A DNA stretch of 64,000 nt, taken from NCBI RefSeq assembly GCF_003095655.1, contig NZ_CP029151.1:2541001-2605000 (forward strand), read 5' to 3'. The translations under genes and the position numbers were made by a program. Origin of the DNA: Dokdonia sp. Dokd-P16 (GTDB lineage Bacteria > Bacteroidota > Bacteroidia > Flavobacteriales > Flavobacteriaceae). Below the pieces are notes generated by a model, which was not told the DNA's origin, did not search any database, and worked only from the letters and a program-made list of their open reading frames with translations. Shown here one piece after another: positions 1-64,000 of this stretch (positions within the stretch are counted from its first letter, which is position 1; every line of letters starts with the position of its first letter).

Positions 1-1507
1 AAATGACGATGTGCTTAGAACCTTATTTGCAAAGCGATTTAAGACAACACAAAGACCATTTTTAGACATTTATGGAGTAAGAGTGAATGATAAGAATGAA
101 CTCGCTGGTGAAGCGGTTAGACTTGAGCAAGGAGTAAACTCGCCGTTGCATGATGGTAATCTATGTTTTAATACAGCTGGAGATGAGATGTACCTATCTC
201 GTAGTGCTTATGAAAACGGAGATAGTGGGAAGATTTTTGATGAGGAAGGGACTAATAGAGTTCATCTTTATAAAAGTGTTCGCATAGATGGAATATGGAG
301 AGAAGCAGAGCGTCTGTCATTTGTAAATGAAAATTACTCTTACATGCATCCTACACTTACTAGAGATGGAAAGCGCTTGTACTTTGCCTCAGATATGGAA
401 GGAGGCCTTGGTGGTTTTGATATCTACTATGTAACCGTACAGCTAGACGGTACGTATAGTACACCAGTAAATTTAGGGCCTACTATCAATACTATTCATA
501 GAGAGCAATTTCCATTTGTTTCAAACACAGGAGATTTATATTTTGCTACAGATGGACGTTTGGGTTTAGGTTTGCTTGATATTTTTGTAGCACCACTTAC
601 CGTAAAAGGATTTACAGAGCCTATTAACTTAGGAGCACCTATAAATTCTAGATACGACGATTTTAGTTTAAGCTACTATTCTGATAATAACGGATTGTAT
701 GCCACTAATCGTAACGGAACTGATGATGATATCTATAGTTTTGTACAAACTGGAGAAATCATAACTCGCGAGTTTAAAACTCAGTTTGAGGTACGTGACG
801 CAGATACTGATGAGCTTATCTCAGATGCAGCAATACAGATCCTAGGATATCAAGGTAAAGAAGTTTATGCAGACCGTAAGGAGGATGCTGCACCTTTCCA
901 AGTGCCACTTACTGTAGATGATTATACGTTTATAGCTTCTGGAGATAATCATGAAGAAGGACGTATGGATATTCAAATAAGAGGCTTACAGACGGCACCT
1001 TATGTAATCAAAGTAAAGAGAATATTTACAGATAGTGAGCTTGCTCTTATGAAAGAGAAAAATCTTTCTAAAGAGCTTAAAGAGAAAGATCCAAGTCGTT
1101 TTGAGTTGCTTACAGATGTGAATGCACCACAGGTTGTGGAGAAAGAGGGTAAGCTATATATGGATGTAGCTCCTATTTATTTTGATTTTGATTTATATGT
1201 GGTACGTGAAGATTCACGAGTTGTACTTGATAGACTGGCTGCTAAGCTTACCAAATACAAGCGCATTAAAATAAAAATTAGCTCTCACACAGATAGTCGT
1301 GGTCCAGCAGCTTACAATATGCCGCTATCAGAAAAAAGAGCAAAAAGCACCTTTGACTATCTAGTTAGTAAAGGAATCGATGCTTCAAGAATACAATATC
1401 AAGGATATGGCGATACACAGCCTGTGATTAACTGTCCTGTAGGTAAATGTACAGAAGATGATCATCAGCTTAACAGGCGTAGTGAATTTGAAATCACTGG
1501 CTATTAA
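1..1507 (+). CDS. OmpA-family envelope protein with PD40 repeats (5' partial)
   Basis: The reading frame is open back to base 2, so the true start lies before the window and the GTG at 11 is not a convincing start. The N-terminal half carries WD40-like/PD40 propeller motifs (repeats around TRDGKRLYFASD and SNTGDLYFATDG). The middle is a carboxypeptidase-regulatory-like region (FEVRDADTDELISDA). The last 120 residues are an OmpA peptidoglycan-binding domain (YFDFD, SSHTDSRG, LSEKRAKS, YGDTQP, NRRSEFE). Proteins of this layout in flavobacteria tether the outer membrane to the cell wall and include PorE-like components of type IX secretion. That specific role is inference; the OmpA domain is certain. 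A strong terminator follows. Confidence 0.85.
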   Translation, partial: NDDVLRTLFAKRFKTTQRPFLDIYGVRVNDKNELAGEAVRLEQGVNSPLHDGNLCFNTAGDEMYLSRSAYENGDSGKIFDEEGTNRVHLYKSVRIDGIWREAERLSFVNENYSYMHPTLTRDGKRLYFASDMEGGLGGFDIYYVTVQLDGTYSTPVNLGPTINTIHREQFPFVSNTGDLYFATDGRLGLGLLDIFVAPLTVKGFTEPINLGAPINSRYDDFSLSYYSDNNGLYATNRNGTDDDIYSFVQTGEIITREFKTQFEVRDADTDELISDAAIQILGYQGKEVYADRKEDAAPFQVPLTVDDYTFIASGDNHEEGRMDIQIRGLQTAPYVIKVKRIFTDSELALMKEKNLSKELKEKDPSRFELLTDVNAPQVVEKEGKLYMDVAPIYFDFDLYVVREDSRVVLDRLAAKLTKYKRIKIKISSHTDSRGPAAYNMPLSEKRAKSTFDYLVSKGIDASRIQYQGYGDTQPVINCPVGKCTEDDHQLNRRSEFEITGY

Positions 1508-1527
1508 TAAGCATTTCGTAAATTAAC

Positions 1528-1563
1528 AAAATCGGCAATTCAATGAGTTGCCGATTTTTTTTT
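1528..1563 (+). terminator. Rho-independent terminator after the OmpA-family gene
   Basis: Stem AAAATCGGCAA / TTGCCGATTTT with a short loop, followed by a T run. It begins 20 bases after the stop codon. Confidence 0.85.
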
Positions 1564-1566
1564 ATT

Positions 1567-1588
1567 TTACGCTTTCGCGAAAGCGTAA
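1567..1588. repeat. TTTCGCGAAA palindrome, 22-bp perfect copy
   Basis: Perfect palindrome centred on TTTCGCGAAA, between the terminator and the stop of the next (minus) gene. It belongs to the interspersed family described in the findings. Confidence 0.9.
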
Positions 1589-1602
1589 CCTACACCATTA
1601 AT

Positions 1603-2262
1603 TTACTCATCCAGAGCAGTTAATATCTTTGGGAAGAATGATGTGTGGACCTCATGAATACCAGAAAAGACAACGACTTCAAGGCGATTTCCAAAAAGAG
1701 CAGAACCCTTAAGTTGTTGTTCTGTGACACGAGCTTCTGTAACATACTCATCCTTATCTCCATAAAGATAAATAACAGGAGTAGCGGTGGAAAGATGCTC
1801 AAAATCCGTCGGATTTAACTCGGCTGGTATGGCACCAGAATGTAGCAAAAGATAAGAGCAATCTATTTTTCTAGAAGCAATCCATCTGGTGACTATGGAT
1901 ACTCCTTGAGAATACCCCATCAAGATCACGTTTACGGCACTTTTATCTATAGATGCTAGTTCTGCACTCCATACTTCATCAAGGTAGTTAAAAACATTGT
2001 TCTTATCTGTTTCTGTATTTTCCTTAGTAAGCCAGCTAGCGCCTACATATTTAAAGCGTTTATCTTGATAATATTTACTAGGTGCTTGTGGGGCTATGAT
2101 GTAATTTTCTTCTGGAGGAAGCTCCTTGAAGTAATTGATAAAATACCTTGAGAGGTAACCCATGCCGTGAAAAACAAACCAAACATTCTTAGTTTTTTCT
2201 GTTAGCTCGTTAAGGGTGGAGTACGTATTAGTATGTGCGTAGGGGATATTTTTTTCTGTCAT
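1603..2262 (-). CDS. Alpha/beta hydrolase, phospholipase/carboxylesterase-like
   Basis: 219 residues, cytosolic (no signal peptide). The fold is shown by the oxyanion-region strand FVFHGMGY (about 29-36) and the nucleophile elbow GYSQG with Ser118. Asp169 or Asp171 (YGDKDEY) and His203 (GIHEV) are plausible remaining triad members. Length and motif order fit the carboxylesterase/lysophospholipase (dienelactone hydrolase-like) group. The substrate cannot be told. It stands alone, convergent with the OmpA-type gene. Confidence 0.8.
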   Translation of the reverse strand: MTEKNIPYAHTNTYSTLNELTEKTKNVWFVFHGMGYLSRYFINYFKELPPEENYIIAPQAPSKYYQDKRFKYVGASWLTKENTETDKNNVFNYLDEVWSAELASIDKSAVNVILMGYSQGVSIVTRWIASRKIDCSYLLLHSGAIPAELNPTDFEHLSTATPVIYLYGDKDEYVTEARVTEQQLKGSALFGNRLEVVVFSGIHEVHTSFFPKILTALDE

Positions 2263-2319
2263 AAAAAGTGTTCAATTTTATAGGATAAATGTTTTAAGGT
2301 GATCTCACAATATTGCATA

Positions 2320-2352
2320 AAAAAAACCACTCAAGGAGTGGTTTTTAAAAAA
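2320..2352 (-). terminator. Terminator of the small GNAT-family gene
   Basis: Stem AAACCACTC / GAGTGGTTT flanked by A and T runs, just beyond the stop codon of the minus-strand gene at 2365. The A/T symmetry could serve both strands. Confidence 0.8.
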
Positions 2353-2364
2353 GAATACTACTAC

Positions 2365-2664
2365 CTATATGTTAATTCCTACAGGTAGTAATTTTTTGTA
2401 TTTACGTCTGTTAGAACGCATGAATTTTGCAATTTCAGGACTCGTAGGAACGAGGTTTATTTCTCTCTCTGCAACTTCATTAAATACTGCTATAATAAAT
2501 TCATTCATGTGCTCTTCTGTGCCTTCTGGCATGAAGATTTTTGTCAGGAAGATTTTACGCTCTTGTAACGAGTATTCAATTTTTGCCATTTTGCCTGCAA
2601 ATGTTGCTTCAAACTGTCTTTGGAACTCATTATCTGTCAATTCAACTGCTGTCGTCGCTTCCAT
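2365..2664 (-). CDS. Small GNAT-like N-acetyltransferase (YjdJ/PF14542 type)
   Basis: 99 residues. The pattern GKMAKIEYSLQERKIFLTKIFMPEG, followed by a helix (FIIAVFNEVAERE) and then LVPTSPEIAKFMRSN, matches the minimal GNAT fold of the PF14542 family (strand, acidic EY, substrate loop, CoA helix, P-x-C/S-x-x-x-x-F). The overlapping + strand frame is a shadow. The substrate is unknown. About 200 bases of AT-rich sequence without a gene precede its start; I see no other feature there. Confidence 0.65.
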   Translation of the reverse strand: MEATTAVELTDNEFQRQFEATFAGKMAKIEYSLQERKIFLTKIFMPEGTEEHMNEFIIAVFNEVAEREINLVPTSPEIAKFMRSNRRKYKKLLPVGINI

Positions 2665-2865
2665 AAATTTTGAAAAATATTTAAAGTATTTGTAAAATTA
2701 TTAACGGGGTTATTAGAAATCTCTCCTTAATTTTGACCCCTAAGAGGCAAGAAATAATAAGATAATTAAATCTTAATGATTTCTTTTTGAGAAAGTCTTG
2801 CAAATGTATAAAAAATTCCCGAAATAGAGCGCTTCACTTATGTTAAACCCTTACTTATAAGTTAG

Positions 2866-3534
2866 ATGACGCACGTGTATTTAATGCCTGGTATGGCGGC
2901 CAATCCTTCTATTTTTGAGAATATAAAGTTACCAGAGGATTCTTATCAAATTCATCTACTAGAATGGTTCATTCCAGAGGTAAATGAGTCGCTACAAGAC
3001 TATGCTTTGAGAATGACCACTCATATTAATCATGACAATATTGTATTGCTAGGCGTTAGTTTTGGCGGGATACTCGTACAAGAAATGGCAAAGCATATTG
3101 AGGTGGCAAAGCTTGTCATTGTGAGTAGTGTTAAGACTAAGCATGAGTTGCCACGTAGAATGAAGCTTTCGCGAAAGCTAAAATTGTACAACTTGCTGCC
3201 TACGAGATTAGTGGAAGATATAGATACACTAGCAAAATATGCCTTTGGCGAGACCATAAAAAATAGAGTGGCGCTATATAAAAAGTATTTATCTATGAAT
3301 GATAGAAGATACTTGAGTTGGGCCGTAAAAGAGATGGTCTGTTGGGACCAAGAAACCGCCCCGACAGGAATTATTCACATACACGGAAGTGCAGATAAGG
3401 TCTTCCCGTTGAAATATATAAATAACTGTATAAATATTGAAGGAGGAACTCACATTATGGTGATAACTCGAGCAAAATGGTTTAATAAAAACTTAATCGA
3501 ACTAATTGAAAATGATTACATTGATTTAAAATAG
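2866..3534 (+). CDS. Alpha/beta hydrolase
   Basis: 222 residues, no signal peptide. The strand VYLMPGMAA is followed by the nucleophile elbow GVSFGG (Ser65), a late Asp (HGSADKVFP) and a late His (GGTHIMV), giving a complete Ser-Asp-His triad. Its 3' end lies 5 bases before the lytic transglycosylase start, so the two are probably cotranscribed. One TTTCGCGAAA palindrome lies inside the gene at 3164-3179, read in the frame that gives Leu-Ser-Arg-Lys. The substrate is unknown. Confidence 0.75.
   Translation: MTHVYLMPGMAANPSIFENIKLPEDSYQIHLLEWFIPEVNESLQDYALRMTTHINHDNIVLLGVSFGGILVQEMAKHIEVAKLVIVSSVKTKHELPRRMKLSRKLKLYNLLPTRLVEDIDTLAKYAFGETIKNRVALYKKYLSMNDRRYLSWAVKEMVCWDQETAPTGIIHIHGSADKVFPLKYINNCINIEGGTHIMVITRAKWFNKNLIELIENDYIDLK
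3164..3179. repeat. TTTCGCGAAA palindrome inside a hydrolase gene
   Basis: Sixteen-base palindrome AGCTTTCGCGAAAGCT within coding sequence, in a different frame from the three other coding copies. Confidence 0.9.
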
Positions 3535-3539
3535 AAAAG

Positions 3540-4505
3540 ATGATGATAATGATAAAGAAAGTTGTTGCAGGTATCGCAGTAGTAGCTATTGCAGGCCTAG
3601 TTATAAATTCTGCGCAGGCACCACAAGAAGAAGTAGTAGAAGAAAAAGGTGAGGTGCAGAATGAAAAAATGGCATCAAAAAAGTTGCTTAATGACTATAA
3701 CGTATATGCGATCCCAATGCCAGACGGATTGAACTTTGCAGGAGAGGCAGTTCCTGTAGAAAATCCTGACATTAGAGAACGTATGGATCGTGAGCTTTTG
3801 GTTAATACTTACTGGCAGTCTAACGCGCTGCTCATTTTTAAAAGAGCAAATAAGTATTTTCCAACGATAGAAAAGATTCTAGCAGAAGAAGGTGTGCCAG
3901 ATGATCTTAAATATCTAGCAGTAATTGAAAGCGGACTAACACAAGCAGTTTCTCCTGCTAGAGCCACTGGTTTCTGGCAAATTCTAAAAGAAACTGGAAG
4001 AGAATACGGTCTAGAGGTAAATGATAACGTAGACGAGAGATATCATGTGGAGAAGTCTACACGTGCTGCTTGTAAATATTTAAAGCAGTCTAAGGAGAAA
4101 TTTGGTAGCTGGACGGCTGCTGCAGCAGCTTATAATGCTGGTAATTATGGTGTTTCTCGTCGTTTTAAAGAGCAAAATGTACAAGACTATTATGATTTGC
4201 TTTTAGGAGAAGAAACGGGTCGTTACGTATTTAGAATTATTGCTCTTAAGGAGATTTTAAGCAATCCAAAGAAGTATGGTTTCAACTTTAGAGCAGAGGA
4301 TTTATATGCAGAGGTACCTACATATAAGGTAGAAGTAGATACAGCAGTGACAGATTTTGTAAAATTTGCAGAGCGTTTTGATATTAATTATAAGCTTCTT
4401 AAACTTCACAACCCTTGGTTGCGTGAGACTAAACTTAATAATAGTTCAGGAAAGAAATATTATATAGAGATACCAGAAAAGGGTACTTATACGCTAGGTA
4501 GATAA
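3540..4505 (+). CDS. Membrane-anchored lytic murein transglycosylase (SLT family, MltD-like)
   Basis: 321 residues. It cleaves the MurNAc-GlcNAc bond of peptidoglycan. An N-terminal hydrophobic segment (about 5-25) is followed by an acidic linker and then an SLT domain: catalytic Glu130 in AVIESG, SPARATGFWQ, and the AAAAAYNAG motif. The C-terminal region (VDTAVTDFVKFAERF) may be a LysM-like wall-binding part. Three in-frame ATG codons occur at 3540, 3543 and 3549; AGAAAAG just upstream could serve any of them. A hairpin terminator follows. Confidence 0.88.
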   Translation: MMIMIKKVVAGIAVVAIAGLVINSAQAPQEEVVEEKGEVQNEKMASKKLLNDYNVYAIPMPDGLNFAGEAVPVENPDIRERMDRELLVNTYWQSNALLIFKRANKYFPTIEKILAEEGVPDDLKYLAVIESGLTQAVSPARATGFWQILKETGREYGLEVNDNVDERYHVEKSTRAACKYLKQSKEKFGSWTAAAAAYNAGNYGVSRRFKEQNVQDYYDLLLGEETGRYVFRIIALKEILSNPKKYGFNFRAEDLYAEVPTYKVEVDTAVTDFVKFAERFDINYKLLKLHNPWLRETKLNNSSGKKYYIEIPEKGTYTLGR

Positions 4506-4530
4506 TATAGATAGCTAGTTATTTATTTGA

Positions 4531-4570
4531 TAGGCATCTCATTTTGTAAAATGAGATGCCTATTTTTATT
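4531..4570 (+). terminator. Terminator after the lytic transglycosylase
   Basis: Stem TAGGCATCTCATTTT / AATGAGATGCCTA with a four-base loop, then TTTTTATTT. Confidence 0.9.
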
Positions 4571-4618
4571 TATAAGACTCGCTAATATGGTATTTTTATT
4601 GAATCAAAATTTAATGTA

Positions 4619-4987
4619 ATGAATGCATCAGTTATTATAGCGCTTATAGCCATAGGTCTTATTGCCGGAGTCTTGAGTGGTATTATGGGAGTAGGTGGAG
4701 GTGTTATTATGATTCCTCTTATGATTATGTTACTGCACTTTAATCAGCATGAAGCTCAAGGCACGAGTCTTGCTGTACTTGCAGTTCCGGTAACATTTCT
4801 TGCTGCTTATAATTACTATAACGAAGGCTATGTAAACTGGAAATATGCTGCGGTTATCGCTGTGTTTTTTGTGGTAGGCGGGTTTCTAGGATCTAAACTA
4901 GCTGTAAATCTTGATCAAAAAACGCTTAAAAGAATCTTTGGAGCGGTACTTCTCGTTCTTTCTATAAAAATGCTGTGGGGTAAATAA
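4619..4987 (+). CDS. Half-size TauE/SafE-family membrane transporter
   Basis: 122 residues with about four membrane helices. It has the TauE/SafE signature GVLSGIMGVGGGVIMIPLM (residues 17-35), then GTSLAVLAVPVT, and the closing LKRIFGAVLLVLSIKM. Usual family members have about 250 residues made of two such halves. This protein has one half and would need to act as a dimer if it transports. Anion or sulfite/organosulfonate export is the family role; the substrate here is unknown. Confidence 0.8.
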   Translation: MNASVIIALIAIGLIAGVLSGIMGVGGGVIMIPLMIMLLHFNQHEAQGTSLAVLAVPVTFLAAYNYYNEGYVNWKYAAVIAVFFVVGGFLGSKLAVNLDQKTLKRIFGAVLLVLSIKMLWGK

Positions 4988-4990
4988 CTA

Positions 4991-5683
4991 CTAATTGATA
5001 ACTATAGGGTCATCACTTAGTAGTTGCTGGTTGTACAGTAACTCTGTGAGCATCCCTTTATATAGTTCAAAATTATTTGCAGTAGATAATGCCTCATCTT
5101 GAGACAGCTTGTTAGATAGACGTCTTTTAATATCTATAATTTCCTTATCAGAAGTAATGGTATAAGCAAGAGGAAGCCCTAAAGAATGCTTAAGGTTCTT
5201 GATAACCAAAGAGTAATTATTCTCAGAATCATCAACATAAAGTATGTCTATATTACGATTGTAGTCTTTACTTAATTTTTTTACTTGCTTAACATCTCCC
5301 CAAAATAGGAGTACAATCGCTACATCATCACCATATTGATTTGCCAGCTCGTTAAGAGCTGCTTGTTCTCCTTTGCTGCTTATTCTCCAGCTAGAGTAGG
5401 TGAGTAGCATTACAGGTTTGTTATAATCTGCTAAAGCTTTACTTTTCTTTGAAGTAGTTTTAACCTTAAAGTTATTCATTAAGGATCCCACAAGTTTATC
5501 CTCTACAAGATCATCAAAAAGCTCTTTGACTTTATCTTGTTCAAGATTCCTAATAGCTTCTTCTGCTTGTAATAAATATGAAGGAAGGTGAGCATCTAGT
5601 GCCTCAGAAAAGAACATCTGAGAGTTCTGTGCTGTTAGGTTAGTTAATGCAGTAAATACGAGTAAAAGTAAAAATTTTCTCAT
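4991..5683 (-). CDS. Secreted thioredoxin-fold protein lacking the CxxC motif
   Basis: 230 residues with a signal peptide (about 1-18, ending LTAQ). The central part resembles a TlpA/thioredoxin-like fold: strand PVMLLTYSSW, helix GEQAALNELANQYGDD, strand VAIVLLFWG, and a cis-Pro-like LGLPLAYTIT. The active-site position reads SSWRISSKG, with no cysteine, so it should have no redox activity. It may be a scaffold or binding derivative. It is convergent with the TauE gene with only 3 bases between the stops. The 210 bases upstream hold no gene I can support. Confidence 0.6.
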   Translation of the reverse strand: MRKFLLLLVFTALTNLTAQNSQMFFSEALDAHLPSYLLQAEEAIRNLEQDKVKELFDDLVEDKLVGSLMNNFKVKTTSKKSKALADYNKPVMLLTYSSWRISSKGEQAALNELANQYGDDVAIVLLFWGDVKQVKKLSKDYNRNIDILYVDDSENNYSLVIKNLKHSLGLPLAYTITSDKEIIDIKRRLSNKLSQDEALSTANNFELYKGMLTELLYNQQLLSDDPIVIN

Positions 5684-5893
5684 AGTCTAATGATTTGGGA
5701 CTATAAAGATAGGAGGGTAAAAAGGCGTATAAAAATTTTTTCGCTAACTGACTTATAAATTGGGTTAAAACGCAATATTCTGTACTATATTGGTTTTTTT
5801 GAGTGTATAAAAACCTGATATTTAGCTCTTTTTGTAAGAATATCATATTCTATTTGATTTTCCTTCGTGAAGTTTTACTTCAAATAGTACGTA

Positions 5894-7729
5894 TTAATTA
5901 CCGTCTTTTTTAACGGGTTTTAATAATCTTGGTGTGTTTTTCAGAGTTGGACTCTGCGCCCGATTTGTAGACGTATTTTGATTGCGCTCAATTAGTGCGT
6001 CTTTTTGAATTTTACTCTTTTCATCTAGATTTTCTTGGCCGTATTTTGGCTTATTTTCTTCTCTATTTTCTAGAGTACCTTCTTTAATGTCTGAGCTCGT
6101 AGATAGAGGTATAATTGTAGAGTCATCACTAGTTGAAAAGAAACCTTCATCTATTTCAGGAAGAGGGATACCTTGAATTTTAGTAAGTACAAAAGGAGCT
6201 TCTCCTTTAAAAATATCCTCCTTACTTAGTAGCTCTTCATCACCTCTCCAGTTAAATCCTTCAAAGGTTTGTGGTTCATTCTTAAATTGTGACTCAGGAA
6301 AAATGGTTCCTCCAGGACTTTTAAGTTTATTAATCTCGTCTATCGTATTTTCAAAAAATGTAATTTCTATACGAGCAGAGGTTCCTCTATCTATACCGGT
6401 AAGATCACCGTTTTCTTCACGCATATACATTATGGTTTCTGCGTTGTTTATAATGTCTACTTGCTTGAGTTGATTCTCATTATCAAAAAAGCCATACAGT
6501 TTTTGTCCTTTGACTTGATTAAATCCAGAGATTGTGTCTTTCTGAGCGATAAACGCATTATCAAAAACCTTAAGCGAGTCGATTTTTTCTGTTTCTAGAT
6601 TATTGAGAAGATGAATGCTATCTCCAGTGATTTGGCTCTTCTCACTCCATAGTATAGGCTTTCCTATCATCTGGGTGAGTCCTGTGCGCTGGTTGCTATG
6701 CAGAGAGTCGCTCTTGCCACTCATGTTACTCTTATAAAGTTTTACATTCTTAAAAGCTCGGATAATTCGGTTCTCTGGCTTTCCTGTAAGTAGGAGTCTA
6801 TCTCCATGCACATAAACAGAGTCATTGTCTTCTACTGTGATAGCAACGGCTCGTTGTGTGATTAAAACGGAATCCTTTGCTCTGTACACCTCTGCATAAT
6901 GTCCTTTTACAAGACTTCTATTTAAGGTGTCAAGAACTTTGATGTTGTTAGTGGCACTTGCAAAATTTCTAGTACGGTCAAAATAGAGGCTATCTCCATA
7001 TACCTGCCTATTGTCGTAATCTATTCTCGAGTTTTTTACAAAATAACCATAGTCATTTGCGGTGTCATAAAACCCCCGCTCACAGTATACCTTAGATGTC
7101 GAGCTCGTGATTGTAGTAGGTCCATATAAGTAAGCATGTTCTGGGACGCTGTAAAAATCTAGTTGCTCACTATTAATTACATACTCTGTATTTGTAACTA
7201 CAACATCATTAATGAAAGAAATTTTATCCTGCTCGATATAGTAGCGCCCTACGCGACTAGTAATTTTGCTATTGGGTGAAGTGACAACTCCTCCCGTGCG
7301 ATAATATGCTTGCTGGCTTATGCGGTTAAAGTACATGGTGTCTGTAGTCACTGTAGTAGTATCTTTTTTTAAGAAGACATCACCTGCGGCATAAGCAAAC
7401 TTAGTATCACCATTATATTCTATATATCTACCACGCATCGATATAGAGTCACCTTGCTTTAAGCGTACGTTTCTGTATGCTTTTACAAAGTTCTCATCTT
7501 TGTAATAGAACGCAAGATCGCACCACATTTCGGCGCCTTCGTGTTGTATGTATACTTGCTTGTTGGATTTCTGAAAAATAATTGCACCAGGAAATTCTTC
7601 TTCATTGATGCGTTCAATGTCAGATTCTATGAGGATTTCTTTAGGTTGATTTTGTTGCGCTTTCGCGAAAGCAGAACATAAAAACAATCCAGTAAGTAAA
7701 ATGTAAAAGTAATTTTTCATCAGTGTCAA
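5894..7729 (-). CDS. OstA-like protein (LptA/LptD-N-like beta-jellyroll, envelope)
   Basis: 611 residues with a signal peptide (hydrophobic stretch to about residue 25). Long repeated beta segments of the OstA type are visible (YIEYNGDTKFAYAAGDVFL, YFNRISQQAYYRTGGVV, SLYFDRTRNFASATNN). In Bacteroidetes, OstA-like proteins are taken to be LPS-transport bridge or outer-membrane assembly components. The C-terminal 100 residues are polar and low in complexity. ATG codons at 7729 and 7720 are both possible. The signal peptide contains the peptide AFAKA, encoded by a TTTCGCGAAA palindrome copy at 7659-7672. Confidence 0.8.
   Translation of the reverse strand: MTLMKNYFYILLTGLFLCSAFAKAQQNQPKEILIESDIERINEEEFPGAIIFQKSNKQVYIQHEGAEMWCDLAFYYKDENFVKAYRNVRLKQGDSISMRGRYIEYNGDTKFAYAAGDVFLKKDTTTVTTDTMYFNRISQQAYYRTGGVVTSPNSKITSRVGRYYIEQDKISFINDVVVTNTEYVINSEQLDFYSVPEHAYLYGPTTITSSTSKVYCERGFYDTANDYGYFVKNSRIDYDNRQVYGDSLYFDRTRNFASATNNIKVLDTLNRSLVKGHYAEVYRAKDSVLITQRAVAITVEDNDSVYVHGDRLLLTGKPENRIIRAFKNVKLYKSNMSGKSDSLHSNQRTGLTQMIGKPILWSEKSQITGDSIHLLNNLETEKIDSLKVFDNAFIAQKDTISGFNQVKGQKLYGFFDNENQLKQVDIINNAETIMYMREENGDLTGIDRGTSARIEITFFENTIDEINKLKSPGGTIFPESQFKNEPQTFEGFNWRGDEELLSKEDIFKGEAPFVLTKIQGIPLPEIDEGFFSTSDDSTIIPLSTSSDIKEGTLENREENKPKYGQENLDEKSKIQKDALIERNQNTSTNRAQSPTLKNTPRLLKPVKKDGN
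7659..7672. repeat. TTTCGCGAAA palindrome encoding AFAKA in the OstA-like signal peptide
   Basis: GCTTTCGCGAAAGC in frame, read as Ala-Phe-Ala-Lys-Ala at the signal cleavage region. Confidence 0.9.
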
Positions 7730-7845
7730 AAATAATCAAATTGCCTCCCGAAATCGATAACAGTTTATCAAAAAGCAGTTGATACTGCCTTGTCTCTACG
7801 TTGAGGTATTCTTTTAACGCCGTTTGCTTAAAATAAGTGTATATA

Positions 7846-7876
7846 AAAAGCCTCCAGATTGATATCTGAAGGCTTT
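7846..7876 (-). terminator. Terminator after purA
   Basis: Hairpin AAAAGCCTCCAGAT / ATCTGAAGGCTTT (one mismatch) with flanking A and T runs, just beyond the purA stop. Confidence 0.8.
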
Positions 7877-7900
7877 CTTATAATTTAAATTTGAATACGC

Positions 7901-9175
7901 TTATCTAAGTATCGTTTGTGTACGATCTGGTCCTACAGATACAATCTTAATAGGAGTTTCAAGTTCTTTTTCAAGATAATCTATGTAATCATTAAGAGCT
8001 TTAGGAAGTTGATCTGCAGTAGTCATACCTGTTAGATCTTCTGCCCATCCAGACATCTCTTTATATACTACTTCAACGTTTTCTGGCTCAATATTATAAG
8101 GAAGGTGCTCGATAGTCTCCCCTTTATATTTATATGCAGTACATACTTTCAGCGTTTTAAAACCAGAAAGTACATCACCCTTCATCATCATAAGTTGAGT
8201 AACTCCGTTTACACGAACGGCATATTTAAGAGCTACAAGATCTAACCATCCACAACGACGTGCACGGCCAGTAGTAGCGCCAAATTCATTACCTACGCGT
8301 CCCATAGTCTCACCATCTTCGTCAAAAAGCTCTGTAGGGAATGGTCCAGAACCTACACGAGTTGTGTATGCTTTGAAGATTCCAAATACTTCGCCTATTT
8401 GATTAGGAGCAACACCAAGACCTGTACAAGCTCCTGCTGCTGTGGTATTTGAAGAAGTCACATAAGGATAAGTACCAAAGTCAATATCAAGTAGTGACCC
8501 TTGAGCACCCTCTGCAAGTATAGACTTACCAGATTTTTGTGCTTGGTATAAATACTCTTCTGAATCTATAAACTTAAGTGTCTTAAGTGTTTTTATTGCC
8601 GCAAAGAATTCTGTTTCTAGTTCGTCTAGATCGTAGTCAATTTTTGCATCATAAAAATCAATCATTGAGATATGCTTATCTCTCAATGTAGCATAACGCT
8701 CTTTCCAGTCTGCAAGTTCTAGATCTCCTACTCGTATACCGTTACGGCCAGTTTTATCCATATAAGTAGGACCTATTCCCTTAAGAGTAGAACCTATCTT
8801 TGCTTTTCCTTTTGAAGCTTCAGAAGCTGCATCTAGTAAGCGGTGTGTGGGAAGTATAAGGTGTGCTTTACGAGAGATCACCATTTTTGCTTTATAATCT
8901 AGTCCTTCAAACTTATCAAGATTTTGAAGTTCTTTCTTAAAAATCACAGGATCTATCACAACGCCATTACCTATGACATTCATAGCATTGTCATGAAAAA
9001 TTCCAGAAGGAATCGTATGTAATACGTGCTTTATACCGTCAAATTCAAGAGTGTGACCTGCATTAGGTCCTCCTTGAAAACGTGCAATAATATCGTAGTC
9101 TTTCGTAAGAACGTCTACAATTTTTCCTTTTCCTTCGTCGCCCCATTGGAGGCCCAGTAGTAAGTCTACAGCCAT
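7901..9175 (-). CDS. purA: Adenylosuccinate synthetase
   Basis: 424 residues, the usual length. It joins IMP and aspartate using GTP in AMP synthesis. The N-terminal GTP-binding loop LQWGDEGKGK (about 9-18), GGPNAGHT, the catalytic GIGPTY region, and AEGAQGSLLDIDFGTYPYVTSSN are all present. It is the last gene of a spoT-fur-purA cluster; only 7 bases separate it from the fur stop. Its terminator follows. Confidence 0.98.
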   Translation of the reverse strand: MAVDLLLGLQWGDEGKGKIVDVLTKDYDIIARFQGGPNAGHTLEFDGIKHVLHTIPSGIFHDNAMNVIGNGVVIDPVIFKKELQNLDKFEGLDYKAKMVISRKAHLILPTHRLLDAASEASKGKAKIGSTLKGIGPTYMDKTGRNGIRVGDLELADWKERYATLRDKHISMIDFYDAKIDYDLDELETEFFAAIKTLKTLKFIDSEEYLYQAQKSGKSILAEGAQGSLLDIDFGTYPYVTSSNTTAAGACTGLGVAPNQIGEVFGIFKAYTTRVGSGPFPTELFDEDGETMGRVGNEFGATTGRARRCGWLDLVALKYAVRVNGVTQLMMMKGDVLSGFKTLKVCTAYKYKGETIEHLPYNIEPENVEVVYKEMSGWAEDLTGMTTADQLPKALNDYIDYLEKELETPIKIVSVGPDRTQTILR

Positions 9176-9182
9176 TGTTATG

Positions 9183-9638
9183 TTAATTAGTCGTGTTTTT
9201 CTTTCCGTAAAAATAGAGTGAATGCTTGTCTATTGTAATATCAAAAACCTCTTCTATGGTTTTCTTTATAGACTGTATACGAGGATCGCAAAATTCTATT
9301 ACTTCTCCTGTATCTGTAAGTATAACGTGATCATGTTGTTTATCAAAGTATGACTTTTCATACTGAGCTTGATTATTGCCAAACTGATGTTTGCGTACAA
9401 GGCCACATTCTAGTAAGAGTTCTATGGTGTTGTATAATGTCGCACGGCTCACCCTATAGTTCTTGTTTTTCATACTAATGTAGAGCGTCTCGATATCAAA
9501 GTGCTCTTCATTGCTGTATATCTCTTGCAAGATGGCAAAACGTTCAGGTGTTTTGCGGTGACCTTTTTCTTCTAGATAGGCTGTAAAAACGCCTTTTACA
9601 ACGTCTTGATCCTTATTAATAGTAGCTTTTAGTGGCAT
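9183..9638 (-). CDS. Fur-family transcriptional regulator
   Basis: 151 residues. A winged-helix DNA-binding N-terminus ([36 protein letters not shown]) is followed by the Fur dimerisation domain with [20 protein letters not shown]. The position that holds the structural CxxC zinc pair in many Fur proteins reads LTDTG, so that zinc site is absent, although the regulatory metal site (H-D-H) looks kept. It lies between spoT and purA with short gaps (29 and 7 bases), so it is probably cotranscribed. Whether it senses iron, zinc or peroxide cannot be told. Confidence 0.9.
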
Positions 9639-9667
9639 CGTTTTTAGTAAAGGACGAATTTACGGAT

Positions 9668-11878
9668 TTATACTCGAGTCACTTGGTCGATACCGTCTAT
9701 TTTTTTAAGATTTTCTATCAAGGTTTTCAACAATTCATTGTTTCTCACTAGTACCGTTATTTTTCCTTTAAAGACACCTCCTTGAGTAGTGAAATTAATA
9801 CCCTTTATTTCTACGTGCTGGTGCTTTGAAATCTCTGCGGTTACAGTATTTACAAGTCCCAAATTATCAATACCTGTAAGTATGATGTCTGTTTGATAAC
9901 CAGTGTCTGATGAGTCTACCCACTTTGCCTTAATGATTCTATAGGCATAGTTGCTCCTCATGGAGATTGCATTAGGGCAATTGTTTTTATGCACCTTTAT
10001 GCCATCATTTATAGTGGTAAACCCAAAAACTGGATCACCAGGTATAGGGCTACAACATTTTGCAAATGAGTAATCGAGTTTTTGATCTTCTGGACCAAAA
10101 ACTAATGAGTCATAATTGTTAGTGATTTCATCTTTATGAACATCTGGCGGACTATTAGGCTTGCGTATTTTACTTTTAATAAATGACATTAGAGCGTTGC
10201 TGCGTTGTGCAGCAAACTCTTTAATCATTTTATTATCTATCGTTCCGTTACCTATGCGATAAAACAGATCCAGACTAGTGTTTAGCTTGAAATAGGAGAC
10301 TAGTTCGTTTATAGTTTTCTCGTTAAGAGGTATTTTTTGAGATTTAAGTTTACGATTCAAGATAGCCTTACCATCATCTGCAAGTTCTTTCTTTTCGTCC
10401 TTGAGAGATGATTTTATCTTAGCACGCGCTCTTGCTGTTGTAGCATAGTCAAGCCAGTTATTTGTAGGATGCGCAGATTCTGATGTGATGATTTCTACCT
10501 GGTCGCCACTTTTAAGTTCGTGACTTAGCGGCACAAGTCTTCCATTAACTCTGGATCCGCGAGTATGTAATCCTACTTCTGTATGTACACTAAAGGCAAA
10601 ATCTAGCGGAGTTGCACCTTTAGGAAGAGATTTGAGTTCCCCTTGAGGTGTAAATACAAAGATCTCCTTGTTGTAAAGGTTGAGTTTAAAGTTCTCAACA
10701 AAGTCTACCGCATTTTGATCAGGGTTTTCTAGTGCTTCCTGCAGTTTGTTAATCCAGTCGTCTAGTGTAGAATCTCCATCGTTCCCTTGTTTATACTTAA
10801 AGTGAGCTGCATATCCTTTCTCTGCTATTTCATTCATTCGTTCAGAACGAATCTGTACTTCTACCCATCGTCCTTTAAGTCCCATTACAGTAATATGTAG
10901 TGCCTCATATCCCGTGGTTTTAGGAGAAGAAATCCAGTCTCTAAGGCGAGTAGGATTAGGTCTAAAGTGGTCTGTAACTATAGAGTAGATCTTCCAGGCT
11001 AAGAATTTCTCATTAGCCTTATCACTCTTATAGATGATACGTATCGCAAACTTGTCATACACCTCTTCAAAAGTGACTCCTTGCGCAAGAATCTTACGCC
11101 TTATACTGTATATCGATTTTGGGCGTCCTTTGATTTGATAATTGAGTCCTTCTTCATCTAGAGAGTCTTCTATAACTTTTTTAAACTCTTTAATGTAATC
11201 ATCTTGTTGAGCTTTGCTCTCTGTGATTTTACCAGAAAGATCTTTATAAACTTCTGGTTCTGTATATTTTAAACTTAAGTCTTCAAGCTCTGTTTTTATA
11301 TTGTAAAGTCCCATTCTATGAGCTAGAGGCGCATATATATAAAGAGTCTCACTTGCAATTTTTGATTGCTTGTCTGGACGCATGGAATCCATGGTCTGCA
11401 TATTGTGAAGGCGGTCTGCTATTTTAATAATAATAACTCTAGGGTCATCATTAATAGTAAGTAGCATTTTTCTAAAATTCTCTGCTTGTAAAGAGACATC
11501 TCTGTCCTTTTTTAAACTAGATATTTTAGTGAGTCCATCTACAATACGAGCGACAGTCTCGCCAAACATTTGTTCAAGGTCAGATAGGGTGTACTCAGTA
11601 TCCTCTACTACATCATGTAATAATGCGCTGGCTATTGACGTAGCATCAAGACCTATCTCGCTAGCAACAATTTGTGCTACAGCAACTGGATGAAAGATGT
11701 ATGCTTCACCAGACTTTCGGCGTTGTGATTTGTGAGCATCAACAGCAACGTCAAATGCTTTACGAATCATTTTTTTATCATCCTCTGATAAGGTTTGATA
11801 GCTTATGCGCAACAGTTTTTTATACTGTCTCGTCAGCTCCTTATTCTCTGCCTCTATAAATTCTGTCGTTAATTCCAT
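9668..11878 (-). CDS. spoT: Bifunctional (p)ppGpp synthetase/hydrolase, RelA/SpoT family
   Basis: 736 residues from the ATG at 11878. I chose this start because the protein then opens with MELTTEFIEAENKEL, as in homologues; an upstream ATG at 11920 only adds 14 residues. It makes and breaks the stringent alarmone. The order is HD hydrolase domain (SALLHDVVEDTEY, intact HD), synthetase domain (IKGRPKSIYSI, SSPKTTGYEALHITV), TGS (FVFTPQGELKSLPKGATPLDFAF), a helical linker with CCSPIPGD, and a C-terminal ACT domain. It is the head of a cluster with the Fur-family gene and purA, a meeting of nucleotide supply and starvation control. Confidence 0.95.
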   Translation of the reverse strand: MELTTEFIEAENKELTRQYKKLLRISYQTLSEDDKKMIRKAFDVAVDAHKSQRRKSGEAYIFHPVAVAQIVASEIGLDATSIASALLHDVVEDTEYTLSDLEQMFGETVARIVDGLTKISSLKKDRDVSLQAENFRKMLLTINDDPRVIIIKIADRLHNMQTMDSMRPDKQSKIASETLYIYAPLAHRMGLYNIKTELEDLSLKYTEPEVYKDLSGKITESKAQQDDYIKEFKKVIEDSLDEEGLNYQIKGRPKSIYSIRRKILAQGVTFEEVYDKFAIRIIYKSDKANEKFLAWKIYSIVTDHFRPNPTRLRDWISSPKTTGYEALHITVMGLKGRWVEVQIRSERMNEIAEKGYAAHFKYKQGNDGDSTLDDWINKLQEALENPDQNAVDFVENFKLNLYNKEIFVFTPQGELKSLPKGATPLDFAFSVHTEVGLHTRGSRVNGRLVPLSHELKSGDQVEIITSESAHPTNNWLDYATTARARAKIKSSLKDEKKELADDGKAILNRKLKSQKIPLNEKTINELVSYFKLNTSLDLFYRIGNGTIDNKMIKEFAAQRSNALMSFIKSKIRKPNSPPDVHKDEITNNYDSLVFGPEDQKLDYSFAKCCSPIPGDPVFGFTTINDGIKVHKNNCPNAISMRSNYAYRIIKAKWVDSSDTGYQTDIILTGIDNLGLVNTVTAEISKHQHVEIKGINFTTQGGVFKGKITVLVRNNELLKTLIENLKKIDGIDQVTRV

Positions 11879-11990
11879 ATGATCTCTTAAATGTACCATT
11901 TTCTCATAAATGAACAACATATTATAACGACATCTTGTGAGGATTTATGTAACGATGTCTTTTTAAGATATATGGGTTCATTTATTAATA

Positions 11991-12008
11991 ACGCTTTCGC
12001 GAAAGCGT
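11991..12008. repeat. TTTCGCGAAA palindrome between spoT and the exchanger gene
   Basis: Eighteen-base perfect palindrome ACGCTTTCGCGAAAGCGT in the divergent intergenic region. Confidence 0.9.
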
Positions 12009-12066
12009 ACTACTCATTACGACCATCAGTACTTATTTATTCCCATTATACATGAGTGTTAATTCT

Positions 12067-12074
12067 TATCTTCG
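12067..12074 (+). promoter_or_regulatory. Possible -7 box (TAnnTTTG-like) for the exchanger gene
   Basis: TATCTTCG is close to the Bacteroidetes -7 consensus TAnnTTTG, 18 bases before the chosen ATG. No clear -33 element is seen. Confidence 0.3.
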
Positions 12075-12091
12075 CCCTAAAAGTAGAATTT

Positions 12092-13042
12092 ATGAGCATT
12101 TTTTATATTCTAGTGGGCTTGGTATTGCTAGTAGTAGGTGGGGAGTTTTTAGTGAGGGCATCTGTTGGGTTGTCATTTAAGCTCAACCTTTCTAAAATGG
12201 TGATTGGTCTTACGGTTGTGTCATTTGCGACCTCCGCGCCAGAGCTTTTAGTGAGTGTTCAAGCAGCTTTAGACGGTAGTTCTGATATTGCATTAGGTAA
12301 TGTCATAGGGTCTAATATTGCAAACATAGGTCTCGTTTTAGGTATCACTGCAGTAATTTCTGCACTTGCGATAGATCGTGATTTTTACCGTTTTAACTGG
12401 CCGGTGATGATGTTCTTTTCTGTAGCCTTGTTTTTTCTACTCTCAAATGATGGAAAACTCACCGCTACCGAAGGTGGAGGACTACTTGCGGCACTTGGTG
12501 TTTATTTATATTTCTTACTTCGCAGAGCTAGAAAAAGTGCAGCGTTAGAAGGAAGCGATGGTGTAGATGAGGGATTAGGTCAAGCATCTTATTTTAAAAT
12601 AATCTTCTGGCTTCTCATAGGTGGAGCAGCATTGTACTTTGGTTCTGAGTGGCTCGTTTCTGGAGCAAAGGAGCTTGCAACGGCTGTTGGTATAAGTGAA
12701 TACGCTATTTCTGTAACTGTTATCGCAATAGGGACTAGTGTTCCAGAACTGGCGGCATCTGTTATAGCGGCTTTAAAGAAAGAGAAAGCTATTTCTTTAG
12801 GAAACTTAATAGGTTCTAATATTTTTAATATTGCCTCAGTATTAGGGATAACATCGCTTATTAAGGACATTAATGTGGTAGATGATGCTATTTTAGGCAC
12901 TAATATTTACTGGATGATAGGCTTTGCAGCAATCTTATTACCACTTGCTTTTATACCTACAAAATTACAGATAGGGAGAATTAAAGGGTTGGTCCTTGTA
13001 GGAGCTTACATATTATTTATAGCACTCGCATTTGCGGCCTAA
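12092..13042 (+). CDS. Na+/Ca2+ exchanger-family antiporter (CaxA/YrbG-like)
   Basis: 316 residues from the ATG at 12092, preferred over 12056 because the membrane protein then begins MSIFYILVGLVLLVVGGEF as in homologues. About ten helices form two inverted halves. Each half carries the alpha-repeat motif: SFATSAPELLVS with GNVIGSNIANIG, then AIGTSVPELAASV with GNLIGSNIFNI. The family exchanges Ca2+ for Na+ or H+ across the inner membrane. It is monocistronic, with a TTTCGCGAAA palindrome and a terminator after it. Confidence 0.92.
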   Translation: MSIFYILVGLVLLVVGGEFLVRASVGLSFKLNLSKMVIGLTVVSFATSAPELLVSVQAALDGSSDIALGNVIGSNIANIGLVLGITAVISALAIDRDFYRFNWPVMMFFSVALFFLLSNDGKLTATEGGGLLAALGVYLYFLLRRARKSAALEGSDGVDEGLGQASYFKIIFWLLIGGAALYFGSEWLVSGAKELATAVGISEYAISVTVIAIGTSVPELAASVIAALKKEKAISLGNLIGSNIFNIASVLGITSLIKDINVVDDAILGTNIYWMIGFAAILLPLAFIPTKLQIGRIKGLVLVGAYILFIALAFAA

Positions 13043-13125
13043 CGTAAACTGGTTGCTCGTAAAATTTACAATCGTATTAAGTATGTCAATATGTTGATTA
13101 TATAATGCTCTTATTGTCTTCAAAG

Positions 13126-13145
13126 TACGCTTTCGCGAAAGCGTA
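13126..13145. repeat. TTTCGCGAAA palindrome, 20-bp copy
   Basis: Perfect palindrome between the exchanger and class II glutamine synthetase genes, right beside a terminator, as at 1567. Confidence 0.9.
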
Positions 13146-13149
13146 ACAC

Positions 13150-13185
13150 AAAAAAAATGCTCAACCTAAGTTGAGCATTTTTACA
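13150..13185 (-). terminator. Bidirectional terminator between exchanger and glutamine synthetase II
   Basis: Stem AAATGCTCAAC / TTGAGCATTT with A and T runs on both sides, between two convergent stops. Confidence 0.85.
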
Positions 13186-13203
13186 TTTATATATAAATCA
13201 GAA

Positions 13204-14214
13204 TTAAACCTTTGCAGTTTTTACAGTCTCGATAATACGACCTGCTACGCGGTATGGATCTGCGTTTGAAGCTGGACGACGATCTTCTAGCCATCCTTTC
13301 CATCCTTGCTCTACAGTGATAATAGGGATACGTAATGACGCTCCACGATCTGATACTCCATAAGAGAAGTCCGAAATAGAAGCAGTCTCGTGATCTCCAG
13401 TAAGACGCTGCTCATTGTGAGCTCCGTATGCTTTAATATGTTCTTTTGTAAATGGACGGAAAGCCTCACATATTTTTTCGTAAGTTTCTTTAGACCCACA
13501 AGTTCTCAGTACTTCATTTGAGAAGTTTGCGTGCATACCAGAACCGTTCCAGTCTCCTTTTACTGGTTTAGGGTGATACTCAATGTACCATCCATACTGC
13601 TCAGTAAGACGATCTAGAAGGTAACGTGATACCCATATTTCATCTCCAGCTTTTTTTGCTCCTTTTGCAAATAATTGGTATTCCCACTGTCCAGAAGCAA
13701 CCTCTTGGTTAATTCCTTCAAAGTTAAGACCAGCCTCGATACAAAGGTCTGCGTGCTCTTCTACAAAATCACGACCATGTGTATGACGACCTCCTACAGA
13801 ACAGTAATACATTCCTTGTGGTCCTGGGTATCCACCTATTGGGAAACCTAAAGGTAGTTGAGTTTCTCTATCCATGATAAAATATTCTTGCTCAAAACCG
13901 AACCAGAAATCATTATCATCATCATCTATTTTTGCTCTGTGGTTTGATGCATGTGGCGTACCATCTGCACTTAGCACTTCTGTCATTACTAAAAATCCAT
14001 CAGTACGTTGTGGATCTGGGTAGATAGCTACTGGTTTTAGAAGACAATCTGAAGCTCCTCCAGATGCTTGCTTAGTAGAAGACCCATCAAAAGACCATAT
14101 TGGACAGTCTTCTAATTTTCCGCTAAAGTCGTTTACAACTTTAGTCTTGCTTCTCATATTTTGTGTGGGTGTGTACCCGTCTAACCAAATGTATTCTAGT
14201 TTTGACTTACTCAT
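13204..14214 (-). CDS. Glutamine synthetase, class II (eukaryotic-like)
   Basis: 336 residues from the ATG at 14214, which gives the usual MSKSKLEYIWLDGY start; the upstream ATG at 14271 is less likely. It makes glutamine from glutamate, ammonia and ATP. GSII motifs seen are WSFDGSSTKQA, FGFEQEYFIMD, NGSGMHANFS and DRRPASNADPYRV. It is divergent from a class III enzyme, with a shared control region of about 300 bases. Class II enzymes are common in eukaryotes and found in scattered bacteria, including flavobacteria. Confidence 0.95.
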   Translation of the reverse strand: MSKSKLEYIWLDGYTPTQNMRSKTKVVNDFSGKLEDCPIWSFDGSSTKQASGGASDCLLKPVAIYPDPQRTDGFLVMTEVLSADGTPHASNHRAKIDDDDNDFWFGFEQEYFIMDRETQLPLGFPIGGYPGPQGMYYCSVGGRHTHGRDFVEEHADLCIEAGLNFEGINQEVASGQWEYQLFAKGAKKAGDEIWVSRYLLDRLTEQYGWYIEYHPKPVKGDWNGSGMHANFSNEVLRTCGSKETYEKICEAFRPFTKEHIKAYGAHNEQRLTGDHETASISDFSYGVSDRGASLRIPIITVEQGWKGWLEDRRPASNADPYRVAGRIIETVKTAKV

Positions 14215-14348
14215 AATAGCATTTAATGTTTTAGTTAACGAAGGCAAATATAAAATAATTTTAAAAGGCAATCAGTATTTTAGGGCTTAGTTATTAAAAA
14301 ATATTGATTTTTATAAACAACCCCTTAAAATTTAGGGGGTCTGTAATA

Positions 14349-14382
14349 TTTGACTATAATTTTTATATTTCCCTTATATTTG
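14349..14382 (+). promoter_or_regulatory. Candidate Bacteroidetes promoter for the class III glutamine synthetase
   Basis: TTTG at 14349-14352 and TATATTTG at 14375-14382, spaced 22 bases apart, match the -33/-7 pattern TTTG-n-TAnnTTTG. This would leave a leader of about 130 bases before the ATG at 14519. An inverted CCCCTTAAAATTTAGGGG lies just upstream (about 14322-14339) and could be an operator for either gene. Confidence 0.5.
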
Positions 14383-14518
14383 TGCCCTAGAATAGTGGTG
14401 TTATTAGGTTTTTAGCAACGGCTATTATTAAACATCTCGTAAAATATTTATAATCATTGCGTTATGATAATTTCTCTTTAGTAGAAAATATCGTGACTAT
14501 AATAATGTAAGATCAATT

Positions 14519-16702
14519 ATGTCAAAAATCCGTTTTAAAGCCTTGCATGATGTGCAACATAGACCAGCAGTAACTTTTGAAGCTTTAGGAAGGCCATCTT
14601 CATTATTTAAATCTAACGTTTTTGGAGAGCAAGCTATGCGTCAGTTTCTGTCTAAATCTACCATAGACAGTGTGCAGACAGCGATACGAAAAGGAGATAA
14701 TATAGATCGCATTACTGCAGACGCCATTGCTACAGGAATGAAATCTTGGGCACTAGAAAAAAGAGCTACCCATTACACGCATTGGTTTCAACCTCTTACA
14801 GGTGCCACGGCAGAGAAGCATGATGCTTTTTTTGAAATTACAACAGATGGCCATGTTATTGATAAATTTGACGGAGGACAGCTAGCACAGCAAGAGCCAG
14901 ATGCCTCGAGCTTTCCTAATGGGGGAATACGCAACACCTTTGAAGCAAGAGGATATACCGCTTGGGATCCTACTTCACCAGCATTTATATATGACAATAC
15001 CTTGTGTATTCCAACGGTTTTTGTGGCATACACGGGAGAAGCACTTGATTATAAGACACCTTTATTAAAAGCCCTTAACACGATTGATCAAGCTGCTACG
15101 GCAGTCGCTCAGTATTTTAATAAAAATGTAAATAAAGTAACAGCGACCTTAGGGTGGGAGCAAGAATTTTTCCTCATAGATGCGTCACTAGCTGCTGCAA
15201 GACCCGACTTGATGCTTACAGGGAGAACGCTTTTAGGTCATGCCGCTGCCAAAGGACAACAACTCGATGATCATTACTTTGGATCTATTCCTATCCGTGT
15301 GCTGGCATATTTAAAGGAGTTAGAGCAAGAATGCTTGTTACTTGGTATTCCTTTAAAGACAAGGCATAATGAAGTTGCTCCTAATCAATTTGAGATGGCT
15401 CCTATTTTTGAAGAAGCAAATCTAGCTGTCGATCACAATGCATTACTCATGGATGTGATGCAGAAAGTAGCGCAACGTCATCACTTTAAGGTACTCTTTC
15501 ATGAGAAACCATTTGAGAATATAAATGGTAGTGGGAAACATAATAACTGGTCACTAGCTACAGATACAGGAGTAAACCTACTAAGCCCAGGAAGTACTCC
15601 AATGAAAAATTTACAATTTCTCACCTTCTTTGTAAATACTATTAAAGCGGTTCATGAGCATGAAGCTTTGCTTAGAGCTTCTATTGCTAGTGCGGGTAAT
15701 GATTATCGTTTAGGTGCAAATGAAGCACCACCAGCCATTATATCTGTATTTATAGGTTCGCAACTCACACAAGTGCTAGATGAGTTAGAAAAAGTAACAG
15801 ATGGAAAATTATCTCCACAAGAAAAGACAGATTTAAAACTTAATGTAATAGGTAAGATTCCAGAGATTTTACTTGATAATACAGATCGCAATCGTACCTC
15901 ACCTTTTGCGTTTACAGGTAATAAGTTCGAGTTTAGAGCCGTAGGTGCTACTGCAAACTGTGCAAACCCGATGACGGTTCTTAACGCAATTGTGGCACAA
16001 CAGCTTATTGCATTTAAAAAGGAGGTAGATGCTCTTATAGATAATAAGGACATGAAAAAGGACGATGCTATCTTTAATATCCTTAGAGAGTATATAAAGG
16101 ACAGTAAGAAAATAAGATTTGAAGGAGATGGTTATGGAGCCTCTTGGGAAAAAGAAGCAAAAAAGCGCAAGCTCAGTAATAATAAGACCACAGTTTCTGC
16201 TCTTGAAGCTCGCATAAGTAAGAGTACGGTAGCATTATTTGAGTCTTTAGGTATTATGAACAATGTTGAGATTCAAGCGCGTTACGAGATCGAACTTGAA
16301 GAGTACGTAAAACGTATACAGATAGAAAGCCGTGTGCTAGGTGATGTAGCTCGTAATCATATTATTCCTACAGCTTTGAGATATCAAAATGTTTTGATAG
16401 ACAATGTAAGAGGTTTGAAAGAAATATATGGTGAAGATTTTACCGCTTTCGCGAAAGCGCAAACAACCATTATTAAATCAATCTCAGAACATACCGCTAG
16501 TATTAATAGTCTCATAACGGAAATGATAAATGCTCGAAAAGAAGCAAATGCACTTGACCTTAAAGACAAGGCAGGCAATTATGCTGCGAAAGTGAAGCCA
16601 TATTTTGAGCAGATAAGAAGAGATTGTGATAAATTAGAACTTTTAGTGGAAGATGAGTTATGGCCTTTACCAAAATATAGAGAATTACTCTTCATAAATT
16701 AA
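14519..16702 (+). CDS. glnN: Glutamine synthetase, class III
   Basis: 727 residues, the usual GSIII length. Visible motifs are FGEQAMRQFL (N-terminal GSIII domain), TLGWEQEFFLID, HNEVAPNQFEMAPIFEE, NGSGKHNNWS, LGANEAPPAIISVFIG and a helical C-terminal region. It performs the same reaction as the divergent class II enzyme. The palindrome copy at 16444-16459 encodes AFAKA near the C-terminus. Having both classes side by side suggests nitrogen-dependent switching, which is inference. Confidence 0.96.
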   Translation: MSKIRFKALHDVQHRPAVTFEALGRPSSLFKSNVFGEQAMRQFLSKSTIDSVQTAIRKGDNIDRITADAIATGMKSWALEKRATHYTHWFQPLTGATAEKHDAFFEITTDGHVIDKFDGGQLAQQEPDASSFPNGGIRNTFEARGYTAWDPTSPAFIYDNTLCIPTVFVAYTGEALDYKTPLLKALNTIDQAATAVAQYFNKNVNKVTATLGWEQEFFLIDASLAAARPDLMLTGRTLLGHAAAKGQQLDDHYFGSIPIRVLAYLKELEQECLLLGIPLKTRHNEVAPNQFEMAPIFEEANLAVDHNALLMDVMQKVAQRHHFKVLFHEKPFENINGSGKHNNWSLATDTGVNLLSPGSTPMKNLQFLTFFVNTIKAVHEHEALLRASIASAGNDYRLGANEAPPAIISVFIGSQLTQVLDELEKVTDGKLSPQEKTDLKLNVIGKIPEILLDNTDRNRTSPFAFTGNKFEFRAVGATANCANPMTVLNAIVAQQLIAFKKEVDALIDNKDMKKDDAIFNILREYIKDSKKIRFEGDGYGASWEKEAKKRKLSNNKTTVSALEARISKSTVALFESLGIMNNVEIQARYEIELEEYVKRIQIESRVLGDVARNHIIPTALRYQNVLIDNVRGLKEIYGEDFTAFAKAQTTIIKSISEHTASINSLITEMINARKEANALDLKDKAGNYAAKVKPYFEQIRRDCDKLELLVEDELWPLPKYRELLFIN
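16444..16459. repeat. TTTCGCGAAA palindrome encoding AFAKA in GSIII
   Basis: CGCTTTCGCGAAAGCG in frame, read Ala-Phe-Ala-Lys-Ala at about residue 643-647. Confidence 0.9.
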
Positions 16703-17111
16703 GCTCTGTTTTTTAATTAAAGTCACAAGGCTTTATAATGTACAAGTATAAGACGACTGTAAGTTTCTTATAGTCAGCGTACTCGTAAGAAAAATCTGAT
16801 TCTAATATACCCGCATCTATAAAGGGGTGTTTACCCCTGCGTGCTTAGCCACTGTAAACACTAGCGCTAAGCGAAAAATGTTAAATATATAATAACGTTT
16901 CATCGAAAACAGCTGGTAACTTCTTGGAAGAGAGATAGATTTTCCTAATTTAGTACTCGTATTACAACCATTATCTCCCCCTCGTAATACTTACTCCCCC
17001 GTAATAATAGATTAAAAGACGCAATTGCGATGACAATGACGATGATTTGTTGTGTCTTACAGATATGTATTTATTAACCATTTATATATTATTAACTTAA
17101 ACTCAATTATT
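16703..17111 (+). promoter_or_regulatory. Long control/leader region of the curli operon
   Basis: 409 bases without a gene. I see a perfect hairpin AAAGGGGTGTTTACCCCT (16818-16835) followed by a second imperfect stem around GCTTAGC/GCTAAGC (16845-16877). Then comes a C-rich tract with repeated CTCCCCC/ACTCCCCC (16974-17000). Curli promoters are usually heavily regulated, so this long region is a reasonable place for operators or an RNA leader. No known riboswitch is recognised. Confidence 0.4.
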
Positions 17112-18635
17112 ATGAAAAAAGTAATTTTTAGTGCCGCGGCACTCATGATCGGAGCGGTTGCTTTGGGGCAGACTACTCAGCAATCTAACACTGGAGTCAC
17201 TGTAGGAACAGCTAGTACGGCAGCATCTGTTTTGTTAACACAGCCAGCATTAACGCCTGTAGCAAATAAGGGACTTGCTATTCAAAACGGAAATGATAAC
17301 TTACTTGAGGTACGTCAAACGGGATCGTCTCAAGGTGTGTATACAAATCAGTCTGATGGTAACGGCCTCGGGATGAATGAAGCACGAGTGGTTCAGCAAG
17401 GAGGGGTAAGTGCATTGAGTGGTATGTTCAACTTAGCTCAAGTAGAGCAAGTGGGTGAAGGAAACTCAGGAGATGTTGAGCAACAAGGTGATTTGAACGA
17501 CGCACTTATAGAGCAAGGTCTTGCAGATCTTGGTACGGCAGATTTAAGTAAAGACAACTTAGCACGTATCCAGCAAGGTAATGGTGATCAAGCTCAAAAT
17601 AACTTTGCAGCTGTAACGCAGCAAGGAGAAGATAACAACGCACACACACTCCAAACATATGACAATAACACTGCTTGGACAGTGCAGAATGGAGAGGATA
17701 ATGCGGCTTATATTCGTCAAAAAGCGAATGGAAATCAAACAGAAGGTCACGACGCCCTTGTAGACCAATTTGGTGATGATAACGAATCAGTAGTAAATCA
17801 AGAAGGTTCTGCAAAGAACACTGCACGTACTGTAGTTAATGGAGACGGTAATGCTTCAAGTCAGATTCAAATTTCTACTGGTAGTGCCGCTGGTGATGGT
17901 AACGTAGCTTATGTAAATCAAGGAGCATTTCCAGATGCTAATGGCTTAGTGACTGTTGGAGCTGTGGGGTATACTCTTTTAGATGGTATTGTTGATGAAA
18001 TAGGAAATACTTTAACTGCTCCTACATCAGGTTCTGAAGGTGCAGAGGCATACCAACTTCAAGACGGTGAGCGTAATTTAGCTACTACTTTTCAATTTGG
18101 TGAGCCAGGTAATTATACTGAGCAGAGCCAAGATGGAAATGACAACCTATCGCTTACTTATCAAAATCTTTATGGTAATCCTAATGGTGGTGATAACTAC
18201 CTTGCACATACTCAAGATGGAGATGCAAACATTGCTGGTTCTGCACAAAATGGAAGTGAGCACAAAGCTTGGATTGATCAAAATGGAAGCGGAAACGTTG
18301 CTGGATCTACTCAAAGAGGTAAGGGTAATGGTCTCTTAATAGTACAAGATGGGGATGACAACTTTGCTACATCTGCTCAGAGAGGGATTGATAACGACGT
18401 TGTAATCTATCAAGATGCTGGACAGAGCTTCGTATCAGAGCAAAACTTACCAGGAAATAATGCACCAGTAGGAGCGCCAAACGGAAATAACTCAATAGAT
18501 GTTATTCAAGTAGGGCCATCTAATCCATCTGCATTTCCTGCACAACAGAATTATAGCGCATTCTTATCTAGAACTAGAGCTGCACAATCAAATTTAGTTG
18601 GAGCATCAAGAATAGGACTTACAAACATCAATTAA
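17112..18635 (+). CDS. Curlin-repeat protein, major amyloid subunit candidate (CsgA-like)
   Basis: 507 residues from the ATG at 17112, which opens a clean signal peptide (MKKVIFSAAALMIGAVALGQ); the in-frame ATG at 17052 adds a non-signal extension. The mature part is a chain of curlin-type units with Q-x-G-x-x-N-x-A spacing (for example QNGNDNLLEVRQTG, QQGEDNNAHTLQT, QNGEDNAAYIRQK, QNGSGNVAGSTQRG). Gln/Asn and Gly pairs recur about every 20-23 residues. E. coli CsgA has five such units; this protein is over three times longer. It would be exported by the CsgG pore encoded downstream and form the fibre. Confidence 0.85.
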   Translation: MKKVIFSAAALMIGAVALGQTTQQSNTGVTVGTASTAASVLLTQPALTPVANKGLAIQNGNDNLLEVRQTGSSQGVYTNQSDGNGLGMNEARVVQQGGVSALSGMFNLAQVEQVGEGNSGDVEQQGDLNDALIEQGLADLGTADLSKDNLARIQQGNGDQAQNNFAAVTQQGEDNNAHTLQTYDNNTAWTVQNGEDNAAYIRQKANGNQTEGHDALVDQFGDDNESVVNQEGSAKNTARTVVNGDGNASSQIQISTGSAAGDGNVAYVNQGAFPDANGLVTVGAVGYTLLDGIVDEIGNTLTAPTSGSEGAEAYQLQDGERNLATTFQFGEPGNYTEQSQDGNDNLSLTYQNLYGNPNGGDNYLAHTQDGDANIAGSAQNGSEHKAWIDQNGSGNVAGSTQRGKGNGLLIVQDGDDNFATSAQRGIDNDVVIYQDAGQSFVSEQNLPGNNAPVGAPNGNNSIDVIQVGPSNPSAFPAQQNYSAFLSRTRAAQSNLVGASRIGLTNIN

Positions 18636-18760
18636 GAAATGTTTGAAAATGTAAAGTTATTTTTCTGAAATAAACCATAGAATAAGGGGGAAGGATAGGC
18701 GTAAATTTATTGAGCGTTTAGCACTTCCTCCCTTATTATTTAATTAAAAATTTTAAAATC

Positions 18761-19309
18761 ATGAGAATTTTTAAGAACATACGTAGCTTTTTGAATGTTA
18801 TTATAATAGCCTCATTTTTAGCTTTTTCATCAATTATAAGTGGACAGACCTATTCAAATGAGCAAAATGATAGTCAAGGAGTCGCAGAAACGAATGAGTT
18901 ATCTAGAGCCAGTTTTTTATCAACTTTTGGTCTCAGTGCATCCACAAAAACATTAGATCCTGCTCAAAGTGGCAATTCAATCTTTTTAACACAGATAGGA
19001 GAGCTTAATAAAATTAGTATAGGCGTTAAAGCCGAAGCAAGTGAAATTAATTTATCGCAAAATGGCAATGAAAATTTCACACAACTCAATTATAATGTAA
19101 ATACTGTATTTGCTGAGATTGCTCAGAATGGAAATAATAACACTGTCTTAGATTTTGTGAATAGTCCAACATCTAATATCGCCTTAGAATTACAACAAAA
19201 TGGAGATAATTTAAATTTTGAAAGACAAGGAACAAATGCTTTGACAGAATCTTTGAGATTTATACAAACAGAAGCTTCGCCAAATTTGATAATTCGAAGT
19301 AATAATTAA
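18761..19309 (+). CDS. Second curlin-repeat protein (minor subunit/nucleator candidate, CsgB-like)
   Basis: 182 residues with a signal peptide (hydrophobic 10-30, ending SGQ). It has fewer curlin-like units: SGNSIFLTQIGELNKISIG, QNGNENFTQLN, AQNGNNNTVLDF, QQNGDNLNFERQG. Its position after the large subunit and before csgE suggests a nucleator or minor subunit like CsgB, which is inference. The gap before it (125 bases) has no obvious terminator. Confidence 0.75.
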   Translation: MRIFKNIRSFLNVIIIASFLAFSSIISGQTYSNEQNDSQGVAETNELSRASFLSTFGLSASTKTLDPAQSGNSIFLTQIGELNKISIGVKAEASEINLSQNGNENFTQLNYNVNTVFAEIAQNGNNNTVLDFVNSPTSNIALELQQNGDNLNFERQGTNALTESLRFIQTEASPNLIIRSNN

Positions 19310-19331
19310 ATGAAAAATTAAGATTAAAAAC

Positions 19332-20099
19332 TTGATGACAGACATACGCCAAATACTAGCTCTAGTTATTATGTTATTATGGTCCACAATGTCTGTAAGT
19401 CAGTTTTATAACAAAGAAGTAAAGGCAGAAATAAGAGTGCAGAGAAACAGTGAGTTTTTAGAGTTCTTTGCTATTGCCGAAAATAAAACACCATCTGATC
19501 TATCATTAACATATGATTTTATGATATTTCAGACAGATGATGATGGAGAGGTAAATAAAACTAATGAGCAAAAGAGGTTTGAGATAAAAGGTAGAGAAAG
19601 AAAAGTTTTGAGGTCATTATCACTTAGTAACTCTTTCACAAATAGAGTGGTGATCGCCTTTTTAATTTACGACCTTGATGGAAAACCCGTTGGTAAATAT
19701 AGAATTGAACTTCCCCAAGGAAGTCAAACCAAGGCCAGTGAAAATGAAAAAATAAGTAAAGTTTCAAAGGATCAAGAAGTTGCTCAAGACGGATTTGAAA
19801 TAAATGGGCTTGTTATTCAAAAGACAATAACAAAAGCTGGAAGAGACTTTTATAGATTCTTTTACAGTGATTATTATAATAAGGGAATAAAGACAAACAA
19901 GAATATTACAATTGTAGAAATTCCAGGTAGGCAGAGATCTACTAGAATTAGTGTTAAAGTGGGTGATAAAATTGTATGGCAGTTTTTCTCACAACCCAAG
20001 AAAACATTTCTACAAGAGATGGCTTCACTAGCAATGGGAAGATGCATTGTGCAATTGCAAAATTTGGAAAGACAAAAAGAAGATTATTTAAAATATTAA
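19332..20099 (+). CDS. csgE: CsgE with an extra N-terminal CsgH-like domain
   Basis: 255 residues with a signal peptide. Residues about 150-250 match CsgE, the periplasmic cap that guides subunits to CsgG: GLVIQKTITKAGRDFYRFF, NITIVEIPGR, IWQFFSQPKK and QLQNLERQ line up with the E. coli pattern. E. coli CsgE has only about 129 residues. The extra N-terminal 100 residues (AEIRVQRN, LTYDFMIFQTDDDGE, NEQKRFEIKGRERKVL) resemble the beta-sandwich of CsgH, a curli amyloid inhibitor of alphaproteobacteria. The CsgE call is firm; the CsgH likeness is my pattern judgement. Confidence 0.85.
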   Translation: MMTDIRQILALVIMLLWSTMSVSQFYNKEVKAEIRVQRNSEFLEFFAIAENKTPSDLSLTYDFMIFQTDDDGEVNKTNEQKRFEIKGRERKVLRSLSLSNSFTNRVVIAFLIYDLDGKPVGKYRIELPQGSQTKASENEKISKVSKDQEVAQDGFEINGLVIQKTITKAGRDFYRFFYSDYYNKGIKTNKNITIVEIPGRQRSTRISVKVGDKIVWQFFSQPKKTFLQEMASLAMGRCIVQLQNLERQKEDYLKY

Positions 20100-20100
20100 T

Positions 20101-20505
20101 ATGAGAACATTTTTTTTAGTAGTAGCGCTTTGTTTTTATGGAAGTATATGTTTTGGTCAACAATTTTCATATAAACCTAAAAATCCATTTTTTGGAGGAG
20201 ATACGTTCAATTATCAACAATTATTAAGTTCTGCAGCAGCTCAAAACGGCTTAACCGCACCGACAACAGCACAAGAACAAGAATCAGATCTTGATAGATT
20301 TGGAAGAGATTTGAGTGGTCAATTACTTAATCGTATAGAAAGAGAATTATCAGCAGCACAGCTAGATGGGCTTAATATAACAGAAGAAGGCACATTTACA
20401 TTTGGAAATCTTAATGTAGAGGTTTTTGAAACGTTTGAGGGCTTGGTAATCAATATTCTCGACACTACAAACGGGGAAGAAACCCAAGTTATAGTTCCAA
20501 ATTAA
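20101..20505 (+). CDS. csgF: Curli assembly factor CsgF
   Basis: 134 residues with a signal peptide ending CFGQ. The mature start QFSYKPKNPFFGGDTFNYQQLLSSAAAQN matches the conserved CsgF N-terminus (F-x-F-x-N-P-x-F-G-G and L-x-S-A-x-A-Q-N), which binds inside the CsgG pore. The later LDRFGRDLSGQLLNRI and the C-terminal beta part also fit. It starts 1 base after the csgE stop, so it is translationally linked. Confidence 0.93.
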   Translation: MRTFFLVVALCFYGSICFGQQFSYKPKNPFFGGDTFNYQQLLSSAAAQNGLTAPTTAQEQESDLDRFGRDLSGQLLNRIERELSAAQLDGLNITEEGTFTFGNLNVEVFETFEGLVINILDTTNGEETQVIVPN

Positions 20506-20514
20506 ACTCAATTT

Positions 20515-21921
20515 ATGAAATTATTTACAAGGCTGGTATGTTTGTTCAGTTCATTGCTTCTCGCTTCTTGTGGAGCTTATTTTAACCAACCATTTAATCA
20601 AACTTCTGCTAGAGTAGGAGAGTTGTCAAAATCGTCAAATAAACTACTTGATTTGCCAGAAGCAGCTTCTAAAGTCGAGGTGGCTGTATATAATTTCAGT
20701 GATCAAACAGGTCAATTTAAGCCTGTAGAAAACGGCAGTACTTTCAGTACAGCCGTGACTCAAGGTGGCACTACAATTTTAATAAAAGCTCTTGAAGATA
20801 GTGGCTGGTTCAAGCCTATTGAACGTGAGAATTTATCAAACCTTTCTACGGAGCGAAACATTATACGTAACACAAAAAAAGAATATATAAAAAACCTCAA
20901 CCCGAATGAGCCGCCGTTACCTCCTTTATTATATGCAGGTTTAATCTTAGAGGGAGGGATCATCTCTTACGATACTAATATAGTGACCGGTGGAATAGGT
21001 GCGAGGTACTTTGGGCTAGGAGGTTCAGCGCAGTATAGACAGGATCGTATCACAATATATCTAAGAGCTGTCAAAACTACAAATGGAGAGATTTTGAAAA
21101 CGATTTATGTTTCTAAAACTATATTATCACAAGCGCTAGATGCTAGTTTTTTTAGATTCGTTAAGTTTCAAAGACTTCTGGAAGCAGAAACAGGAATTAC
21201 TCAAAGTGAACCTGTACAAATTGCAGTAAAAGATGCTATAGAAAAAGCAGTACATGATTTAGTATTAGAAGGAATAGAAAATGAGTATTGGAGTTCAAAG
21301 CAAGGTAGTGCTGTAAATGATAGTCTTGTAGCAAAGTATAGAGAAGAAAAATCGCTTGAGGAATCTCAAGGGCTATATGACCGTATGTTTGTTAAAAACG
21401 ATTATAATAATTATGTATTACTGGACGTAGGTGTTAACTTAATCGATGGTGATTATGTCCCTAAAAAACTAGGTTTGTTAGGTAGATTATCTTATGAGAA
21501 GAGCATTTCAAATTCATTTAGTTTAAATTTAGCTGGAAGTGTATTTCAAATTAATAATGGAGATGTTCTTAAAAATTATTTTGGAAGTATTGATTTAAAC
21601 TCAAAAATGTACTTACTGCCTAACGACAATTTTGGACCCTATATTTATGGCGGTCCAGGAGTCGTTATAGATGGTGTGAATTCTAGTGAGGATGGTTTGT
21701 CATTAGGTGAAGCATTTGTCAAATTACAGTATGGGGGAGGGCTCCAATATAAACTTTCTCCTAGATTGCATTTTAATGCTTTTGCCGAGCATAACATTAT
21801 GTTGGATGATGAATTAGACGGTGTTTCTCAAGGTAAAAGAGACGACTTTTATTTCACATTTGGAGTTGGACTGAAGTATGGTTTTAGTTTCAAGAAGAAG
21901 AAAATAGCAATAAAAAATTAA
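20515..21921 (+). CDS. csgG: Curli secretion pore CsgG fused to a C-terminal beta-barrel-like domain
   Basis: 468 residues. The signal peptide has a lipobox (LLLASC, Cys19). Residues about 40-270 are CsgG: KVEVAVYNFSDQTGQFK, TTILIKALEDSGWFKPIERENL, LLYAGLILEGGIISYDTN, RITIYLRAVKTTNGEIL, then a helix before residue 270. E. coli CsgG ends there (277). The extra 180 residues (from about YVLLDVGVNL) alternate like an outer-membrane beta barrel and end GLKYGFSFKKK. The pore forms a nonamer in the outer membrane, so nine such extensions would surround it. Confidence 0.92.
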   Translation: MKLFTRLVCLFSSLLLASCGAYFNQPFNQTSARVGELSKSSNKLLDLPEAASKVEVAVYNFSDQTGQFKPVENGSTFSTAVTQGGTTILIKALEDSGWFKPIERENLSNLSTERNIIRNTKKEYIKNLNPNEPPLPPLLYAGLILEGGIISYDTNIVTGGIGARYFGLGGSAQYRQDRITIYLRAVKTTNGEILKTIYVSKTILSQALDASFFRFVKFQRLLEAETGITQSEPVQIAVKDAIEKAVHDLVLEGIENEYWSSKQGSAVNDSLVAKYREEKSLEESQGLYDRMFVKNDYNNYVLLDVGVNLIDGDYVPKKLGLLGRLSYEKSISNSFSLNLAGSVFQINNGDVLKNYFGSIDLNSKMYLLPNDNFGPYIYGGPGVVIDGVNSSEDGLSLGEAFVKLQYGGGLQYKLSPRLHFNAFAEHNIMLDDELDGVSQGKRDDFYFTFGVGLKYGFSFKKKKIAIKN

Positions 21922-21948
21922 TAAGATTTAATTAAAAACTAAAGAATA

Positions 21949-23475
21949 ATGAATTATCTGAAAAGCTTTGTTACTGCCATTTTGATTGGTTCTCTATTTT
22001 TTAGCTGTAGTGAAGATAGCATAGAAGGGGAAACTTTTGGGACTATTACAGGAACTGTAATAAGCGACGAATCTGGAGAGCCTTTGGAGGATGTGAAAAT
22101 AACTACAAATCCTGCTTCCACGACTGCTTTTTCAGATAATGATGGGTTTTTTACACTTGATAATGTATTAGTTAGGAATTATTCTGTACAAGCGGAGTTG
22201 GATGAGTTTTTGACAGATTTTGAAGCAGTTGAGGTCAATGAAGGTCAGGTGTCAGTAGTCGCCTTTGAAATGAAGATATCAAATAATATAAATAATTCAC
22301 CTAGTGTACCAGATCTCATATTCCCTGAAGACGGAGCAGAAGATATTCCTTTAGAAGTTACCTTAGCCTGGAATTCAATAGATCCGGAAGAAGACGAAAT
22401 TGAGTATCTGATAGAGCTAAGGAATGGCTCTACTAATGAAATTGAAAGCTTTGAGGTCTCACAAGACACAACCTTAGTTGTAGATAATCTTAGTCTTTCC
22501 ACAAATTACTTTTGGCAGGTAATAGCAAATGATCAGAATAATCCAGATGTTTTATCTGAGATAGGATCATTTAAGACATTTTCGGCATTAAATAATCCCT
22601 TTCTATTCGTAAAAAGAGTTGGTACAAATAATGTAATCTTTTCTGGAGATTCATCAGAGAATGTAGAAGACAGTGAGGATATAGATGTGAATGTCTTACA
22701 ACTCACAGACGAAGAAACAAACAGCTTTAGACCTAAACGAAATTTAGAAACTCAGGCAATCGCTTTTCTGAGAAATATAGGAGGCGAAACTCATCTTTTT
22801 AAAATGGACTTTTCTGGTGAAAATATTACTCAAGTTACAAGTGCTGTTCCAGTAGCAGGATTTCGTCAGGAAGAGGTTCAATTTAGTTGGTCGCAAAATG
22901 GACAAAGTTTGTTATACCCTAATTTTGATAAATTATATAGAATCAATACAGATGGAAGTGGTAATACATTATTGTATAGTACCCCTGATGGGGCCCTGAT
23001 AAATGAAATTGCTGTTTCTAATGCTAATTCTAATGAAATTGTTATAAAGACTAATAATACAAGAGGTTACGGTTGTAGAATAGTCGCTGTATCATTATCT
23101 AGCCAACAGGAAGTGCAAGTAGTTTCAGAGGGATTAGGTGGAGGATATTCAGGCTTAGATATTAGTGCTAATGGCTCAGATATTATATATGCTAGAGACG
23201 TAAATGAGTTTGAGGACCCTCAAGTCTACAGGTTGTTTAAATCTAGAGTATTTGTTTTTAATAGAGATACGGCAACTACCACAAGTATAAATACGGATGT
23301 AGCATTAGGACAGAATGACTTAAATCCAAGTTTTTCACCTGATGAGGGGCGTTTGATTTTAACTAGAAAATTAAATAATCAGAATGCCACTTCAGAAATA
23401 CTTATTGTTAATCTAGAAACGACTGATAACAATCAAGAATTATTCTCTAATGCCTCCATGGCAAATTGGGATTAA
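21949..23475 (+). CDS. Lipoprotein with carboxypeptidase-regulatory, FN3-like and propeller-like domains
   Basis: 508 residues. The signal peptide has a lipobox (LFFSC, Cys20). Domain order: a CarboxypepD_reg-type domain (ITGTVISDESGEPLEDVKI, about 30-110), a fibronectin-III-like module (SPSVPDLIFPEDGAEDIPLEVTLAW to NDQNN, about 118-205), then WD40/TolB-like propeller repeats (FSWSQNGQSLLYPNFD, ISANGSDIIYA, PSFSPDEGRLILTRK). It is the last gene of the curli operon, 27 bases after csgG, and may anchor or sense the fibre at the surface. That role is inference. Confidence 0.75.
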   Translation: MNYLKSFVTAILIGSLFFSCSEDSIEGETFGTITGTVISDESGEPLEDVKITTNPASTTAFSDNDGFFTLDNVLVRNYSVQAELDEFLTDFEAVEVNEGQVSVVAFEMKISNNINNSPSVPDLIFPEDGAEDIPLEVTLAWNSIDPEEDEIEYLIELRNGSTNEIESFEVSQDTTLVVDNLSLSTNYFWQVIANDQNNPDVLSEIGSFKTFSALNNPFLFVKRVGTNNVIFSGDSSENVEDSEDIDVNVLQLTDEETNSFRPKRNLETQAIAFLRNIGGETHLFKMDFSGENITQVTSAVPVAGFRQEEVQFSWSQNGQSLLYPNFDKLYRINTDGSGNTLLYSTPDGALINEIAVSNANSNEIVIKTNNTRGYGCRIVAVSLSSQQEVQVVSEGLGGGYSGLDISANGSDIIYARDVNEFEDPQVYRLFKSRVFVFNRDTATTTSINTDVALGQNDLNPSFSPDEGRLILTRKLNNQNATSEILIVNLETTDNNQELFSNASMANWD

Positions 23476-23497
23476 ATCATTTTCATTACATTAAATA

Positions 23498-23534
23498 AGA
23501 TTAAAGCGCATTACCATTTAGTGCGCTTTAATCT
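23498..23534. terminator. Bidirectional terminator between curli operon and MACPF gene
   Basis: Perfect stem AGATTAAAGCGCA / TGCGCTTTAATCT apart from the loop, between two convergent stops. Confidence 0.9.
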
Positions 23535-23556
23535 TTTGTGTCTATTGGTTTTCTAT

Positions 23557-26500
23557 CTATTTCGCTCGCATTCCTTTCTTCAAAACGCTTCTTGTAGTTT
23601 TATTTAATGCGTAATCAAGTGGTTTCTTGCCTTTATGATTTATTTGATTTGAATCTGCATCACTAGTTATCAAGAGTTCAATTATAGGTAGCGCATATTC
23701 CTTTTGACTAGCTAGAATATGTAATGCTGTATTGCCAGATGGATCTTGAATGTTTACGTCAGCACCTAACTCAATTAGGTTTTGCATTATTAATTTACTG
23801 TCTTCTGTCAAAGATCTGCTTAGTGTATGTATTGGATAATTACCATCATCAAATGCGACATTTAATTCTATTTCTTTCTGTTTTACAAGTAGTAATACCC
23901 CTTCAGTAAAATGATAATCTATGGCTATTCTTAAATGCTCTTGACTGCATGTAGCTCCATTTTTAATAAGCTCTTTTAGAGAACCTATCATTTTATAACG
24001 GATAGCATCTTCAATAGCTAGGGAAGGATTTGCTCCATTAGATAATAGCCTTTTTAGAACTGATAAATTTCCTTTACGTGCTGCACTGCGAATAAATTCA
24101 TTACTATTTAAACTAGATACATAATCCATTAATAATAAAATAAGAGGTTCATTTTTAGTTTCCATTGCATTAGCTAGTGACTCATCAGCTTTGGCTCCGC
24201 TTTTTAATAAGGAATTTACAATTTCAATATTTTCTGTTTCTGTCGCGTCTAGTAAAGCATTGTCAAGGTTAATGTTTCCTTGATTCACAAGTAACTCAAC
24301 GAGACCTAGGTTTTCATTTGTAATTGCTGATTCGATGAGTAGTGGGTCTGTAGTGTCTGCTCCCATAGAGATTAAGTACTGACTTATAGTTTGGTTCTCT
24401 ATAGTTATGGCTTTATTAATCCCTCTACTAGGGTTACTATTATTAGACACCAATAGTTTTACCATGTCAACATTCTCACCAGCTACAGCAAGGGGCAACA
24501 GATTATCAACATCTACTCCTACTTTCTTTGTTGCAATCACAGATGCTGCAAAAGGTAAGTTGTTTTCTTTAATAGCTGCTTTCATAGCTACATGTGGGTT
24601 TCCATTATACAGGTTTAATACATCATTAAATAATTGAGCATCATCTTTCTGAGCAGCATAAAATAGTGCGCTGTCTGGAGCTGCCTTATTTTGAAGTGCG
24701 ACATTGATAGCGTTGATATTCTCTTTAGTAATGGCATACTCTAATGACTCAGAGGCATTTCCGCCATTTTTAAGTGAGATATCTAGAATTTCATAATTAT
24801 TGTTGTCTGTTGCTATATTAGAGATTTTATTACTGCTTATATGTGCATTCTTATTAATAAAGTAATTGAATAACGCTGTGTTATCAAGCATTGATGTGAC
24901 TTCGAGAGTATTTTCATTTGCTTCAGTTACAGGTATGATTATGTTTTTAAGATCTTCATTACCATTTCTCAGAGCGCTATCTAAAAGAGACGCATCTGCG
25001 GTTGCACCGAGTGTTGTAAATTTTTTAGCGAGCTCAGCATCATTGTTTTCTACGGCTAGTGATAATTCTTTTTTACCTGCTTTAAATGCTTTAAACTCCA
25101 CACTCATTAAAGCTTTGACAGATGGATAATGATCTGTGTCTAGTGCAAATGATAAATCATTGTTTACAGGAGTAGCTCCTTCCCTCAGTAATGCATAAAT
25201 AATAGGTTCGCTTTGAAAAGCAACCGCCTTATAAATCATATTATTTTTAAAAGGAGCACCTCTTTCTAAAAGGATTAATACTTTTTGTTCATCAAAATAT
25301 TCTTTAAGGAATAGCAAGTCGAGATCCTCACTATTTGGTATTACTCCTTTATCTAGTACAAAATTTAGTATTTGTGAGGATTGTTTTGAAGTAATAATAG
25401 CGGCGATTAACCCAGGGATTCTTCTAGTTGCATTCTGTGTTAGTAAAGTTTTCATGCGAGCTAGATCACCTATGTTTGCAGCTCTTACAATCTCTGTTTG
25501 TAATGCAGTATTATAATGTTGTGCGTTATTTTCTAATAATTTTTTTTCCTTTTCTAGAGATAATACGTAAGCTACCTCATAAATATCGCCGTCTATAGTC
25601 GTTATCTCCACATCTTTATGAATATCCCTTACGAGCGCTTCTTTATAAAAAGTTTTTGCTTCTTCGGGGCCAGAAACTCGTAAGCGCTTACGTTCTCTAC
25701 TTTTGACTAGTTTTTTTGTGTCATCCCATACACTTACATATCCTTTTTCTAAGTCCTCAGGTTTTGCTGTAATGATGACTTGCTTATTGAGTTTTATTTC
25801 TTCGTCAGTGATTAAGGTTTCTAGCCGTACACCGCCACGATCTATTAGTGGTGCGGTACGTAGCATAGCTTCGTCTTTTGAAAATCCTCCAAAAAATAAA
25901 TCACCCGTATAGGCATCCACATCACTTGAGGTAGCGCCAGCACTTTTTTTAACTAGTTTGTCGATAGATTGTTTGAAACGCAAGGAATATTTAGTGAAAT
26001 AAGCAGAAGGCTGCGGGGCATGTAATTGATTTTTAGAAGTGCGTACAGCTATTTCAATAACACTATCGAGCAATTGTATTTTCCTTTCTTTTTTCTGTAT
26101 GTTTTCTGTAGTTAGGTTTTTAAAAGCCTTAGTCCAAGGTTGTAGTGTAACATCTATGGGGGCAGCATTGTTTTCTAAAGTAGCTTGCCAGTCTGTAAAC
26201 CATGGTGCGTTTATATCACCTCCCTTTGTAAATGAGCTGCTAGATCCAGCGGTAATATATGGATCTGTATCCTCTTGATTTTGATGTGATGCACTAATGT
26301 CTTCAATTACTTTTTTCTTAAATAAGTCACGATTATATGGAGAGTATATAAAATCGTCACTTTTGATTAAATTCCTTTTTAAGAAAAGACCTCCATAAAT
26401 TACTTCATGGGCATAATGTGTCCCGTAACGGTATATAAATCCTTCTGGGGTAATATCGCGTCCCAGTCTTTTAAAATCTTCAACCATGGCACTGTCTAGT

Positions 26501-26934
26501 ACGTTAGAAGAAACCGCTGCGAGTATATCTTTTGATAATGGTATTTGTTTTTTAGTATAAACTAAGAGGGTTTTATTTGACTCTTCGTTATCAAAGCCTT
26601 TATAATGTGCTTTACTTTGTACCGCATGATAGGGTTTTGAAAGCGTATCGGCATTTAAAATTTGTTTTTCAAACTCGTAGGGAGATGTTATAAAATGAAA
26701 ACTCTCCACTGGACTAGTATTAAGTTGAGTACTATGTACAGATCCGTTGATGAGTTGTTTTCCTTTTGAAGATCCTAGCCAGTCTAGCGCATCAACATAA
26801 CGTATGTCAAAACCCTGTCCTATGACATTGGGGTGTTGTTTTTGCTGGCAGAACAATGGGTTATTTAAAAGAAATAGGAATAGGGGGAGCATAAAGTATT
26901 CCTTTCGGAAAAAGCGTGTAGTCTCCAAAGGCAA
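23557..26934 (-). CDS. Secreted MACPF (perforin-like) protein with C-terminal ankyrin repeats
   Basis: 1125 residues. The signal peptide is best with the ATG at 26934 (basic RFFRKEYF then a hydrophobic run to FCQ). The ATG at 26892 is an alternative. Residues 170-182 read YGTHY, six residues, then GG: exactly the MACPF signature [YW]-G-[TS]-H-[FY]-x6-GG. From about residue 480 to the end there are many ankyrin-like units (for example AATDNNNYEILDISLKNGG, GNLSVLKRLLSNGANPSLA, SGNTALHILASQKEYALPIIELL). MACPF proteins form membrane pores; bacterial cases include antimicrobial toxins of Bacteroides. Pore activity is inference. Confidence 0.85.
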   Translation of the reverse strand: MPLETTRFFRKEYFMLPLFLFLLNNPLFCQQKQHPNVIGQGFDIRYVDALDWLGSSKGKQLINGSVHSTQLNTSPVESFHFITSPYEFEKQILNADTLSKPYHAVQSKAHYKGFDNEESNKTLLVYTKKQIPLSKDILAAVSSNVLDSAMVEDFKRLGRDITPEGFIYRYGTHYAHEVIYGGLFLKRNLIKSDDFIYSPYNRDLFKKKVIEDISASHQNQEDTDPYITAGSSSSFTKGGDINAPWFTDWQATLENNAAPIDVTLQPWTKAFKNLTTENIQKKERKIQLLDSVIEIAVRTSKNQLHAPQPSAYFTKYSLRFKQSIDKLVKKSAGATSSDVDAYTGDLFFGGFSKDEAMLRTAPLIDRGGVRLETLITDEEIKLNKQVIITAKPEDLEKGYVSVWDDTKKLVKSRERKRLRVSGPEEAKTFYKEALVRDIHKDVEITTIDGDIYEVAYVLSLEKEKKLLENNAQHYNTALQTEIVRAANIGDLARMKTLLTQNATRRIPGLIAAIITSKQSSQILNFVLDKGVIPNSEDLDLLFLKEYFDEQKVLILLERGAPFKNNMIYKAVAFQSEPIIYALLREGATPVNNDLSFALDTDHYPSVKALMSVEFKAFKAGKKELSLAVENNDAELAKKFTTLGATADASLLDSALRNGNEDLKNIIIPVTEANENTLEVTSMLDNTALFNYFINKNAHISSNKISNIATDNNNYEILDISLKNGGNASESLEYAITKENINAINVALQNKAAPDSALFYAAQKDDAQLFNDVLNLYNGNPHVAMKAAIKENNLPFAASVIATKKVGVDVDNLLPLAVAGENVDMVKLLVSNNSNPSRGINKAITIENQTISQYLISMGADTTDPLLIESAITNENLGLVELLVNQGNINLDNALLDATETENIEIVNSLLKSGAKADESLANAMETKNEPLILLLMDYVSSLNSNEFIRSAARKGNLSVLKRLLSNGANPSLAIEDAIRYKMIGSLKELIKNGATCSQEHLRIAIDYHFTEGVLLLVKQKEIELNVAFDDGNYPIHTLSRSLTEDSKLIMQNLIELGADVNIQDPSGNTALHILASQKEYALPIIELLITSDADSNQINHKGKKPLDYALNKTTRSVLKKGMRAK

Positions 26935-27085
26935 AGGTATTAGTTAAATAAAATGGTCAATATGTAACTAAAATACTTATAAAATAGCTAAGAAAAAATT
27001 CAATTAGATTAAGGTGTAAATAACTGGATTAAAGAGGGTTTGAGGTAAAATGTTTGTAAGAAACGACTGATTTTTAATGATTTTT

Positions 27086-27109
27086 ATCACGCTTTCGCGA
27101 AAGCGTGAT
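27086..27109. repeat. TTTCGCGAAA palindrome, longest copy (24 bp)
   Basis: Perfect 24-base palindrome (ATCACGCTTTCG and its mirror) in the divergent region between the MACPF gene and purM. Both arms extend beyond the common core. Confidence 0.9.
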
Positions 27110-27193
27110 TATAAGATATAACAGAGAATAAATTATTTTATACGCCAGGTCAAACTGTTTGTAAATCAATTTTAAAGCCCATTATATAATCCC

Positions 27194-27201
27194 TATTTTT
27201 G
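27194..27201 (+). promoter_or_regulatory. Possible -7 box of purM
   Basis: TATTTTTG fits TAnnTTTG, 17 bases before the ATG. No good -33 partner at the usual distance. Confidence 0.35.
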
Positions 27202-27218
27202 CGATGTAAAATTTATAG

Positions 27219-28400
27219 ATGAGCCAAGAAATTTCTAAACGATACGCACAACGCGGAGTCTCTGCAGGTAAGGAAGATGTGCATAATGCTATTAAAAATG
27301 TAGATAAGGGATTATTTCCTAAAGCATTTTGTAAGATTGTACCGGACGCACTTACCGGAGACGATAATTACTGTCTTGTAATGCATGCAGATGGGGCAGG
27401 AACAAAATCTGCTCTTGCATATATGTACTGGAAAGAAACTGGTGATATCTCTGTATGGAAAGGCATCGCACAAGATGCTCTTATCATGAATATAGATGAT
27501 TTATTGTGTGTGGGCGCAACAGACCATATCATGCTATCATCAACAATAGGGCGTAATAAGAACGTGATTCCTGGTGAAGTTATATCGGCCATTATTAATG
27601 GATCTGAAGAACTTTTGGCAGAATTGAAATCTTATGGTGTGACCATTCATTCTACAGGTGGAGAAACGGCAGATGTAGGTGATCTTGTGCGCACAATCAT
27701 AGTAGACTCTACTGTTACGGCACGTATGAAGCGCAGCGATGTTATTAATAACGCAAACATACGTCCTGGAGATGTTATTGTAGGTCTATCATCTAGCGGT
27801 CAAGCGACTTACGAAAATGAATATAATGGAGGTATGGGCAGTAACGGGCTTACTTCTGCACGTCATGACGTGTTTGATAAGTACCTTGCACAAAAATATC
27901 CAGAGAGTTTTGACGCAGCAGTACCAGAAGATCTAGTGTATAGCGGTTCAAAAAAACTTACAGATGCAGTACCCGGTAGTCCTCTAGACGCTGGCAAGCT
28001 TGTGCTTTCTCCTACGAGAACCTATGCGCCAATCATTAAAGATATTTTATCTAAATATAACTCAGACAGTATACACGGTATGGTACACTGTAGCGGTGGT
28101 GCTCAAACAAAAATTTTACATTTTGTAGAGGACTTACACATCATCAAGGATAATCTATTTGAAACTCCACCACTTTTTAAACTTATACAAGAAGAGAGTG
28201 GTACAGACTGGAAGGAAATGTACCAAGTGTTTAATATGGGACATCGTATAGAGATTTATTGCCCACAAGAGGTAGCTCAAGAGCTTATAAAGATTTCAAC
28301 TTCTTATAATGTAGATGCACAAATAGTAGGTAGAGTGGAGGCTTCTCAAAGTGGAAAGAGACTTACTATAAAAAGTGAGAAAGGAACTTTTACTTATTAA
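27219..28400 (+). CDS. purM: Phosphoribosylformylglycinamidine cyclo-ligase (AIR synthase)
   Basis: 393 residues, the longer form common in Bacteroidetes. It closes the imidazole ring in purine synthesis using ATP. Motifs: HADGAGTKSALAYMY near the N-terminus, the PurM metal/ATP region DALIMNIDDLLCVGA, TGGETADVGD, GDVIVGLSSSGQATYENEYNGGMGSNG, and GMVHCSGGAQTK. It is monocistronic, with a terminator. Confidence 0.93.
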   Translation: MSQEISKRYAQRGVSAGKEDVHNAIKNVDKGLFPKAFCKIVPDALTGDDNYCLVMHADGAGTKSALAYMYWKETGDISVWKGIAQDALIMNIDDLLCVGATDHIMLSSTIGRNKNVIPGEVISAIINGSEELLAELKSYGVTIHSTGGETADVGDLVRTIIVDSTVTARMKRSDVINNANIRPGDVIVGLSSSGQATYENEYNGGMGSNGLTSARHDVFDKYLAQKYPESFDAAVPEDLVYSGSKKLTDAVPGSPLDAGKLVLSPTRTYAPIIKDILSKYNSDSIHGMVHCSGGAQTKILHFVEDLHIIKDNLFETPPLFKLIQEESGTDWKEMYQVFNMGHRIEIYCPQEVAQELIKISTSYNVDAQIVGRVEASQSGKRLTIKSEKGTFTY

Positions 28401-28450
28401 TATATAGTTTATAAAGCACCTCTTAAAAGAGGGTTGTTGTTATTAAACGG

Positions 28451-28480
28451 AAGGTCTGTATTCTTTACAGGCCTTTTTTT
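28451..28480 (+). terminator. Terminator after purM
   Basis: Imperfect stem AAGGTCTGTA / TACAGGCCTT with a T7 run. Confidence 0.75.
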
Positions 28481-28668
28481 ATGCATATAGAAAAGTGCAT
28501 TAAGTTTTGTTTCACACGTGGTAATAATGTGCTTTTAGGAAAGTTAGCTATTTCTTTTAAGTTTTTTTTATGATACAAGAAATCCGAGGGCTGTCGTTTT
28601 TTCGTATATTTTATATCCCAAGTCAAATGATTATTTAACTACCCCTAATTAGTCAAATAGCTATCCGT

Positions 28669-29394
28669 ATGGAGAAAATTACATCAGCAATTAAATGTAG
28701 GAGATTACCATTAATAATCGGTTTTGTGATCTTGATAAATGTAATAGCCGTTATTACATCAGATATGGAGATTATGAGGCTGGTGCGCTTGCTCACTATT
28801 GGAATATATATAGCATATTACCTTTTGCGCGCATCACAAAGAAGCTTTATAGTCATTGCAATTTTATTTAGTTTGCTGGCTAGAGATATAGCGGTGATGT
28901 TTTACGAGACTAACCTAGGACATAAGTTATACCTTATATTAGGCATTGTTGCTTATGCTACTATATGTTTAGAACGTGGCGATATACTTAAAGTTATAAG
29001 TAGAGATAAAAGCGCTTTGATCTTTACCTTTATATTTATTGTCTTAAATACTTTTGCCCTTAATGAAATAACAAAGTTAGTAAGCCTAGGGTTTCAAGGG
29101 CCCTTTGAGCCTTATCTATTTTATGTGTATGGTGTATTTATGATTGTTTTTGGAGCAACAGCAATCATTTATAATCAAGTGTATAATAGTAATAGATCTC
29201 TTGCTTATATTTTATTTATGATAAGTTTTCTTACCAGCGATGTTACCTCGTTATTTGCATATTACTTTGGATATGAGATGCTTTTTTATGTAGATCGTGT
29301 TGCTTATGCAGTAGGATTAGGTCTTTTTTCTTATACAGTTATTGAAACTAGTAGTCAGCTTGAAGAAGCAGAGCAATATGACATGTTATCGTAA
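28669..29394 (+). CDS. Polytopic membrane protein, paralogue 1
   Basis: 241 residues, about eight hydrophobic helices, short loops and an acidic C-terminus (QLEEAEQYDML). It shares length, topology and many positions with the next gene (NRSLAYILFMISFLTSDVTSLFAYYFG versus DRSLAFLFFVFCFIFSDVASLLGYYFG; GATAIIYNQVYNS versus GAIAVLYNQVINS). The layout is like YhhN/lysoplasmalogenase-type proteins, but I cannot confirm that family by eye. Function unknown. Confidence 0.75.
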   Translation: MEKITSAIKCRRLPLIIGFVILINVIAVITSDMEIMRLVRLLTIGIYIAYYLLRASQRSFIVIAILFSLLARDIAVMFYETNLGHKLYLILGIVAYATICLERGDILKVISRDKSALIFTFIFIVLNTFALNEITKLVSLGFQGPFEPYLFYVYGVFMIVFGATAIIYNQVYNSNRSLAYILFMISFLTSDVTSLFAYYFGYEMLFYVDRVAYAVGLGLFSYTVIETSSQLEEAEQYDMLS

Positions 29395-29641
29395 TTAGTT
29401 ATGATTTTTTTTTAATTATAAACGTCTCTATAATTTTCTTTACGTAAAAGCATTGCGTTGGTAATGCCACATGCGACATGTGTGATTTTGTTAAGTAAAG
29501 TCGTAAATATCTTTATGTGAGATGTTTATGGTTATTTAATTTTGTTAAAGTTTACGTGAGGCTGTATTTATATTTTTACTTTTGTCTACTTTTATTAATA
29601 AGTAAAATGCTTTTAGTATTCCCCCAACCAATAATTGACTA

Positions 29642-30367
29642 ATGCAATTTTCATTACGTAAAGCAGGTAAATATTTACCATTAATAACCTTAGGTCTTGT
29701 AGTATTAAACATACTGTCTGTTTATTTAGGACGTCATGTTTATCTCTTCAGATACATGCCGCTTGTTACAGTATTATGCTTCCTAGTCTATTACATAATC
29801 AAGGCCCCTCGTATTAAATTTATCGTTATTGCAATTCTAGTAATGTTAGCGCTACGAGAATATTCTGTGTTCTACTATTATAAAGACTTTGGACAGATAG
29901 CTTATATCCTTCTTGGCTGTGTTACTTATAGTCTTATTATTATAAAGCGGCTAGATATGCTTAATGCATTTTTAAAAGATAGGGTAGCTATACTACTTAC
30001 TTTGGTCTTTATCGGACTCAATATGATTATACTCAATGAGTTAGTTTCTCAGGTAAAGGAAGGTTATGAAGGGTCTTTTCAGTCAGGTCTCGTGTTCCTT
30101 TTCGGAGTTATAATAAGTTTATTAGGAGCAATAGCAGTTTTATATAACCAAGTTATCAATAGCGATAGATCATTAGCTTTTCTATTTTTTGTGTTTTGTT
30201 TTATCTTTTCAGACGTGGCGTCTCTTCTTGGGTACTATTTTGGAATTAATTTCTTCTATTATATTGATTTTGTTAGTGCCGCATTAGGATTAGCCTTTTT
30301 TTTATACACGGTTTTAGATGTAGATAACAAAGAAGAAGAGAAGAATCAACTTACACAATTGTATTAA
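29642..30367 (+). CDS. Polytopic membrane protein, paralogue 2
   Basis: 241 residues, exactly the length of its upstream paralogue, with the same eight-helix pattern and acidic tail (DNKEEEKNQ). The two genes arose by tandem duplication. They are separated by 247 AT-rich bases with no gene, so each may have its own promoter. Function unknown. Confidence 0.75.
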   Translation: MQFSLRKAGKYLPLITLGLVVLNILSVYLGRHVYLFRYMPLVTVLCFLVYYIIKAPRIKFIVIAILVMLALREYSVFYYYKDFGQIAYILLGCVTYSLIIIKRLDMLNAFLKDRVAILLTLVFIGLNMIILNELVSQVKEGYEGSFQSGLVFLFGVIISLLGAIAVLYNQVINSDRSLAFLFFVFCFIFSDVASLLGYYFGINFFYYIDFVSAALGLAFFLYTVLDVDNKEEEKNQLTQLY

Positions 30368-30383
30368 TTACTATTTCATTTTT

Positions 30384-30403
30384 TATGCTTTCGCGAAAGC
30401 ATA
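30384..30403. repeat. TTTCGCGAAA palindrome before prfA
   Basis: Twenty-base perfect palindrome with TATGC/GCATA outer arms, different outer bases from the ACGC/GCGT copies but still symmetric. Confidence 0.9.
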
Positions 30404-30473
30404 TATAGACCTCCATTTACCTTTCATTCCTTGTTTAAATTATCGTAAATTCGCTACTTATTATAGAAAGTAG

Positions 30474-31553
30474 ATGTTAGAAAAATTACAGATAGTAAAG
30501 CAACGTTTTGATGAGATAAGTGATCTCATTATACAACCTGATATTATAACAGATCAAAAGCGCTATGTCCAGCTCAATAAGGAATATAGCGATCTTAAGG
30601 CGCTCATGGAAGTGCGTGAGGTATATATAGAACTTAGTGAAAATCTCAAAGAAGCCGAAGAAATCATAGCTGACGGTAGTGATGCAGAAATGGTTGAAAT
30701 GGCCAAAATGCAATACGAAGAAGCAAAAACTGGTATTCCTGAACTAGAGGAAAAAATCAGAATGATGCTTATTCCTAAAGATCCAGAAGATGCAAAGAAC
30801 GTTGTTGTAGAAATACGCGCTGGAACTGGTGGTGATGAAGCAAGTATTTTTGCTGGAGACTTGTACAGAATGTATACTAAGTATGTAGATTCTGTCCCAG
30901 GATGGAAACACAGTACGGTAGATTATTCTGAAGGGACTTCTGGAGGATTTAAAGAAATCCAGTTTGAAATTACAGGCCAAGACGTTTACGGTACTATGAA
31001 GTTTGAAGCTGGAGTACACCGTGTACAGCGAGTACCGCAAACAGAAACTCAAGGTCGTGTGCATACTAGTGCTGCAACAGTAATGGTACTTCCAGAAGCT
31101 GAGGAGTTTGATGTTCAAATAGAGCCTAAAGATGTGCGTGTAGATTTTTTCTGTTCTTCTGGACCAGGTGGGCAGTCTGTAAACACAACATACTCTGCAG
31201 TACGATTAACACACATCCCTACAGGACTTGTAGCACAGTGTCAAGATCAAAAATCTCAACATAAAAACAAGGAGAAGGCTTTTAAAGTACTACGCTCGCG
31301 TTTATATGATATGGAACTTGCCAAAAAGCAAGAAGAAGATGCCGCAAAACGTAACTCGCAAGTAAGTAGTGGTGACCGTAGTGCAAAGATTCGTACATAT
31401 AATTACCCTCAGGGACGTGTAACTGATCACCGTATCGGATTAACATTATATGATTTACAAAATATTGTAAATGGTGATATTCAAAAAATTCTTGAAGAGT
31501 TAAGACTTGTTGAGAATACAGAGAAACTCAAATTTACTGAAGGAGAATTATAG
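30474..31553 (+). CDS. prfA: Peptide chain release factor 1
   Basis: 359 residues. It ends translation at UAA and UAG. The catalytic GGQ loop ([20 protein letters not shown], about 226-245) is intact and followed by the conserved [13 protein letters not shown] and [17 protein letters not shown]. Coiled-coil N-terminal helices precede them. No programmed frameshift is present, as expected for RF1. pyrF follows after 42 bases. Confidence 0.96.
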
Positions 31554-31595
31554 CATAATAAAGCTGATTATTATCTAGATCTGAAATAAACGACA

Positions 31596-32417
31596 ATGAA
31601 AACAGCTGATTTAATTACCCAAATTAAAAAGAAGCAATCTTTTTTAATAGTTGGTCTAGATACAGATCTTGATAAGATTCCTGCGCATTTATTGAAGGAG
31701 GAAGATCCCATTTTTGCTTTTAACAAAGCGATTATAGATGCTACTCATGATTTATGTGTGGGCTATAAACCTAATACTGCTTTTTATGAAGCTTATGGTA
31801 TCAAAGGATGGCAAGCACTAGAGAAAACCATTAACTATATAAACGAAAAGTATCCAGAGCAATTCACTATTGCAGATGCAAAACGCGGAGATATAGGGAA
31901 TACATCTACTCGATATGCTAAGGCATTTTTTGAGGACTTGAGCTTTGACTCTGTAACGGTTGCTCCATACATGGGTAAAGACTCTGTAGAGCCATTTCTT
32001 GAGTTTAAAGATAAGCATACCATATTACTAGCACTTACTTCAAATAAAGGAGCCTTTGATTTTCAAACCAAAGAAATTGACGGTAAAGAAGTGTATAAAC
32101 ACGTACTTGAAACATCTAAGTCATATACAAATAGTGAGCAACTTATGTATGTAGTAGGTGCTACACAAGCTGAGTATCTTACAGATATACGAGCAATCAT
32201 TCCTGAGGCATTCTTACTTGTGCCGGGAGTAGGAGCACAAGGAGGTAGTTTACGTGAAGTTTGTAAATACGGAATGACTAAGGATATAGGACTTCTTGTT
32301 AATTCTTCTCGAGGTATCATTTATAATTCTCAAGGAGAAGACTTTGCCATCGCTGCGCGCAATGTTGCACAGCAGATGCAAGAAGAAATGCGAGAGCTTA
32401 TTATAGAACATATTTAG
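31596..32417 (+). CDS. pyrF: Orotidine 5'-phosphate decarboxylase
   Basis: 273 residues, the longer bacterial subtype. It makes UMP from OMP. The N-terminal strand FLIVGLDTD, the catalytic [15 protein letters not shown] (Asp-Lys-x-x-Asp) and the phosphate-binding VPGVGAQGG are present, with LVNSSRGI near the C-terminus. It lies between prfA and a substrate-binding protein gene starting 1 base after its stop. Confidence 0.95.
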
Positions 32418-32418
32418 C

Positions 32419-33216
32419 ATGAATATTACAGATCAAATAGGCACTCGTCTTGAGTTTGATCATACACCAAAGCGCATAGTTTCTTTAGTTCCTAGCCAGA
32501 CAGAACTTCTCGTTCACCTAGGGTTAGAAGAGCATATCGTGGGTGTGACAAAGTTTTGTGTTCACCCTTCTTATCTTCGCAGTGATAAAGAAGTAGTAGG
32601 AGGTACTAAGCAAGTTGATATTGCAAAAATCACTGCGCTAGAGCCAGATATCATTCTTTGCAATAAGGAAGAAAATACAAAAGAAATTGTAGAGAGTTTA
32701 CAAGCTCTTGCCCCGGTACACACATCAGATATCATAACCGTTCAAGAGTCTCTGGATCTCATACTTCAATACGGGTTAATTTTTAATAAAGAGACACAAG
32801 CTCAGCAGCTAGTTACTGCTATTACAGAAGAGCGTAATCAATTTTTAAAGGAACTAAAGACATCGAGTCAAGGTAGTGTAGGCTACTTTATCTGGAAAGA
32901 ACCAATGATGGTTGCTGGTGCAGATACTTTTATAAACACACTATTAGAAGAGGCTGGCTTTAAAAATGCTTTCACATCTTTAGAAGGTAGATACCCAGAG
33001 GTCCAAGCAGCACAGTTAGTCAATCTTGATTATATCTTCTTATCATCAGAGCCTTTTCCATTTAAGGAAGAACACATCGCATTATTCAAAAAAAATACCA
33101 CTGCTAGAGTGGTATTAGTAGACGGTGAGTATTTCTCATGGTATGGTAGTAGGCTTTTAGCAGCATACTCATACTTTAAAAATTTACGAGCTCAACTAGA
33201 ATTGCAAGAACTTTAA
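32419..33216 (+). CDS. Helical-backbone metal receptor (BtuF/FecB-like) without a signal peptide
   Basis: 265 residues. TPKRIVSLVPSQTELLVHLGLEEHIVGVTKFC, ITALEPDIILCNKEEN, GSVGYFIWKEPMMVAGADTFINTLLEEAGF and LLAAYSYFKNL match class III binding proteins such as BtuF. These are normally periplasmic or lipoproteins, yet this one begins MNITDQIGTRLEF with no hydrophobic segment, and no in-frame upstream start adds one. It starts 1 base after pyrF. It may be cytosolic, an odd location for this fold. Confidence 0.8.
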   Translation: MNITDQIGTRLEFDHTPKRIVSLVPSQTELLVHLGLEEHIVGVTKFCVHPSYLRSDKEVVGGTKQVDIAKITALEPDIILCNKEENTKEIVESLQALAPVHTSDIITVQESLDLILQYGLIFNKETQAQQLVTAITEERNQFLKELKTSSQGSVGYFIWKEPMMVAGADTFINTLLEEAGFKNAFTSLEGRYPEVQAAQLVNLDYIFLSSEPFPFKEEHIALFKKNTTARVVLVDGEYFSWYGSRLLAAYSYFKNLRAQLELQEL

Positions 33217-33363
33217 TTTTGAATCTAGTTGCAGTGCTTCAAAGGTAAGTACGTCACTTTGCTCATGATCTGTGTACTTTAAATTGTACGCCTCTTCTAC
33301 AAGTTTTTTGTGCTTGCGCTCCATGTAGGTCTTGATGCGCTGGTGTTTATATTGAGAATTCAT
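33196..33363 (-). CDS. Small charged protein, Lacal_2735-like (55 residues)
   Basis: An ATG at 33363 opens 55 codons ending in TAG; the last 21 bases overlap the 3' end of the BtuF-like gene on the other strand. The protein is helical and charged (MERKHKKLVEEAYNLKYTDH, then SDVLTFEALQL). The pattern K-x-L-x-EEAY-x-L-x-x-T-x-x-x-SD resembles the small flavobacterial Lacal_2735 family. Function unknown. It is too short for many gene callers. Confidence 0.6.
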   Translation of the reverse strand: MNSQYKHQRIKTYMERKHKKLVEEAYNLKYTDHEQSDVLTFEALQLDSKLKFLQF

Positions 33364-33483
33364 ATTACAATTAGGTTGATTTGGGGTTAAACTTATTTTC
33401 TCTACTTAAATGTATTAAAAAAAAATCAATCTAAATCAATATAACTACATAAAAATCAAGCAATTAATGTAAGAATAATCTTG

Positions 33484-34194
33484 TTAATCTTGAAGTGCAA
33501 ATACACGTTGTAAAAGATCTGTAGTTCTACTTTGTGTTTTAGTACGGATTTCCTTCTCCTCTACCGCAATCATTTTATAAACCCCTTCAAGTGCTTGTTG
33601 CGTTACATAATCTGTAAGGTCAGGGTTTACATCATTAGTAAGTGGTAACTCGTTATACTTTGTAATCAGGTTAGTCCATATTTGATCTGCACCTACTTTT
33701 GCAAAACTATTTTTTATCACAGGGTTAAATTTCCCATAAAGCGCTGTTTGTGTTTTTCCTTCTAAGTATGAAGTCGCAGCATTATCAGATCCTAATAAGA
33801 TGTTGCGCACATCATTAAATGTAATTTGCTTTACTGCATCTACAAAGATTGGGGTAGCCTCACTTACTGCATCTTCGGCAGCGCGGTTAAGGGCTTTGAT
33901 GCCTTCATCTGCAAGGCTTCCTAAGCCTATTGCTCTAAGCGTGTTATCTACTTTTTGCAATTCTTCTGGCAGTAATATTTTTACAAGATCATTTCCGTAA
34001 AAACCATCTTTTGAGGTAAGTTTTGTTACCTGTTTATCAATTCCAAAGTCTAGTGCTTGCTTGAGACCGTTCCCTATCATTTGGTTACTTATTCCTGAAG
34101 TTCCAGTTTCTGTAGGTAAACTATCAATTACGCCTTGTAATTCGGCACAAGAGATTAGTGAAAACAAAGCAAATACAGCGATAATCTTTTTCAT
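33484..34194 (-). CDS. DUF4197 lipoprotein
   Basis: 236 residues. The signal peptide has a lipobox (LFSLISC, Cys16). The body is helical with the DUF4197 pattern: GNGLKQALDFGIDKQVTKLTSKDGFYGN, VKILLPEELQKV, AEDAVSEATPIFVDAVKQITF, ILLGSDNAATSYLEGKT and ALEGVYKMIAVEEKEIR. The family is envelope-located in Gram-negative bacteria and has no known function. Confidence 0.88.
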   Translation of the reverse strand: MKKIIAVFALFSLISCAELQGVIDSLPTETGTSGISNQMIGNGLKQALDFGIDKQVTKLTSKDGFYGNDLVKILLPEELQKVDNTLRAIGLGSLADEGIKALNRAAEDAVSEATPIFVDAVKQITFNDVRNILLGSDNAATSYLEGKTQTALYGKFNPVIKNSFAKVGADQIWTNLITKYNELPLTNDVNPDLTDYVTQQALEGVYKMIAVEEKEIRTKTQSRTTDLLQRVFALQD

Positions 34195-34238
34195 GATACT
34201 ATGGGTTTTTAATGTGCGGTAAAGATAGTTTTTAATTG

Positions 34239-34254
34239 CGCTTTCGCGAAAGCG
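34239..34254. repeat. TTTCGCGAAA palindrome between DUF4197 and purU
   Basis: Sixteen-base palindrome CGCTTTCGCGAAAGCG, intergenic. Confidence 0.9.
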
Positions 34255-34274
34255 TAACTCAGCTTATTACTTTT

Positions 34275-35129
34275 CTAGGTGAAGATTACCGTTTTATTGC
34301 CGTATACAAAGCATTTGTGCTGAGCGTGTAATTTTATGGCTCTTGAGAGCACAATCTTCTCCAGATCTCTCCCTTTTGCAATAAGATCTGGAATGGTGTG
34401 ACTGTGAGTTACACGTATGGTATCTTGCTCAATAATAGGACCTGCATCGAGTTCTTCGGTTACATAGTGACTTGTGGTTCCTATAATTTTCACACCACGA
34501 GCAAATGCCGCATGATAAGGTTTTGCGCCTACAAAGGCAGGTAAAAAGGAGTGGTGTATATTTATAATACGATGCGTGTATTCGCTTATTATGGTAGGCG
34601 TTACAATCTGCATATAGCGAGCAAGAACAATAAAATCAACCTTAAATTCTCTTAGTAAGTCTAGCTGGCGTTGCTCTGCAATTGCCTTCGTATCTTTAGT
34701 TACAGGGATATGATAAAATGGAATATCAAAATTTGCTGCAATATGAGCCAAATCTTTGTGGTTACTTATAATAAAAGGAATGTGTACTTGGATTTCTCCA
34801 GCATTGTAGCGACCCAGAATATCATAGAGGCAGTGATCATATTTTGATACAAAAATTGCCATTTGCAGTTTTTGTGTAGCAGGATATAACTGCCATTGCA
34901 TCTCAAATGGATTTCCTATTTCGTCAGAGAACGTTTTTGTAAAAATATCCACATTAAAATTTGCTTGTTCAAAAAAACACTCTAGTCGCATGAAGAACAC
35001 ATTCTCTTGCGCATCTACATGTTGATCAATATAGGTAGTGTTACCAGCATGATCGAGTATGAAATTAGTCACAGAAGCGATGATTCCCTTTTGATCTTTG
35101 CAATGAATAAGTAATGTAAGATGTGCCAT
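34275..35129 (-). CDS. purU: Formyltetrahydrofolate deformylase
   Basis: 284 residues. It releases formate and THF from 10-formyl-THF. An N-terminal ACT domain (LTLLIHCKDQKGIIASVTNFI) is followed by a formyltransferase-like domain: the formyl-binding ISNH, LARYMQIVTP, INIHHSFLPAFVGAKPYHAAFARGVKIIGTTSHYVTEELDAGPII, including the catalytic Asn-His and late Asp. It is divergent from icmF. Confidence 0.95.
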   Translation of the reverse strand: MAHLTLLIHCKDQKGIIASVTNFILDHAGNTTYIDQHVDAQENVFFMRLECFFEQANFNVDIFTKTFSDEIGNPFEMQWQLYPATQKLQMAIFVSKYDHCLYDILGRYNAGEIQVHIPFIISNHKDLAHIAANFDIPFYHIPVTKDTKAIAEQRQLDLLREFKVDFIVLARYMQIVTPTIISEYTHRIINIHHSFLPAFVGAKPYHAAFARGVKIIGTTSHYVTEELDAGPIIEQDTIRVTHSHTIPDLIAKGRDLEKIVLSRAIKLHAQHKCFVYGNKTVIFT

Positions 35130-35273
35130 AAACTAGGTTTTTAACACCTCTAAATTGCAATTATTCTAACGCAATTCACGTATAAACAAACCTTTTTGTG
35201 TTATTCATATTCAAGCGTCGTTTTTATTGATTATTACGTAAATTTACATCATTAAACACACCAATAATTACAG

Positions 35274-38200
35274 ATGGAACAAGCTACTCCTTACACACCA
35301 AAATATAAAGTTAGAATAGTTACTGCAGCTGCACTATTTGATGGTCACGATGCTGCTATAAATATTATGCGTCGTATCATTCAGAGCACAGGCGTTGAGG
35401 TGATTCACTTGGGTCACGATCGCTCGGTAGAAGAGGTGGTGAATACCGCCATTCAAGAAGATGCAAATGCAATTGCGATAACCTCTTATCAAGGTGGCCA
35501 CAATGAGTATTTTAAATATATGTATGACCTTCTTAAAGAGAAGGGAGCGTCACACATTAAAATCTTCGGAGGTGGAGGTGGTGTGATCTTGCCAGAAGAG
35601 ATACAAGAACTCATGGACTACGGGATTACCCGTATCTACGCTCCAGATGATGGCCGTGCCATGGGATTACAAGGGATGATTAATGACCTTGTACAGCAAT
35701 CTGACTATGCCATAGGAGATAAACTTGATGTGACAGTAGATAGCTTACGCGAAAAAGTGCCTACGGCAATCGCGAGAGTAATATCTGCTGCCGAAAACTT
35801 TCCAGAGGTTGCAAAGAAAACCCTAGATGCTATTCATAAAAAGAATGAAAACTCGCTTACACCCGTACTTGGAATTACAGGTACAGGAGGAGCAGGAAAG
35901 TCATCTCTTGTAGACGAATTAGTACGTAGATTTCTAATTGACTTTCCAGAGAAAAAGATAGGATTAATATCTGTAGATCCTTCTAAGCGTAAGACGGGCG
36001 GAGCATTACTTGGTGATCGTATCCGCATGAATGCGATTAATAGTGACCGTGTTTACATGCGCTCACTAGCAACTCGCCAGAGTAACCTTGCACTTTCAAA
36101 GTATGTAGGAGAAGCGATAGAGGTATTAAAAGCAGCCGAGTATGACCTGATTATTCTTGAAACTTCAGGAATAGGGCAGTCTGATACAGAGATTATAGAA
36201 CACAGTGATGTTTCTTTATATGTGATGACACCAGAATTTGGTGCAGCAACACAGCTAGAGAAAATCGATATGCTTGACTTTGCAGATCTTGTTGCTATCA
36301 ACAAGTTTGATAAGCGTGGCTCACTAGACGCATTACGTGATGTAAAGAAGCAATACATGCGTAACAATAATCTATGGGACATTCCACAAGATGAGTTACC
36401 AGTTTTTGGTACCATTGCTAGCCAGTTTAATGATCCTGGGATGAACACGTTGTATAAACGCATCATGGAGAAAGTAAACGCGGTAAACGAGTCAGACCTT
36501 GAGAGTACGTTTGAGATAAGCCAAGAGATGAGTGAGAAAATCTTTGTGATTCCTCCATCTCGCACGCGTTACCTAAGTGAGATCGCAGAGAGCAACCGTG
36601 CATATGACGCTTTCGCGAAAGCGCAACAAGAAACAGCACAACGTCTCTACGGAATCTATAAGACTATAGAAACTATTGCCGGTACAGCTCCAGCACTAGA
36701 CAAAGCAGGAGTACAGTTAGCCGATTTCACTACCGAAAATACAGAAGAAGATAAAGACCTTATAAAATTACTCCTTGCACAATTTGACCGAGTAAAAATG
36801 GATCTCGATCCGTATAACTGGGAAGTTATCACTGGATGGGATGAGAAAGTAAATAGATATAAAGCACCTGTGTATACCTTTAAGGTAAGAGATAAGGAAA
36901 TTAAAATCCCTACGCACAGTGCATCGCTATCACATACAGAAATCCCTAAGATAGCATTACCTAAGTACCAAGCTTGGGGAGATATCTTAATATGGTGTTT
37001 ACAAGAAAATGTACCGGGAGAGTTCCCATATACAGCAGGACTCTATCCTTTTAAACGTACAGGAGAAGATCCTACACGTATGTTTGCAGGAGAAGGAGGA
37101 CCAGAGCGTACTAACAGACGTTTTCACTATGTGAGTGCTGGATTACCAGCTAAGCGTTTGAGTACCGCTTTTGACTCTGTGACATTGTATGGTAATGATC
37201 CAGGAATGCGTCCAGATATCTATGGAAAAATAGGAAATGCAGGAGTAAGTATTTGCTGTCTTGATGATGCAAAGAAACTCTATTCTGGTTTTGACTTAAG
37301 TCACGCAATGACATCGGTGAGTATGACTATAAACGGGCCAGCACCTATGTTGCTTGGTTTCTTTATGAATGCCGCTATAGATCAAAACTGTGAGAAGTAC
37401 ATAAAAGAAAACGAACTAGAAGCAGAGGTAGAAGCAAAGATTGCAGCTATCTATAAAGGAAAAACACGTCCAGCATACCAAGGCGATCTTCCAGAAGGGA
37501 ATGATGGTCTAGGTTTAATGCTACTGGGAGTAACTGGTGATCAAGTATTACCAGCAGATGTATATAGCCGTATAAAAGTAGAGACACTCACACAAGTGCG
37601 TGGTACGGTACAAGCAGATATTCTTAAAGAAGATCAGGCGCAAAATACATGTATCTTCTCTACAGAATTTGCTCTGCGCTTAATGGGAGATGTACAAGAG
37701 TACTTTATCGAGCAAAAGGTGCGTAACTTTTATAGTGTGTCTATCTCTGGATATCACATCGCAGAGGCAGGAGCAAACCCTATCACACAACTAGCACTTA
37801 CATTGTCTAACGGATTTACATATGTAGAGTACTACCTAAGCCGTGGGATGGATATCAATAAATTTGGTCCTAACTTATCGTTCTTTTTCTCAAACGGAAT
37901 CGATCCAGAATATGCGGTCATAGGTCGTGTTGCTCGTAAGATTTGGGCAAAAGCAATGAAGGAGAAGTATAAAGCAAACCCACGTGCACAGATGCTTAAG
38001 TATCACATCCAAACTTCTGGACGTAGCTTACACGCACAAGAGATTGACTTTAACGACATCCGTACTACACTGCAAGCGTTGTATGCGATTTATGATAACT
38101 GTAACTCGTTACATACAAATGCATATGATGAGGCGATTACAACGCCTACAGAAGAGAGTGTACGTCGCGCGATGGCAATCCAGCTAATTATTAATAAAGA

Positions 38201-38699
38201 GCTAGGACTTACTAAAAATGAAAACCCAATACAGGGATCATTTATTATAGAAGAACTTACAGAGCTTGTAGAAGAAGCAGTGCTGTTAGAGTTTGACCGA
38301 ATCACAGAGCGTGGTGGAGTTTTAGGAGCAATGGAGACGATGTACCAGCGTTCTAAAATACAAGAAGAAAGCTTGTATTATGAAACGCTTAAGCATAACG
38401 GAGAGTTCCCAATAATCGGTGTAAACACCTTCTTGAGTTCAAAAGGAAGTCCTACGGTACGCCCAGCAGAAGTAATAAGAGCTACCGAAGAGGAGAAGCA
38501 ATATCAAATTGATATGCTTAATAATCTCCACAAGGAAAAAGCAGATAAGATAGAGGCACAACTTGAGACGATACAAGATGCAGCGATTAATAATCGCAAC
38601 ATTTTTGAAGAACTTATGGAAGCAACTAAGGTTTGCTCACTAGGGCAAATTACAAGTGCCCTCTTTGAAGTAGGAGGACAGTACAGACGTAATATGTAA
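35274..38699 (+). CDS. icmF: Fused isobutyryl-CoA mutase (B12-dependent) with MeaB-type G domain
   Basis: 1141 residues. It interconverts isobutyryl-CoA and n-butyryl-CoA (some members act on other short acyl-CoAs) with adenosylcobalamin. Order: B12-binding domain ([13 protein letters not shown] with the cobalamin His, then GGGGGVI), a GTPase chaperone (P-loop [10 protein letters not shown], about 200-215; later NKFD), and a large mutase TIM barrel ([24 protein letters not shown] onward). This single-chain layout is diagnostic of IcmF. The palindrome at 36608-36623 encodes AFAKA in the linker between G domain and mutase. A terminator follows. Confidence 0.96.
36608..36623. repeat. TTTCGCGAAA palindrome encoding AFAKA in icmF
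   Basis: CGCTTTCGCGAAAGCG in frame within the interdomain linker (DAFAKAQQ), a place that should tolerate inserted residues. Confidence 0.9.
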
Positions 38700-38718
38700 T
38701 ACTAGATGATAGTTATTA

Positions 38719-38751
38719 AAAAAAGGCGACCCAGAGGGTCGCCTTTTTTAT
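38719..38751. terminator. Terminator between icmF and the propeller lipoprotein
   Basis: Stem AAAAAGGCGACCC / GGGTCGCCTTTTT, symmetric, serving two convergent genes. Confidence 0.92.
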
Positions 38752-38760
38752 TGATTTTTT

Positions 38761-39882
38761 TCAAGCTTTATCCTTCCAAGGTCCACTTTCGGTAACATGT
38801 ATAAAGCGATTATCTTTTAATCTTGAGAGACCAAGATATCCTCCTAGCCATATGGTTCCAGATGCATCCTCATAAATGGTTTGTATAGCATTGCTTTGCA
38901 CACCATCTGCCTCTGTAAAGTTGGTGAATTTCTTTCCATCATATTTGTATACGCCAGCATTTTCGGCAGGAAACCAGATGTTCCCTTTGGAATCTTGGAA
39001 GAGCGACCAGATCTCTTCTCCTGTAATCACACCATCTGTAGTGAAATTTGTAAACTTAGTTCCGTAATAACGGCTCACGCCATTATGGTGTGTTGCAAAC
39101 CAGATATTTCCTGAGCGATCTTCTAGCATGTCATTTACATTATTTCCCGCAAGTCCGTTTGCGGTAGAGATTGTTTCTAGCGCAGTTCCATCCCAGATAA
39201 ATGCCCCGGCATTAGAAGCAAACCATAAACGTCCTTTGTTATCTTCCATGATACTGTGTACAACTTTAGTACTTGAAACACCTCTAGAATTATCTACTAC
39301 CGTTTCTGGAAGTGTGAAAGGTTTAAAAGCAGCCCCATCAAAGCTATTAACGCCATTTAAAGCCCCAATCCACAACGTTCCTTTGGCGTCTAGCAACATA
39401 CTCCATACGTTACTTTCTTTGAGCCCTTGCGCTTCTGTGTAGTTTGTAAAAGAAGGTTTTCCTGTTGTTGTAGATGTGGTCAAGTCAAGCGATGTAATTC
39501 CTCTATTGGTCCCAAACCAGATTTTGCCATTTTTATCTTCTAGAATCGCACGCACCGCTTCACCATTAAAACCTTCGTCTATAGAAAAGTAGTCTACGCT
39601 CGTTCCATTATATCGTATCACCCCATCACCATTAGTTCCCATCCACATCGTGCCTTGTGAATCTTGAAAAATCCTTCGTATGAATTGGCTTAATGGAGGA
39701 GGAGCCAAATCAATTGCACTAGGTCCCATTGTTGTTTTAGCAGCTGAGGTCGTATCGCTCAGGGCGAAATTGTCACTTTCACGCTTTAAGGAATTGGATG
39801 AAGATGGCGTCATTTCCTTACAAGAAGTCATGACAATTAAGATAATAGTTAATAACGATACTGTCATTTTATCTATAGCCAT
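38761..39882 (-). CDS. Two-component-regulator-type propeller lipoprotein
   Basis: 373 residues. The signal peptide has a lipobox (IVMTSC, Cys21). At least seven Reg_prop units follow, each with the W-x-G/A-T-x-x-G pattern (DSQGTMWMGTNGDGVIRYNG, DKNGKIWFGTNRGITSLD, DAKGTLWIGALNGVNSFDG, DRSGNIWFATHHNGVSRY). In hybrid two-component systems this forms the periplasmic sensor propeller. Here it stands alone as a lipoprotein, so its partner is unknown. Confidence 0.88.
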   Translation of the reverse strand: MAIDKMTVSLLTIILIVMTSCKEMTPSSSNSLKRESDNFALSDTTSAAKTTMGPSAIDLAPPPLSQFIRRIFQDSQGTMWMGTNGDGVIRYNGTSVDYFSIDEGFNGEAVRAILEDKNGKIWFGTNRGITSLDLTTSTTTGKPSFTNYTEAQGLKESNVWSMLLDAKGTLWIGALNGVNSFDGAAFKPFTLPETVVDNSRGVSSTKVVHSIMEDNKGRLWFASNAGAFIWDGTALETISTANGLAGNNVNDMLEDRSGNIWFATHHNGVSRYYGTKFTNFTTDGVITGEEIWSLFQDSKGNIWFPAENAGVYKYDGKKFTNFTEADGVQSNAIQTIYEDASGTIWLGGYLGLSRLKDNRFIHVTESGPWKDKA

Positions 39883-40006
39883 AATGCGTTTGTTGAGGTT
39901 AGTACTTAAAAGTAAGCTATTTAAAACTAAGATATGCTAGTTCATTCAATAAGAGGGTAGGGTGCTAGTGTTGGTTAGCGTGCATTGCAGATAACATTAC
40001 TTTTTG

Positions 40007-40588
40007 TTACTTGCTGTTTACTGTCCAGATAGTCTCAAAAGTCTCACATACGATAAGCATATTATCTATGGTTTTTACTCCGCTTTCGCTGGTGTAACTC
40101 TCAAAAAACGCTTGATGTGCTTTTTTCCATTGTTCAAGAGGATGGAGTGCTGTTCCCATATCTATGATAGCATAGGCTTTCGAGATAGCATTATAAGCCA
40201 CCGTATCAACAGTTTTGGTTCTTATAATTGCCTGCGCTTTTCCTTGAAAATCTGTGATTATTTGTAAGTTTCCCGCCTGTGGGAGACCAATGCCATTTTT
40301 CTCATACAAGAAATATAAACTAGAAGAAGCTTGCTTTTTACCTAGTACCGTAAGCGCTGCAAGCCGATCTGCATCTTCCTTATTATCATGAAAAAAGTCA
40401 GCATTGGGTAGTGGCTTGTTTGCATATTCTGGATGCGCTTGTTTAAAATCACGCCACATAGCAGCAACACTGCTATCTATATGCTGCTGCGTTTGTTCTT
40501 CTTGCAGCGAGGCCATAACCTTTGGAACAGAAGCCTCATTCTTGCAACCTATAGAAATCAATAAAAGAAGTGTGATTGCAATTTTCAT
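40007..40588 (-). CDS. ASCH-domain lipoprotein
   Basis: 193 residues. The N-terminus MKIAITLLLLISIGCKNE has a lipobox (Cys15). The rest follows the ASCH (YhfF-like) order: ADFFHDNKEDADRLAALTVLGKKQASSSLYFLYE, a beta strand AQAIIRTKTVDTV, then PLEQWKKAHQAFFESYT and NMLIVCETFETIW. ASCH domains are normally cytosolic and thought to bind RNA or modified nucleosides, so a lipid-anchored form is odd. It is the last ordinary gene before the cassette array. Confidence 0.75.
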   Translation of the reverse strand: MKIAITLLLLISIGCKNEASVPKVMASLQEEQTQQHIDSSVAAMWRDFKQAHPEYANKPLPNADFFHDNKEDADRLAALTVLGKKQASSSLYFLYEKNGIGLPQAGNLQIITDFQGKAQAIIRTKTVDTVAYNAISKAYAIIDMGTALHPLEQWKKAHQAFFESYTSESGVKTIDNMLIVCETFETIWTVNSK

Positions 40589-40600
40589 GAGTTTGTTTTT

Positions 40601-40804
40601 ATAAGTACGCTTTCGCGAAAATGTGAAGAGCTGAAAGAAAGAGCAAAATAAACAATCATAATGTCATCAAATAAGTTATTGTAGACTGCCTTTGTCATTA
40701 TAAAATCAGGAAGACCCCACGAAGAAAATTATAAATCAAGATTAGCTTAAAGGCTTGTGCTGAGTGTAACCGATTTAGGCTTTTATTTTAACTCAGTTCT
40801 TGTT
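40601..40804 (-). repeat. Cassette-site repeat, right half only (copy 1, array edge)
   Basis: Starts at a degenerate TTTCGCGAAA palindrome (40606-40625) and carries only the right arm (GTCATTATAAAATCAGGAAG, TTAGCTTAAAGGCTTGTGCT, ending CTCAGTTCTTGTT). The left arm is missing, so this marks the left edge of the array. Confidence 0.8.
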
Positions 40805-40819
40805 AGTCACGGTTCTTTT

Positions 40820-41251
40820 TTAAATTCGGCTTATAACTTCAGATATGTAATTCCAGATAGAATTCCATATAGATTTTCCTTTCTCATTGTTTGGGTCTGT
40901 TAACCAAAGACCACAAACATTGCATATAATTTTATCTTTATAAGTAGCTTTTCCCGAAAGAGAATCAAGAGCTGAAATATCAAATTCATCTGTTGTGTTT
41001 GTCCATTCCACTTTTTCCATTCGAATTTTAGTAGATTGACATCTTGAACATCTTATTCTATTATCTTTAAACTTATCTCTACGATCTTCGAAAGTCAGTT
41101 TTTCAATTTTTGATTCAGACATATTCCGTTCAGCCAAATATTCTTTTATTTCTGATTGAGTTTCTTTCATAAAAGTCAGAAGTTTGAATTTTGCAAAAAA
41201 TGCTAATTCATAATCGTTTAATTGACTTATAAATCTATGTACTCTACTCAT
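40820..41251 (-). CDS. Cassette gene A: zinc-ribbon protein of unknown function
   Basis: 143 residues from the ATG at 41251. An in-frame ATG at 41281 lies in the neighbouring repeat (giving MQWPV) and is not the real start. Helical N-terminus, then two Cys pairs, C68-x2-C71 (IRCSRCQ) and C110-x2-C113 (IICNVCGLW), forming a likely zinc ribbon. No family recognised. Its flanks are matched inverted repeats: GTGATTAAC on the start side and GTGACTAAC on the stop side, read inward to the repeat. Confidence 0.65.
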   Translation of the reverse strand: MSRVHRFISQLNDYELAFFAKFKLLTFMKETQSEIKEYLAERNMSESKIEKLTFEDRRDKFKDNRIRCSRCQSTKIRMEKVEWTNTTDEFDISALDSLSGKATYKDKIICNVCGLWLTDPNNEKGKSIWNSIWNYISEVISRI

Positions 41252-41266
41252 TTTCGTATTGTGATT

Positions 41267-41569
41267 AACAGGCCACTGCATAAAGCGAGTGCGGCTCCCG
41301 ATAGCTATCGGGATTGCTGGTTTGCTTTAATCTTTGGTCTTATCTGTTTGGACTAAATATACAATGAATTTTGGAGTTGTGCGCAGGGTGTAGCAGTTTC
41401 CAAGTTAACTGCTAGAAGTATGCATTATAGAAAGCACAAAGAGCTTAAGAAAAGCTGTTGGCATCATAAAATCATGAAGACTTTATTATGAACTATAAAT
41501 TAAAATTAGCCTAAAAGCTTGTGCTGAGCGAAGTCGATGTAGGCTTGTTTTTTAACTCAGTTTTTTGTT
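41267..41569 (-). repeat. Cassette-site repeat, copy 2 (full, 303 bp)
   Basis: Runs from AAC to GTT. The left arm holds AGGCCACTGCATAAAGCGAG, the palindrome CCCGATAGCTATCGGG and the conserved CTAAATATACAATGAATT. The centre is a decayed palindrome. The right arm ends GCTGAGCGAAGTCGATGTAG and AACTCAGTTTTTTGTT. Confidence 0.9.
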
Positions 41570-41581
41570 GGTAACTGGCTT

Positions 41582-42028
41582 TTATTTTTCAATTCTGTAT
41601 TCAATTATTTTACACTTTATAATTAAATCAGAATCGAGTTTTTCTTTTGCAATTAATCCATTTCCGCTTTTAGATAATAATTCAGGATAAAAATCAAGAG
41701 TATATTCATCTTTATTTTTTATGAGCAAAGCTTGAATTATCATTGCTCCATACTCTCTCATATTCAAATATGAAATATCAGAGCACGTAATGGTGATTAA
41801 CTCATTGGAATCTTTAAATTCTTTATTTCTATTAAAGCAACTTAATGTAATTTTAATTTGACCTTTTCCACATGAGTGATCTTCAAATTTAAATCCAGAA
41901 TTATATTCAAAATTAGTAATTAAAGCATCGTGAAAATCTCCGTAATTATCAGCAATTTCACTTAGTAGATTCATTTTTTTTGAATTGAGTTTCGGAAAAT
42001 ACTTACCAATTTTATTCAATAAATTCAT
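41582..42028 (-). CDS. Cassette gene B: unknown cytosolic protein
   Basis: 148 residues from the ATG at 42028; an in-frame ATG at 42067 lies in the repeat. It contains DNYGDFHDALITNFEYN and an alternating beta region (GQIKITLSCFNRN, ELITITCSDISYLNMREYG). No signal peptide, and I do not recognise a family. Flanks: GTTGCCAAC on the start side and GTTACCAAC on the stop side. Confidence 0.55.
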   Translation of the reverse strand: MNLLNKIGKYFPKLNSKKMNLLSEIADNYGDFHDALITNFEYNSGFKFEDHSCGKGQIKITLSCFNRNKEFKDSNELITITCSDISYLNMREYGAMIIQALLIKNKDEYTLDFYPELLSKSGNGLIAKEKLDSDLIIKCKIIEYRIEK

Positions 42029-42057
42029 TTTATTCGAGTCGAGTTTTGCTTGTTGCC

Positions 42058-42397
42058 AACAAGCCATTGCATATAGCGAGTGGATATTCCCATAGCTATC
42101 AGGATTGCTAGTTTGCTTTAATTTATGGTCTTGTTTTTTTAATCTAAATATACAATGAATTTTGGAGTTGGTGTTGTACGTAGCACCTTCAAAGTTGGCT
42201 ATTACGCTTTCGCGAAAGCGTAACCCAAATATGAGAAGTGAAGAGCATTTGTCGTAGTAGTTAATAAGCTCTTAAGACAAGTCTTTGCTATCGTAAAATG
42301 AAGAAGACCGTATGATGAATATCATTGGCTAGTTTAGCCTAAAAACATGTGCTGGGTGAAGGTGTAGTAGGCTTGGTTTTTAACTCAGTTCTTTGTT
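42058..42397 (-). repeat. Cassette-site repeat, copy 3 (full, 340 bp, intact central palindrome)
   Basis: The centre has a perfect 22-base TTTCGCGAAA palindrome at 42202-42223. The right arm is of the longer subtype (AGTAGTTAATAAGCTCTTAA). The left arm's 16-base palindrome is partly decayed. Confidence 0.9.
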
Positions 42398-42789
42398 ATA
42401 AGACGTTTCCCTTTTATAATCGATAAATACATTGTTATTAAAATAGGCCCCACAAACATTAACCACTCATCTGGTTCCTCAATCATAATAACCCATTTCC
42501 ATGCCTTTGTTCCCCCTTGTATTGAGTTGAATAAAACAAATCCGATTATTCCGATTGATAGAAAAGTAAGATTTATAAACTCAACGTTTTTGTTTTTACT
42601 TTGTTTGAGATTCATAAGTAGTCCAACATAACCAAGTATTCCAAAGGTAATTGAGATTAAAATCAACGTATCATCGACATCAAATTTTGACAGTAAGTTA
42701 GCCAAAGCGTAAATACTTAATACCATAAAATATGTCATTGGTATTAATGCTACTATGGTCAGAATAATATTTACCGTTTCTTTCTTCAA
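42385..42789 (-). CDS. Cassette gene C: small membrane protein
   Basis: 134 residues with about four hydrophobic helices (ILTIVALIPMTYFMVLSI, LILISITFGILGYVGLLM, LTFLSIGIIGFVLF, WLMFVGPILITMYLSII). The start is a TTG codon at 42789; no better start exists upstream. The last residues (ITKN) and the TGA stop are supplied by the repeat end. No family recognised. The flanks differ mainly by transitions (AATGCTTTACAAT versus AACGTCTTATAAC). Confidence 0.55.
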   Translation of the reverse strand: MKKETVNIILTIVALIPMTYFMVLSIYALANLLSKFDVDDTLILISITFGILGYVGLLMNLKQSKNKNVEFINLTFLSIGIIGFVLFNSIQGGTKAWKWVIMIEEPDEWLMFVGPILITMYLSIIKGKRLITKN

Positions 42790-42838
42790 TGTGTGCTATT
42801 GCAATCTCGTAATTTCGTTCTGTTTTCTAATGCTTTAC

Positions 42839-43187
42839 AATAGACCAATGCATAAAGAGAGTTCAGCTCCCGATAGCTATCGGGATTGCAGATTTGCTTT
42901 AATTTGTGGTCTTGTTTGTTTGATCTAAATATACAATGAATTTTAGAGTTGTGCGCAGGGTGTAGAGCTTTCCAAATTGACTGTAAGAATTACTCTTTCG
43001 CGAAAGCGTAATAAGTATGATTGAAGAAAAAATAGCCATCATCGCAGTAGTAAATAAGATCTTATAAGAATCCTTTACGATCATAATACCAAAAAGACCC
43101 TACGATAAATTATGGATTAAAATTAGCTTAAAAACTTTTACTGAGCGGAGCTAAAGTAGCCTTGTTCTTTTAACTAAGGTCTTTGTT
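42839..43187 (-). repeat. Cassette-site repeat, copy 4 (full, 349 bp)
   Basis: Left end AAT instead of AAC. Contains CCCGATAGCTATCGGG, CTAAATATACAATGAATT, a near-perfect TTTCGCGAAA palindrome around 42993-43012, and the long-subtype right arm ending GGTCTTTGTT. Confidence 0.9.
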
Positions 43188-43196
43188 ATAGCCAGT

Positions 43197-44432
43197 TTAA
43201 TATTTACTTATTAATTCCGAAATATTATTGTCCGTAGTCTCCGACATTATATCCAAAAGATCGTCAACTGTTAAATTGCTATGCGCTTTGATTTTCTTTA
43301 AAATTTCAATTAACTGATCTTTATCATTTTCAAATAAATCTTTAAAAAACTTAAAGGATCTTCCGTATTGACCTACCTCGTTAAAGTAAATGAATTTTGA
43401 GCCATACAATTTTCCTTTATCCACACTTTCAATTGGTCCATTTGCTCTCCAATCTAATAGATTTCCTTCTCTAGAGAACTTATTTGCTGCTGATAGTCTA
43501 TCATCTATGAAATATCTTTTAGCTTCTTGCGGTGCGATTTTTTTACAGAATTCATAAGCAAGGTATTCAGATAAGCCATCTCTAAACCATCTGTATTCAT
43601 AACCTTTAAGATTATATTTTTGAAGTAAAGTTCCTTCAATTATTTCATGCGAGAATGTGTTCCCTATTTTATTAGTCAACTTAACTATATTCAAACTGTC
43701 TGATTCATATAATGGTATTGTCCAAGGAATATTTCGGCTTTTTCCTATGGTTATGGTATTGTTTGAATTTGTTGTGGTTAAAAAAAGATTTTCTTTCTCA
43801 ATTTCATCAACTAGAAATTTATTTACTAACAAGCTATCTAAATGACCAAGCAGTTTTAAAGATATTTCACTTTCTCTTTTTAAACCTTCATCGAAATATA
43901 TTGTGTAACCAAATTTACTTATTGAATCGGCTGAAGATTTATCTAAAATTTTTAAGTTGGTGATATTATTGACAGGGTCATCACCAAATATTTCCTCATT
44001 CATGTATGAAGCTCTTGTGGTTAAAGGAAATTCATGTGGTTTTAGCCTATTAATTACTTGAATTTTAGCTCCGGTGTCAGTCAGTTTGTATGTGAGTTCT
44101 AGTTTATCTGATTTGTAGTTTTCATAAAACTTAGTTCCTTTTATTGAAAATATTGAGTCATTAATTTTCTTCACGAAATTGATTTCTATTTTCGTGATTA
44201 TCGCAGATGATTTAAAGTTTAAGTAAGAATATAAGGAAGTAAAAGATGTGTTGATATCACTACCTTTAAAATGAAACTCTTGAGATAGATGTGGTTTTAT
44301 TAAATCGTAATTCTTCTCATTATTAGCTTTTTTAATGTTGTCTACAATATTTATTTCGGTTTCATTCGGTTCGCGTCTGTTACAACTTAAAAGTACTATA
44401 GAAATTATCAATAATATAAATTCTCTTTTCAT
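43197..44432 (-). CDS. Cassette gene D: zincin-like lipoprotein with a degenerate metal site
   Basis: 411 residues. The signal peptide has a lipobox (IVLLSC, Cys17). The N-terminal half looks like an NTF2/DUF-type domain. The C-terminal half has FSHEIIEG (His262, Glu263) followed 20 residues later by RDGLSEYLAYEF (Glu289), the layout of gluzincin peptidases (HExxH + E). However, the second His of HExxH is Glu266. It may be inactive or use another ligand set. Flanks: AATTGGTTATAAC on the start side and AACTGGCTATAAC on the stop side. Confidence 0.6.
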   Translation of the reverse strand: MKREFILLIISIVLLSCNRREPNETEINIVDNIKKANNEKNYDLIKPHLSQEFHFKGSDINTSFTSLYSYLNFKSSAIITKIEINFVKKINDSIFSIKGTKFYENYKSDKLELTYKLTDTGAKIQVINRLKPHEFPLTTRASYMNEEIFGDDPVNNITNLKILDKSSADSISKFGYTIYFDEGLKRESEISLKLLGHLDSLLVNKFLVDEIEKENLFLTTTNSNNTITIGKSRNIPWTIPLYESDSLNIVKLTNKIGNTFSHEIIEGTLLQKYNLKGYEYRWFRDGLSEYLAYEFCKKIAPQEAKRYFIDDRLSAANKFSREGNLLDWRANGPIESVDKGKLYGSKFIYFNEVGQYGRSFKFFKDLFENDKDQLIEILKKIKAHSNLTVDDLLDIMSETTDNNISELISKY

Positions 44433-44450
44433 AAGGTCATAATTGGTTAT

Positions 44451-44754
44451 AACAGCCCACTACATAAATCAAGCACTACTCCCGATAGCTATCGGGATTG
44501 CTAGTTTGCTTTAATTTATGGTCTTGTTTTTTAATCTAAATATACAATGAATTTTGTAGTTGTATGCCGCGTGTAAGGGTTTCAAAGTTGACTGCTAGAA
44601 GTATGCTTTTGGGAGAGTATAAAGAGCGTAAGAAATGCTGTTGCCATCATAAAATCCTGAAGACTTTATTATGAACTATAAATTAAAATTAGCCTAAAAG
44701 CTTTTGCTGAGCGTAGCCGAAGCAGACCTTGTTTTTTTAACTCAGAGCTTTGTT
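44451..44754 (-). repeat. Cassette-site repeat, copy 5 (full, 304 bp)
   Basis: AAC to GTT. CCCGATAGCTATCGGG and CTAAATATACAATGAATT are intact, and the central palindrome has decayed to TATGCTTTTGGGAGAGTATA. Short-subtype right arm. Confidence 0.9.
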
Positions 44755-44768
44755 GTTTACAGTAATTT

Positions 44769-45305
44769 TCACGTCATCCAGATTTCATATTCAACTATGA
44801 CTGTCCAGATTCCGTAAACTTTTTTTAGAAAATACTTCTTTCCATATGCACTTCCTGTAAATTTCCAATAACGCACAGAAACAACACAATTTTCGTATTT
44901 ATTATCAAAAATAGGTTCGCTTATTGAAATAATATTTTGTCTTTTCTTTGTCTTTTTAAATAGTTTTTCAGCGTCTTTTTTAGTTAAACATTCTTTATTC
45001 TTAATAAAATCCTTGTTGTAAATTAATTCGTTTATCAATTCCGAATTCCAAATGCCAACTCTACTTTTTGATTCATTTAGTTCAATTTCCTTTAAAACAT
45101 TTTCGGGGATATTAAGTCCAGTTGCTACTTTAAAATCTTTTGCGTCGAAAGAGGTTTTTGGTTTTTCACATTGGATATTCATTCCTCGTCCACCTTTTAC
45201 AATTTCGTAGTCAATGATTTTCCTAAACACCTCAGATTCCGAGTTATTTTGTGAATAGCCCACAGTTGCAATTAATATCAGAAGTATGTTTAAAGTTCGT
45301 TTCAT
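44769..45305 (-). CDS. Cassette gene E: exported protein of unknown function
   Basis: 178 residues with a signal peptide (MKRTLNILLILIATVGYSQ). The mature part has a paired Cys pattern (IQCEKP, KNECLTKK, ENCVVSV) and a C-terminal beta region (GKKYFLKKVYGIWTVIVEYE). No family recognised. Flanks: GTATTGTACCCAAC versus TTACTGTAAACAAC (10 of 14 identical). Confidence 0.6.
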   Translation of the reverse strand: MKRTLNILLILIATVGYSQNNSESEVFRKIIDYEIVKGGRGMNIQCEKPKTSFDAKDFKVATGLNIPENVLKEIELNESKSRVGIWNSELINELIYNKDFIKNKECLTKKDAEKLFKKTKKRQNIISISEPIFDNKYENCVVSVRYWKFTGSAYGKKYFLKKVYGIWTVIVEYEIWMT

Positions 45306-45317
45306 CGTATTGTACCC

Positions 45318-45617
45318 AACGGGCCACTTTATAAAGCGAGTGCGGTTCCGGATAACTATCGGAATTGCTGATTTGCTTTAGTTTATGGTTTTGTTTGGAC
45401 TAAATATACAATGAATTTTGGAGTTGTGTGCTAGGCGTAGTGGTTTCAAAGTTGACTGCTAGAAGTATGCTTTCTGGAAAGTATAAAGAGCGTAAGTAAG
45501 GCTTTTATAGTCCTCAAATCAAGAAGATCTTGAGATGAATATTATTGATTAGTTTAGCTTAGAAACATGTGCTGAGTGAAGGTGTAATAGTCTTGCTTTT
45601 AAACTCAGTTCTTTGTT
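45318..45617 (-). repeat. Cassette-site repeat, copy 6 (full, 300 bp)
   Basis: Left end ACCCAAC fits the classical RYYYAAC attC box exactly. Its left-arm palindrome is slightly decayed (CCGGATAACTATCGG). The centre is TATGCTTTCTGGAAAGTATA. Confidence 0.88.
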
Positions 45618-45635
45618 TGTATTTCGTTGTTTTTT

Positions 45636-46346
45636 TTAGTTTTCAAATTCACAAATAATAGGTAAATGGTCACTAATTTTTAACCACTCATTAATTTTTC
45701 CAAATTCCATTTTTATAAGTCCGTTTATAAATTCCTTACTACCGAAAATATAATCTATATGATATGGTTTTTCTAATTGTCTATGAAGGAAAAAAGTCGG
45801 TCGCGTTTCAATTCCTTGTTCTTCTTTCCAATAGTTATGATATAAGCTTTCAATTCCAATTTCGTTCAATTCATTCACAACGTCAGAATGATTCCACCAT
45901 CTGTCCCATTTGTCCCAAATTTTATTACTATTGAAATCTCCGATAATTAAACTCTTATTCAATTTTGATTTGTTGACTTGAAGATATTTCCATAATTGTC
46001 CGATATACCCAAAAGTCGGTGATTTATTACTGTGTGTCCAAACTGCTAATAAGTCAAAATCTCCATTTACAGAACAAGGTAAAAAGTGTTTTACTTTATG
46101 GTCTTTAAAATTGTCCGACCAATTCAATTTTTTTAGTCCTATATTTTTCTTTGCAAAAATTCCAATTCCTTTATTTTTGGTATCTCCAATCCACAAATGA
46201 TTTTCCGCCCATTTAATATATTCCTTATGTTTCGTTTCCGCTGGATTTTCACACTCTTGAATTATAATAATATCAGCATTGAAGGTTGATAAATTATCAA
46301 ACTTATTTCTCAATGCTCCATTACAATTCCAAGTTAATATCTTCAA
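45636..46346 (-). CDS. Cassette gene F: endonuclease/exonuclease/phosphatase (EEP) family protein
   Basis: 236 residues, no signal peptide, so it acts in the cytosol. All EEP catalytic positions are seen: Asn7 (TWNCN), Glu31 (IIQEC), Asp137 and Asn139 (IIGDFNS), Asp198 (YHIDYIF), Asp226-His227 (ISDHLPI). The family cleaves phosphodiester bonds in nucleic acids, lipids or inositol phosphates. Closest by eye are the ExoIII-like DNase/DNA-repair types. It is a single gene between cassette sites. Confidence 0.85.
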   Translation of the reverse strand: MKILTWNCNGALRNKFDNLSTFNADIIIIQECENPAETKHKEYIKWAENHLWIGDTKNKGIGIFAKKNIGLKKLNWSDNFKDHKVKHFLPCSVNGDFDLLAVWTHSNKSPTFGYIGQLWKYLQVNKSKLNKSLIIGDFNSNKIWDKWDRWWNHSDVVNELNEIGIESLYHNYWKEEQGIETRPTFFLHRQLEKPYHIDYIFGSKEFINGLIKMEFGKINEWLKISDHLPIICEFEN

Positions 46347-46373
46347 TTCTAGTGAGTTTTTTTAATGAATGTG

Positions 46374-46548
46374 AACAAACCACTACAAAAAGCAAATCCA
46401 GCTCTCAATAACTATTGAGTATGCTAATTTCTTCTACTTTGCGGTCTTGTTTATTTGCTCTAAATATACAATGAATTACGGTGTTACTTGATTCACATAG
46501 AGAATACACTTCTGTAAATGACAATCATATTTTCGCGAAAGCGTAAAA
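46374..46548 (-). repeat. Cassette-site repeat, left half only (copy 7)
   Basis: AAC start, diverged left arm (ACTATTGAGTATGCTAATTT, then CTAAATATACAATGAATT) ending exactly at a TTTCGCGAAA palindrome (46531-46546). The right arm is absent; copy 8 supplies a right half 2.7 kb away. Confidence 0.82.
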
Positions 46549-46558
46549 AACCAATAAT

Positions 46559-46593
46559 AACAAGGGCTTCTCTGTAATAAAGAAGCCCTTGTT
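46559..46593 (-). terminator. Terminator of the TonB receptor gene
   Basis: Perfect 13-base stem AACAAGGGCTTCT / AGAAGCCCTTGTT with a 9-base loop, downstream of the receptor stop. Confidence 0.85.
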
Positions 46594-46632
46594 GCAATTT
46601 ACAAATGTGATAATGCTATCAAAAATGGTTTG

Positions 46633-48807
46633 CTAGAGTTTAATCTTGAACCCTCCATTAATCACAAAACCATCTACGGGAGCATAGATGTCTCTAAACT
46701 CAGGATTACTAACGCTTCCGGTGAAAATAGTGTCAAATCTAGTCTGTCTTGTATCACCAAAATTTTCAAAATTGATAAATACAGAAAAGTTCTCCCAAAG
46801 TTTTTCTACCATAAATCCAAATAGCCAATACTGCTGTCCAGTATTACCATCATTTAACTCCTGCGGACTAAAATAGTAGGCCTCTAGCCCCATTTTGATC
46901 TTGTCTTCTACCTCATACATAAGCACATTATTAAGCCTGTGCTTTGATACTAGTGGGAAGGTACTGCTGGCACCTTCAATGTGCTGATTTACATCTGCCA
47001 GTGTATAGCCTATAAAAAGCGCGAGATCGTTATAAGAAAGTTTTACGTTTGTCTCTATTCCCTTGGTTGCAATATCGCCGTCAGGTTGCTCAAATTGATA
47101 CAGAGTATTTTCTTGAGGCACCAGCACTAGTGGATCTTCTATCTGCGTGTAAAACAGTAACGTGTTAATACTAAAAGATAGATTATCTGTAATAGGTGTT
47201 TTATAATTAATGTCAAAATTTGCTCCTATACTTTGCTCTGCTTCTGTATTTGCCACATCTATAGGGAGCACATTTTGAAACTGTATGCGCTCTGCATCTT
47301 CTGTAAATACGGTAGGTGTTTTGTACCCAAGACCACCGCCTAGGCGTAGTGATAACTTGGGGTTCACGCGCATAAGTCCTGATACTCTAGGTAAAACAAA
47401 GAGTCCATATTCGTTTTGGTAATCCGTTCTTAGTCCAGACTCGAGCACAAATTGCTCATTGATATCCCAAGTGTTTTGCACAAAGATACCTGCAGTGGTG
47501 TGATTATAATCAACAACGTCTAGTGTACCTTCTTGATCTTGAGTAAAAGAATCTGTCCATAAATTTGCGCCAAAAACCCACTCAGAAGCACCAGAAATAG
47601 TGGTGTAGGTACCTTCAGTAAATGTAGATATTTGGGCTCCAGAAAATGTAAAATCTGGAATCTCAATACTACGATCATAAAAGCTCACACTATTTTTAAA
47701 CGCAAGCTCGCTATTATCACTGAGACGATGATCTAAGCCTAGTTGCGAACTAAGTCGCGTGGTTTCATTCCTTTCAAAAAAGCGGTTAGGTAAGTTTTCA
47801 CCTTCTTCTATAAAAGTAATATCACCACCTATGCGGTCTTCTAGTATGCTATTAAAACCTATAGTAGCTTCGGTCTTATCAGATAGCGTGAGAAACAGTT
47901 TAGGATTAAGTGTATATCTCGTAAACTTAGGGATGGCTGTAAGTCCTATGTCTGCAGGGTCGTAGGGAGTACCTACGTTATATGAAGCAAATATGGTAGT
48001 ACCTACTTTATCAAATTGCTCTGCATAAAACCCACTTAAATCTAGTCCCAAGGCAGAGGTTCCATTAAGCATGAAACTAAGCTCTCGCTCATCTGTAGGT
48101 TTTTTAGAAACCAAATTTACAAGACCGGCAATTGCTCCACCGCCATATAGGGTAGAAGAGGCACCTTTGATTACCTCGACCTGTTTAAGATCTAAAGGTG
48201 CAATTTGCATCAAACTCAGCCCACCAGAAAATCCCGCATATAATGGAAAACCATCTCGCAATATCTGTGTGTACTTACCATCTAGTCCTTGTATACGGAT
48301 GCTAGAATTATAAGAAGTGGCAGAGGTTTGTTGTGTCTGTATACCCGTACTCTCGTTAAGCATCATACGTATGTCACCAGGTTTCATATTCCCTTTTTCC
48401 TCTAGCTCTTCGCCAGAGATAGCTTCCATACGTGTGGGTATGTTATAGATGGTTCTCTTAGATCTAGTAGAGGCAATTACCACCTCTTCTAGCGACTCAT
48501 CGTCACTCTTAGTAAGTAGGATTTCTATAGCGTTAAGCGTAGTAAGCGGGAAACTCCTTGTAATGCTATACGCCTCATAGCCTAGATAGTTTATAATAAT
48601 AGTTTGCTCGCCCTCTGCAATATTCTTGAGCTGTATATAGCCATCTTGGTTTGATATTGCGCCATTAGTAGTGCCTACTACTATCGCTGTCGCATCTGCG
48701 AGTGCTTGCTTCGTATCAATATCAAGTACTCGTGCATTAAATGTATGTTGCCCTAGCATTACAGATGCATATAGCATTGCAAGCAGTGGCAAAATGAATG
48801 TTTTCAT
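46633..48807 (-). CDS. TonB-dependent outer-membrane receptor
   Basis: 724 residues with a signal peptide. An N-terminal carboxypeptidase-regulatory domain (FNARVLDIDTKQALADATAIVVGT to IINYLGYE, about 22-100) precedes the plug (RIQGLDGKYTQILRDGFPLYAG, VEVIKGASSTLYGGGAIAGLVNLVSKKP) and a 22-strand-type barrel ending in FVINGGFKIKL. The substrate is not clear; the small Cys-rich protein gene beside it hints at a metal. Its codon and base use look like the core genome rather than the AT-rich cassette genes. Confidence 0.92.
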   Translation of the reverse strand: MKTFILPLLAMLYASVMLGQHTFNARVLDIDTKQALADATAIVVGTTNGAISNQDGYIQLKNIAEGEQTIIINYLGYEAYSITRSFPLTTLNAIEILLTKSDDESLEEVVIASTRSKRTIYNIPTRMEAISGEELEEKGNMKPGDIRMMLNESTGIQTQQTSATSYNSSIRIQGLDGKYTQILRDGFPLYAGFSGGLSLMQIAPLDLKQVEVIKGASSTLYGGGAIAGLVNLVSKKPTDERELSFMLNGTSALGLDLSGFYAEQFDKVGTTIFASYNVGTPYDPADIGLTAIPKFTRYTLNPKLFLTLSDKTEATIGFNSILEDRIGGDITFIEEGENLPNRFFERNETTRLSSQLGLDHRLSDNSELAFKNSVSFYDRSIEIPDFTFSGAQISTFTEGTYTTISGASEWVFGANLWTDSFTQDQEGTLDVVDYNHTTAGIFVQNTWDINEQFVLESGLRTDYQNEYGLFVLPRVSGLMRVNPKLSLRLGGGLGYKTPTVFTEDAERIQFQNVLPIDVANTEAEQSIGANFDINYKTPITDNLSFSINTLLFYTQIEDPLVLVPQENTLYQFEQPDGDIATKGIETNVKLSYNDLALFIGYTLADVNQHIEGASSTFPLVSKHRLNNVLMYEVEDKIKMGLEAYYFSPQELNDGNTGQQYWLFGFMVEKLWENFSVFINFENFGDTRQTRFDTIFTGSVSNPEFRDIYAPVDGFVINGGFKIKL

Positions 48808-48891
48808 AGTGTCTGTTATAAGTTAATAGTGTGTACGCTACTTCAAGTTAGTGAGGAGTAGTCTTGCGTATGGTACAGCAAAGTGCTGTTA

Positions 48892-49209
48892 TTAACTTAT
48901 TTTGGGCGGTTGCCATATAGAAGCAACAAAGGAATCTCTAAACGTTGGTTTGTAAACGACAACCGTTTTTGTAGTAATACTTGCGATTTGCTTAAGTTCA
49001 AAAGTTGATTTTAAAATCACAAAGCCTGCACAGCTACCACAGGTTAAAAAGGGAGAGCAAGTACTCTCGGTATTCAGGTCACCATAATCTGTATGGTCAA
49101 GATCTGTGTGCGTTGCTAGCAGTTCATCATCACAATTGTCTTCACAACACGATGGCATCGTGGATAGGAAGAGTACTATGAGTGATAATAAATAACAAGC
49201 TATTTTCAT
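48892..49209 (-). CDS. Small exported Cys-rich protein (DUF6660-like)
   Basis: 105 residues with a signal peptide-like start (MKIACYLLSLIVLFLSTMPSCC) and Cys/His/Asp-rich mature segments (CCEDNCDDELLATHTDLDHTDY, STCSPFLTCGSCAGF). Such small proteins often precede metal-linked TonB receptors in flavobacteria; I recall them as DUF6660, not verified. It lies 84 bases upstream of the receptor in the same direction. Confidence 0.6.
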   Translation of the reverse strand: MKIACYLLSLIVLFLSTMPSCCEDNCDDELLATHTDLDHTDYGDLNTESTCSPFLTCGSCAGFVILKSTFELKQIASITTKTVVVYKPTFRDSFVASIWQPPKIS

Positions 49210-49257
49210 TGCGGTAAAGATATAAAACTCTCATAGTATACCTTATAAAAAGATGTA

Positions 49258-49462
49258 TAAGTACGCTTTCGCGAAAGCTAACGAGATTTTGGAAAAAGCA
49301 AAAAACTAGCTCTCATCGCAGTGGCAAACAAGCTAATAAAACAAGCCTTTGCCATCATAAAATCAGGAAGACCCTACGATGAGAATTATAGATCAAAATT
49401 AGTATAAAAGCTTGTGCTGAGCGAAGTCGAAGTAGGCTTGTTTTTTAACACAGTTCCTTGTT
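49258..49462 (-). repeat. Cassette-site repeat, right half only (copy 8)
   Basis: Begins at an almost perfect TTTCGCGAAA palindrome (49261-49280) and carries the long-subtype right arm to CACAGTTCCTTGTT. The missing left arm is copy 7. Confidence 0.88.
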
Positions 49463-49474
49463 GTGTGTAATTTT

Positions 49475-50392
49475 TTATTCCGTCATCCATTTCATCAAAT
49501 CTTTTTCGTTTACAATTGCCCAAGAATGTGGATGTCTTTCTCCATTTGCTTTATAGCCTTTGTTCTCTGTTTTTATTAATTCGATATTTTTGTTTCCAAA
49601 TTCAGTTTTCAATTTGTCTGATAGTTTTTCAATGTAAAAGGCATTTAAATCCTCAAAATCGTTTTTTCTGTTTTCTTTCCACCATTTCAAGTCAGGTTCT
49701 GTATAGAATCTGATTTTTAGATTTTGTAGACCTTTTAAATTATGGATATTTTGTGTTTCGTAAGTGGAAGGTGAGTTATTTTCATAATTGGCTATACCAT
49801 TTTTTGGATTTCCAAACTCATTGTCAAAAAAGTCTTTAATCCACTTTGCTTCTTGAATAGATGGCTCGGAAAAGTTCAATTCCAAATTCTTTTTGGCAGT
49901 ATTATAGAGTGCTAAAAGGTCAATTGGCGAGTCTACTATAAAAACGCCTTTCGGTTGAATTTGACTTTTATTCTTTACGAAATAATCACTAATTAATAGA
50001 CTTATATTTCCACCACTTGAAAATCCACCAATGAAAATATTTTCTTCTGATAAGTTTTGCCCTTTAACTATTTTCGTCAATTGTTCTGCCAATTCTTGTT
50101 TTTCTTTTTGGCTTAAATATAAACGTTGATTTAAGTTCATTGCTAAAACTGAAAAGTCGTTTTTTACACTTATTTCAGAAATATCAAATTCAGATAATGT
50201 GTTTTCTGCATCACAAGGGAAACAAGGAAATAAAATCAATAATCCTTTTTGATTTTCGGCTTTGATTAATTCAAATTCGTTCGTCTTTATAATTTCAGAT
50301 TTTGGTTTTTCAGTCCGATTGTTTTCTTCGGATTTTCCCTTGCAAGAAGTTCCAATTAAAAGCAGAATTATTATATAATTGACGATTTTCAT
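49475..50392 (-). CDS. Cassette gene G: alpha/beta-hydrolase lipoprotein
   Basis: 305 residues. The signal peptide has a lipobox (LLIGTSC, Cys17). The fold is seen in KGLLILFPCFPCDAENTL, the nucleophile elbow IGGFSSGGN (Ser about 126) and VFIVDSPIDLLALYNT, with a late His (GERHPHSW). It resembles esterase/PHB-depolymerase-like enzymes; the substrate is unknown. Flanks: AATTGTGGGCAAC on the start side and AATTACACACAAC on the stop side. Confidence 0.7.
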   Translation of the reverse strand: MKIVNYIIILLLIGTSCKGKSEENNRTEKPKSEIIKTNEFELIKAENQKGLLILFPCFPCDAENTLSEFDISEISVKNDFSVLAMNLNQRLYLSQKEKQELAEQLTKIVKGQNLSEENIFIGGFSSGGNISLLISDYFVKNKSQIQPKGVFIVDSPIDLLALYNTAKKNLELNFSEPSIQEAKWIKDFFDNEFGNPKNGIANYENNSPSTYETQNIHNLKGLQNLKIRFYTEPDLKWWKENRKNDFEDLNAFYIEKLSDKLKTEFGNKNIELIKTENKGYKANGERHPHSWAIVNEKDLMKWMTE

Positions 50393-50403
50393 AAATTGTG
50401 GGC

Positions 50404-50412
50404 AACAGGTCG
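50404..50412 (-). repeat. Collapsed cassette site between genes G and H
   Basis: Only AACAGGTCG remains of a site (compare AACAGGCCACTGC). The next gene's stop follows at once, so a deletion appears to have removed the rest of a repeat. Confidence 0.45.
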
Positions 50413-50940
50413 CTATCTGTCACAATTTGCAAGCAAGAACAACAAATTACCATGTTCAAAGCTTTGAAGTAGGCTTTTACCAGCCCTCGCATTAGATTGA
50501 GCTTTACTTTTGCCAAGAATGGGCACTACTTGATTAGATATATTATACACTAAATGAGTATCCATTATAGCTTTAGAAAAGCCTTTATGCCAAACAATAT
50601 TTTCAATCTTCACAGTTACTTGAATTATTGAATCAGATGGAAAAGTATGGCTATTTTTTAGAAGAAGTTTAGCGTTAGTTTTTTTTCCTAGTTCTTTTAA
50701 CGACTCTGCAAAAATACTTCTGTAATTGAGTTTTTTTCCTTTTGATAGAGAAAAATAATCATTCTTAAATGTTCCTTGCGATTGTATTCTTGTAAAATTA
50801 CTTGATTCATCCCAAACAAAATGGACAGTCTTATTACAATCTGATTTAGAAATTAGCGTATTCATTTTTCTATTGGAAGAACATCCAATAATTAGAAAGC
50901 ATGTAAATAGGCTAAAGAAAATAAGAAGTTTTTTTTTCAT
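50413..50940 (-). CDS. Cassette gene H: lipoprotein of unknown function
   Basis: 175 residues. The signal peptide has a lipobox (LIIGCSS, Cys20). The mature part has a TolB/penicillin-binding-activator-like alternation (YRSIFAESLKELGKKTNAKLLLKN, IIQVTVKIENIVWHKG), but I do not recognise a family. Because its own downstream site is almost wholly lost, its stop is only 20 bases from the start of gene G. Confidence 0.55.
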   Translation of the reverse strand: MKKKLLIFFSLFTCFLIIGCSSNRKMNTLISKSDCNKTVHFVWDESSNFTRIQSQGTFKNDYFSLSKGKKLNYRSIFAESLKELGKKTNAKLLLKNSHTFPSDSIIQVTVKIENIVWHKGFSKAIMDTHLVYNISNQVVPILGKSKAQSNARAGKSLLQSFEHGNLLFLLANCDR

Positions 50941-50972
50941 TGGTTAATTCAAGAATTTCTAAAATTTTGTAC

Positions 50973-51125
50973 AACAAGCAAGTGCATAAAACGAGTGGGG
51001 AATTACTGATTTAGTTTGCGGTCTTATTTGTTTGGACTAAATATACAATGAATTATAATGTTACTTGATTCACATATAGACTTCACATCTGTAAATGACA
51101 ATCACATTTTCGCAAAAGCGTAAAA
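50973..51125 (-). repeat. Cassette-site repeat, left half only (copy 9)
   Basis: AAC, AAGCAAGTGCATAAAACGAG, then a deletion of the 16-base palindrome, then CTAAATATACAATGAATT and a run nearly identical to copy 7, ending at a one-mismatch palindrome (CATTTTCGCAAAAGCGTAAA). Confidence 0.82.
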
Positions 51126-51244
51126 ACTAACAATGATAATTTCCTCTATGCGAAAAGAAAACTGTTGAAATTTATGCGTGCGAAATCTATTTGAAACCTA
51201 TACTAAAAGTATGATGGTTCCTTTGTTTTCTCTTTATGCTACAA

Positions 51245-51616
51245 CTAACTTAATTCAGAATTTAAAATAATGCGATAGCCTATGATGTCTTCTGGTAAGT
51301 CATTACGATTATCATTTTCTATGTGCATCATAAAGTAATTACTTTTTGCGCTCACAGGTCCTTGTACTGTCCAAAATTGGCCTAATCTATTTGCTTTCTT
51401 TAGAATTTCATAGACCGCAGTTTTATAGTCATTGGCTTTATAAGAAAAGTTGACTGCAAAAGATGTTGTACCATCAGCTTCGGGAAACTGAGTAGTATAA
51501 TCATCACTATTGAGATCTACCTCCTTAGAGGTGTCAAACAATTGGATAATTTTTTGAATTAGGACATCAGGTTTGTCGTTCTGATACCTTATGAAAATAA
51601 TAAGCTGTTGCGGCAT
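51245..51616 (-). CDS. Unknown cytosolic protein, paired with the DUF7822-like gene
   Basis: 123 residues, no signal peptide (MPQQLIIFIRYQNDKPDVLI). Alpha/beta alternation with YKTAVYEILKKANRLGQFWTVQGP. It starts 21 bases after the stop of the upstream gene, so the two form an operon. No family recognised; a toxin-immunity or partner role would be a guess. Confidence 0.55.
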   Translation of the reverse strand: MPQQLIIFIRYQNDKPDVLIQKIIQLFDTSKEVDLNSDDYTTQFPEADGTTSFAVNFSYKANDYKTAVYEILKKANRLGQFWTVQGPVSAKSNYFMMHIENDNRNDLPEDIIGYRIILNSELS

Positions 51617-51637
51617 TTTAGACTTCTTTAGAACAGT

Positions 51638-52306
51638 CTACAATTGGTCAAATTGAAAATATAAAATAGTTGACCAATTATCGATACCTAGCAATGCTTT
51701 CTTTTCATAGTGTTTATTATCTATAGCTTTATTAATTGTTGCTATTTCTTCCTCAGATAAGACTGGTTTTGACTTTTTAAACCATGACTTTTTTGTCACT
51801 TGCGACTGTTGTGCAATAAGTTTTTTTATCTCATTATCTATAGAGGCAACGTCCTTTATAAAAGCTTCAATAGTTTTTTCTATTTGAGTTACTTCATTGA
51901 AAATTTCTAGATTTTGGATCTCAAATGGTTCATCTCCCATTTCATACAATTCTCCAGCTTCTAGAAAGAAATACTGTAAATCAAATGTATTCTCATTGAA
52001 AAAAAGTTTAGTTTTTTCTATTTCAGATTCAAGATATTCTTCTTCAAATAAATTTAAAGTGCGTAGTTTATCTAAGAATTTAAATAAGCTATCCTTTCCT
52101 TTTTTAGCATTTCCACTTATAGTTATGGGGTGTTCATAATCCCATAATATTGTCTTGCTATTAAGAGTATCATTACTCAATAATATTTTATAAGCTAGCG
52201 GTATTCCATAAGCATACTCAGATACACTCAACACAGCATCTTGAGGTGTTTTTAATCGCTCTAGACGATTAAAATCTATGTTGTATAAATAACTTCTATT
52301 TGCCAT
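51638..52306 (-). CDS. Unknown cytosolic protein (DUF7822-like)
   Basis: 222 residues. The start MANRSYLYNIDFNRLE is characteristic of a group I recall as DUF7822 (not verified). The C-terminal half has a helical segment (QIEKTIEAFIKDVASIDNEIKKLIAQQ) and KKSWFKKSKPVLSEEE. First gene of a two-gene operon lying between a left half-site (copy 9) and a right-end fragment (copy 10). Function unknown. Confidence 0.6.
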   Translation of the reverse strand: MANRSYLYNIDFNRLERLKTPQDAVLSVSEYAYGIPLAYKILLSNDTLNSKTILWDYEHPITISGNAKKGKDSLFKFLDKLRTLNLFEEEYLESEIEKTKLFFNENTFDLQYFFLEAGELYEMGDEPFEIQNLEIFNEVTQIEKTIEAFIKDVASIDNEIKKLIAQQSQVTKKSWFKKSKPVLSEEEIATINKAIDNKHYEKKALLGIDNWSTILYFQFDQL

Positions 52307-52420
52307 TATTAACTATTTTTTTTATTCCAAAATCTCTCCCAAATTTTAATATAGCTCTTTGATTTGATATTCTTAATGATAGAGGATTGTGATTCAATAA
52401 TTTCCTACTTTGAGACAGGC

Positions 52421-52479
52421 TTATAATTTTGTGCTGGCCTAGTAGAAGTAGGGTGTGTTTTTTAAGTTAGTTCTTTGTT
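52421..52479 (-). repeat. Cassette-site repeat, right-end fragment (copy 10)
   Basis: Only the last 59 bases are recognisable (TTTTGTGCTGGCCTAGTAGA, then AGTTAGTTCTTTGTT). Confidence 0.75.
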
Positions 52480-53099
52480 GTGCGTTGTTTTTTTATTCGG
52501 GTAGTAATTTTAAATCCTAAATAGTCTTTCAGTATAGGGAATTTATATCTGTAATATTCATTCCAATAACTTATCATTCTACTTTCCGTCTGTTGCCAAT
52601 ATTTTTGGTTTACATCTATAAATTCAGCGTAAAAGGACAATGTGTTTTTATTCACTTTTTTGTCAATAATTGGAAGTAATTCATAAATGTATTCTCCGAT
52701 TAATTGAACAATGAAAGGAATTATCCATTTTTCAGAACTATCTGACAATAAATTCAGTCTTTTTTCTCTTAAATATCCATTGTGATGTCGAAGAAAAATA
52801 CAATTTAAAATATCTTTTTGTTTTTCAGTCAGAGTATTTTCTAAACCTGGAGTCGGTTCGTTGAAATATAATCTATAAGGAATTGTCAGAGTTTCGTTTT
52901 CCAATTTAATATCTAGTTCACTTTCGTGTATTAAATTAATTGCTCTATTTCTTGTTCCATCGTGACGTTTGATTTCGTTGTTATCAAACGGTATAATTTC
53001 TAATACTTCTTTCACATCATTTTCCAATTTTTTTGGAAATGCTTTCAAAAGTCTTTTTTTATAATCAGAAGATTTATTATGCTTAAAAATCTTTAACAT
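52467..53099 (-). CDS. Cassette gene K: unknown cytosolic protein
   Basis: 210 residues from the ATG at 53099; an in-frame ATG at 53138 lies in the repeat (MQWRV) and is rejected. Charged helical protein (KIFKHNKSSDYKKRLLKAFPKKL, EKQKDILNCIFLRHHNGYLREKRLN, KWIIPFIVQLIGEYIYE). The C-terminal residues TTKN and the stop are repeat-encoded. No family recognised. Flanks: GACGTACAAC on the start side and AACGCACAAC on the stop side. Confidence 0.6.
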   Translation of the reverse strand: MLKIFKHNKSSDYKKRLLKAFPKKLENDVKEVLEIIPFDNNEIKRHDGTRNRAINLIHESELDIKLENETLTIPYRLYFNEPTPGLENTLTEKQKDILNCIFLRHHNGYLREKRLNLLSDSSEKWIIPFIVQLIGEYIYELLPIIDKKVNKNTLSFYAEFIDVNQKYWQQTESRMISYWNEYYRYKFPILKDYLGFKITTRIKKQRTTKN

Positions 53100-53123
53100 T
53101 CTTGGTTTGTTCAAATGACGTAC

Positions 53124-53428
53124 AACACGCCATTGCATAAAGCGAGCACCACTCCTTATAGCTATCAGGATTACTAGTTTGCTTTAATTTCCGGTCTTAT
53201 TTGTTTACTCTAAATATACAATGAATTGTGGAGTTGCGCGCCGCGCGTAGTGGTTTCAAAGTTGATTGCTAGAAGTATACTTTTGGAAGAGTATAAAGAG
53301 CGTAAGAAAAGATATTGCCATCATAAAATCATGAAGACTTTATTATGAACTATAAATTAAAATTAGCTTAAAAGCTCGTGCTGAGCATAGCCGAAGCAGA
53401 CCTTGTTTTTTTAACTCAGAGCTTTGTT
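53124..53428 (-). repeat. Cassette-site repeat, copy 11 (full, 305 bp)
   Basis: AAC to GTT, left arm with CTAAATATACAATGAATT, decayed centre TATACTTTTGGAAGAGTATA, short-subtype right arm. Confidence 0.9.
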
Positions 53429-53441
53429 GTGTGCAGTTTTT

Positions 53442-53744
53442 TTATTTCAGTCGTTTTTTAATATCGATTCTCTGATGTAAAATTCTAACGATTTCTACAA
53501 TTTCATTTTCAACTTTTCTGTAGAATATTAGATGCGATTTAATTTTGGTTACACGATAATTTTTTCGGGTTTGTTCAGCCGATTTTTCAATCAGATAATT
53601 ATCCGCAATGAAATCTATTTCACCCATTATTAAATCGTAATACCTATCTGCTTGTTCTTTAGACCATTTGTTAAGAGTATAAATCCAAATTTTATCTAAA
53701 TCCTCAATCGCTTGTTGGCTTATGCGATATTTGTTTCTACTCAT
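53442..53744 (-). CDS. Cassette gene L2: ParE/RelE-family toxin
   Basis: 100 residues. [36 protein letters not shown], then [33 protein letters not shown] match the ParE toxin fold, including the late Arg-x-Leu-His. The ParE group poisons DNA gyrase, though some relatives cleave mRNA. Its ATG overlaps the antitoxin stop (ATGA arrangement). Toxin-antitoxin pairs are typical stabilisers in large integron arrays. Confidence 0.9.
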
Positions 53745-53983
53745 AAATGCTTACGATGTAATTCTTTCAAATGTTGTTTTGGATCAAAATTTTCAACAAA
53801 TCCGCTATTTTCTCCAACTTCGAGAGCTTTAATAAGCTCTCTTTCTTTTTTTTCTTCACGTTCTAACAGACGTAAAGCGGAACGAATTACTTCGCTAGCT
53901 GAACCATATCTACCAGAATTTACTTCTTCTCTGATAAAATCCTCAAAATGATTTCCAAGTGATATTGATGTGTTCTTTCCCAT
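53741..53983 (-). CDS. Cassette gene L1: ParD-family antitoxin
   Basis: 80 residues from the ATG at 53983; the in-frame ATG at 54070 adds 29 residues with no homology logic. It is a ribbon-helix-helix protein ([41 protein letters not shown]), the usual ParD DNA-binding half, with a toxin-binding C-terminus. It probably represses its own promoter. Flanks of the pair: AAATTGCACACAAT and AAACTGCACACAAC (12 of 14 identical). Confidence 0.9.
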
Positions 53984-54041
53984 TTTGACTATAATTTTAC
54001 TCAAAATTACCAAATCTTGGTAACGTAGCCAAATTGCACAC

Positions 54042-54342
54042 AATAAGGCTCTGCATAAAGCGAGTACCACTCCCGATAGCTATCGGGAGTGCTGGTTTGC
54101 TTTAATTTATGGTCTTATTTGTTTGATCTAAATATACAATGAATCTTGGAGTTGTGCGCCGCGTATAGCGGTTTCAAAGTTGACTGCTAGAAGTATACTT
54201 TCTGGAAAGTACAAAGAGCGTAAGAAAAGATATTGCCATCATAAAATCAGGAAAATCCTACGATGAAAACTATAGATTAAAATTAGCTCAAAAGCATGTG
54301 GTGAGAGAAGTCGAAGTAGGTTTGTTTTTTAACTCAGTTCTT
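54042..54342 (-). repeat. Cassette-site repeat, copy 12 (right tip missing)
   Basis: Left end AAT, intact CCCGATAGCTATCGGG and CTAAATATACAATGAAT, centre TATACTTTCTGGAAAGTACA. The right arm stops at CTCAGTTCTT without the terminal GTT. Confidence 0.87.
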
Positions 54343-54396
54343 AAAAGTCAAATTTGTCTTTTTTGTCCTTATGAATTCTATGGGGATTAAATATGC

Positions 54397-54510
54397 CTAT
54401 TCTATGGGTACGGCTTTGTCTTTTGCTCCGTGCGCAACATAAAACGGAATGTTGATTTGTAATAAATTTCCTATAGCGGGTTCAATAGATGAGCTCCATT
54501 TTCTGTATCT
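54397..54510 (-). pseudogene. Remnant of an alpha/beta hydrolase C-terminus
   Basis: The minus strand reads 37 residues between two stops, including SSSIEPAIGNLLQINIP and FYVAHGAKDKAVPIE, which looks like the Asp-bearing segment of an alpha/beta hydrolase. No start or rest of the gene is present. The rest of the 54343-54817 interval shows nothing else I can support, apart from a short open stretch (RLIKKELLIHEYL) that may be more debris. Confidence 0.45.
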
Positions 54511-54817
54511 CTATGCTAGACCAAAGTAAAACTTAAAATATCTAATGTGTTGAAAATGCCATGTATCATAATCATAAACCACTAAGAGTATTACTTTTTT
54601 AAACCAATTCCATGTTACACTTCTGGTAGGTGAGTGGACTAGTGTTTTGGCTGTGTTCTTGGCTGGTTTTTAAGTACTCATGAATGAGAAGCTCCTTTTT
54701 AATAAGTCTCTTGCTAGTAGATGCGATTCGCGTTTAGGTAGCTAGTCATATATGTTTTAAAAAAGATACTAGCTTTAAGAATTACAAAGGCTGAATTATG
54801 AATTATTCTAAATGTCG

Positions 54818-55003
54818 TTATTCTTTAATTTTCCTGTTGTTGGTAACACTTTTAAATAATTTATAAGCGTACAAGACTGCAATTAAGATTAAGAGGCTAC
54901 ATATTAAATACTTCTCTTCTGCATAATAATTTAATGCACCAACGGCTCCAAAGGCAGCCCATAGGAGATTTGTTAAGGTGTCGCTTTTAAGTATATTTTT
55001 CAT
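54818..55003 (-). CDS. Small membrane protein
   Basis: 61 residues with two hydrophobic segments (NLLWAAFGAVGALNYYAE, LICSLLILIAVLYAYKLF) and a basic tail. It lies 36 bases after the acyltransferase stop, in the same direction, so it is likely cotranscribed. No family recognised. Confidence 0.5.
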   Translation of the reverse strand: MKNILKSDTLTNLLWAAFGAVGALNYYAEEKYLICSLLILIAVLYAYKLFKSVTNNRKIKE

Positions 55004-55039
55004 GGATTGTTTTATTTAGCTCTTTACATTTGGTAATTA

Positions 55040-56113
55040 TTATCTTCCTCCGGTCATTAAATAATAACCTTGAGGGATATATTTTTTTGTGAGAGTCCCA
55101 ACAATGACACTTACTAAAATGGTAATCACCGGAGCTGAGAAATAAATTAAAAACGAGCTTAATTGAGACTGGCCTAACACATAATAAAAACCTTTTTTAA
55201 AAATCGTTAAAACAGGCTCGTGGAATGCAAATAAGAAAAATGAATATTGAAAGAGTTGATAACATTTAGATTTCTCTATGTCCTTTTTCTCAAAAATGAT
55301 ATCATACAAAAGCCAGATTGATGCTATTCCCACTAAGATACTTGACTTGTGCAATATTCTAATCAACCATTCATTTTCAACGTTTACGTATATTAAGTAG
55401 GTTTTAATAAAAACCAATAAAACCCAAATCATACATACCATAGCATTTTTCTTTCTCAACTTTATCTTCTGAATATTTATTTTTTGTATGCCAAAGAATG
55501 CACCAAGAGCAAAAAATAACAAAGCCTCATTAGAAAAAATTAAATAATCAAATTGAAATAACCAGGTAATTAAGAATATACATATGATATAAACTTTAAA
55601 ATATTTTACTAGCCAGTATAAGATTGGGGAAAAAATAATCAACACAATTAAATCTCTTATAAACCATAGCTGGTATGGAATAGGATTCAAAAAAATACTA
55701 TTAAACCAGTCTTTAAGTGAATAATCAATAATTAAATTATTTGTAAAAAATGGTTTTGAAAACGGGATTAATTGTAAGAAAAGAAAGAATAATAAACCAT
55801 AAATAGACCATAGTAGATAAGGTAAAACAAGAGTTTTATATCTTTTTCTGAATTTGGAGAAAAACTCAGATGTAGAACCATTCTTAATTGATAAGAAAAA
55901 TAAGTAACCTGAGATTATAAAAAATAAGGGAACAGCAACTCTTGTTATGCCTTCACTTATTAAGTTTTGAATAAACGAATTATAACCTTTTTCTATTAAT
56001 GCAGTCTCTGTGGTAAATTTTATTTTCAGATTATAAGAATGTAAGAACACTACCATTATCATTAATAGAAATGAGATTGCTTTTATTTTGTCACTTAAAA
56101 ATTTGCTTATCAT
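55040..56113 (-). CDS. Acyltransferase 3 family membrane protein
   Basis: 357 residues with about ten membrane helices. The first helix carries the catalytic-type His (VVFLHSYNL), then ISGYLFFLS, FRKRYKTLVLPYLLWS and WFIRDLIVLIIFSPILYWLVK, all typical of acyltransferase 3 (OafA/WecH type), which O-acetylates surface sugars. The gene is very AT-rich. It lies between copies 12 and 13 with the small membrane gene, so the cargo here has two genes plus a pseudogene remnant. Confidence 0.85.
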   Translation of the reverse strand: MISKFLSDKIKAISFLLMIMVVFLHSYNLKIKFTTETALIEKGYNSFIQNLISEGITRVAVPLFFIISGYLFFLSIKNGSTSEFFSKFRKRYKTLVLPYLLWSIYGLLFFLFLQLIPFSKPFFTNNLIIDYSLKDWFNSIFLNPIPYQLWFIRDLIVLIIFSPILYWLVKYFKVYIICIFLITWLFQFDYLIFSNEALLFFALGAFFGIQKINIQKIKLRKKNAMVCMIWVLLVFIKTYLIYVNVENEWLIRILHKSSILVGIASIWLLYDIIFEKKDIEKSKCYQLFQYSFFLFAFHEPVLTIFKKGFYYVLGQSQLSSFLIYFSAPVITILVSVIVGTLTKKYIPQGYYLMTGGR

Positions 56114-56150
56114 TAACTATTAGTAGATTATCTGTTTTTCAATTATTGGA

Positions 56151-56498
56151 AAGAAGCCATTACATAAAGCGAGTGCGGCTCCCAATAGCAGGCGGGATTA
56201 CTAGTTCGCTTTAATTTATGGTCTTGTTTGTTTGGACTAAATATACAATGAATTTTAGATTAACTGTTGCTGGTTGTGCTTTCAAAGTTGGTTTTTATAA
56301 TTACGCTTTCGCGAAAGCGTAACAAGATTTTGGTAAGAGTAAAACTAGCATCATCGCAGTGGCAAATAAGCTCTTGGAAAAGCCTTTGCCATCATAAAAT
56401 CCTGAATACCCTATGACAAAAATTATAGATCAAGATTAGCTTAAAAACGTTCACTGAGCGAAGTCGAAGCAGGCTTGTTTTTAACTCAAAACTTTGGT
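56151..56498 (-). repeat. Cassette-site repeat, copy 13 (full, 348 bp, intact central palindrome)
   Basis: The left-arm palindrome is disrupted (CCCAATAGCAGGCGGG). The centre has a perfect 22-base TTTCGCGAAA palindrome at 56301-56322. Long-subtype right arm, with a mutated right end (ACTTTGGTAG). Confidence 0.88.
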
Positions 56499-56506
56499 AG
56501 TGGACG

Positions 56507-57589
56507 TTATTTTTCAGATGCAGCTAATTTTATCAAATTCATACATTCGATATAAATTTGTTCGAATGGAATTTCGCCTTTAGGCTTGTAATTACTTAAT
56601 GTTATATAAATTTCTTTTCTTACGTCTTTGCATTTATTCAGATAAAAATTGTGACCATCATCTTTTCCAAATTCACGAAATGAAATTAATTCTTGTAATA
56701 CATTAACAATAAGATGATCCACAGTATCTATTATCTCGGCTTCATTACAATCTTCGCAAATAGATTTATATTGGTCTAAATTTCCTATGTGTTTGTTTAA
56801 TAATTCATCTGTAAATAGATGAGAAGATTCGTGATATATTCTAGTTCGTAAACTATTATCAAGCTCCAAAAACGTGTTTTGTAAAGTTGGTTCATTAGAA
56901 TTGTCACACAGATTAGCAACAATTACTGCTCGTTTTTTAGGGTTATAATAATCGTAAAATGATACAGCTTTATTATTTGCATTATTGGTGAGCTCAACAA
57001 TGACATGAAGCTCTAATCCATTTTCATTGGATTGATAAAATTCAGTTATCGTGTTAAAAAGGTTTTCTTCATCTATTTCTTGTTGAACATTTTGAGTAGC
57101 ATCATCATAATACTTTTTGTTATCATTGAAAAAAGATTTAAAATCAGATTTATTATAAAAATCAATAAGAAGTGGTTTTATAGAGTCCATTTCTTCTATA
57201 GTAATACCATAGGCTGGAAACTCTTTTCTATACATTGAATCCATTTCAAAATTTTCTAAAGATTCATACATCAAACCAACAGTTGGAAAATCAATTCCCA
57301 TTGTTTCATGGTTGTAGATGTATTTTATGAGACTATGATTTTTGAATGGTTTGAAATAAGTGTTTATTCTATTTAAATATTCTGTTTTGCAAGGTGTTAT
57401 ATCCGAAGGTAAATCATCTTGAACTGCAAGATTAAATATTGTTCTAAAAAACTCCGTTCGTTCGTCAGTTTTGAAAATCACTTTGTTTTCTAAATTATTT
57501 TCAGAAATTATAGTTTCGTTGACAGTCTTATTTTTACAAGCGAAGACAATAGTTAAAAGCAGTAAAATTAATAATGATGTTTTTTTCAT
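56507..57589 (-). CDS. Cassette gene M: HExxH lipoprotein (DUF4932-like)
   Basis: 360 residues. The signal peptide has a lipobox (IVFACKN, Cys18). TDERTEFFRTIFNLAV near the N-terminus and a zinc-protease motif YHESSH (His253-Glu254-x-x-His257) are seen. The layout recalls the DUF4932 family of putative zincins; I have not verified this. It would act on the outer surface or periplasmic face. A second, degenerate zincin-like lipoprotein (gene D) occurs in the same array. Confidence 0.65.
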   Translation of the reverse strand: MKKTSLLILLLLTIVFACKNKTVNETIISENNLENKVIFKTDERTEFFRTIFNLAVQDDLPSDITPCKTEYLNRINTYFKPFKNHSLIKYIYNHETMGIDFPTVGLMYESLENFEMDSMYRKEFPAYGITIEEMDSIKPLLIDFYNKSDFKSFFNDNKKYYDDATQNVQQEIDEENLFNTITEFYQSNENGLELHVIVELTNNANNKAVSFYDYYNPKKRAVIVANLCDNSNEPTLQNTFLELDNSLRTRIYHESSHLFTDELLNKHIGNLDQYKSICEDCNEAEIIDTVDHLIVNVLQELISFREFGKDDGHNFYLNKCKDVRKEIYITLSNYKPKGEIPFEQIYIECMNLIKLAASEK

Positions 57590-57654
57590 TGGTTTGTTTT
57601 AATACAAAAGACCGTACTTTTTAAAAATGTTACAGTTTTACTCTTGTATACGCT

Positions 57655-57985
57655 TACAAGCCACTGCATATAGCGAGTGCGCCTCCCGATAGCTATCGGG
57701 ATTGCTAGTTTGCTAAATCTAAATCTATAATGAATTTTAAGTTGTGCGCCGCGCGTAGCGCTTGCAAAGTTGATTGCAAGAAGTACGCTTTCGCGAAAGT
57801 ATAATGAGTACTAGAGAAGAGCAAAAAACTAGCTCTCATCGCAGTAGCAAATAAGCTCTTAAAACAAGTCTTTGCCATCATAAAATCAGGAAGACCCTAC
57901 GATGAAAATTATAGATCAAAATTAGCTTAAAAGCTTGTGTTGGGCGTAGCCGAAGTAGGCTTGTTTTTTAATTCAGTTCTTTGCT
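57655..57985 (-). repeat. Cassette-site repeat, copy 14 (full, 331 bp)
   Basis: CCCGATAGCTATCGGG is intact. The CTAAATATACAATGAATT block is mutated (CTAAATCTATAATGAATT), the only such copy. The palindrome TACGCTTTCGCGAAAGTATA lies at 57784-57803. Long-subtype right arm. Confidence 0.88.
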
Positions 57986-58546
57986 ATGTTCTTTTTTATA
58001 TTTTAATTTTCCTTTTGGGTCAATAAATTTCAGGGCGGATTCACTCATTGCTCCAATCTCATTAAAATTCTGTTGAGCTTCCTTTAAAGTCATATGATTT
58101 GGTCCGCTACCTCCATTTTCCCAGAAACAGACAGGACAAATATCCCAAGCTCCATCTTCTCCAAAATCTATTGAATAGAATTCGCAGCAAGGACATTTTC
58201 CAGTTAGTTCTTTAGCCCCTATAACTTTATATTCAATTTTGAATTCAAATAATCTCATTTCAAGATATTGATTAGTGACATGTAAAAGAGAATCAATTAA
58301 ATAGAGTCGATATATAGGTCTAAATTCTAAGGTGAATTCTATATCAAACCATTCTTCTGTTTCAATCCCAATAAGGTTTTGTTCAGATAATCTAGAGATT
58401 TTACCACTTGAGATGAGACTACTAATTTCCTCTGTGTAATCGTAGTAAGGAAAGTCAATCTTCAATTCTTCAAGGTCGCAGTTGGATTCATTTAGAATTG
58501 TTTCTGCAATTAGTTCTTTCGCCTTATCTCTATAGATTTCTTCCAT
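57968..58546 (-). CDS. Cassette gene N: CPCC cysteine-rich domain protein
   Basis: 192 residues from the ATG at 58546. A longer frame to 58783 runs through the repeat and is rejected. The C-terminal third has the CPCC domain (GKCPCCEF, then AWDICPVCFWENGG and GPNHMTLKEAQQNFNEIGA), a zinc-binding module of PF14206. The N-terminal part is helical and unknown. The C-terminal residues KELN are repeat-encoded. Flanks: AACATAAC and AACATAGC. Confidence 0.8.
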   Translation of the reverse strand: MEEIYRDKAKELIAETILNESNCDLEELKIDFPYYDYTEEISSLISSGKISRLSEQNLIGIETEEWFDIEFTLEFRPIYRLYLIDSLLHVTNQYLEMRLFEFKIEYKVIGAKELTGKCPCCEFYSIDFGEDGAWDICPVCFWENGGSGPNHMTLKEAQQNFNEIGAMSESALKFIDPKGKLKYKKEHSKELN

Positions 58547-58562
58547 TTCTGTAATTAAACAT

Positions 58563-59165
58563 AACCAGGCCACTGCATAAAGTGAGTGCGGCTCCCGATA
58601 GCTATCGGGATTGCTGATTTGCTTTAATTTGCGGTATTGTTTGTTTGATCTAAATATACAATGAATTTTGGAGTTGTGCGCCGCGCGTAGAGCTTTCAAA
58701 TCCCGATGTACTTCGGGACGCTTTATGCTGTAGTTCTTGCATCCGACGAGTAAGGAACGAACGAGAGGAATGCACAGTTGCAACCACGTTTCGAGCTTTC
58801 TGTAATTAAGATGTATGCCCTAGGCATTTTTGAGTCCTGCCTCCGAAGAGCATAGCGAGAGGAAGGCATCAAAGAACCGATTAGTCACGCAATCACCATT
58901 TATCGATAGAAAGACACCAAGAGCTTTAAAATCCTAGCAGATTTGCTCTAACTTGATCTATACCCAACTCTTCGATATTTCAACGACTTTTGAGGTGTTC
59001 TGATTTTGAAGTGGAGCCATACGATGGCGCGAATTTCCAAGTATGCTACTGCCTTTGATGTGGCTTATCTTGAGATTAAAAACATGTCCTTTGGCAATCA
59101 GCCGTCCACGTTCAGTGTATGGTGTCGTAGCATCCCGCAGGGTGCTATGCACTATACACATTGTT
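58563..59165 (-). repeat. Cassette-site repeat, copy 15 (long type, 603 bp)
   Basis: The left arm is the standard one (AGGCCACTGCATAAAGTGAG, CCCGATAGCTATCGGG, CTAAATATACAATGAATT), but after GTAGAGCTTTCAAA the right part is unrelated to the others. It carries TGCCTCCGAAGAGCATAGCG-type hairpins and a block from about 58848 to 59140, and ends ACACATTGTT. Confidence 0.85.
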
Positions 59166-61427
59166 GTAATGCGTTTTTAATACCTCATCAATAGCCTCTA
59201 CGACAGTATCCGCATTCTCTTTGCTAAAACACAAGGCTGGTTTAGTTTTTATAATGTTGTCAAAAGGACCATCAGTACTTATTAATATATGTTTCCTTCG
59301 TAATTCATTCTTAATGTGATTCGCTAGTTCTGTATTTGGGTTTTTGGAATTATCTCTTACTATTTCGCAACCAATAAATAATCCGCTACCTCTTATATCT
59401 CCAATGCAACCATATTTATGCATTAATTCTTTTAGCAGTAATGTGTAATGTTCGCCTACTACTTTAGCATTGACTTGTAGTCCTTCTTCTTCTATAGCAT
59501 CTAATACCGCAGTAGCTATGGCACAAGAAACTGGGTTGCCTCCAAACGAACTAAAGAACTCTACACCTTTTTCAAAAGTAGCAGCAATCTCCTCCGTACA
59601 AACCACAGCTCCCATTGGGTGACCATTTGCTATTGGCTTACCAAGTATTACCATATCAGGTATTACATCAGAAGCTTCAAATCCCCAAAAGTGTTGTCCC
59701 AGTCGCCCGAATCCTGTTTGAACTTCATCACTAATACAAACTCCCCCTTGTGCTCTTATGGCTGGGTAGATTTCATTTAAATAACCTTTTGGCAATGGCA
59801 CTTGACCTGCACAGCCTACAATAGGCTCACTAATGAAGGCAGAAATTGGTACAGTACTATCTTTAATTTGTGCTACCGCATCTAATCCGTATAGCTTTCC
59901 AGCATTGGGATTATCCTTTTGATAAACTCCTTTGTAAGTATCTGGTATAACAGTTTTTATAATGTGTTTTTTTTGACCATTCCCTTTAGGATTGTTGAAT
60001 TTATAATCACTTATTTCTAAGGACGTTTGTGTGTTACCGTGATAGCCAAGTTCCATTACCATCATATGTTTTGACCCTGTATGGTTATTCGCCATTCTAA
60101 TAGCCAAATCACTAGCAGCACTTCCAGAATTGACAAAAAACACCTTGTTCAACTTAGGGGGAAAATGACCCAATAATTTTTCAGCATATATAGCTAGTTC
60201 ATCAAATAAATACCTTGTATTGGTATTCAGTTGAGCCATTTGCTTTTTACCTGCCTGTACCACCTTTGGGTGCGAATGTCCTACGTGAGGTATGTTGTTA
60301 TAAGCATCTAAAAAAGTATTCCCATCTGCGTCATACATATATTGAAATGCTGAACGAACCATATGAATAGGCTCTTTATAGCTTAATGACAATATTGGGC
60401 TGATGTGCTGAAACCTTCTTTTTAGAACTTCCTTTATATGCATCTGTTCTAGCTTTGTAAGACCTGCTGCTTTTCTGAATTCATTTTCAGCTTTGATTGG
60501 ATTTATTGCAAGCCAACGATATAGCATTTTCCAAGCCGATTTCTCACTTATAGATGCATAGGTGTTATTAGGGTCTGCTTTACGTGCGTGTGCCGAATTG
60601 CATACGCTGGTACAAAGTCTTGCAGCTATGAGGTAATACAGAATTTTTAGTTCTTTCTCTTCTATTGGCAGTACTTGATGATACGCTTTAATAAGTACAA
60701 CAGCCCATTCTAGGGGATTCTCTTTGTCATAGCATCCGTAAGTGATAGCTATGGCTAATTCGTTAATTAAAAAGGTATGAGCAACATCTCCGAAATCAAT
60801 GATTCCTGAAATCTCACCATTTTTAACAAGTAAGTTCCATTCGTTAGCATCATTATGAATGACCTGTTTTCTTAGTTCTGGAATGATAGGTCTTACAATT
60901 TCCTCAAATTGATTAAAAAAATAGGCAACTACATTTCTATCCTTTGGGTTGGGAATGTCATTGATATATTTTTTATTTAGATCAAAGTATTGAATATCCC
61001 ATTCCCATCTTCTGGCTTGAATGGTGTAGTTTTTTAAGTCTTTTAATTTGATATCTATCTTTGCCAAGAAAGTTCCCAAGGATTCAAATAAGGATGGTGT
61101 ATGTTTTGCTTTTCCAAGAAATTCTCCTTTCAAAAAAGAAAGCATACGGGAAATTACTTTATCATTATCTGAGTCTACTATTTTCACATAGGAATTGTCT
61201 TTAAAGGGAACAGGCTTTGGAATATACGAGTCAAATTCTTCTTGTAAGTAAAGAAGAACTTCATTCTCTGCTTCAACGGTATCTTTTAACGATTCTGAAT
61301 AAGTATAAGTCTTATAGATAAAATCATTTTCTTCAGTAGCGATATGATAGTTCTTGTTATCATAACCATCAAGTATCTTTTTGTTCAGAATTTTGATGCC
61401 AAATTCTTTTTCTAAAAATGTGTTCAT
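59145..61427 (-). CDS. Cassette gene O: phosphotransferase-aminotransferase class III fusion
   Basis: 760 residues from the ATG at 61427; the in-frame start at 61499 lies inside the VOC gene. Residues 1-330 form an APH/choline-kinase-like domain (KQVIHNDANEWNLLVKNGEISGIIDFGDVAHT). The rest is a class III PLP aminotransferase (VFFVNSGSAASDLAIRMA, ISDEVQTGFGRLGQHFW, VILGKPIANGHPMGAVV with the PLP Lys). The aminotransferase part resembles ethanolamine-phosphate phospho-lyases, so a kinase then lyase route for an amino alcohol is plausible. The last residues YNNVYSA are repeat-encoded. Confidence 0.85.
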   Translation of the reverse strand: MNTFLEKEFGIKILNKKILDGYDNKNYHIATEENDFIYKTYTYSESLKDTVEAENEVLLYLQEEFDSYIPKPVPFKDNSYVKIVDSDNDKVISRMLSFLKGEFLGKAKHTPSLFESLGTFLAKIDIKLKDLKNYTIQARRWEWDIQYFDLNKKYINDIPNPKDRNVVAYFFNQFEEIVRPIIPELRKQVIHNDANEWNLLVKNGEISGIIDFGDVAHTFLINELAIAITYGCYDKENPLEWAVVLIKAYHQVLPIEEKELKILYYLIAARLCTSVCNSAHARKADPNNTYASISEKSAWKMLYRWLAINPIKAENEFRKAAGLTKLEQMHIKEVLKRRFQHISPILSLSYKEPIHMVRSAFQYMYDADGNTFLDAYNNIPHVGHSHPKVVQAGKKQMAQLNTNTRYLFDELAIYAEKLLGHFPPKLNKVFFVNSGSAASDLAIRMANNHTGSKHMMVMELGYHGNTQTSLEISDYKFNNPKGNGQKKHIIKTVIPDTYKGVYQKDNPNAGKLYGLDAVAQIKDSTVPISAFISEPIVGCAGQVPLPKGYLNEIYPAIRAQGGVCISDEVQTGFGRLGQHFWGFEASDVIPDMVILGKPIANGHPMGAVVCTEEIAATFEKGVEFFSSFGGNPVSCAIATAVLDAIEEEGLQVNAKVVGEHYTLLLKELMHKYGCIGDIRGSGLFIGCEIVRDNSKNPNTELANHIKNELRRKHILISTDGPFDNIIKTKPALCFSKENADTVVEAIDEVLKTHYNNVYSA

Positions 61428-61428
61428 A

Positions 61429-61839
61429 TTACTTAAATATCTCGTCAGGGTTAGAAAATGACTTAAATTCCAAAGGATTACCACTAAAATCAAAAACAAA
61501 CATTGTCAATTGTTCGCCTACTTTTCCTTGGTATCTTTTTTGCGGCTTAACAACAAAATCAATTTTTTCTGATTCTAGTTTCTTTTGTATTCTTTCAAAC
61601 ACATCCATATCCAGTAAGCACCCAAAATGAGGAATTGGAACACTAATCCCATCTACCTTACCACAGTAGTCTAATTCGGGAAAATCATCACTAATGTGCG
61701 CTGAAAGCTGATTATCAAAAAAATCAAAATCAAGCCAAGTTTCTGTAAACCTGCCTTCTTTACAGCCCAAAATATCTACATAGAATTTTCTTGTTGATTC
61801 TATATCTTTTACTTTAAATGCATAGTGGAATGCTGCCAT
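61429..61839 (-). CDS. Cassette gene P: VOC (glyoxalase/extradiol) family protein
   Basis: 136 residues. FHYAFKVKDIESTRKFYVDILGCKEGR, VPIPHFGCLL and TMFVFDFSGNPLEFKSF give two beta-alpha-beta-beta-beta units with the usual His/Glu metal positions. It stops 1 base before the fusion gene starts, so the two are coupled and the enzyme pair probably shares a pathway. Flanks of the two-gene cassette: AAATGCATTACAAC and AAACGCATTACAAC (13 of 14). Confidence 0.88.
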   Translation of the reverse strand: MAAFHYAFKVKDIESTRKFYVDILGCKEGRFTETWLDFDFFDNQLSAHISDDFPELDYCGKVDGISVPIPHFGCLLDMDVFERIQKKLESEKIDFVVKPQKRYQGKVGEQLTMFVFDFSGNPLEFKSFSNPDEIFK

Positions 61840-61876
61840 AATGTGTTTTCTTTTTTTTTGTTCTCAAATGCATTAC

Positions 61877-62481
61877 AACAGGCCACTGCATAAAGCGAGT
61901 GCGGCATACTTCGACAGGCTCAGTACAAGCTTTGCTGGTTTGCTTTAATTTGCGGTCTGGTTTGTTTGATCTAAATATACAATGAATTTTGGAGTTGTGC
62001 GCCGCGCGTAGAGCTTTCAAACTTGCCTCCGACGAGCGCAGCGAGAGGAAGGCATTAAAGAACCGGTTAGTTACCCAATCACCGTTTATCAATAAAAAGA
62101 CATAAAGAGCTTTAAAATCCTTGCGAATTTGCTCTAACTTGATCTATACCCAACTCTTCGATATTTCAACGACTTTTAGGTGTTCTGATTTTGAAGTGGA
62201 GCCATACGATGGCGGGAATTTCCAAGTATGCTACTGCCTTGGATTTGGCTTATCTTGAGATGAAAAACATGTCCTTTGGCAATCAGCCGTCCACGGTCTA
62301 GTATATGAAACGTAGCGTATAAATAGACACTAACTTTTCGGATTATACACGAGCCGAATTTTTATTTTTTATGTTTAACTTTTTCTTTTTTAAATATACA
62401 AAAATAAAAATTTGGCGGACTTAGTAAATAAGCAAAAACCTCTCGGAAAGCCTGTAATAGCTATGTTTTATATACATTGTT
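61877..62481 (-). repeat. Cassette-site repeat, copy 16 (long type, 605 bp)
   Basis: Standard left arm, but the CCCGATAGCTATCGGG palindrome is replaced by ACTTCGACAGGCTCAGTACA. The second block (62033-62300) is a direct repeat of 58848-59140. Then comes a new stretch with GCGGACTTAGTAAATAAGCA and the right end ACATTGTT. Confidence 0.82.
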
Positions 62482-62768
62482 GTGCATAGTGCTTTTCACG
62501 TTCAGCTTGGTTTTCCGATGTTTGTTATTTAGTTCGGATTGAGCGTTGGCAAGACATACTCTTTTGCAATTTTTGGTGTATCGTTGGCTGGTGCGAATTG
62601 CAAATGTGTATGGCTTTAACGGTTGGCATTTCCACCAATTCCTTTATTTAATATTTCTTTAACCAGTCCGAAAATCATATTTTTCACATCTTCTTTAAAT
62701 TCTTTCTAGTAATTTTTTACTCATAGTATAAATGTAATACCAAATTCTAAAGATATATTCAATCAACA
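62482..62768. other. Repeat debris between the array and the efflux gene
   Basis: No intact gene. The minus strand reads short broken frames (MPTVKAIHICNSHQP to a stop, and FKEDVKNMIFGLVKEILNKG before a stop), which look like the decayed end of a gene or flavobacterial repeat debris. Confidence 0.45.
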
Positions 62769-62824
62769 GACTTTCAATAAAAAAGGCGCAACTTATAAAA
62801 AATGCGCCTTTTTTATTGAAAGTC
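62769..62824 (-). terminator. Terminator of the efflux gene
   Basis: Perfect 22-base inverted repeat (arms 62769-62790 and 62803-62824, GC core AAGGCGCA/TGCGCCTT) starting 1 base after the stop. Confidence 0.92.
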
Positions 62825-62825
62825 T

Positions 62826-64000
62826 CTAATTCCAGCCACCACCAAGCGCTTGGTACAATTTTACATTAGCAAGTAACTGGTCGCGTTTGGTTTCTATAAT
62901 TTCAATTTTAGAATCCAAAGCTTCTCGTTGTGTTAGTAATACTTCGGTGTATTCGGCTCTTGCAGATTTAAAAAGTAATATGGACAAGTCAATAGATTCT
63001 GCTAATGCCTTGACTTGTTCTTCTTTAAGTTGGAAGCTTTTATTCAATTTATCTGTATTTGATAATTGGTTTGCGACTTCCATATACGCATTCAAAATAG
63101 CACGCTCGTACTCAAAAACAGCCTGTAATTGCTGATTATTTGAGGTATTATATGCTGCTTTAATCGCATTTCTGTTAATTAATGGCGACACCACATCGCC
63201 CACCAATGAATACACTAAAGATTCTGGTGTGCTGGTTAAAAATTTAGGATTAAAAGCCTCTAAACCTATACCTGCTCTAATACCAAAAGACGGATAAAAA
63301 TTAGCTCTTGCAATTTTAACGTTTAGCTTTGAAGCTTCGAGTTCTAATTCGGCTTGTCTAATATCTGTACGGTTTGCTAAAAGCTGTGAAGGCACACCAA
63401 CTGCAAAAGAATCTAATGGTATTTGCATAAAACCACCAGAATTACGTACAATAGATTGCGGATACCTTCCAACGAGAAAATTAATAAGGTTCTCAGTTTC
63501 TACAATTTTTTGTTCTATCAAAAACTTATTGCTTTGATTTTTATACACATCTGCATCAAAACGTCTCACGGCTAATTGTGTTGCGCGTGCTGCTTCCTTT
63601 TGCAACTTGACCATTTTAAGCGCATTTTGTTGCAACTCTAAATTTTGCTCAATAATATCTAATTGATTATCGAGAGCCATTAATTCATAATACGCACTTG
63701 CAATTTCTGAAACCAGTTGCGTGACCATAAAATTCTTACCTTCCACAGAAGCTAAATATTCTAAAACAGCAGCTTTTTTTCCGTTGCGTAGTTTTTTCCA
63801 AACGTCCAATTCCCAAGAAGCAGACAGTCCTGCTTGAAAATTTGCTAAGGGTTCTGGAAATTCTTCGTCCTCACGAATATTGAGATTATGTTCAACAGCT
63901 CCATTTCTTGTAAATTCACCTACTTTTTCAACTTCTGCACCTGCAACAATATTTACGGAAGGTAAATATTCGCCTGTTTTTGCTTGAATTTCATTCTGCG
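62826..64000 (-). CDS. TolC/NodT-type outer-membrane efflux protein (5' end outside window)
   Basis: The frame stays open to the window edge (391 codons visible), so the TTG at 63809 is internal. ASWELDVWKKLRNGKKAAVLEYLASV, two long coiled-coil helices per half, DSFAVGVPSQLLANRTDIRQAELELEASKLNVKIARANFYPSFGIRAG, and the closing IIETKRDQLLANVKLYQALGGGW are diagnostic of the NodT/CusC outer-membrane factor family. It would pair with an RND pump and adaptor encoded upstream (beyond 64000). It lies outside the cassette array. Confidence 0.92.
   Translation of the reverse strand, partial: QNEIQAKTGEYLPSVNIVAGAEVEKVGEFTRNGAVEHNLNIREDEEFPEPLANFQAGLSASWELDVWKKLRNGKKAAVLEYLASVEGKNFMVTQLVSEIASAYYELMALDNQLDIIEQNLELQQNALKMVKLQKEAARATQLAVRRFDADVYKNQSNKFLIEQKIVETENLINFLVGRYPQSIVRNSGGFMQIPLDSFAVGVPSQLLANRTDIRQAELELEASKLNVKIARANFYPSFGIRAGIGLEAFNPKFLTSTPESLVYSLVGDVVSPLINRNAIKAAYNTSNNQQLQAVFEYERAILNAYMEVANQLSNTDKLNKSFQLKEEQVKALAESIDLSILLFKSARAEYTEVLLTQREALDSKIEIIETKRDQLLANVKLYQALGGGWN

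Follow-up and report, generated by a model that had tools for sequence, protein, structure and literature searches.

An array of small genes and repeats in Dokdonia sp. Dokd-P16 is best explained as an outlying part of an integron-like system, whose cassettes have complementary ends and are likely moved as folded single strands by a remote tyrosine recombinase that lacks the I2 insert of IntI. We give this reading a probability of roughly 85%. The array lies in what we call the window, the whole stretch of 64,000 nucleotides that was analysed (2541001-2605000 of a genome that is one contig of 3,623,447 bases). Unless the genome is named, positions below are those of the window. Judged from sequence, the system operates in the manner of an integron, yet it is not a canonical IntI system: the insert specific to IntI is missing from its recombinase, which also does not branch from within IntI, and most of its sites have no single-base bulges. 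The insert and the bulges are thus the two defining features of the IntI family that are missing here.

The array in the window

With one repeat as the query, blastn yielded 17 HSPs on the minus strand, spread over 15 places from 40.7 to 62.0 kb, and a single plus-strand match of 22 nt; a separate repeat-finding run on the window returned the same repeat families. Genes separated by the repeats lie on the minus strand, mostly one per interval, and some intervals hold two or more. Most 2-kb bins of the 41-57 kb part have a GC content of 29-33%; it is 34-38% across 57-62 kb, up to 40% at a TonB receptor and 32-41% in the rest of the window. These observations bear out the initial annotation, which had described one repeat separating mostly single minus-strand genes in an AT-rich block. 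Rfam models gave nothing above the gathering score between 38 and 64 kb.

The initial annotation had also proposed an integron-like array with attC-like sites of 300-350 bp. The integron-like kind stands, but the site length does not. The 300-350-bp repeat is a composite: ~140 bp at its 3′ side recur in a distinct gene-less module, and a different element (AACAAAGAACTGAGTT...) makes up the 5′ side, joined in the window's copies to the last part of the module. A single attC of 300-350 bp is therefore ruled out. The composite nature of the repeat also explains why lone 5′ or 3′ parts are found at 40.8, 46.5, 49.4, 51.0, 58.7 and 62.0 kb. The sites are likewise not longer than usual attC, as had been supposed, since those delimited by our rule are mostly 120-126 bp (30 of 60) or 162-199 bp (22 of 60), and the window has one of 57 bp.

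When an integron cassette is circular, its two ends come together as the R arm of attC. For the segments described here, all on the minus strand, we give as R″/R′ the number of seven variable end bases that complement the cassette's own start. A degenerate, 415-bp copy of the gene-less module (61879..62293) precedes the first complete cassette (59109..61878, with its junction at 61878), which carries a glyoxalase-like gene (61429-61839) and a 760-aa fusion of APH and class-III aminotransferase (59145-61427; Pfam). This cassette is closed by an intact 57-bp attC-like hairpin site (59109..59165), whose AAC side pairs with its own cassette start at 61878. Its R″ matches the reverse complement of that start at 10 of 11 positions, and its bottom strand is predicted to fold as one hairpin (-24.1 kcal vs -18.4 for the top strand). 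A second degenerate module copy (58566..59108, 543 bp) separates this site from the next cassette; it begins G|TGGACGGCTG, closes GCAGTGGCCTG and has lost its own R″/R′ pair (7/11, against 11/11 in intact copies elsewhere).

Four segments that end in composite repeats follow. The cassette at 57657..58565 encodes a CPCC protein (57968-58546) and has an R″/R′ of only 2/7, being either eroded or given a start that is one base off. The next (56153..57656) carries a DUF4932 lipoprotein-like gene (56507-57589; Pfam; 4/7), and the segment at 54044..56152, with an acyltransferase gene (55040-56113; Pfam) and a small ORF, likely represents eroded or fused cassettes (3/7). Start and end of the ParD-ParE cassette (53126..54043; ParD from 53980, ParE 53442-53744, composite repeat 53428-53126; Pfam) are fully complementary (7/7). 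The segment at 50975..53125 holds genes at 52467-53138, 51638-52306 (DUF7822) and 51245-51616 and a terminal half repeat (51126-50975); its 3/7 was scored at an end (51794) that is not the repeat edge at 52479. Two lipoprotein-like genes (50413-50940 and 49475-50392; segment 49260..50974; 3/7) are then followed by a half repeat that adjoins a DUF6660-like gene (E 0.00087, below the family cut-off). This gene and a TonB-dependent receptor form a pair (46633..49209) that breaks up the array without being a cassette.

Beyond the pair lie an EEP nuclease cassette (45320..46375; gene 45636-46346, Pfam PF03372; composite repeat 45617-45320; 3/7) and four further cassettes with composite repeats, which encode a 178-aa protein (44453..45319; 5/7), a 411-aa lipoprotein-like protein (42841..44452; 6/7), a 134-aa membrane-protein-like product (42060..42840; 4/7) and a 161-aa protein (41269..42059; 5/7). 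The last cassette (40590..41268) carries a 153-aa zinc-ribbon-like gene, and its closing half repeat adjoins a gene at 40007-40588; it scored 0/7 with an edge (40805) that was one base off. Pfam thus recognizes ParD/ParE, EEP nuclease, CPCC, DUF4932, DUF7822, acyltransferase, glyoxalase and aminotransferase with APH among the window's cassette proteins. Ten cassette proteins from the related genome G016 gave TPR, cation efflux, trypsin-like, DUF7003, ParE and two weak matches, with three left unmatched. PADLOC matched 0 of 10 cassette proteins.

The window's locus was compared with those of relatives, among them G006, G016 and G012, whose recombinases are 99, 96 and 87% identical to that of the window's genome (G000). 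The genome G008 keeps the TonB receptor pair with its flanking half repeats (83.6% over 3103 nt), and its neighboring arrays share only repeats with the window. In G006 the array is present and the receptor absent, the locus in G012 is 6 kb with a repeat, and that in G016 is 19 kb with no repeat among HSPs >100 nt. The receptor was found at high identity in one of eight relatives (G008), and the TolC-like flank DNA had no match in five. It can also be observed that G008 has arrays at this locus, though no recombinase match was found there at E 1e-40.

How active the window's array may be is a separate matter. Its rows match their own starts at 3.46 of 7 positions, vs 1.98 for other starts (3 of 50,000 permutations; 13 rows, which include a false start inside the TonB gene, the misplaced end at 51794 and the one-base-off end at 40805). 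Four of the 13 rows reach at least 5/7, and nine are at 4/7 or less. A cassette detector, which asks for an own-start match, a hairpin and a closing G|T, found in its strict form 0 cassettes in the window and 2 in the adjoining 20 kb. Because of these zero strict cassettes and nine low-scoring rows, the array may be dead. That it is only a fossil, with a real system at the main locus and composite repeats here that are no longer substrates, could as readily be true as false: the missing strict cassettes and the scarcity of rows at 5-7/7 favor it, but the rows still match their own starts beyond chance, one perfect 57-bp site is left, and G008, G006 and G016 differ from one another at this locus. 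As part of the integron-like system, the array would be an older, partly eroded satellite that resembles a cassette cluster without integrase, perhaps usable in trans.

The recombinase and its descent

The initial annotation was right that the window holds no IntI gene; the genome has six PF00589 matches, all outside the window. Its suggestion of a capture system with a remote recombinase was also upheld. A 274-aa tyrosine recombinase gene lies 1.1 or 2.5 Mb from the window, heading a sister array (the main array) from which it diverges and whose cassettes differ between close relatives. The IntI-type additional domain, for which the initial annotation had proposed to search, is absent from this enzyme, so that this check would have failed. 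Further copies of the repeat, also proposed as a search target, amount to at least 44 matches in the genome (40 of 70 first-look candidates scored), with arrays at 92-114 kb (+), 2582-2616 kb (-), 3460-3462 kb (+) and 3545-3555 kb (+) of the genome and single copies at 2783, 3210 and 3400 kb.

As in canonical integrons, the recombinase gene adjoins and diverges from its array, with attI in between. When G000 was aligned with G006, G016 and G012, the four related species proved alike outward from the recombinase up to ...GTAACTTGCGT(A/T)TATATA..CG|T and unrelated beyond, which marks the attI boundary. Among 25 loci, a 12-nt motif by the recombinase start is repeated 47 nt away (mean best match 8.84/12 vs 6.02 shuffled, z 11.1, the related loci not being independent). 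Offsets of 35, 37, 46 and 48 also pass (z 3.8-4.8), and a third copy (at least 8/12) lies 91-99 nt from the first at 8 of the 25 loci. Direct repeats were absent in L046, L047, L068, L069, L087 and L106 among 18 loci examined.

Another feature shared with canonical integrons is that the cassettes, mostly single genes in one direction, vary between close relatives. The main arrays of G000 (23.7 kb) and G006 (18.3 kb) are flanked by DNA that aligns at 95.8% on the recombinase side and 89-93% on the far side. Within them, HSPs >400 nt are repeats only, each matching several places, a threshold at which shorter cassettes in common could escape. Some cassette genes are shared: one by an Aureitalea locus (L061) and G016 (88% over 863 nt), and one by the main array of G016 and another array of G000 (70% over 925 nt). 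Cassette order is therefore not fixed across relatives and a recombinase is present, two points on which the initial annotation had made its reading depend.

The I2 region of the recombinase is short. It holds 68 residues in all nine rows shown from the clade of this recombinase and 110 in all eight canonical IntI rows shown, and the match of the recombinase to IntI4 falls into two parts with a shortfall of 43 residues. Canonical IntI forms one clade (28 of 28, support 1.0, in a wider tree; 11 rows, 100/100, in two trees), with the recombinase clade outside. The latter makes up one side of a branch (16 rows, 96/94; 94/93 in a repeat tree) beside L138, whose genome also holds cassettes (L224). 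The tree that included the XerD protein L041, a long branch, was repeated without it. A fold search returned many tyrosine recombinases at similar Z and did not separate families.

It is conceivable, if unlikely, that we see here an old canonical integron that lost I2, with a derived IntI as its recombinase. The integron integrase model TIGR02249 is the top-scoring NCBIfam model for the recombinase (184.4 bits, with the cut-off of 265 not reached), and a tree with the clade plus L138 as sister of IntI was not rejected (p-AU 0.083). However, no member of the recombinase clade falls inside the IntI clade, a tree that joins the clade without L138 to IntI was rejected (p-AU 0.008), and the closest relatives of the recombinase are I2-less recombinases of Bacteroidota, 9 of 10 examined loci of which have no strict cassette upstream. 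We favor, without taking it as proven, an origin of the recombinase system independent of IntI.

Cassettes accompany this clade in particular. The scan covered 80 loci, of which 58 were given to the detector and 49 had >1 kb upstream. At 11 of 14 clade loci, strict cassettes are found upstream of the recombinase, as against 0 of 35 others, namely 34 more distant loci (including L074, 50% identical and without an open frame in our script) and L068, which groups outside the clade. The 49 loci gave no strict cassette on the wrong strand or downstream. Clade hosts include Lacinutrix, Croceitalea, Aureitalea, Flagellimonas, Allomuricauda, Aquimarina and a Cyclobacteriaceae genome, among others. The three clade loci without a strict cassette are L046, L056 and L059. 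In further genomes with >1 kb upstream, strict cassettes were found in four of six at E up to 1e-74 (two of the six may duplicate L056 and L059), and in one of ten with more distant recombinases (L224). The recombinase itself was found at E 1e-74 in 8 of 299 sampled genomes of the family, Dokdonia sp. Dokd-P16 included. Among 296 genomes of the phylum, 84 have a canonical IntI that scores above its cut-off, and the 86 with an IntI match at E 1e-45 include one of the same class but no member of the same family.

Cassette ends, sites and gene-less modules

The gene-less modules of the main arrays, ~370-570 bp long, have the form G|TGG(A/C)GGCTGATTG ... own R″ ... GCAGTGGCCTG|. In G016, 15 of 20 intervals are followed by a module (the first 15 without a break), in G000 10 of 15 and in G006 5 of 10; an 11/11 own-start match is found in 16 of 16, 5 of 10 and 4 of 5 modules, respectively. 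In G016, the first unit after attI is a module.

Pairing between the two ends of a cassette was examined in two ways. In the first, a permutation test, the 11-mer that opens each cassette was set against the interior of that cassette and against the interiors of the others. It gave z 8.9 for G016 (0 of 20,000), 6.7 for the main array of G000 (0), 4.9 for L054 (0), 3.1 for L067 (45), 3.1 for G006 (143) and 2.2 for the window (648); the four cassettes of G008 did not pass (z 1.0; 6,649 of 20,000). An earlier test with a loose 5′ pattern produced many false ends and was superseded. The second test placed the end only from the conserved side of the repeat; of nine arrays examined, six gave 24 cassettes, and 23 were kept (consensus edge at least 9/14). 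Their seven variable end bases complement their own start at 6.00 of 7 positions and other cassettes at 2.72 (z 8.8, 0 of 20,000), with several pair types at each position. Pairing across the same repeat with the next cassette is 2.43/7, the level of unrelated pairings.

When 14 sites were folded as they would be in the circle, those of the main arrays, the modules and the window's 57-bp site each gave one hairpin: the two ends of the cassette pair as a variable R arm, followed by an internal loop with unequal sides and an L stem that is mostly free of interruptions. Two composite repeats from the window folded less cleanly. Features of attC are thus present (R″/R′ complementarity within the cassette, hairpin, internal loop, L stem) and are weaker in the window.

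The strict detector found 50 cassettes on the array strand (171 kb, 14 loci) and 1 on the wrong strand. The control strands (1-38 kb of the window plus the downstream sides of nine loci, both strands counted; 253 kb) gave 0, as did 513 kb of shuffled sequence. The loose form found 60 cassettes at 13 of the 14 loci, none of them in L056, and is less clean: it also fires on the wrong strand (33, vs 60), in control strands (6) and in shuffled sequence (14). Five of these cassettes in L061 and four in L048 abut in an unbroken row that begins at attI, on the recombinase side. The internal loop is 3 nt longer on the 3′ side in 42 of the 60 sites. A hairpin-only scan, superseded by the detector, had given 69 sites in arrays and 8 in control strands; the window's array had 2. 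Beside 18 canonical IntI genes, the strict detector, which is not tuned to canonical attC, found 2 cassettes in 181 kb and 0 on the wrong strand (loose form, 12 and 11).

Because the detector itself demands a gapless stem, the L stem was measured again on 29 gene cassettes delimited by module junctions, of which 26 had a usable R match. A gapless run scoring at least 8 was present in 23 of the 26, with a median run of 17 bp and a mean score of 13.7, vs 3.7 at shifted positions. Extrahelical single bases are therefore absent from most sites, if the canonical bulge pattern is taken from the literature, and so the bulged bases read by I2 in IntI are missing in most sites.

One might suppose that the recombinase uses ordinary double-stranded sites, like Xer or phage integrases, and that the hairpins are a by-product. 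The lack of I2 and of single-base bulges in most stems would suit this idea, both being tied to single-strand recognition in IntI (PMC4792948, PMC7790495, as far as their treatment of IntI goes). We nevertheless regard it as quite unlikely, given that the variable R-arm bases are complementary within a cassette and not to other cassettes, a pairing that a double-stranded site does not need, and given that the bottom strand is predicted to be the more stable in 51 of 60 sites. That the repeats are MITE-like or other repeats, with genes turning over by homologous recombination between copies, is very improbable. The abundance of similar copies within one genome would fit, as would the half copies and the palindromes inside the repeats, but the repeat ends pair with the far cassette end and not with each other, the repeat sequence changes by genus while the architecture stays, and strict cassettes lie on one strand, upstream of the recombinase.

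We return to the favored reading, a system that would move folded single strands. Its cassettes would likely be excised and inserted in this form by the tyrosine recombinase beside the main array, so that the remote, I2-less enzyme would do the cutting. Crossover would probably fall at G|TT, with the better-folding bottom strand as the presumptive substrate, and insertion at attI might be resolved by replication, in the fashion of integrons.

Relation to known integrons

Among the compared systems, the Xer recombinases (archaeal XerA, XerC/D), set beside CTXphi integration, act at dif and are not known to carry cassette arrays. Integrons, with IntI, attI and attC, and including sedentary chromosomal ones such as the Vibrio superintegron, share with our system a divergent recombinase, a one-way array with adjoining attI, mostly single-gene cassettes, sites bounded by AAC and GTT, complementarity within the cassette, a folded hairpin with an internal loop, and remote clusters without integrase. 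In contrast to integrons, the recombinase lacks the IntI-specific insert and lies outside the IntI clade, the L stem is mostly without single-base bulges and the loop is 3 nt longer on its 3′ side, attI has a 12-nt motif repeated ~47 nt apart, and Dokdonia-like genomes intersperse gene cassettes with gene-less module cassettes. With no recombinase nearby, the window's array resembles the integrase-less clusters termed CALIN, at least as they are outlined in PMC9024848, but its sites are non-canonical and the recombinase is elsewhere in the genome.

An integron-like subgroup of simple tyrosine recombinases has been described in which the CAT-domain insertion is not fully conserved (PMC8138268), and the passages on this subgroup give no array, attI or site for the insert-less members. 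Bacteroidota are counted among integron phyla (PMC8618304, PMC9668308), and the sections of the IntegronFinder 2.0 paper that bear on this question place complete integrons in Chlorobi and Ignavibacteriae and, within Bacteroidetes, one in Salinibacter ruber (PMC9024848). As the relevant part of PMC9668308 describes it, IntI is identified by PF00589 together with the IntI-specific domain. Because the IntI search demands this domain, I2-less integrons would be missed by IntegronFinder. In literature on integrons in Bacteroidetes and flavobacteria, on I2 and on independent origin, as far as the passages seen go and with preprints and most subscription papers outside the scope, we found no I2-less flavobacterial integron.

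In the account of I2 given in PMC7790495, this insert is needed for cassette capture and absent from other proteins, it reads the bulged bases of attC, and its deletion abolishes IntI1 function. For this last reason, capture activity without I2 is a real leap. Even so, we put at about even the chances that integrons arose twice, with cassette capture in Flavobacteriia stemming from an I2-less Xer-like recombinase and bulge-free bottom-strand sites for which I2 is unneeded, and with some systems adding a gene-less cassette after each gene cassette. If this is true, cassette capture can do without the I2 helix and without the bulges that this helix reads.

It has been asked, as a chicken-and-egg paradox, whether I2 was selected before attC or attC before I2 (PMC4792948, in the lines devoted to this problem). 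This paradox becomes testable in a natural system that has attC-like sites, attI and cassette turnover without I2 and, in most sites, without the bulges that I2 reads. Such a system would let biologists test how integrons arose, and its arrays constitute a large, little-annotated store of cassette genes in flavobacteria.

Repeated motif upstream of the recombinase

The region upstream of the tyrosine recombinase gene, as examined at 25 loci, carries a 12-nt motif that is repeated at a spacing of ~47 nt from the recombinase start outward (e.g., G000:C1:90791-90905 in the Dokd-P16 genome). Eight of these 25 loci have a third copy at 91-99 nt, and the sequence of the motif varies from genus to genus. 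The copies are likely to serve as recombinase binding sites or in autoregulation. Eight draft contigs (L049, L051, L053, L055, L057, L058, L063, and L065) stop 63-384 bp upstream of the recombinase gene, as would be expected if assembly breaks at a repeat-rich array. In simple scans upstream of 18 canonical IntI genes from Bacteroidota genomes (control loci L233-L250), sites of both types were almost absent.

Repeats and cargo of the arrays

Two palindromes, CCCGATAGCTATCGGGA and ACGCTTTCGCGAAAGCGT, recur within the window repeats (e.g., at 41290-41310 and 56300-56320). Half repeats flank a TonB receptor gene and a DUF6660-like gene (46633-49209) within the window array. The same pair is likewise placed between half repeats in the related genome G008, and no such receptor was found at the corresponding locus of G006. 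One window cassette combines a glyoxalase-like gene with a gene (59145-61427) for a 760-aa protein that joins an APH phosphotransferase domain to a class-III aminotransferase domain. The main array of a third relative, G016, holds two 751-bp ParE cassettes at separate places (L160, ~17996; L161, ~2667), which share the three features compared, namely start, end, and site length.

Gene-less cassettes

Gene-less cassettes (~370-570 bp) occur downstream of gene cassettes in the main arrays of G016, Dokd-P16, and G006. One follows each of the first 15 intervals in G016 (L159-L161) without exception, and the proportions are 10 of 15 intervals in Dokd-P16 (L031-L032) and 5 of 10 in G006 (L156-L158). 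These elements may function as promoters or spacers, or perhaps they are selfish cassettes.
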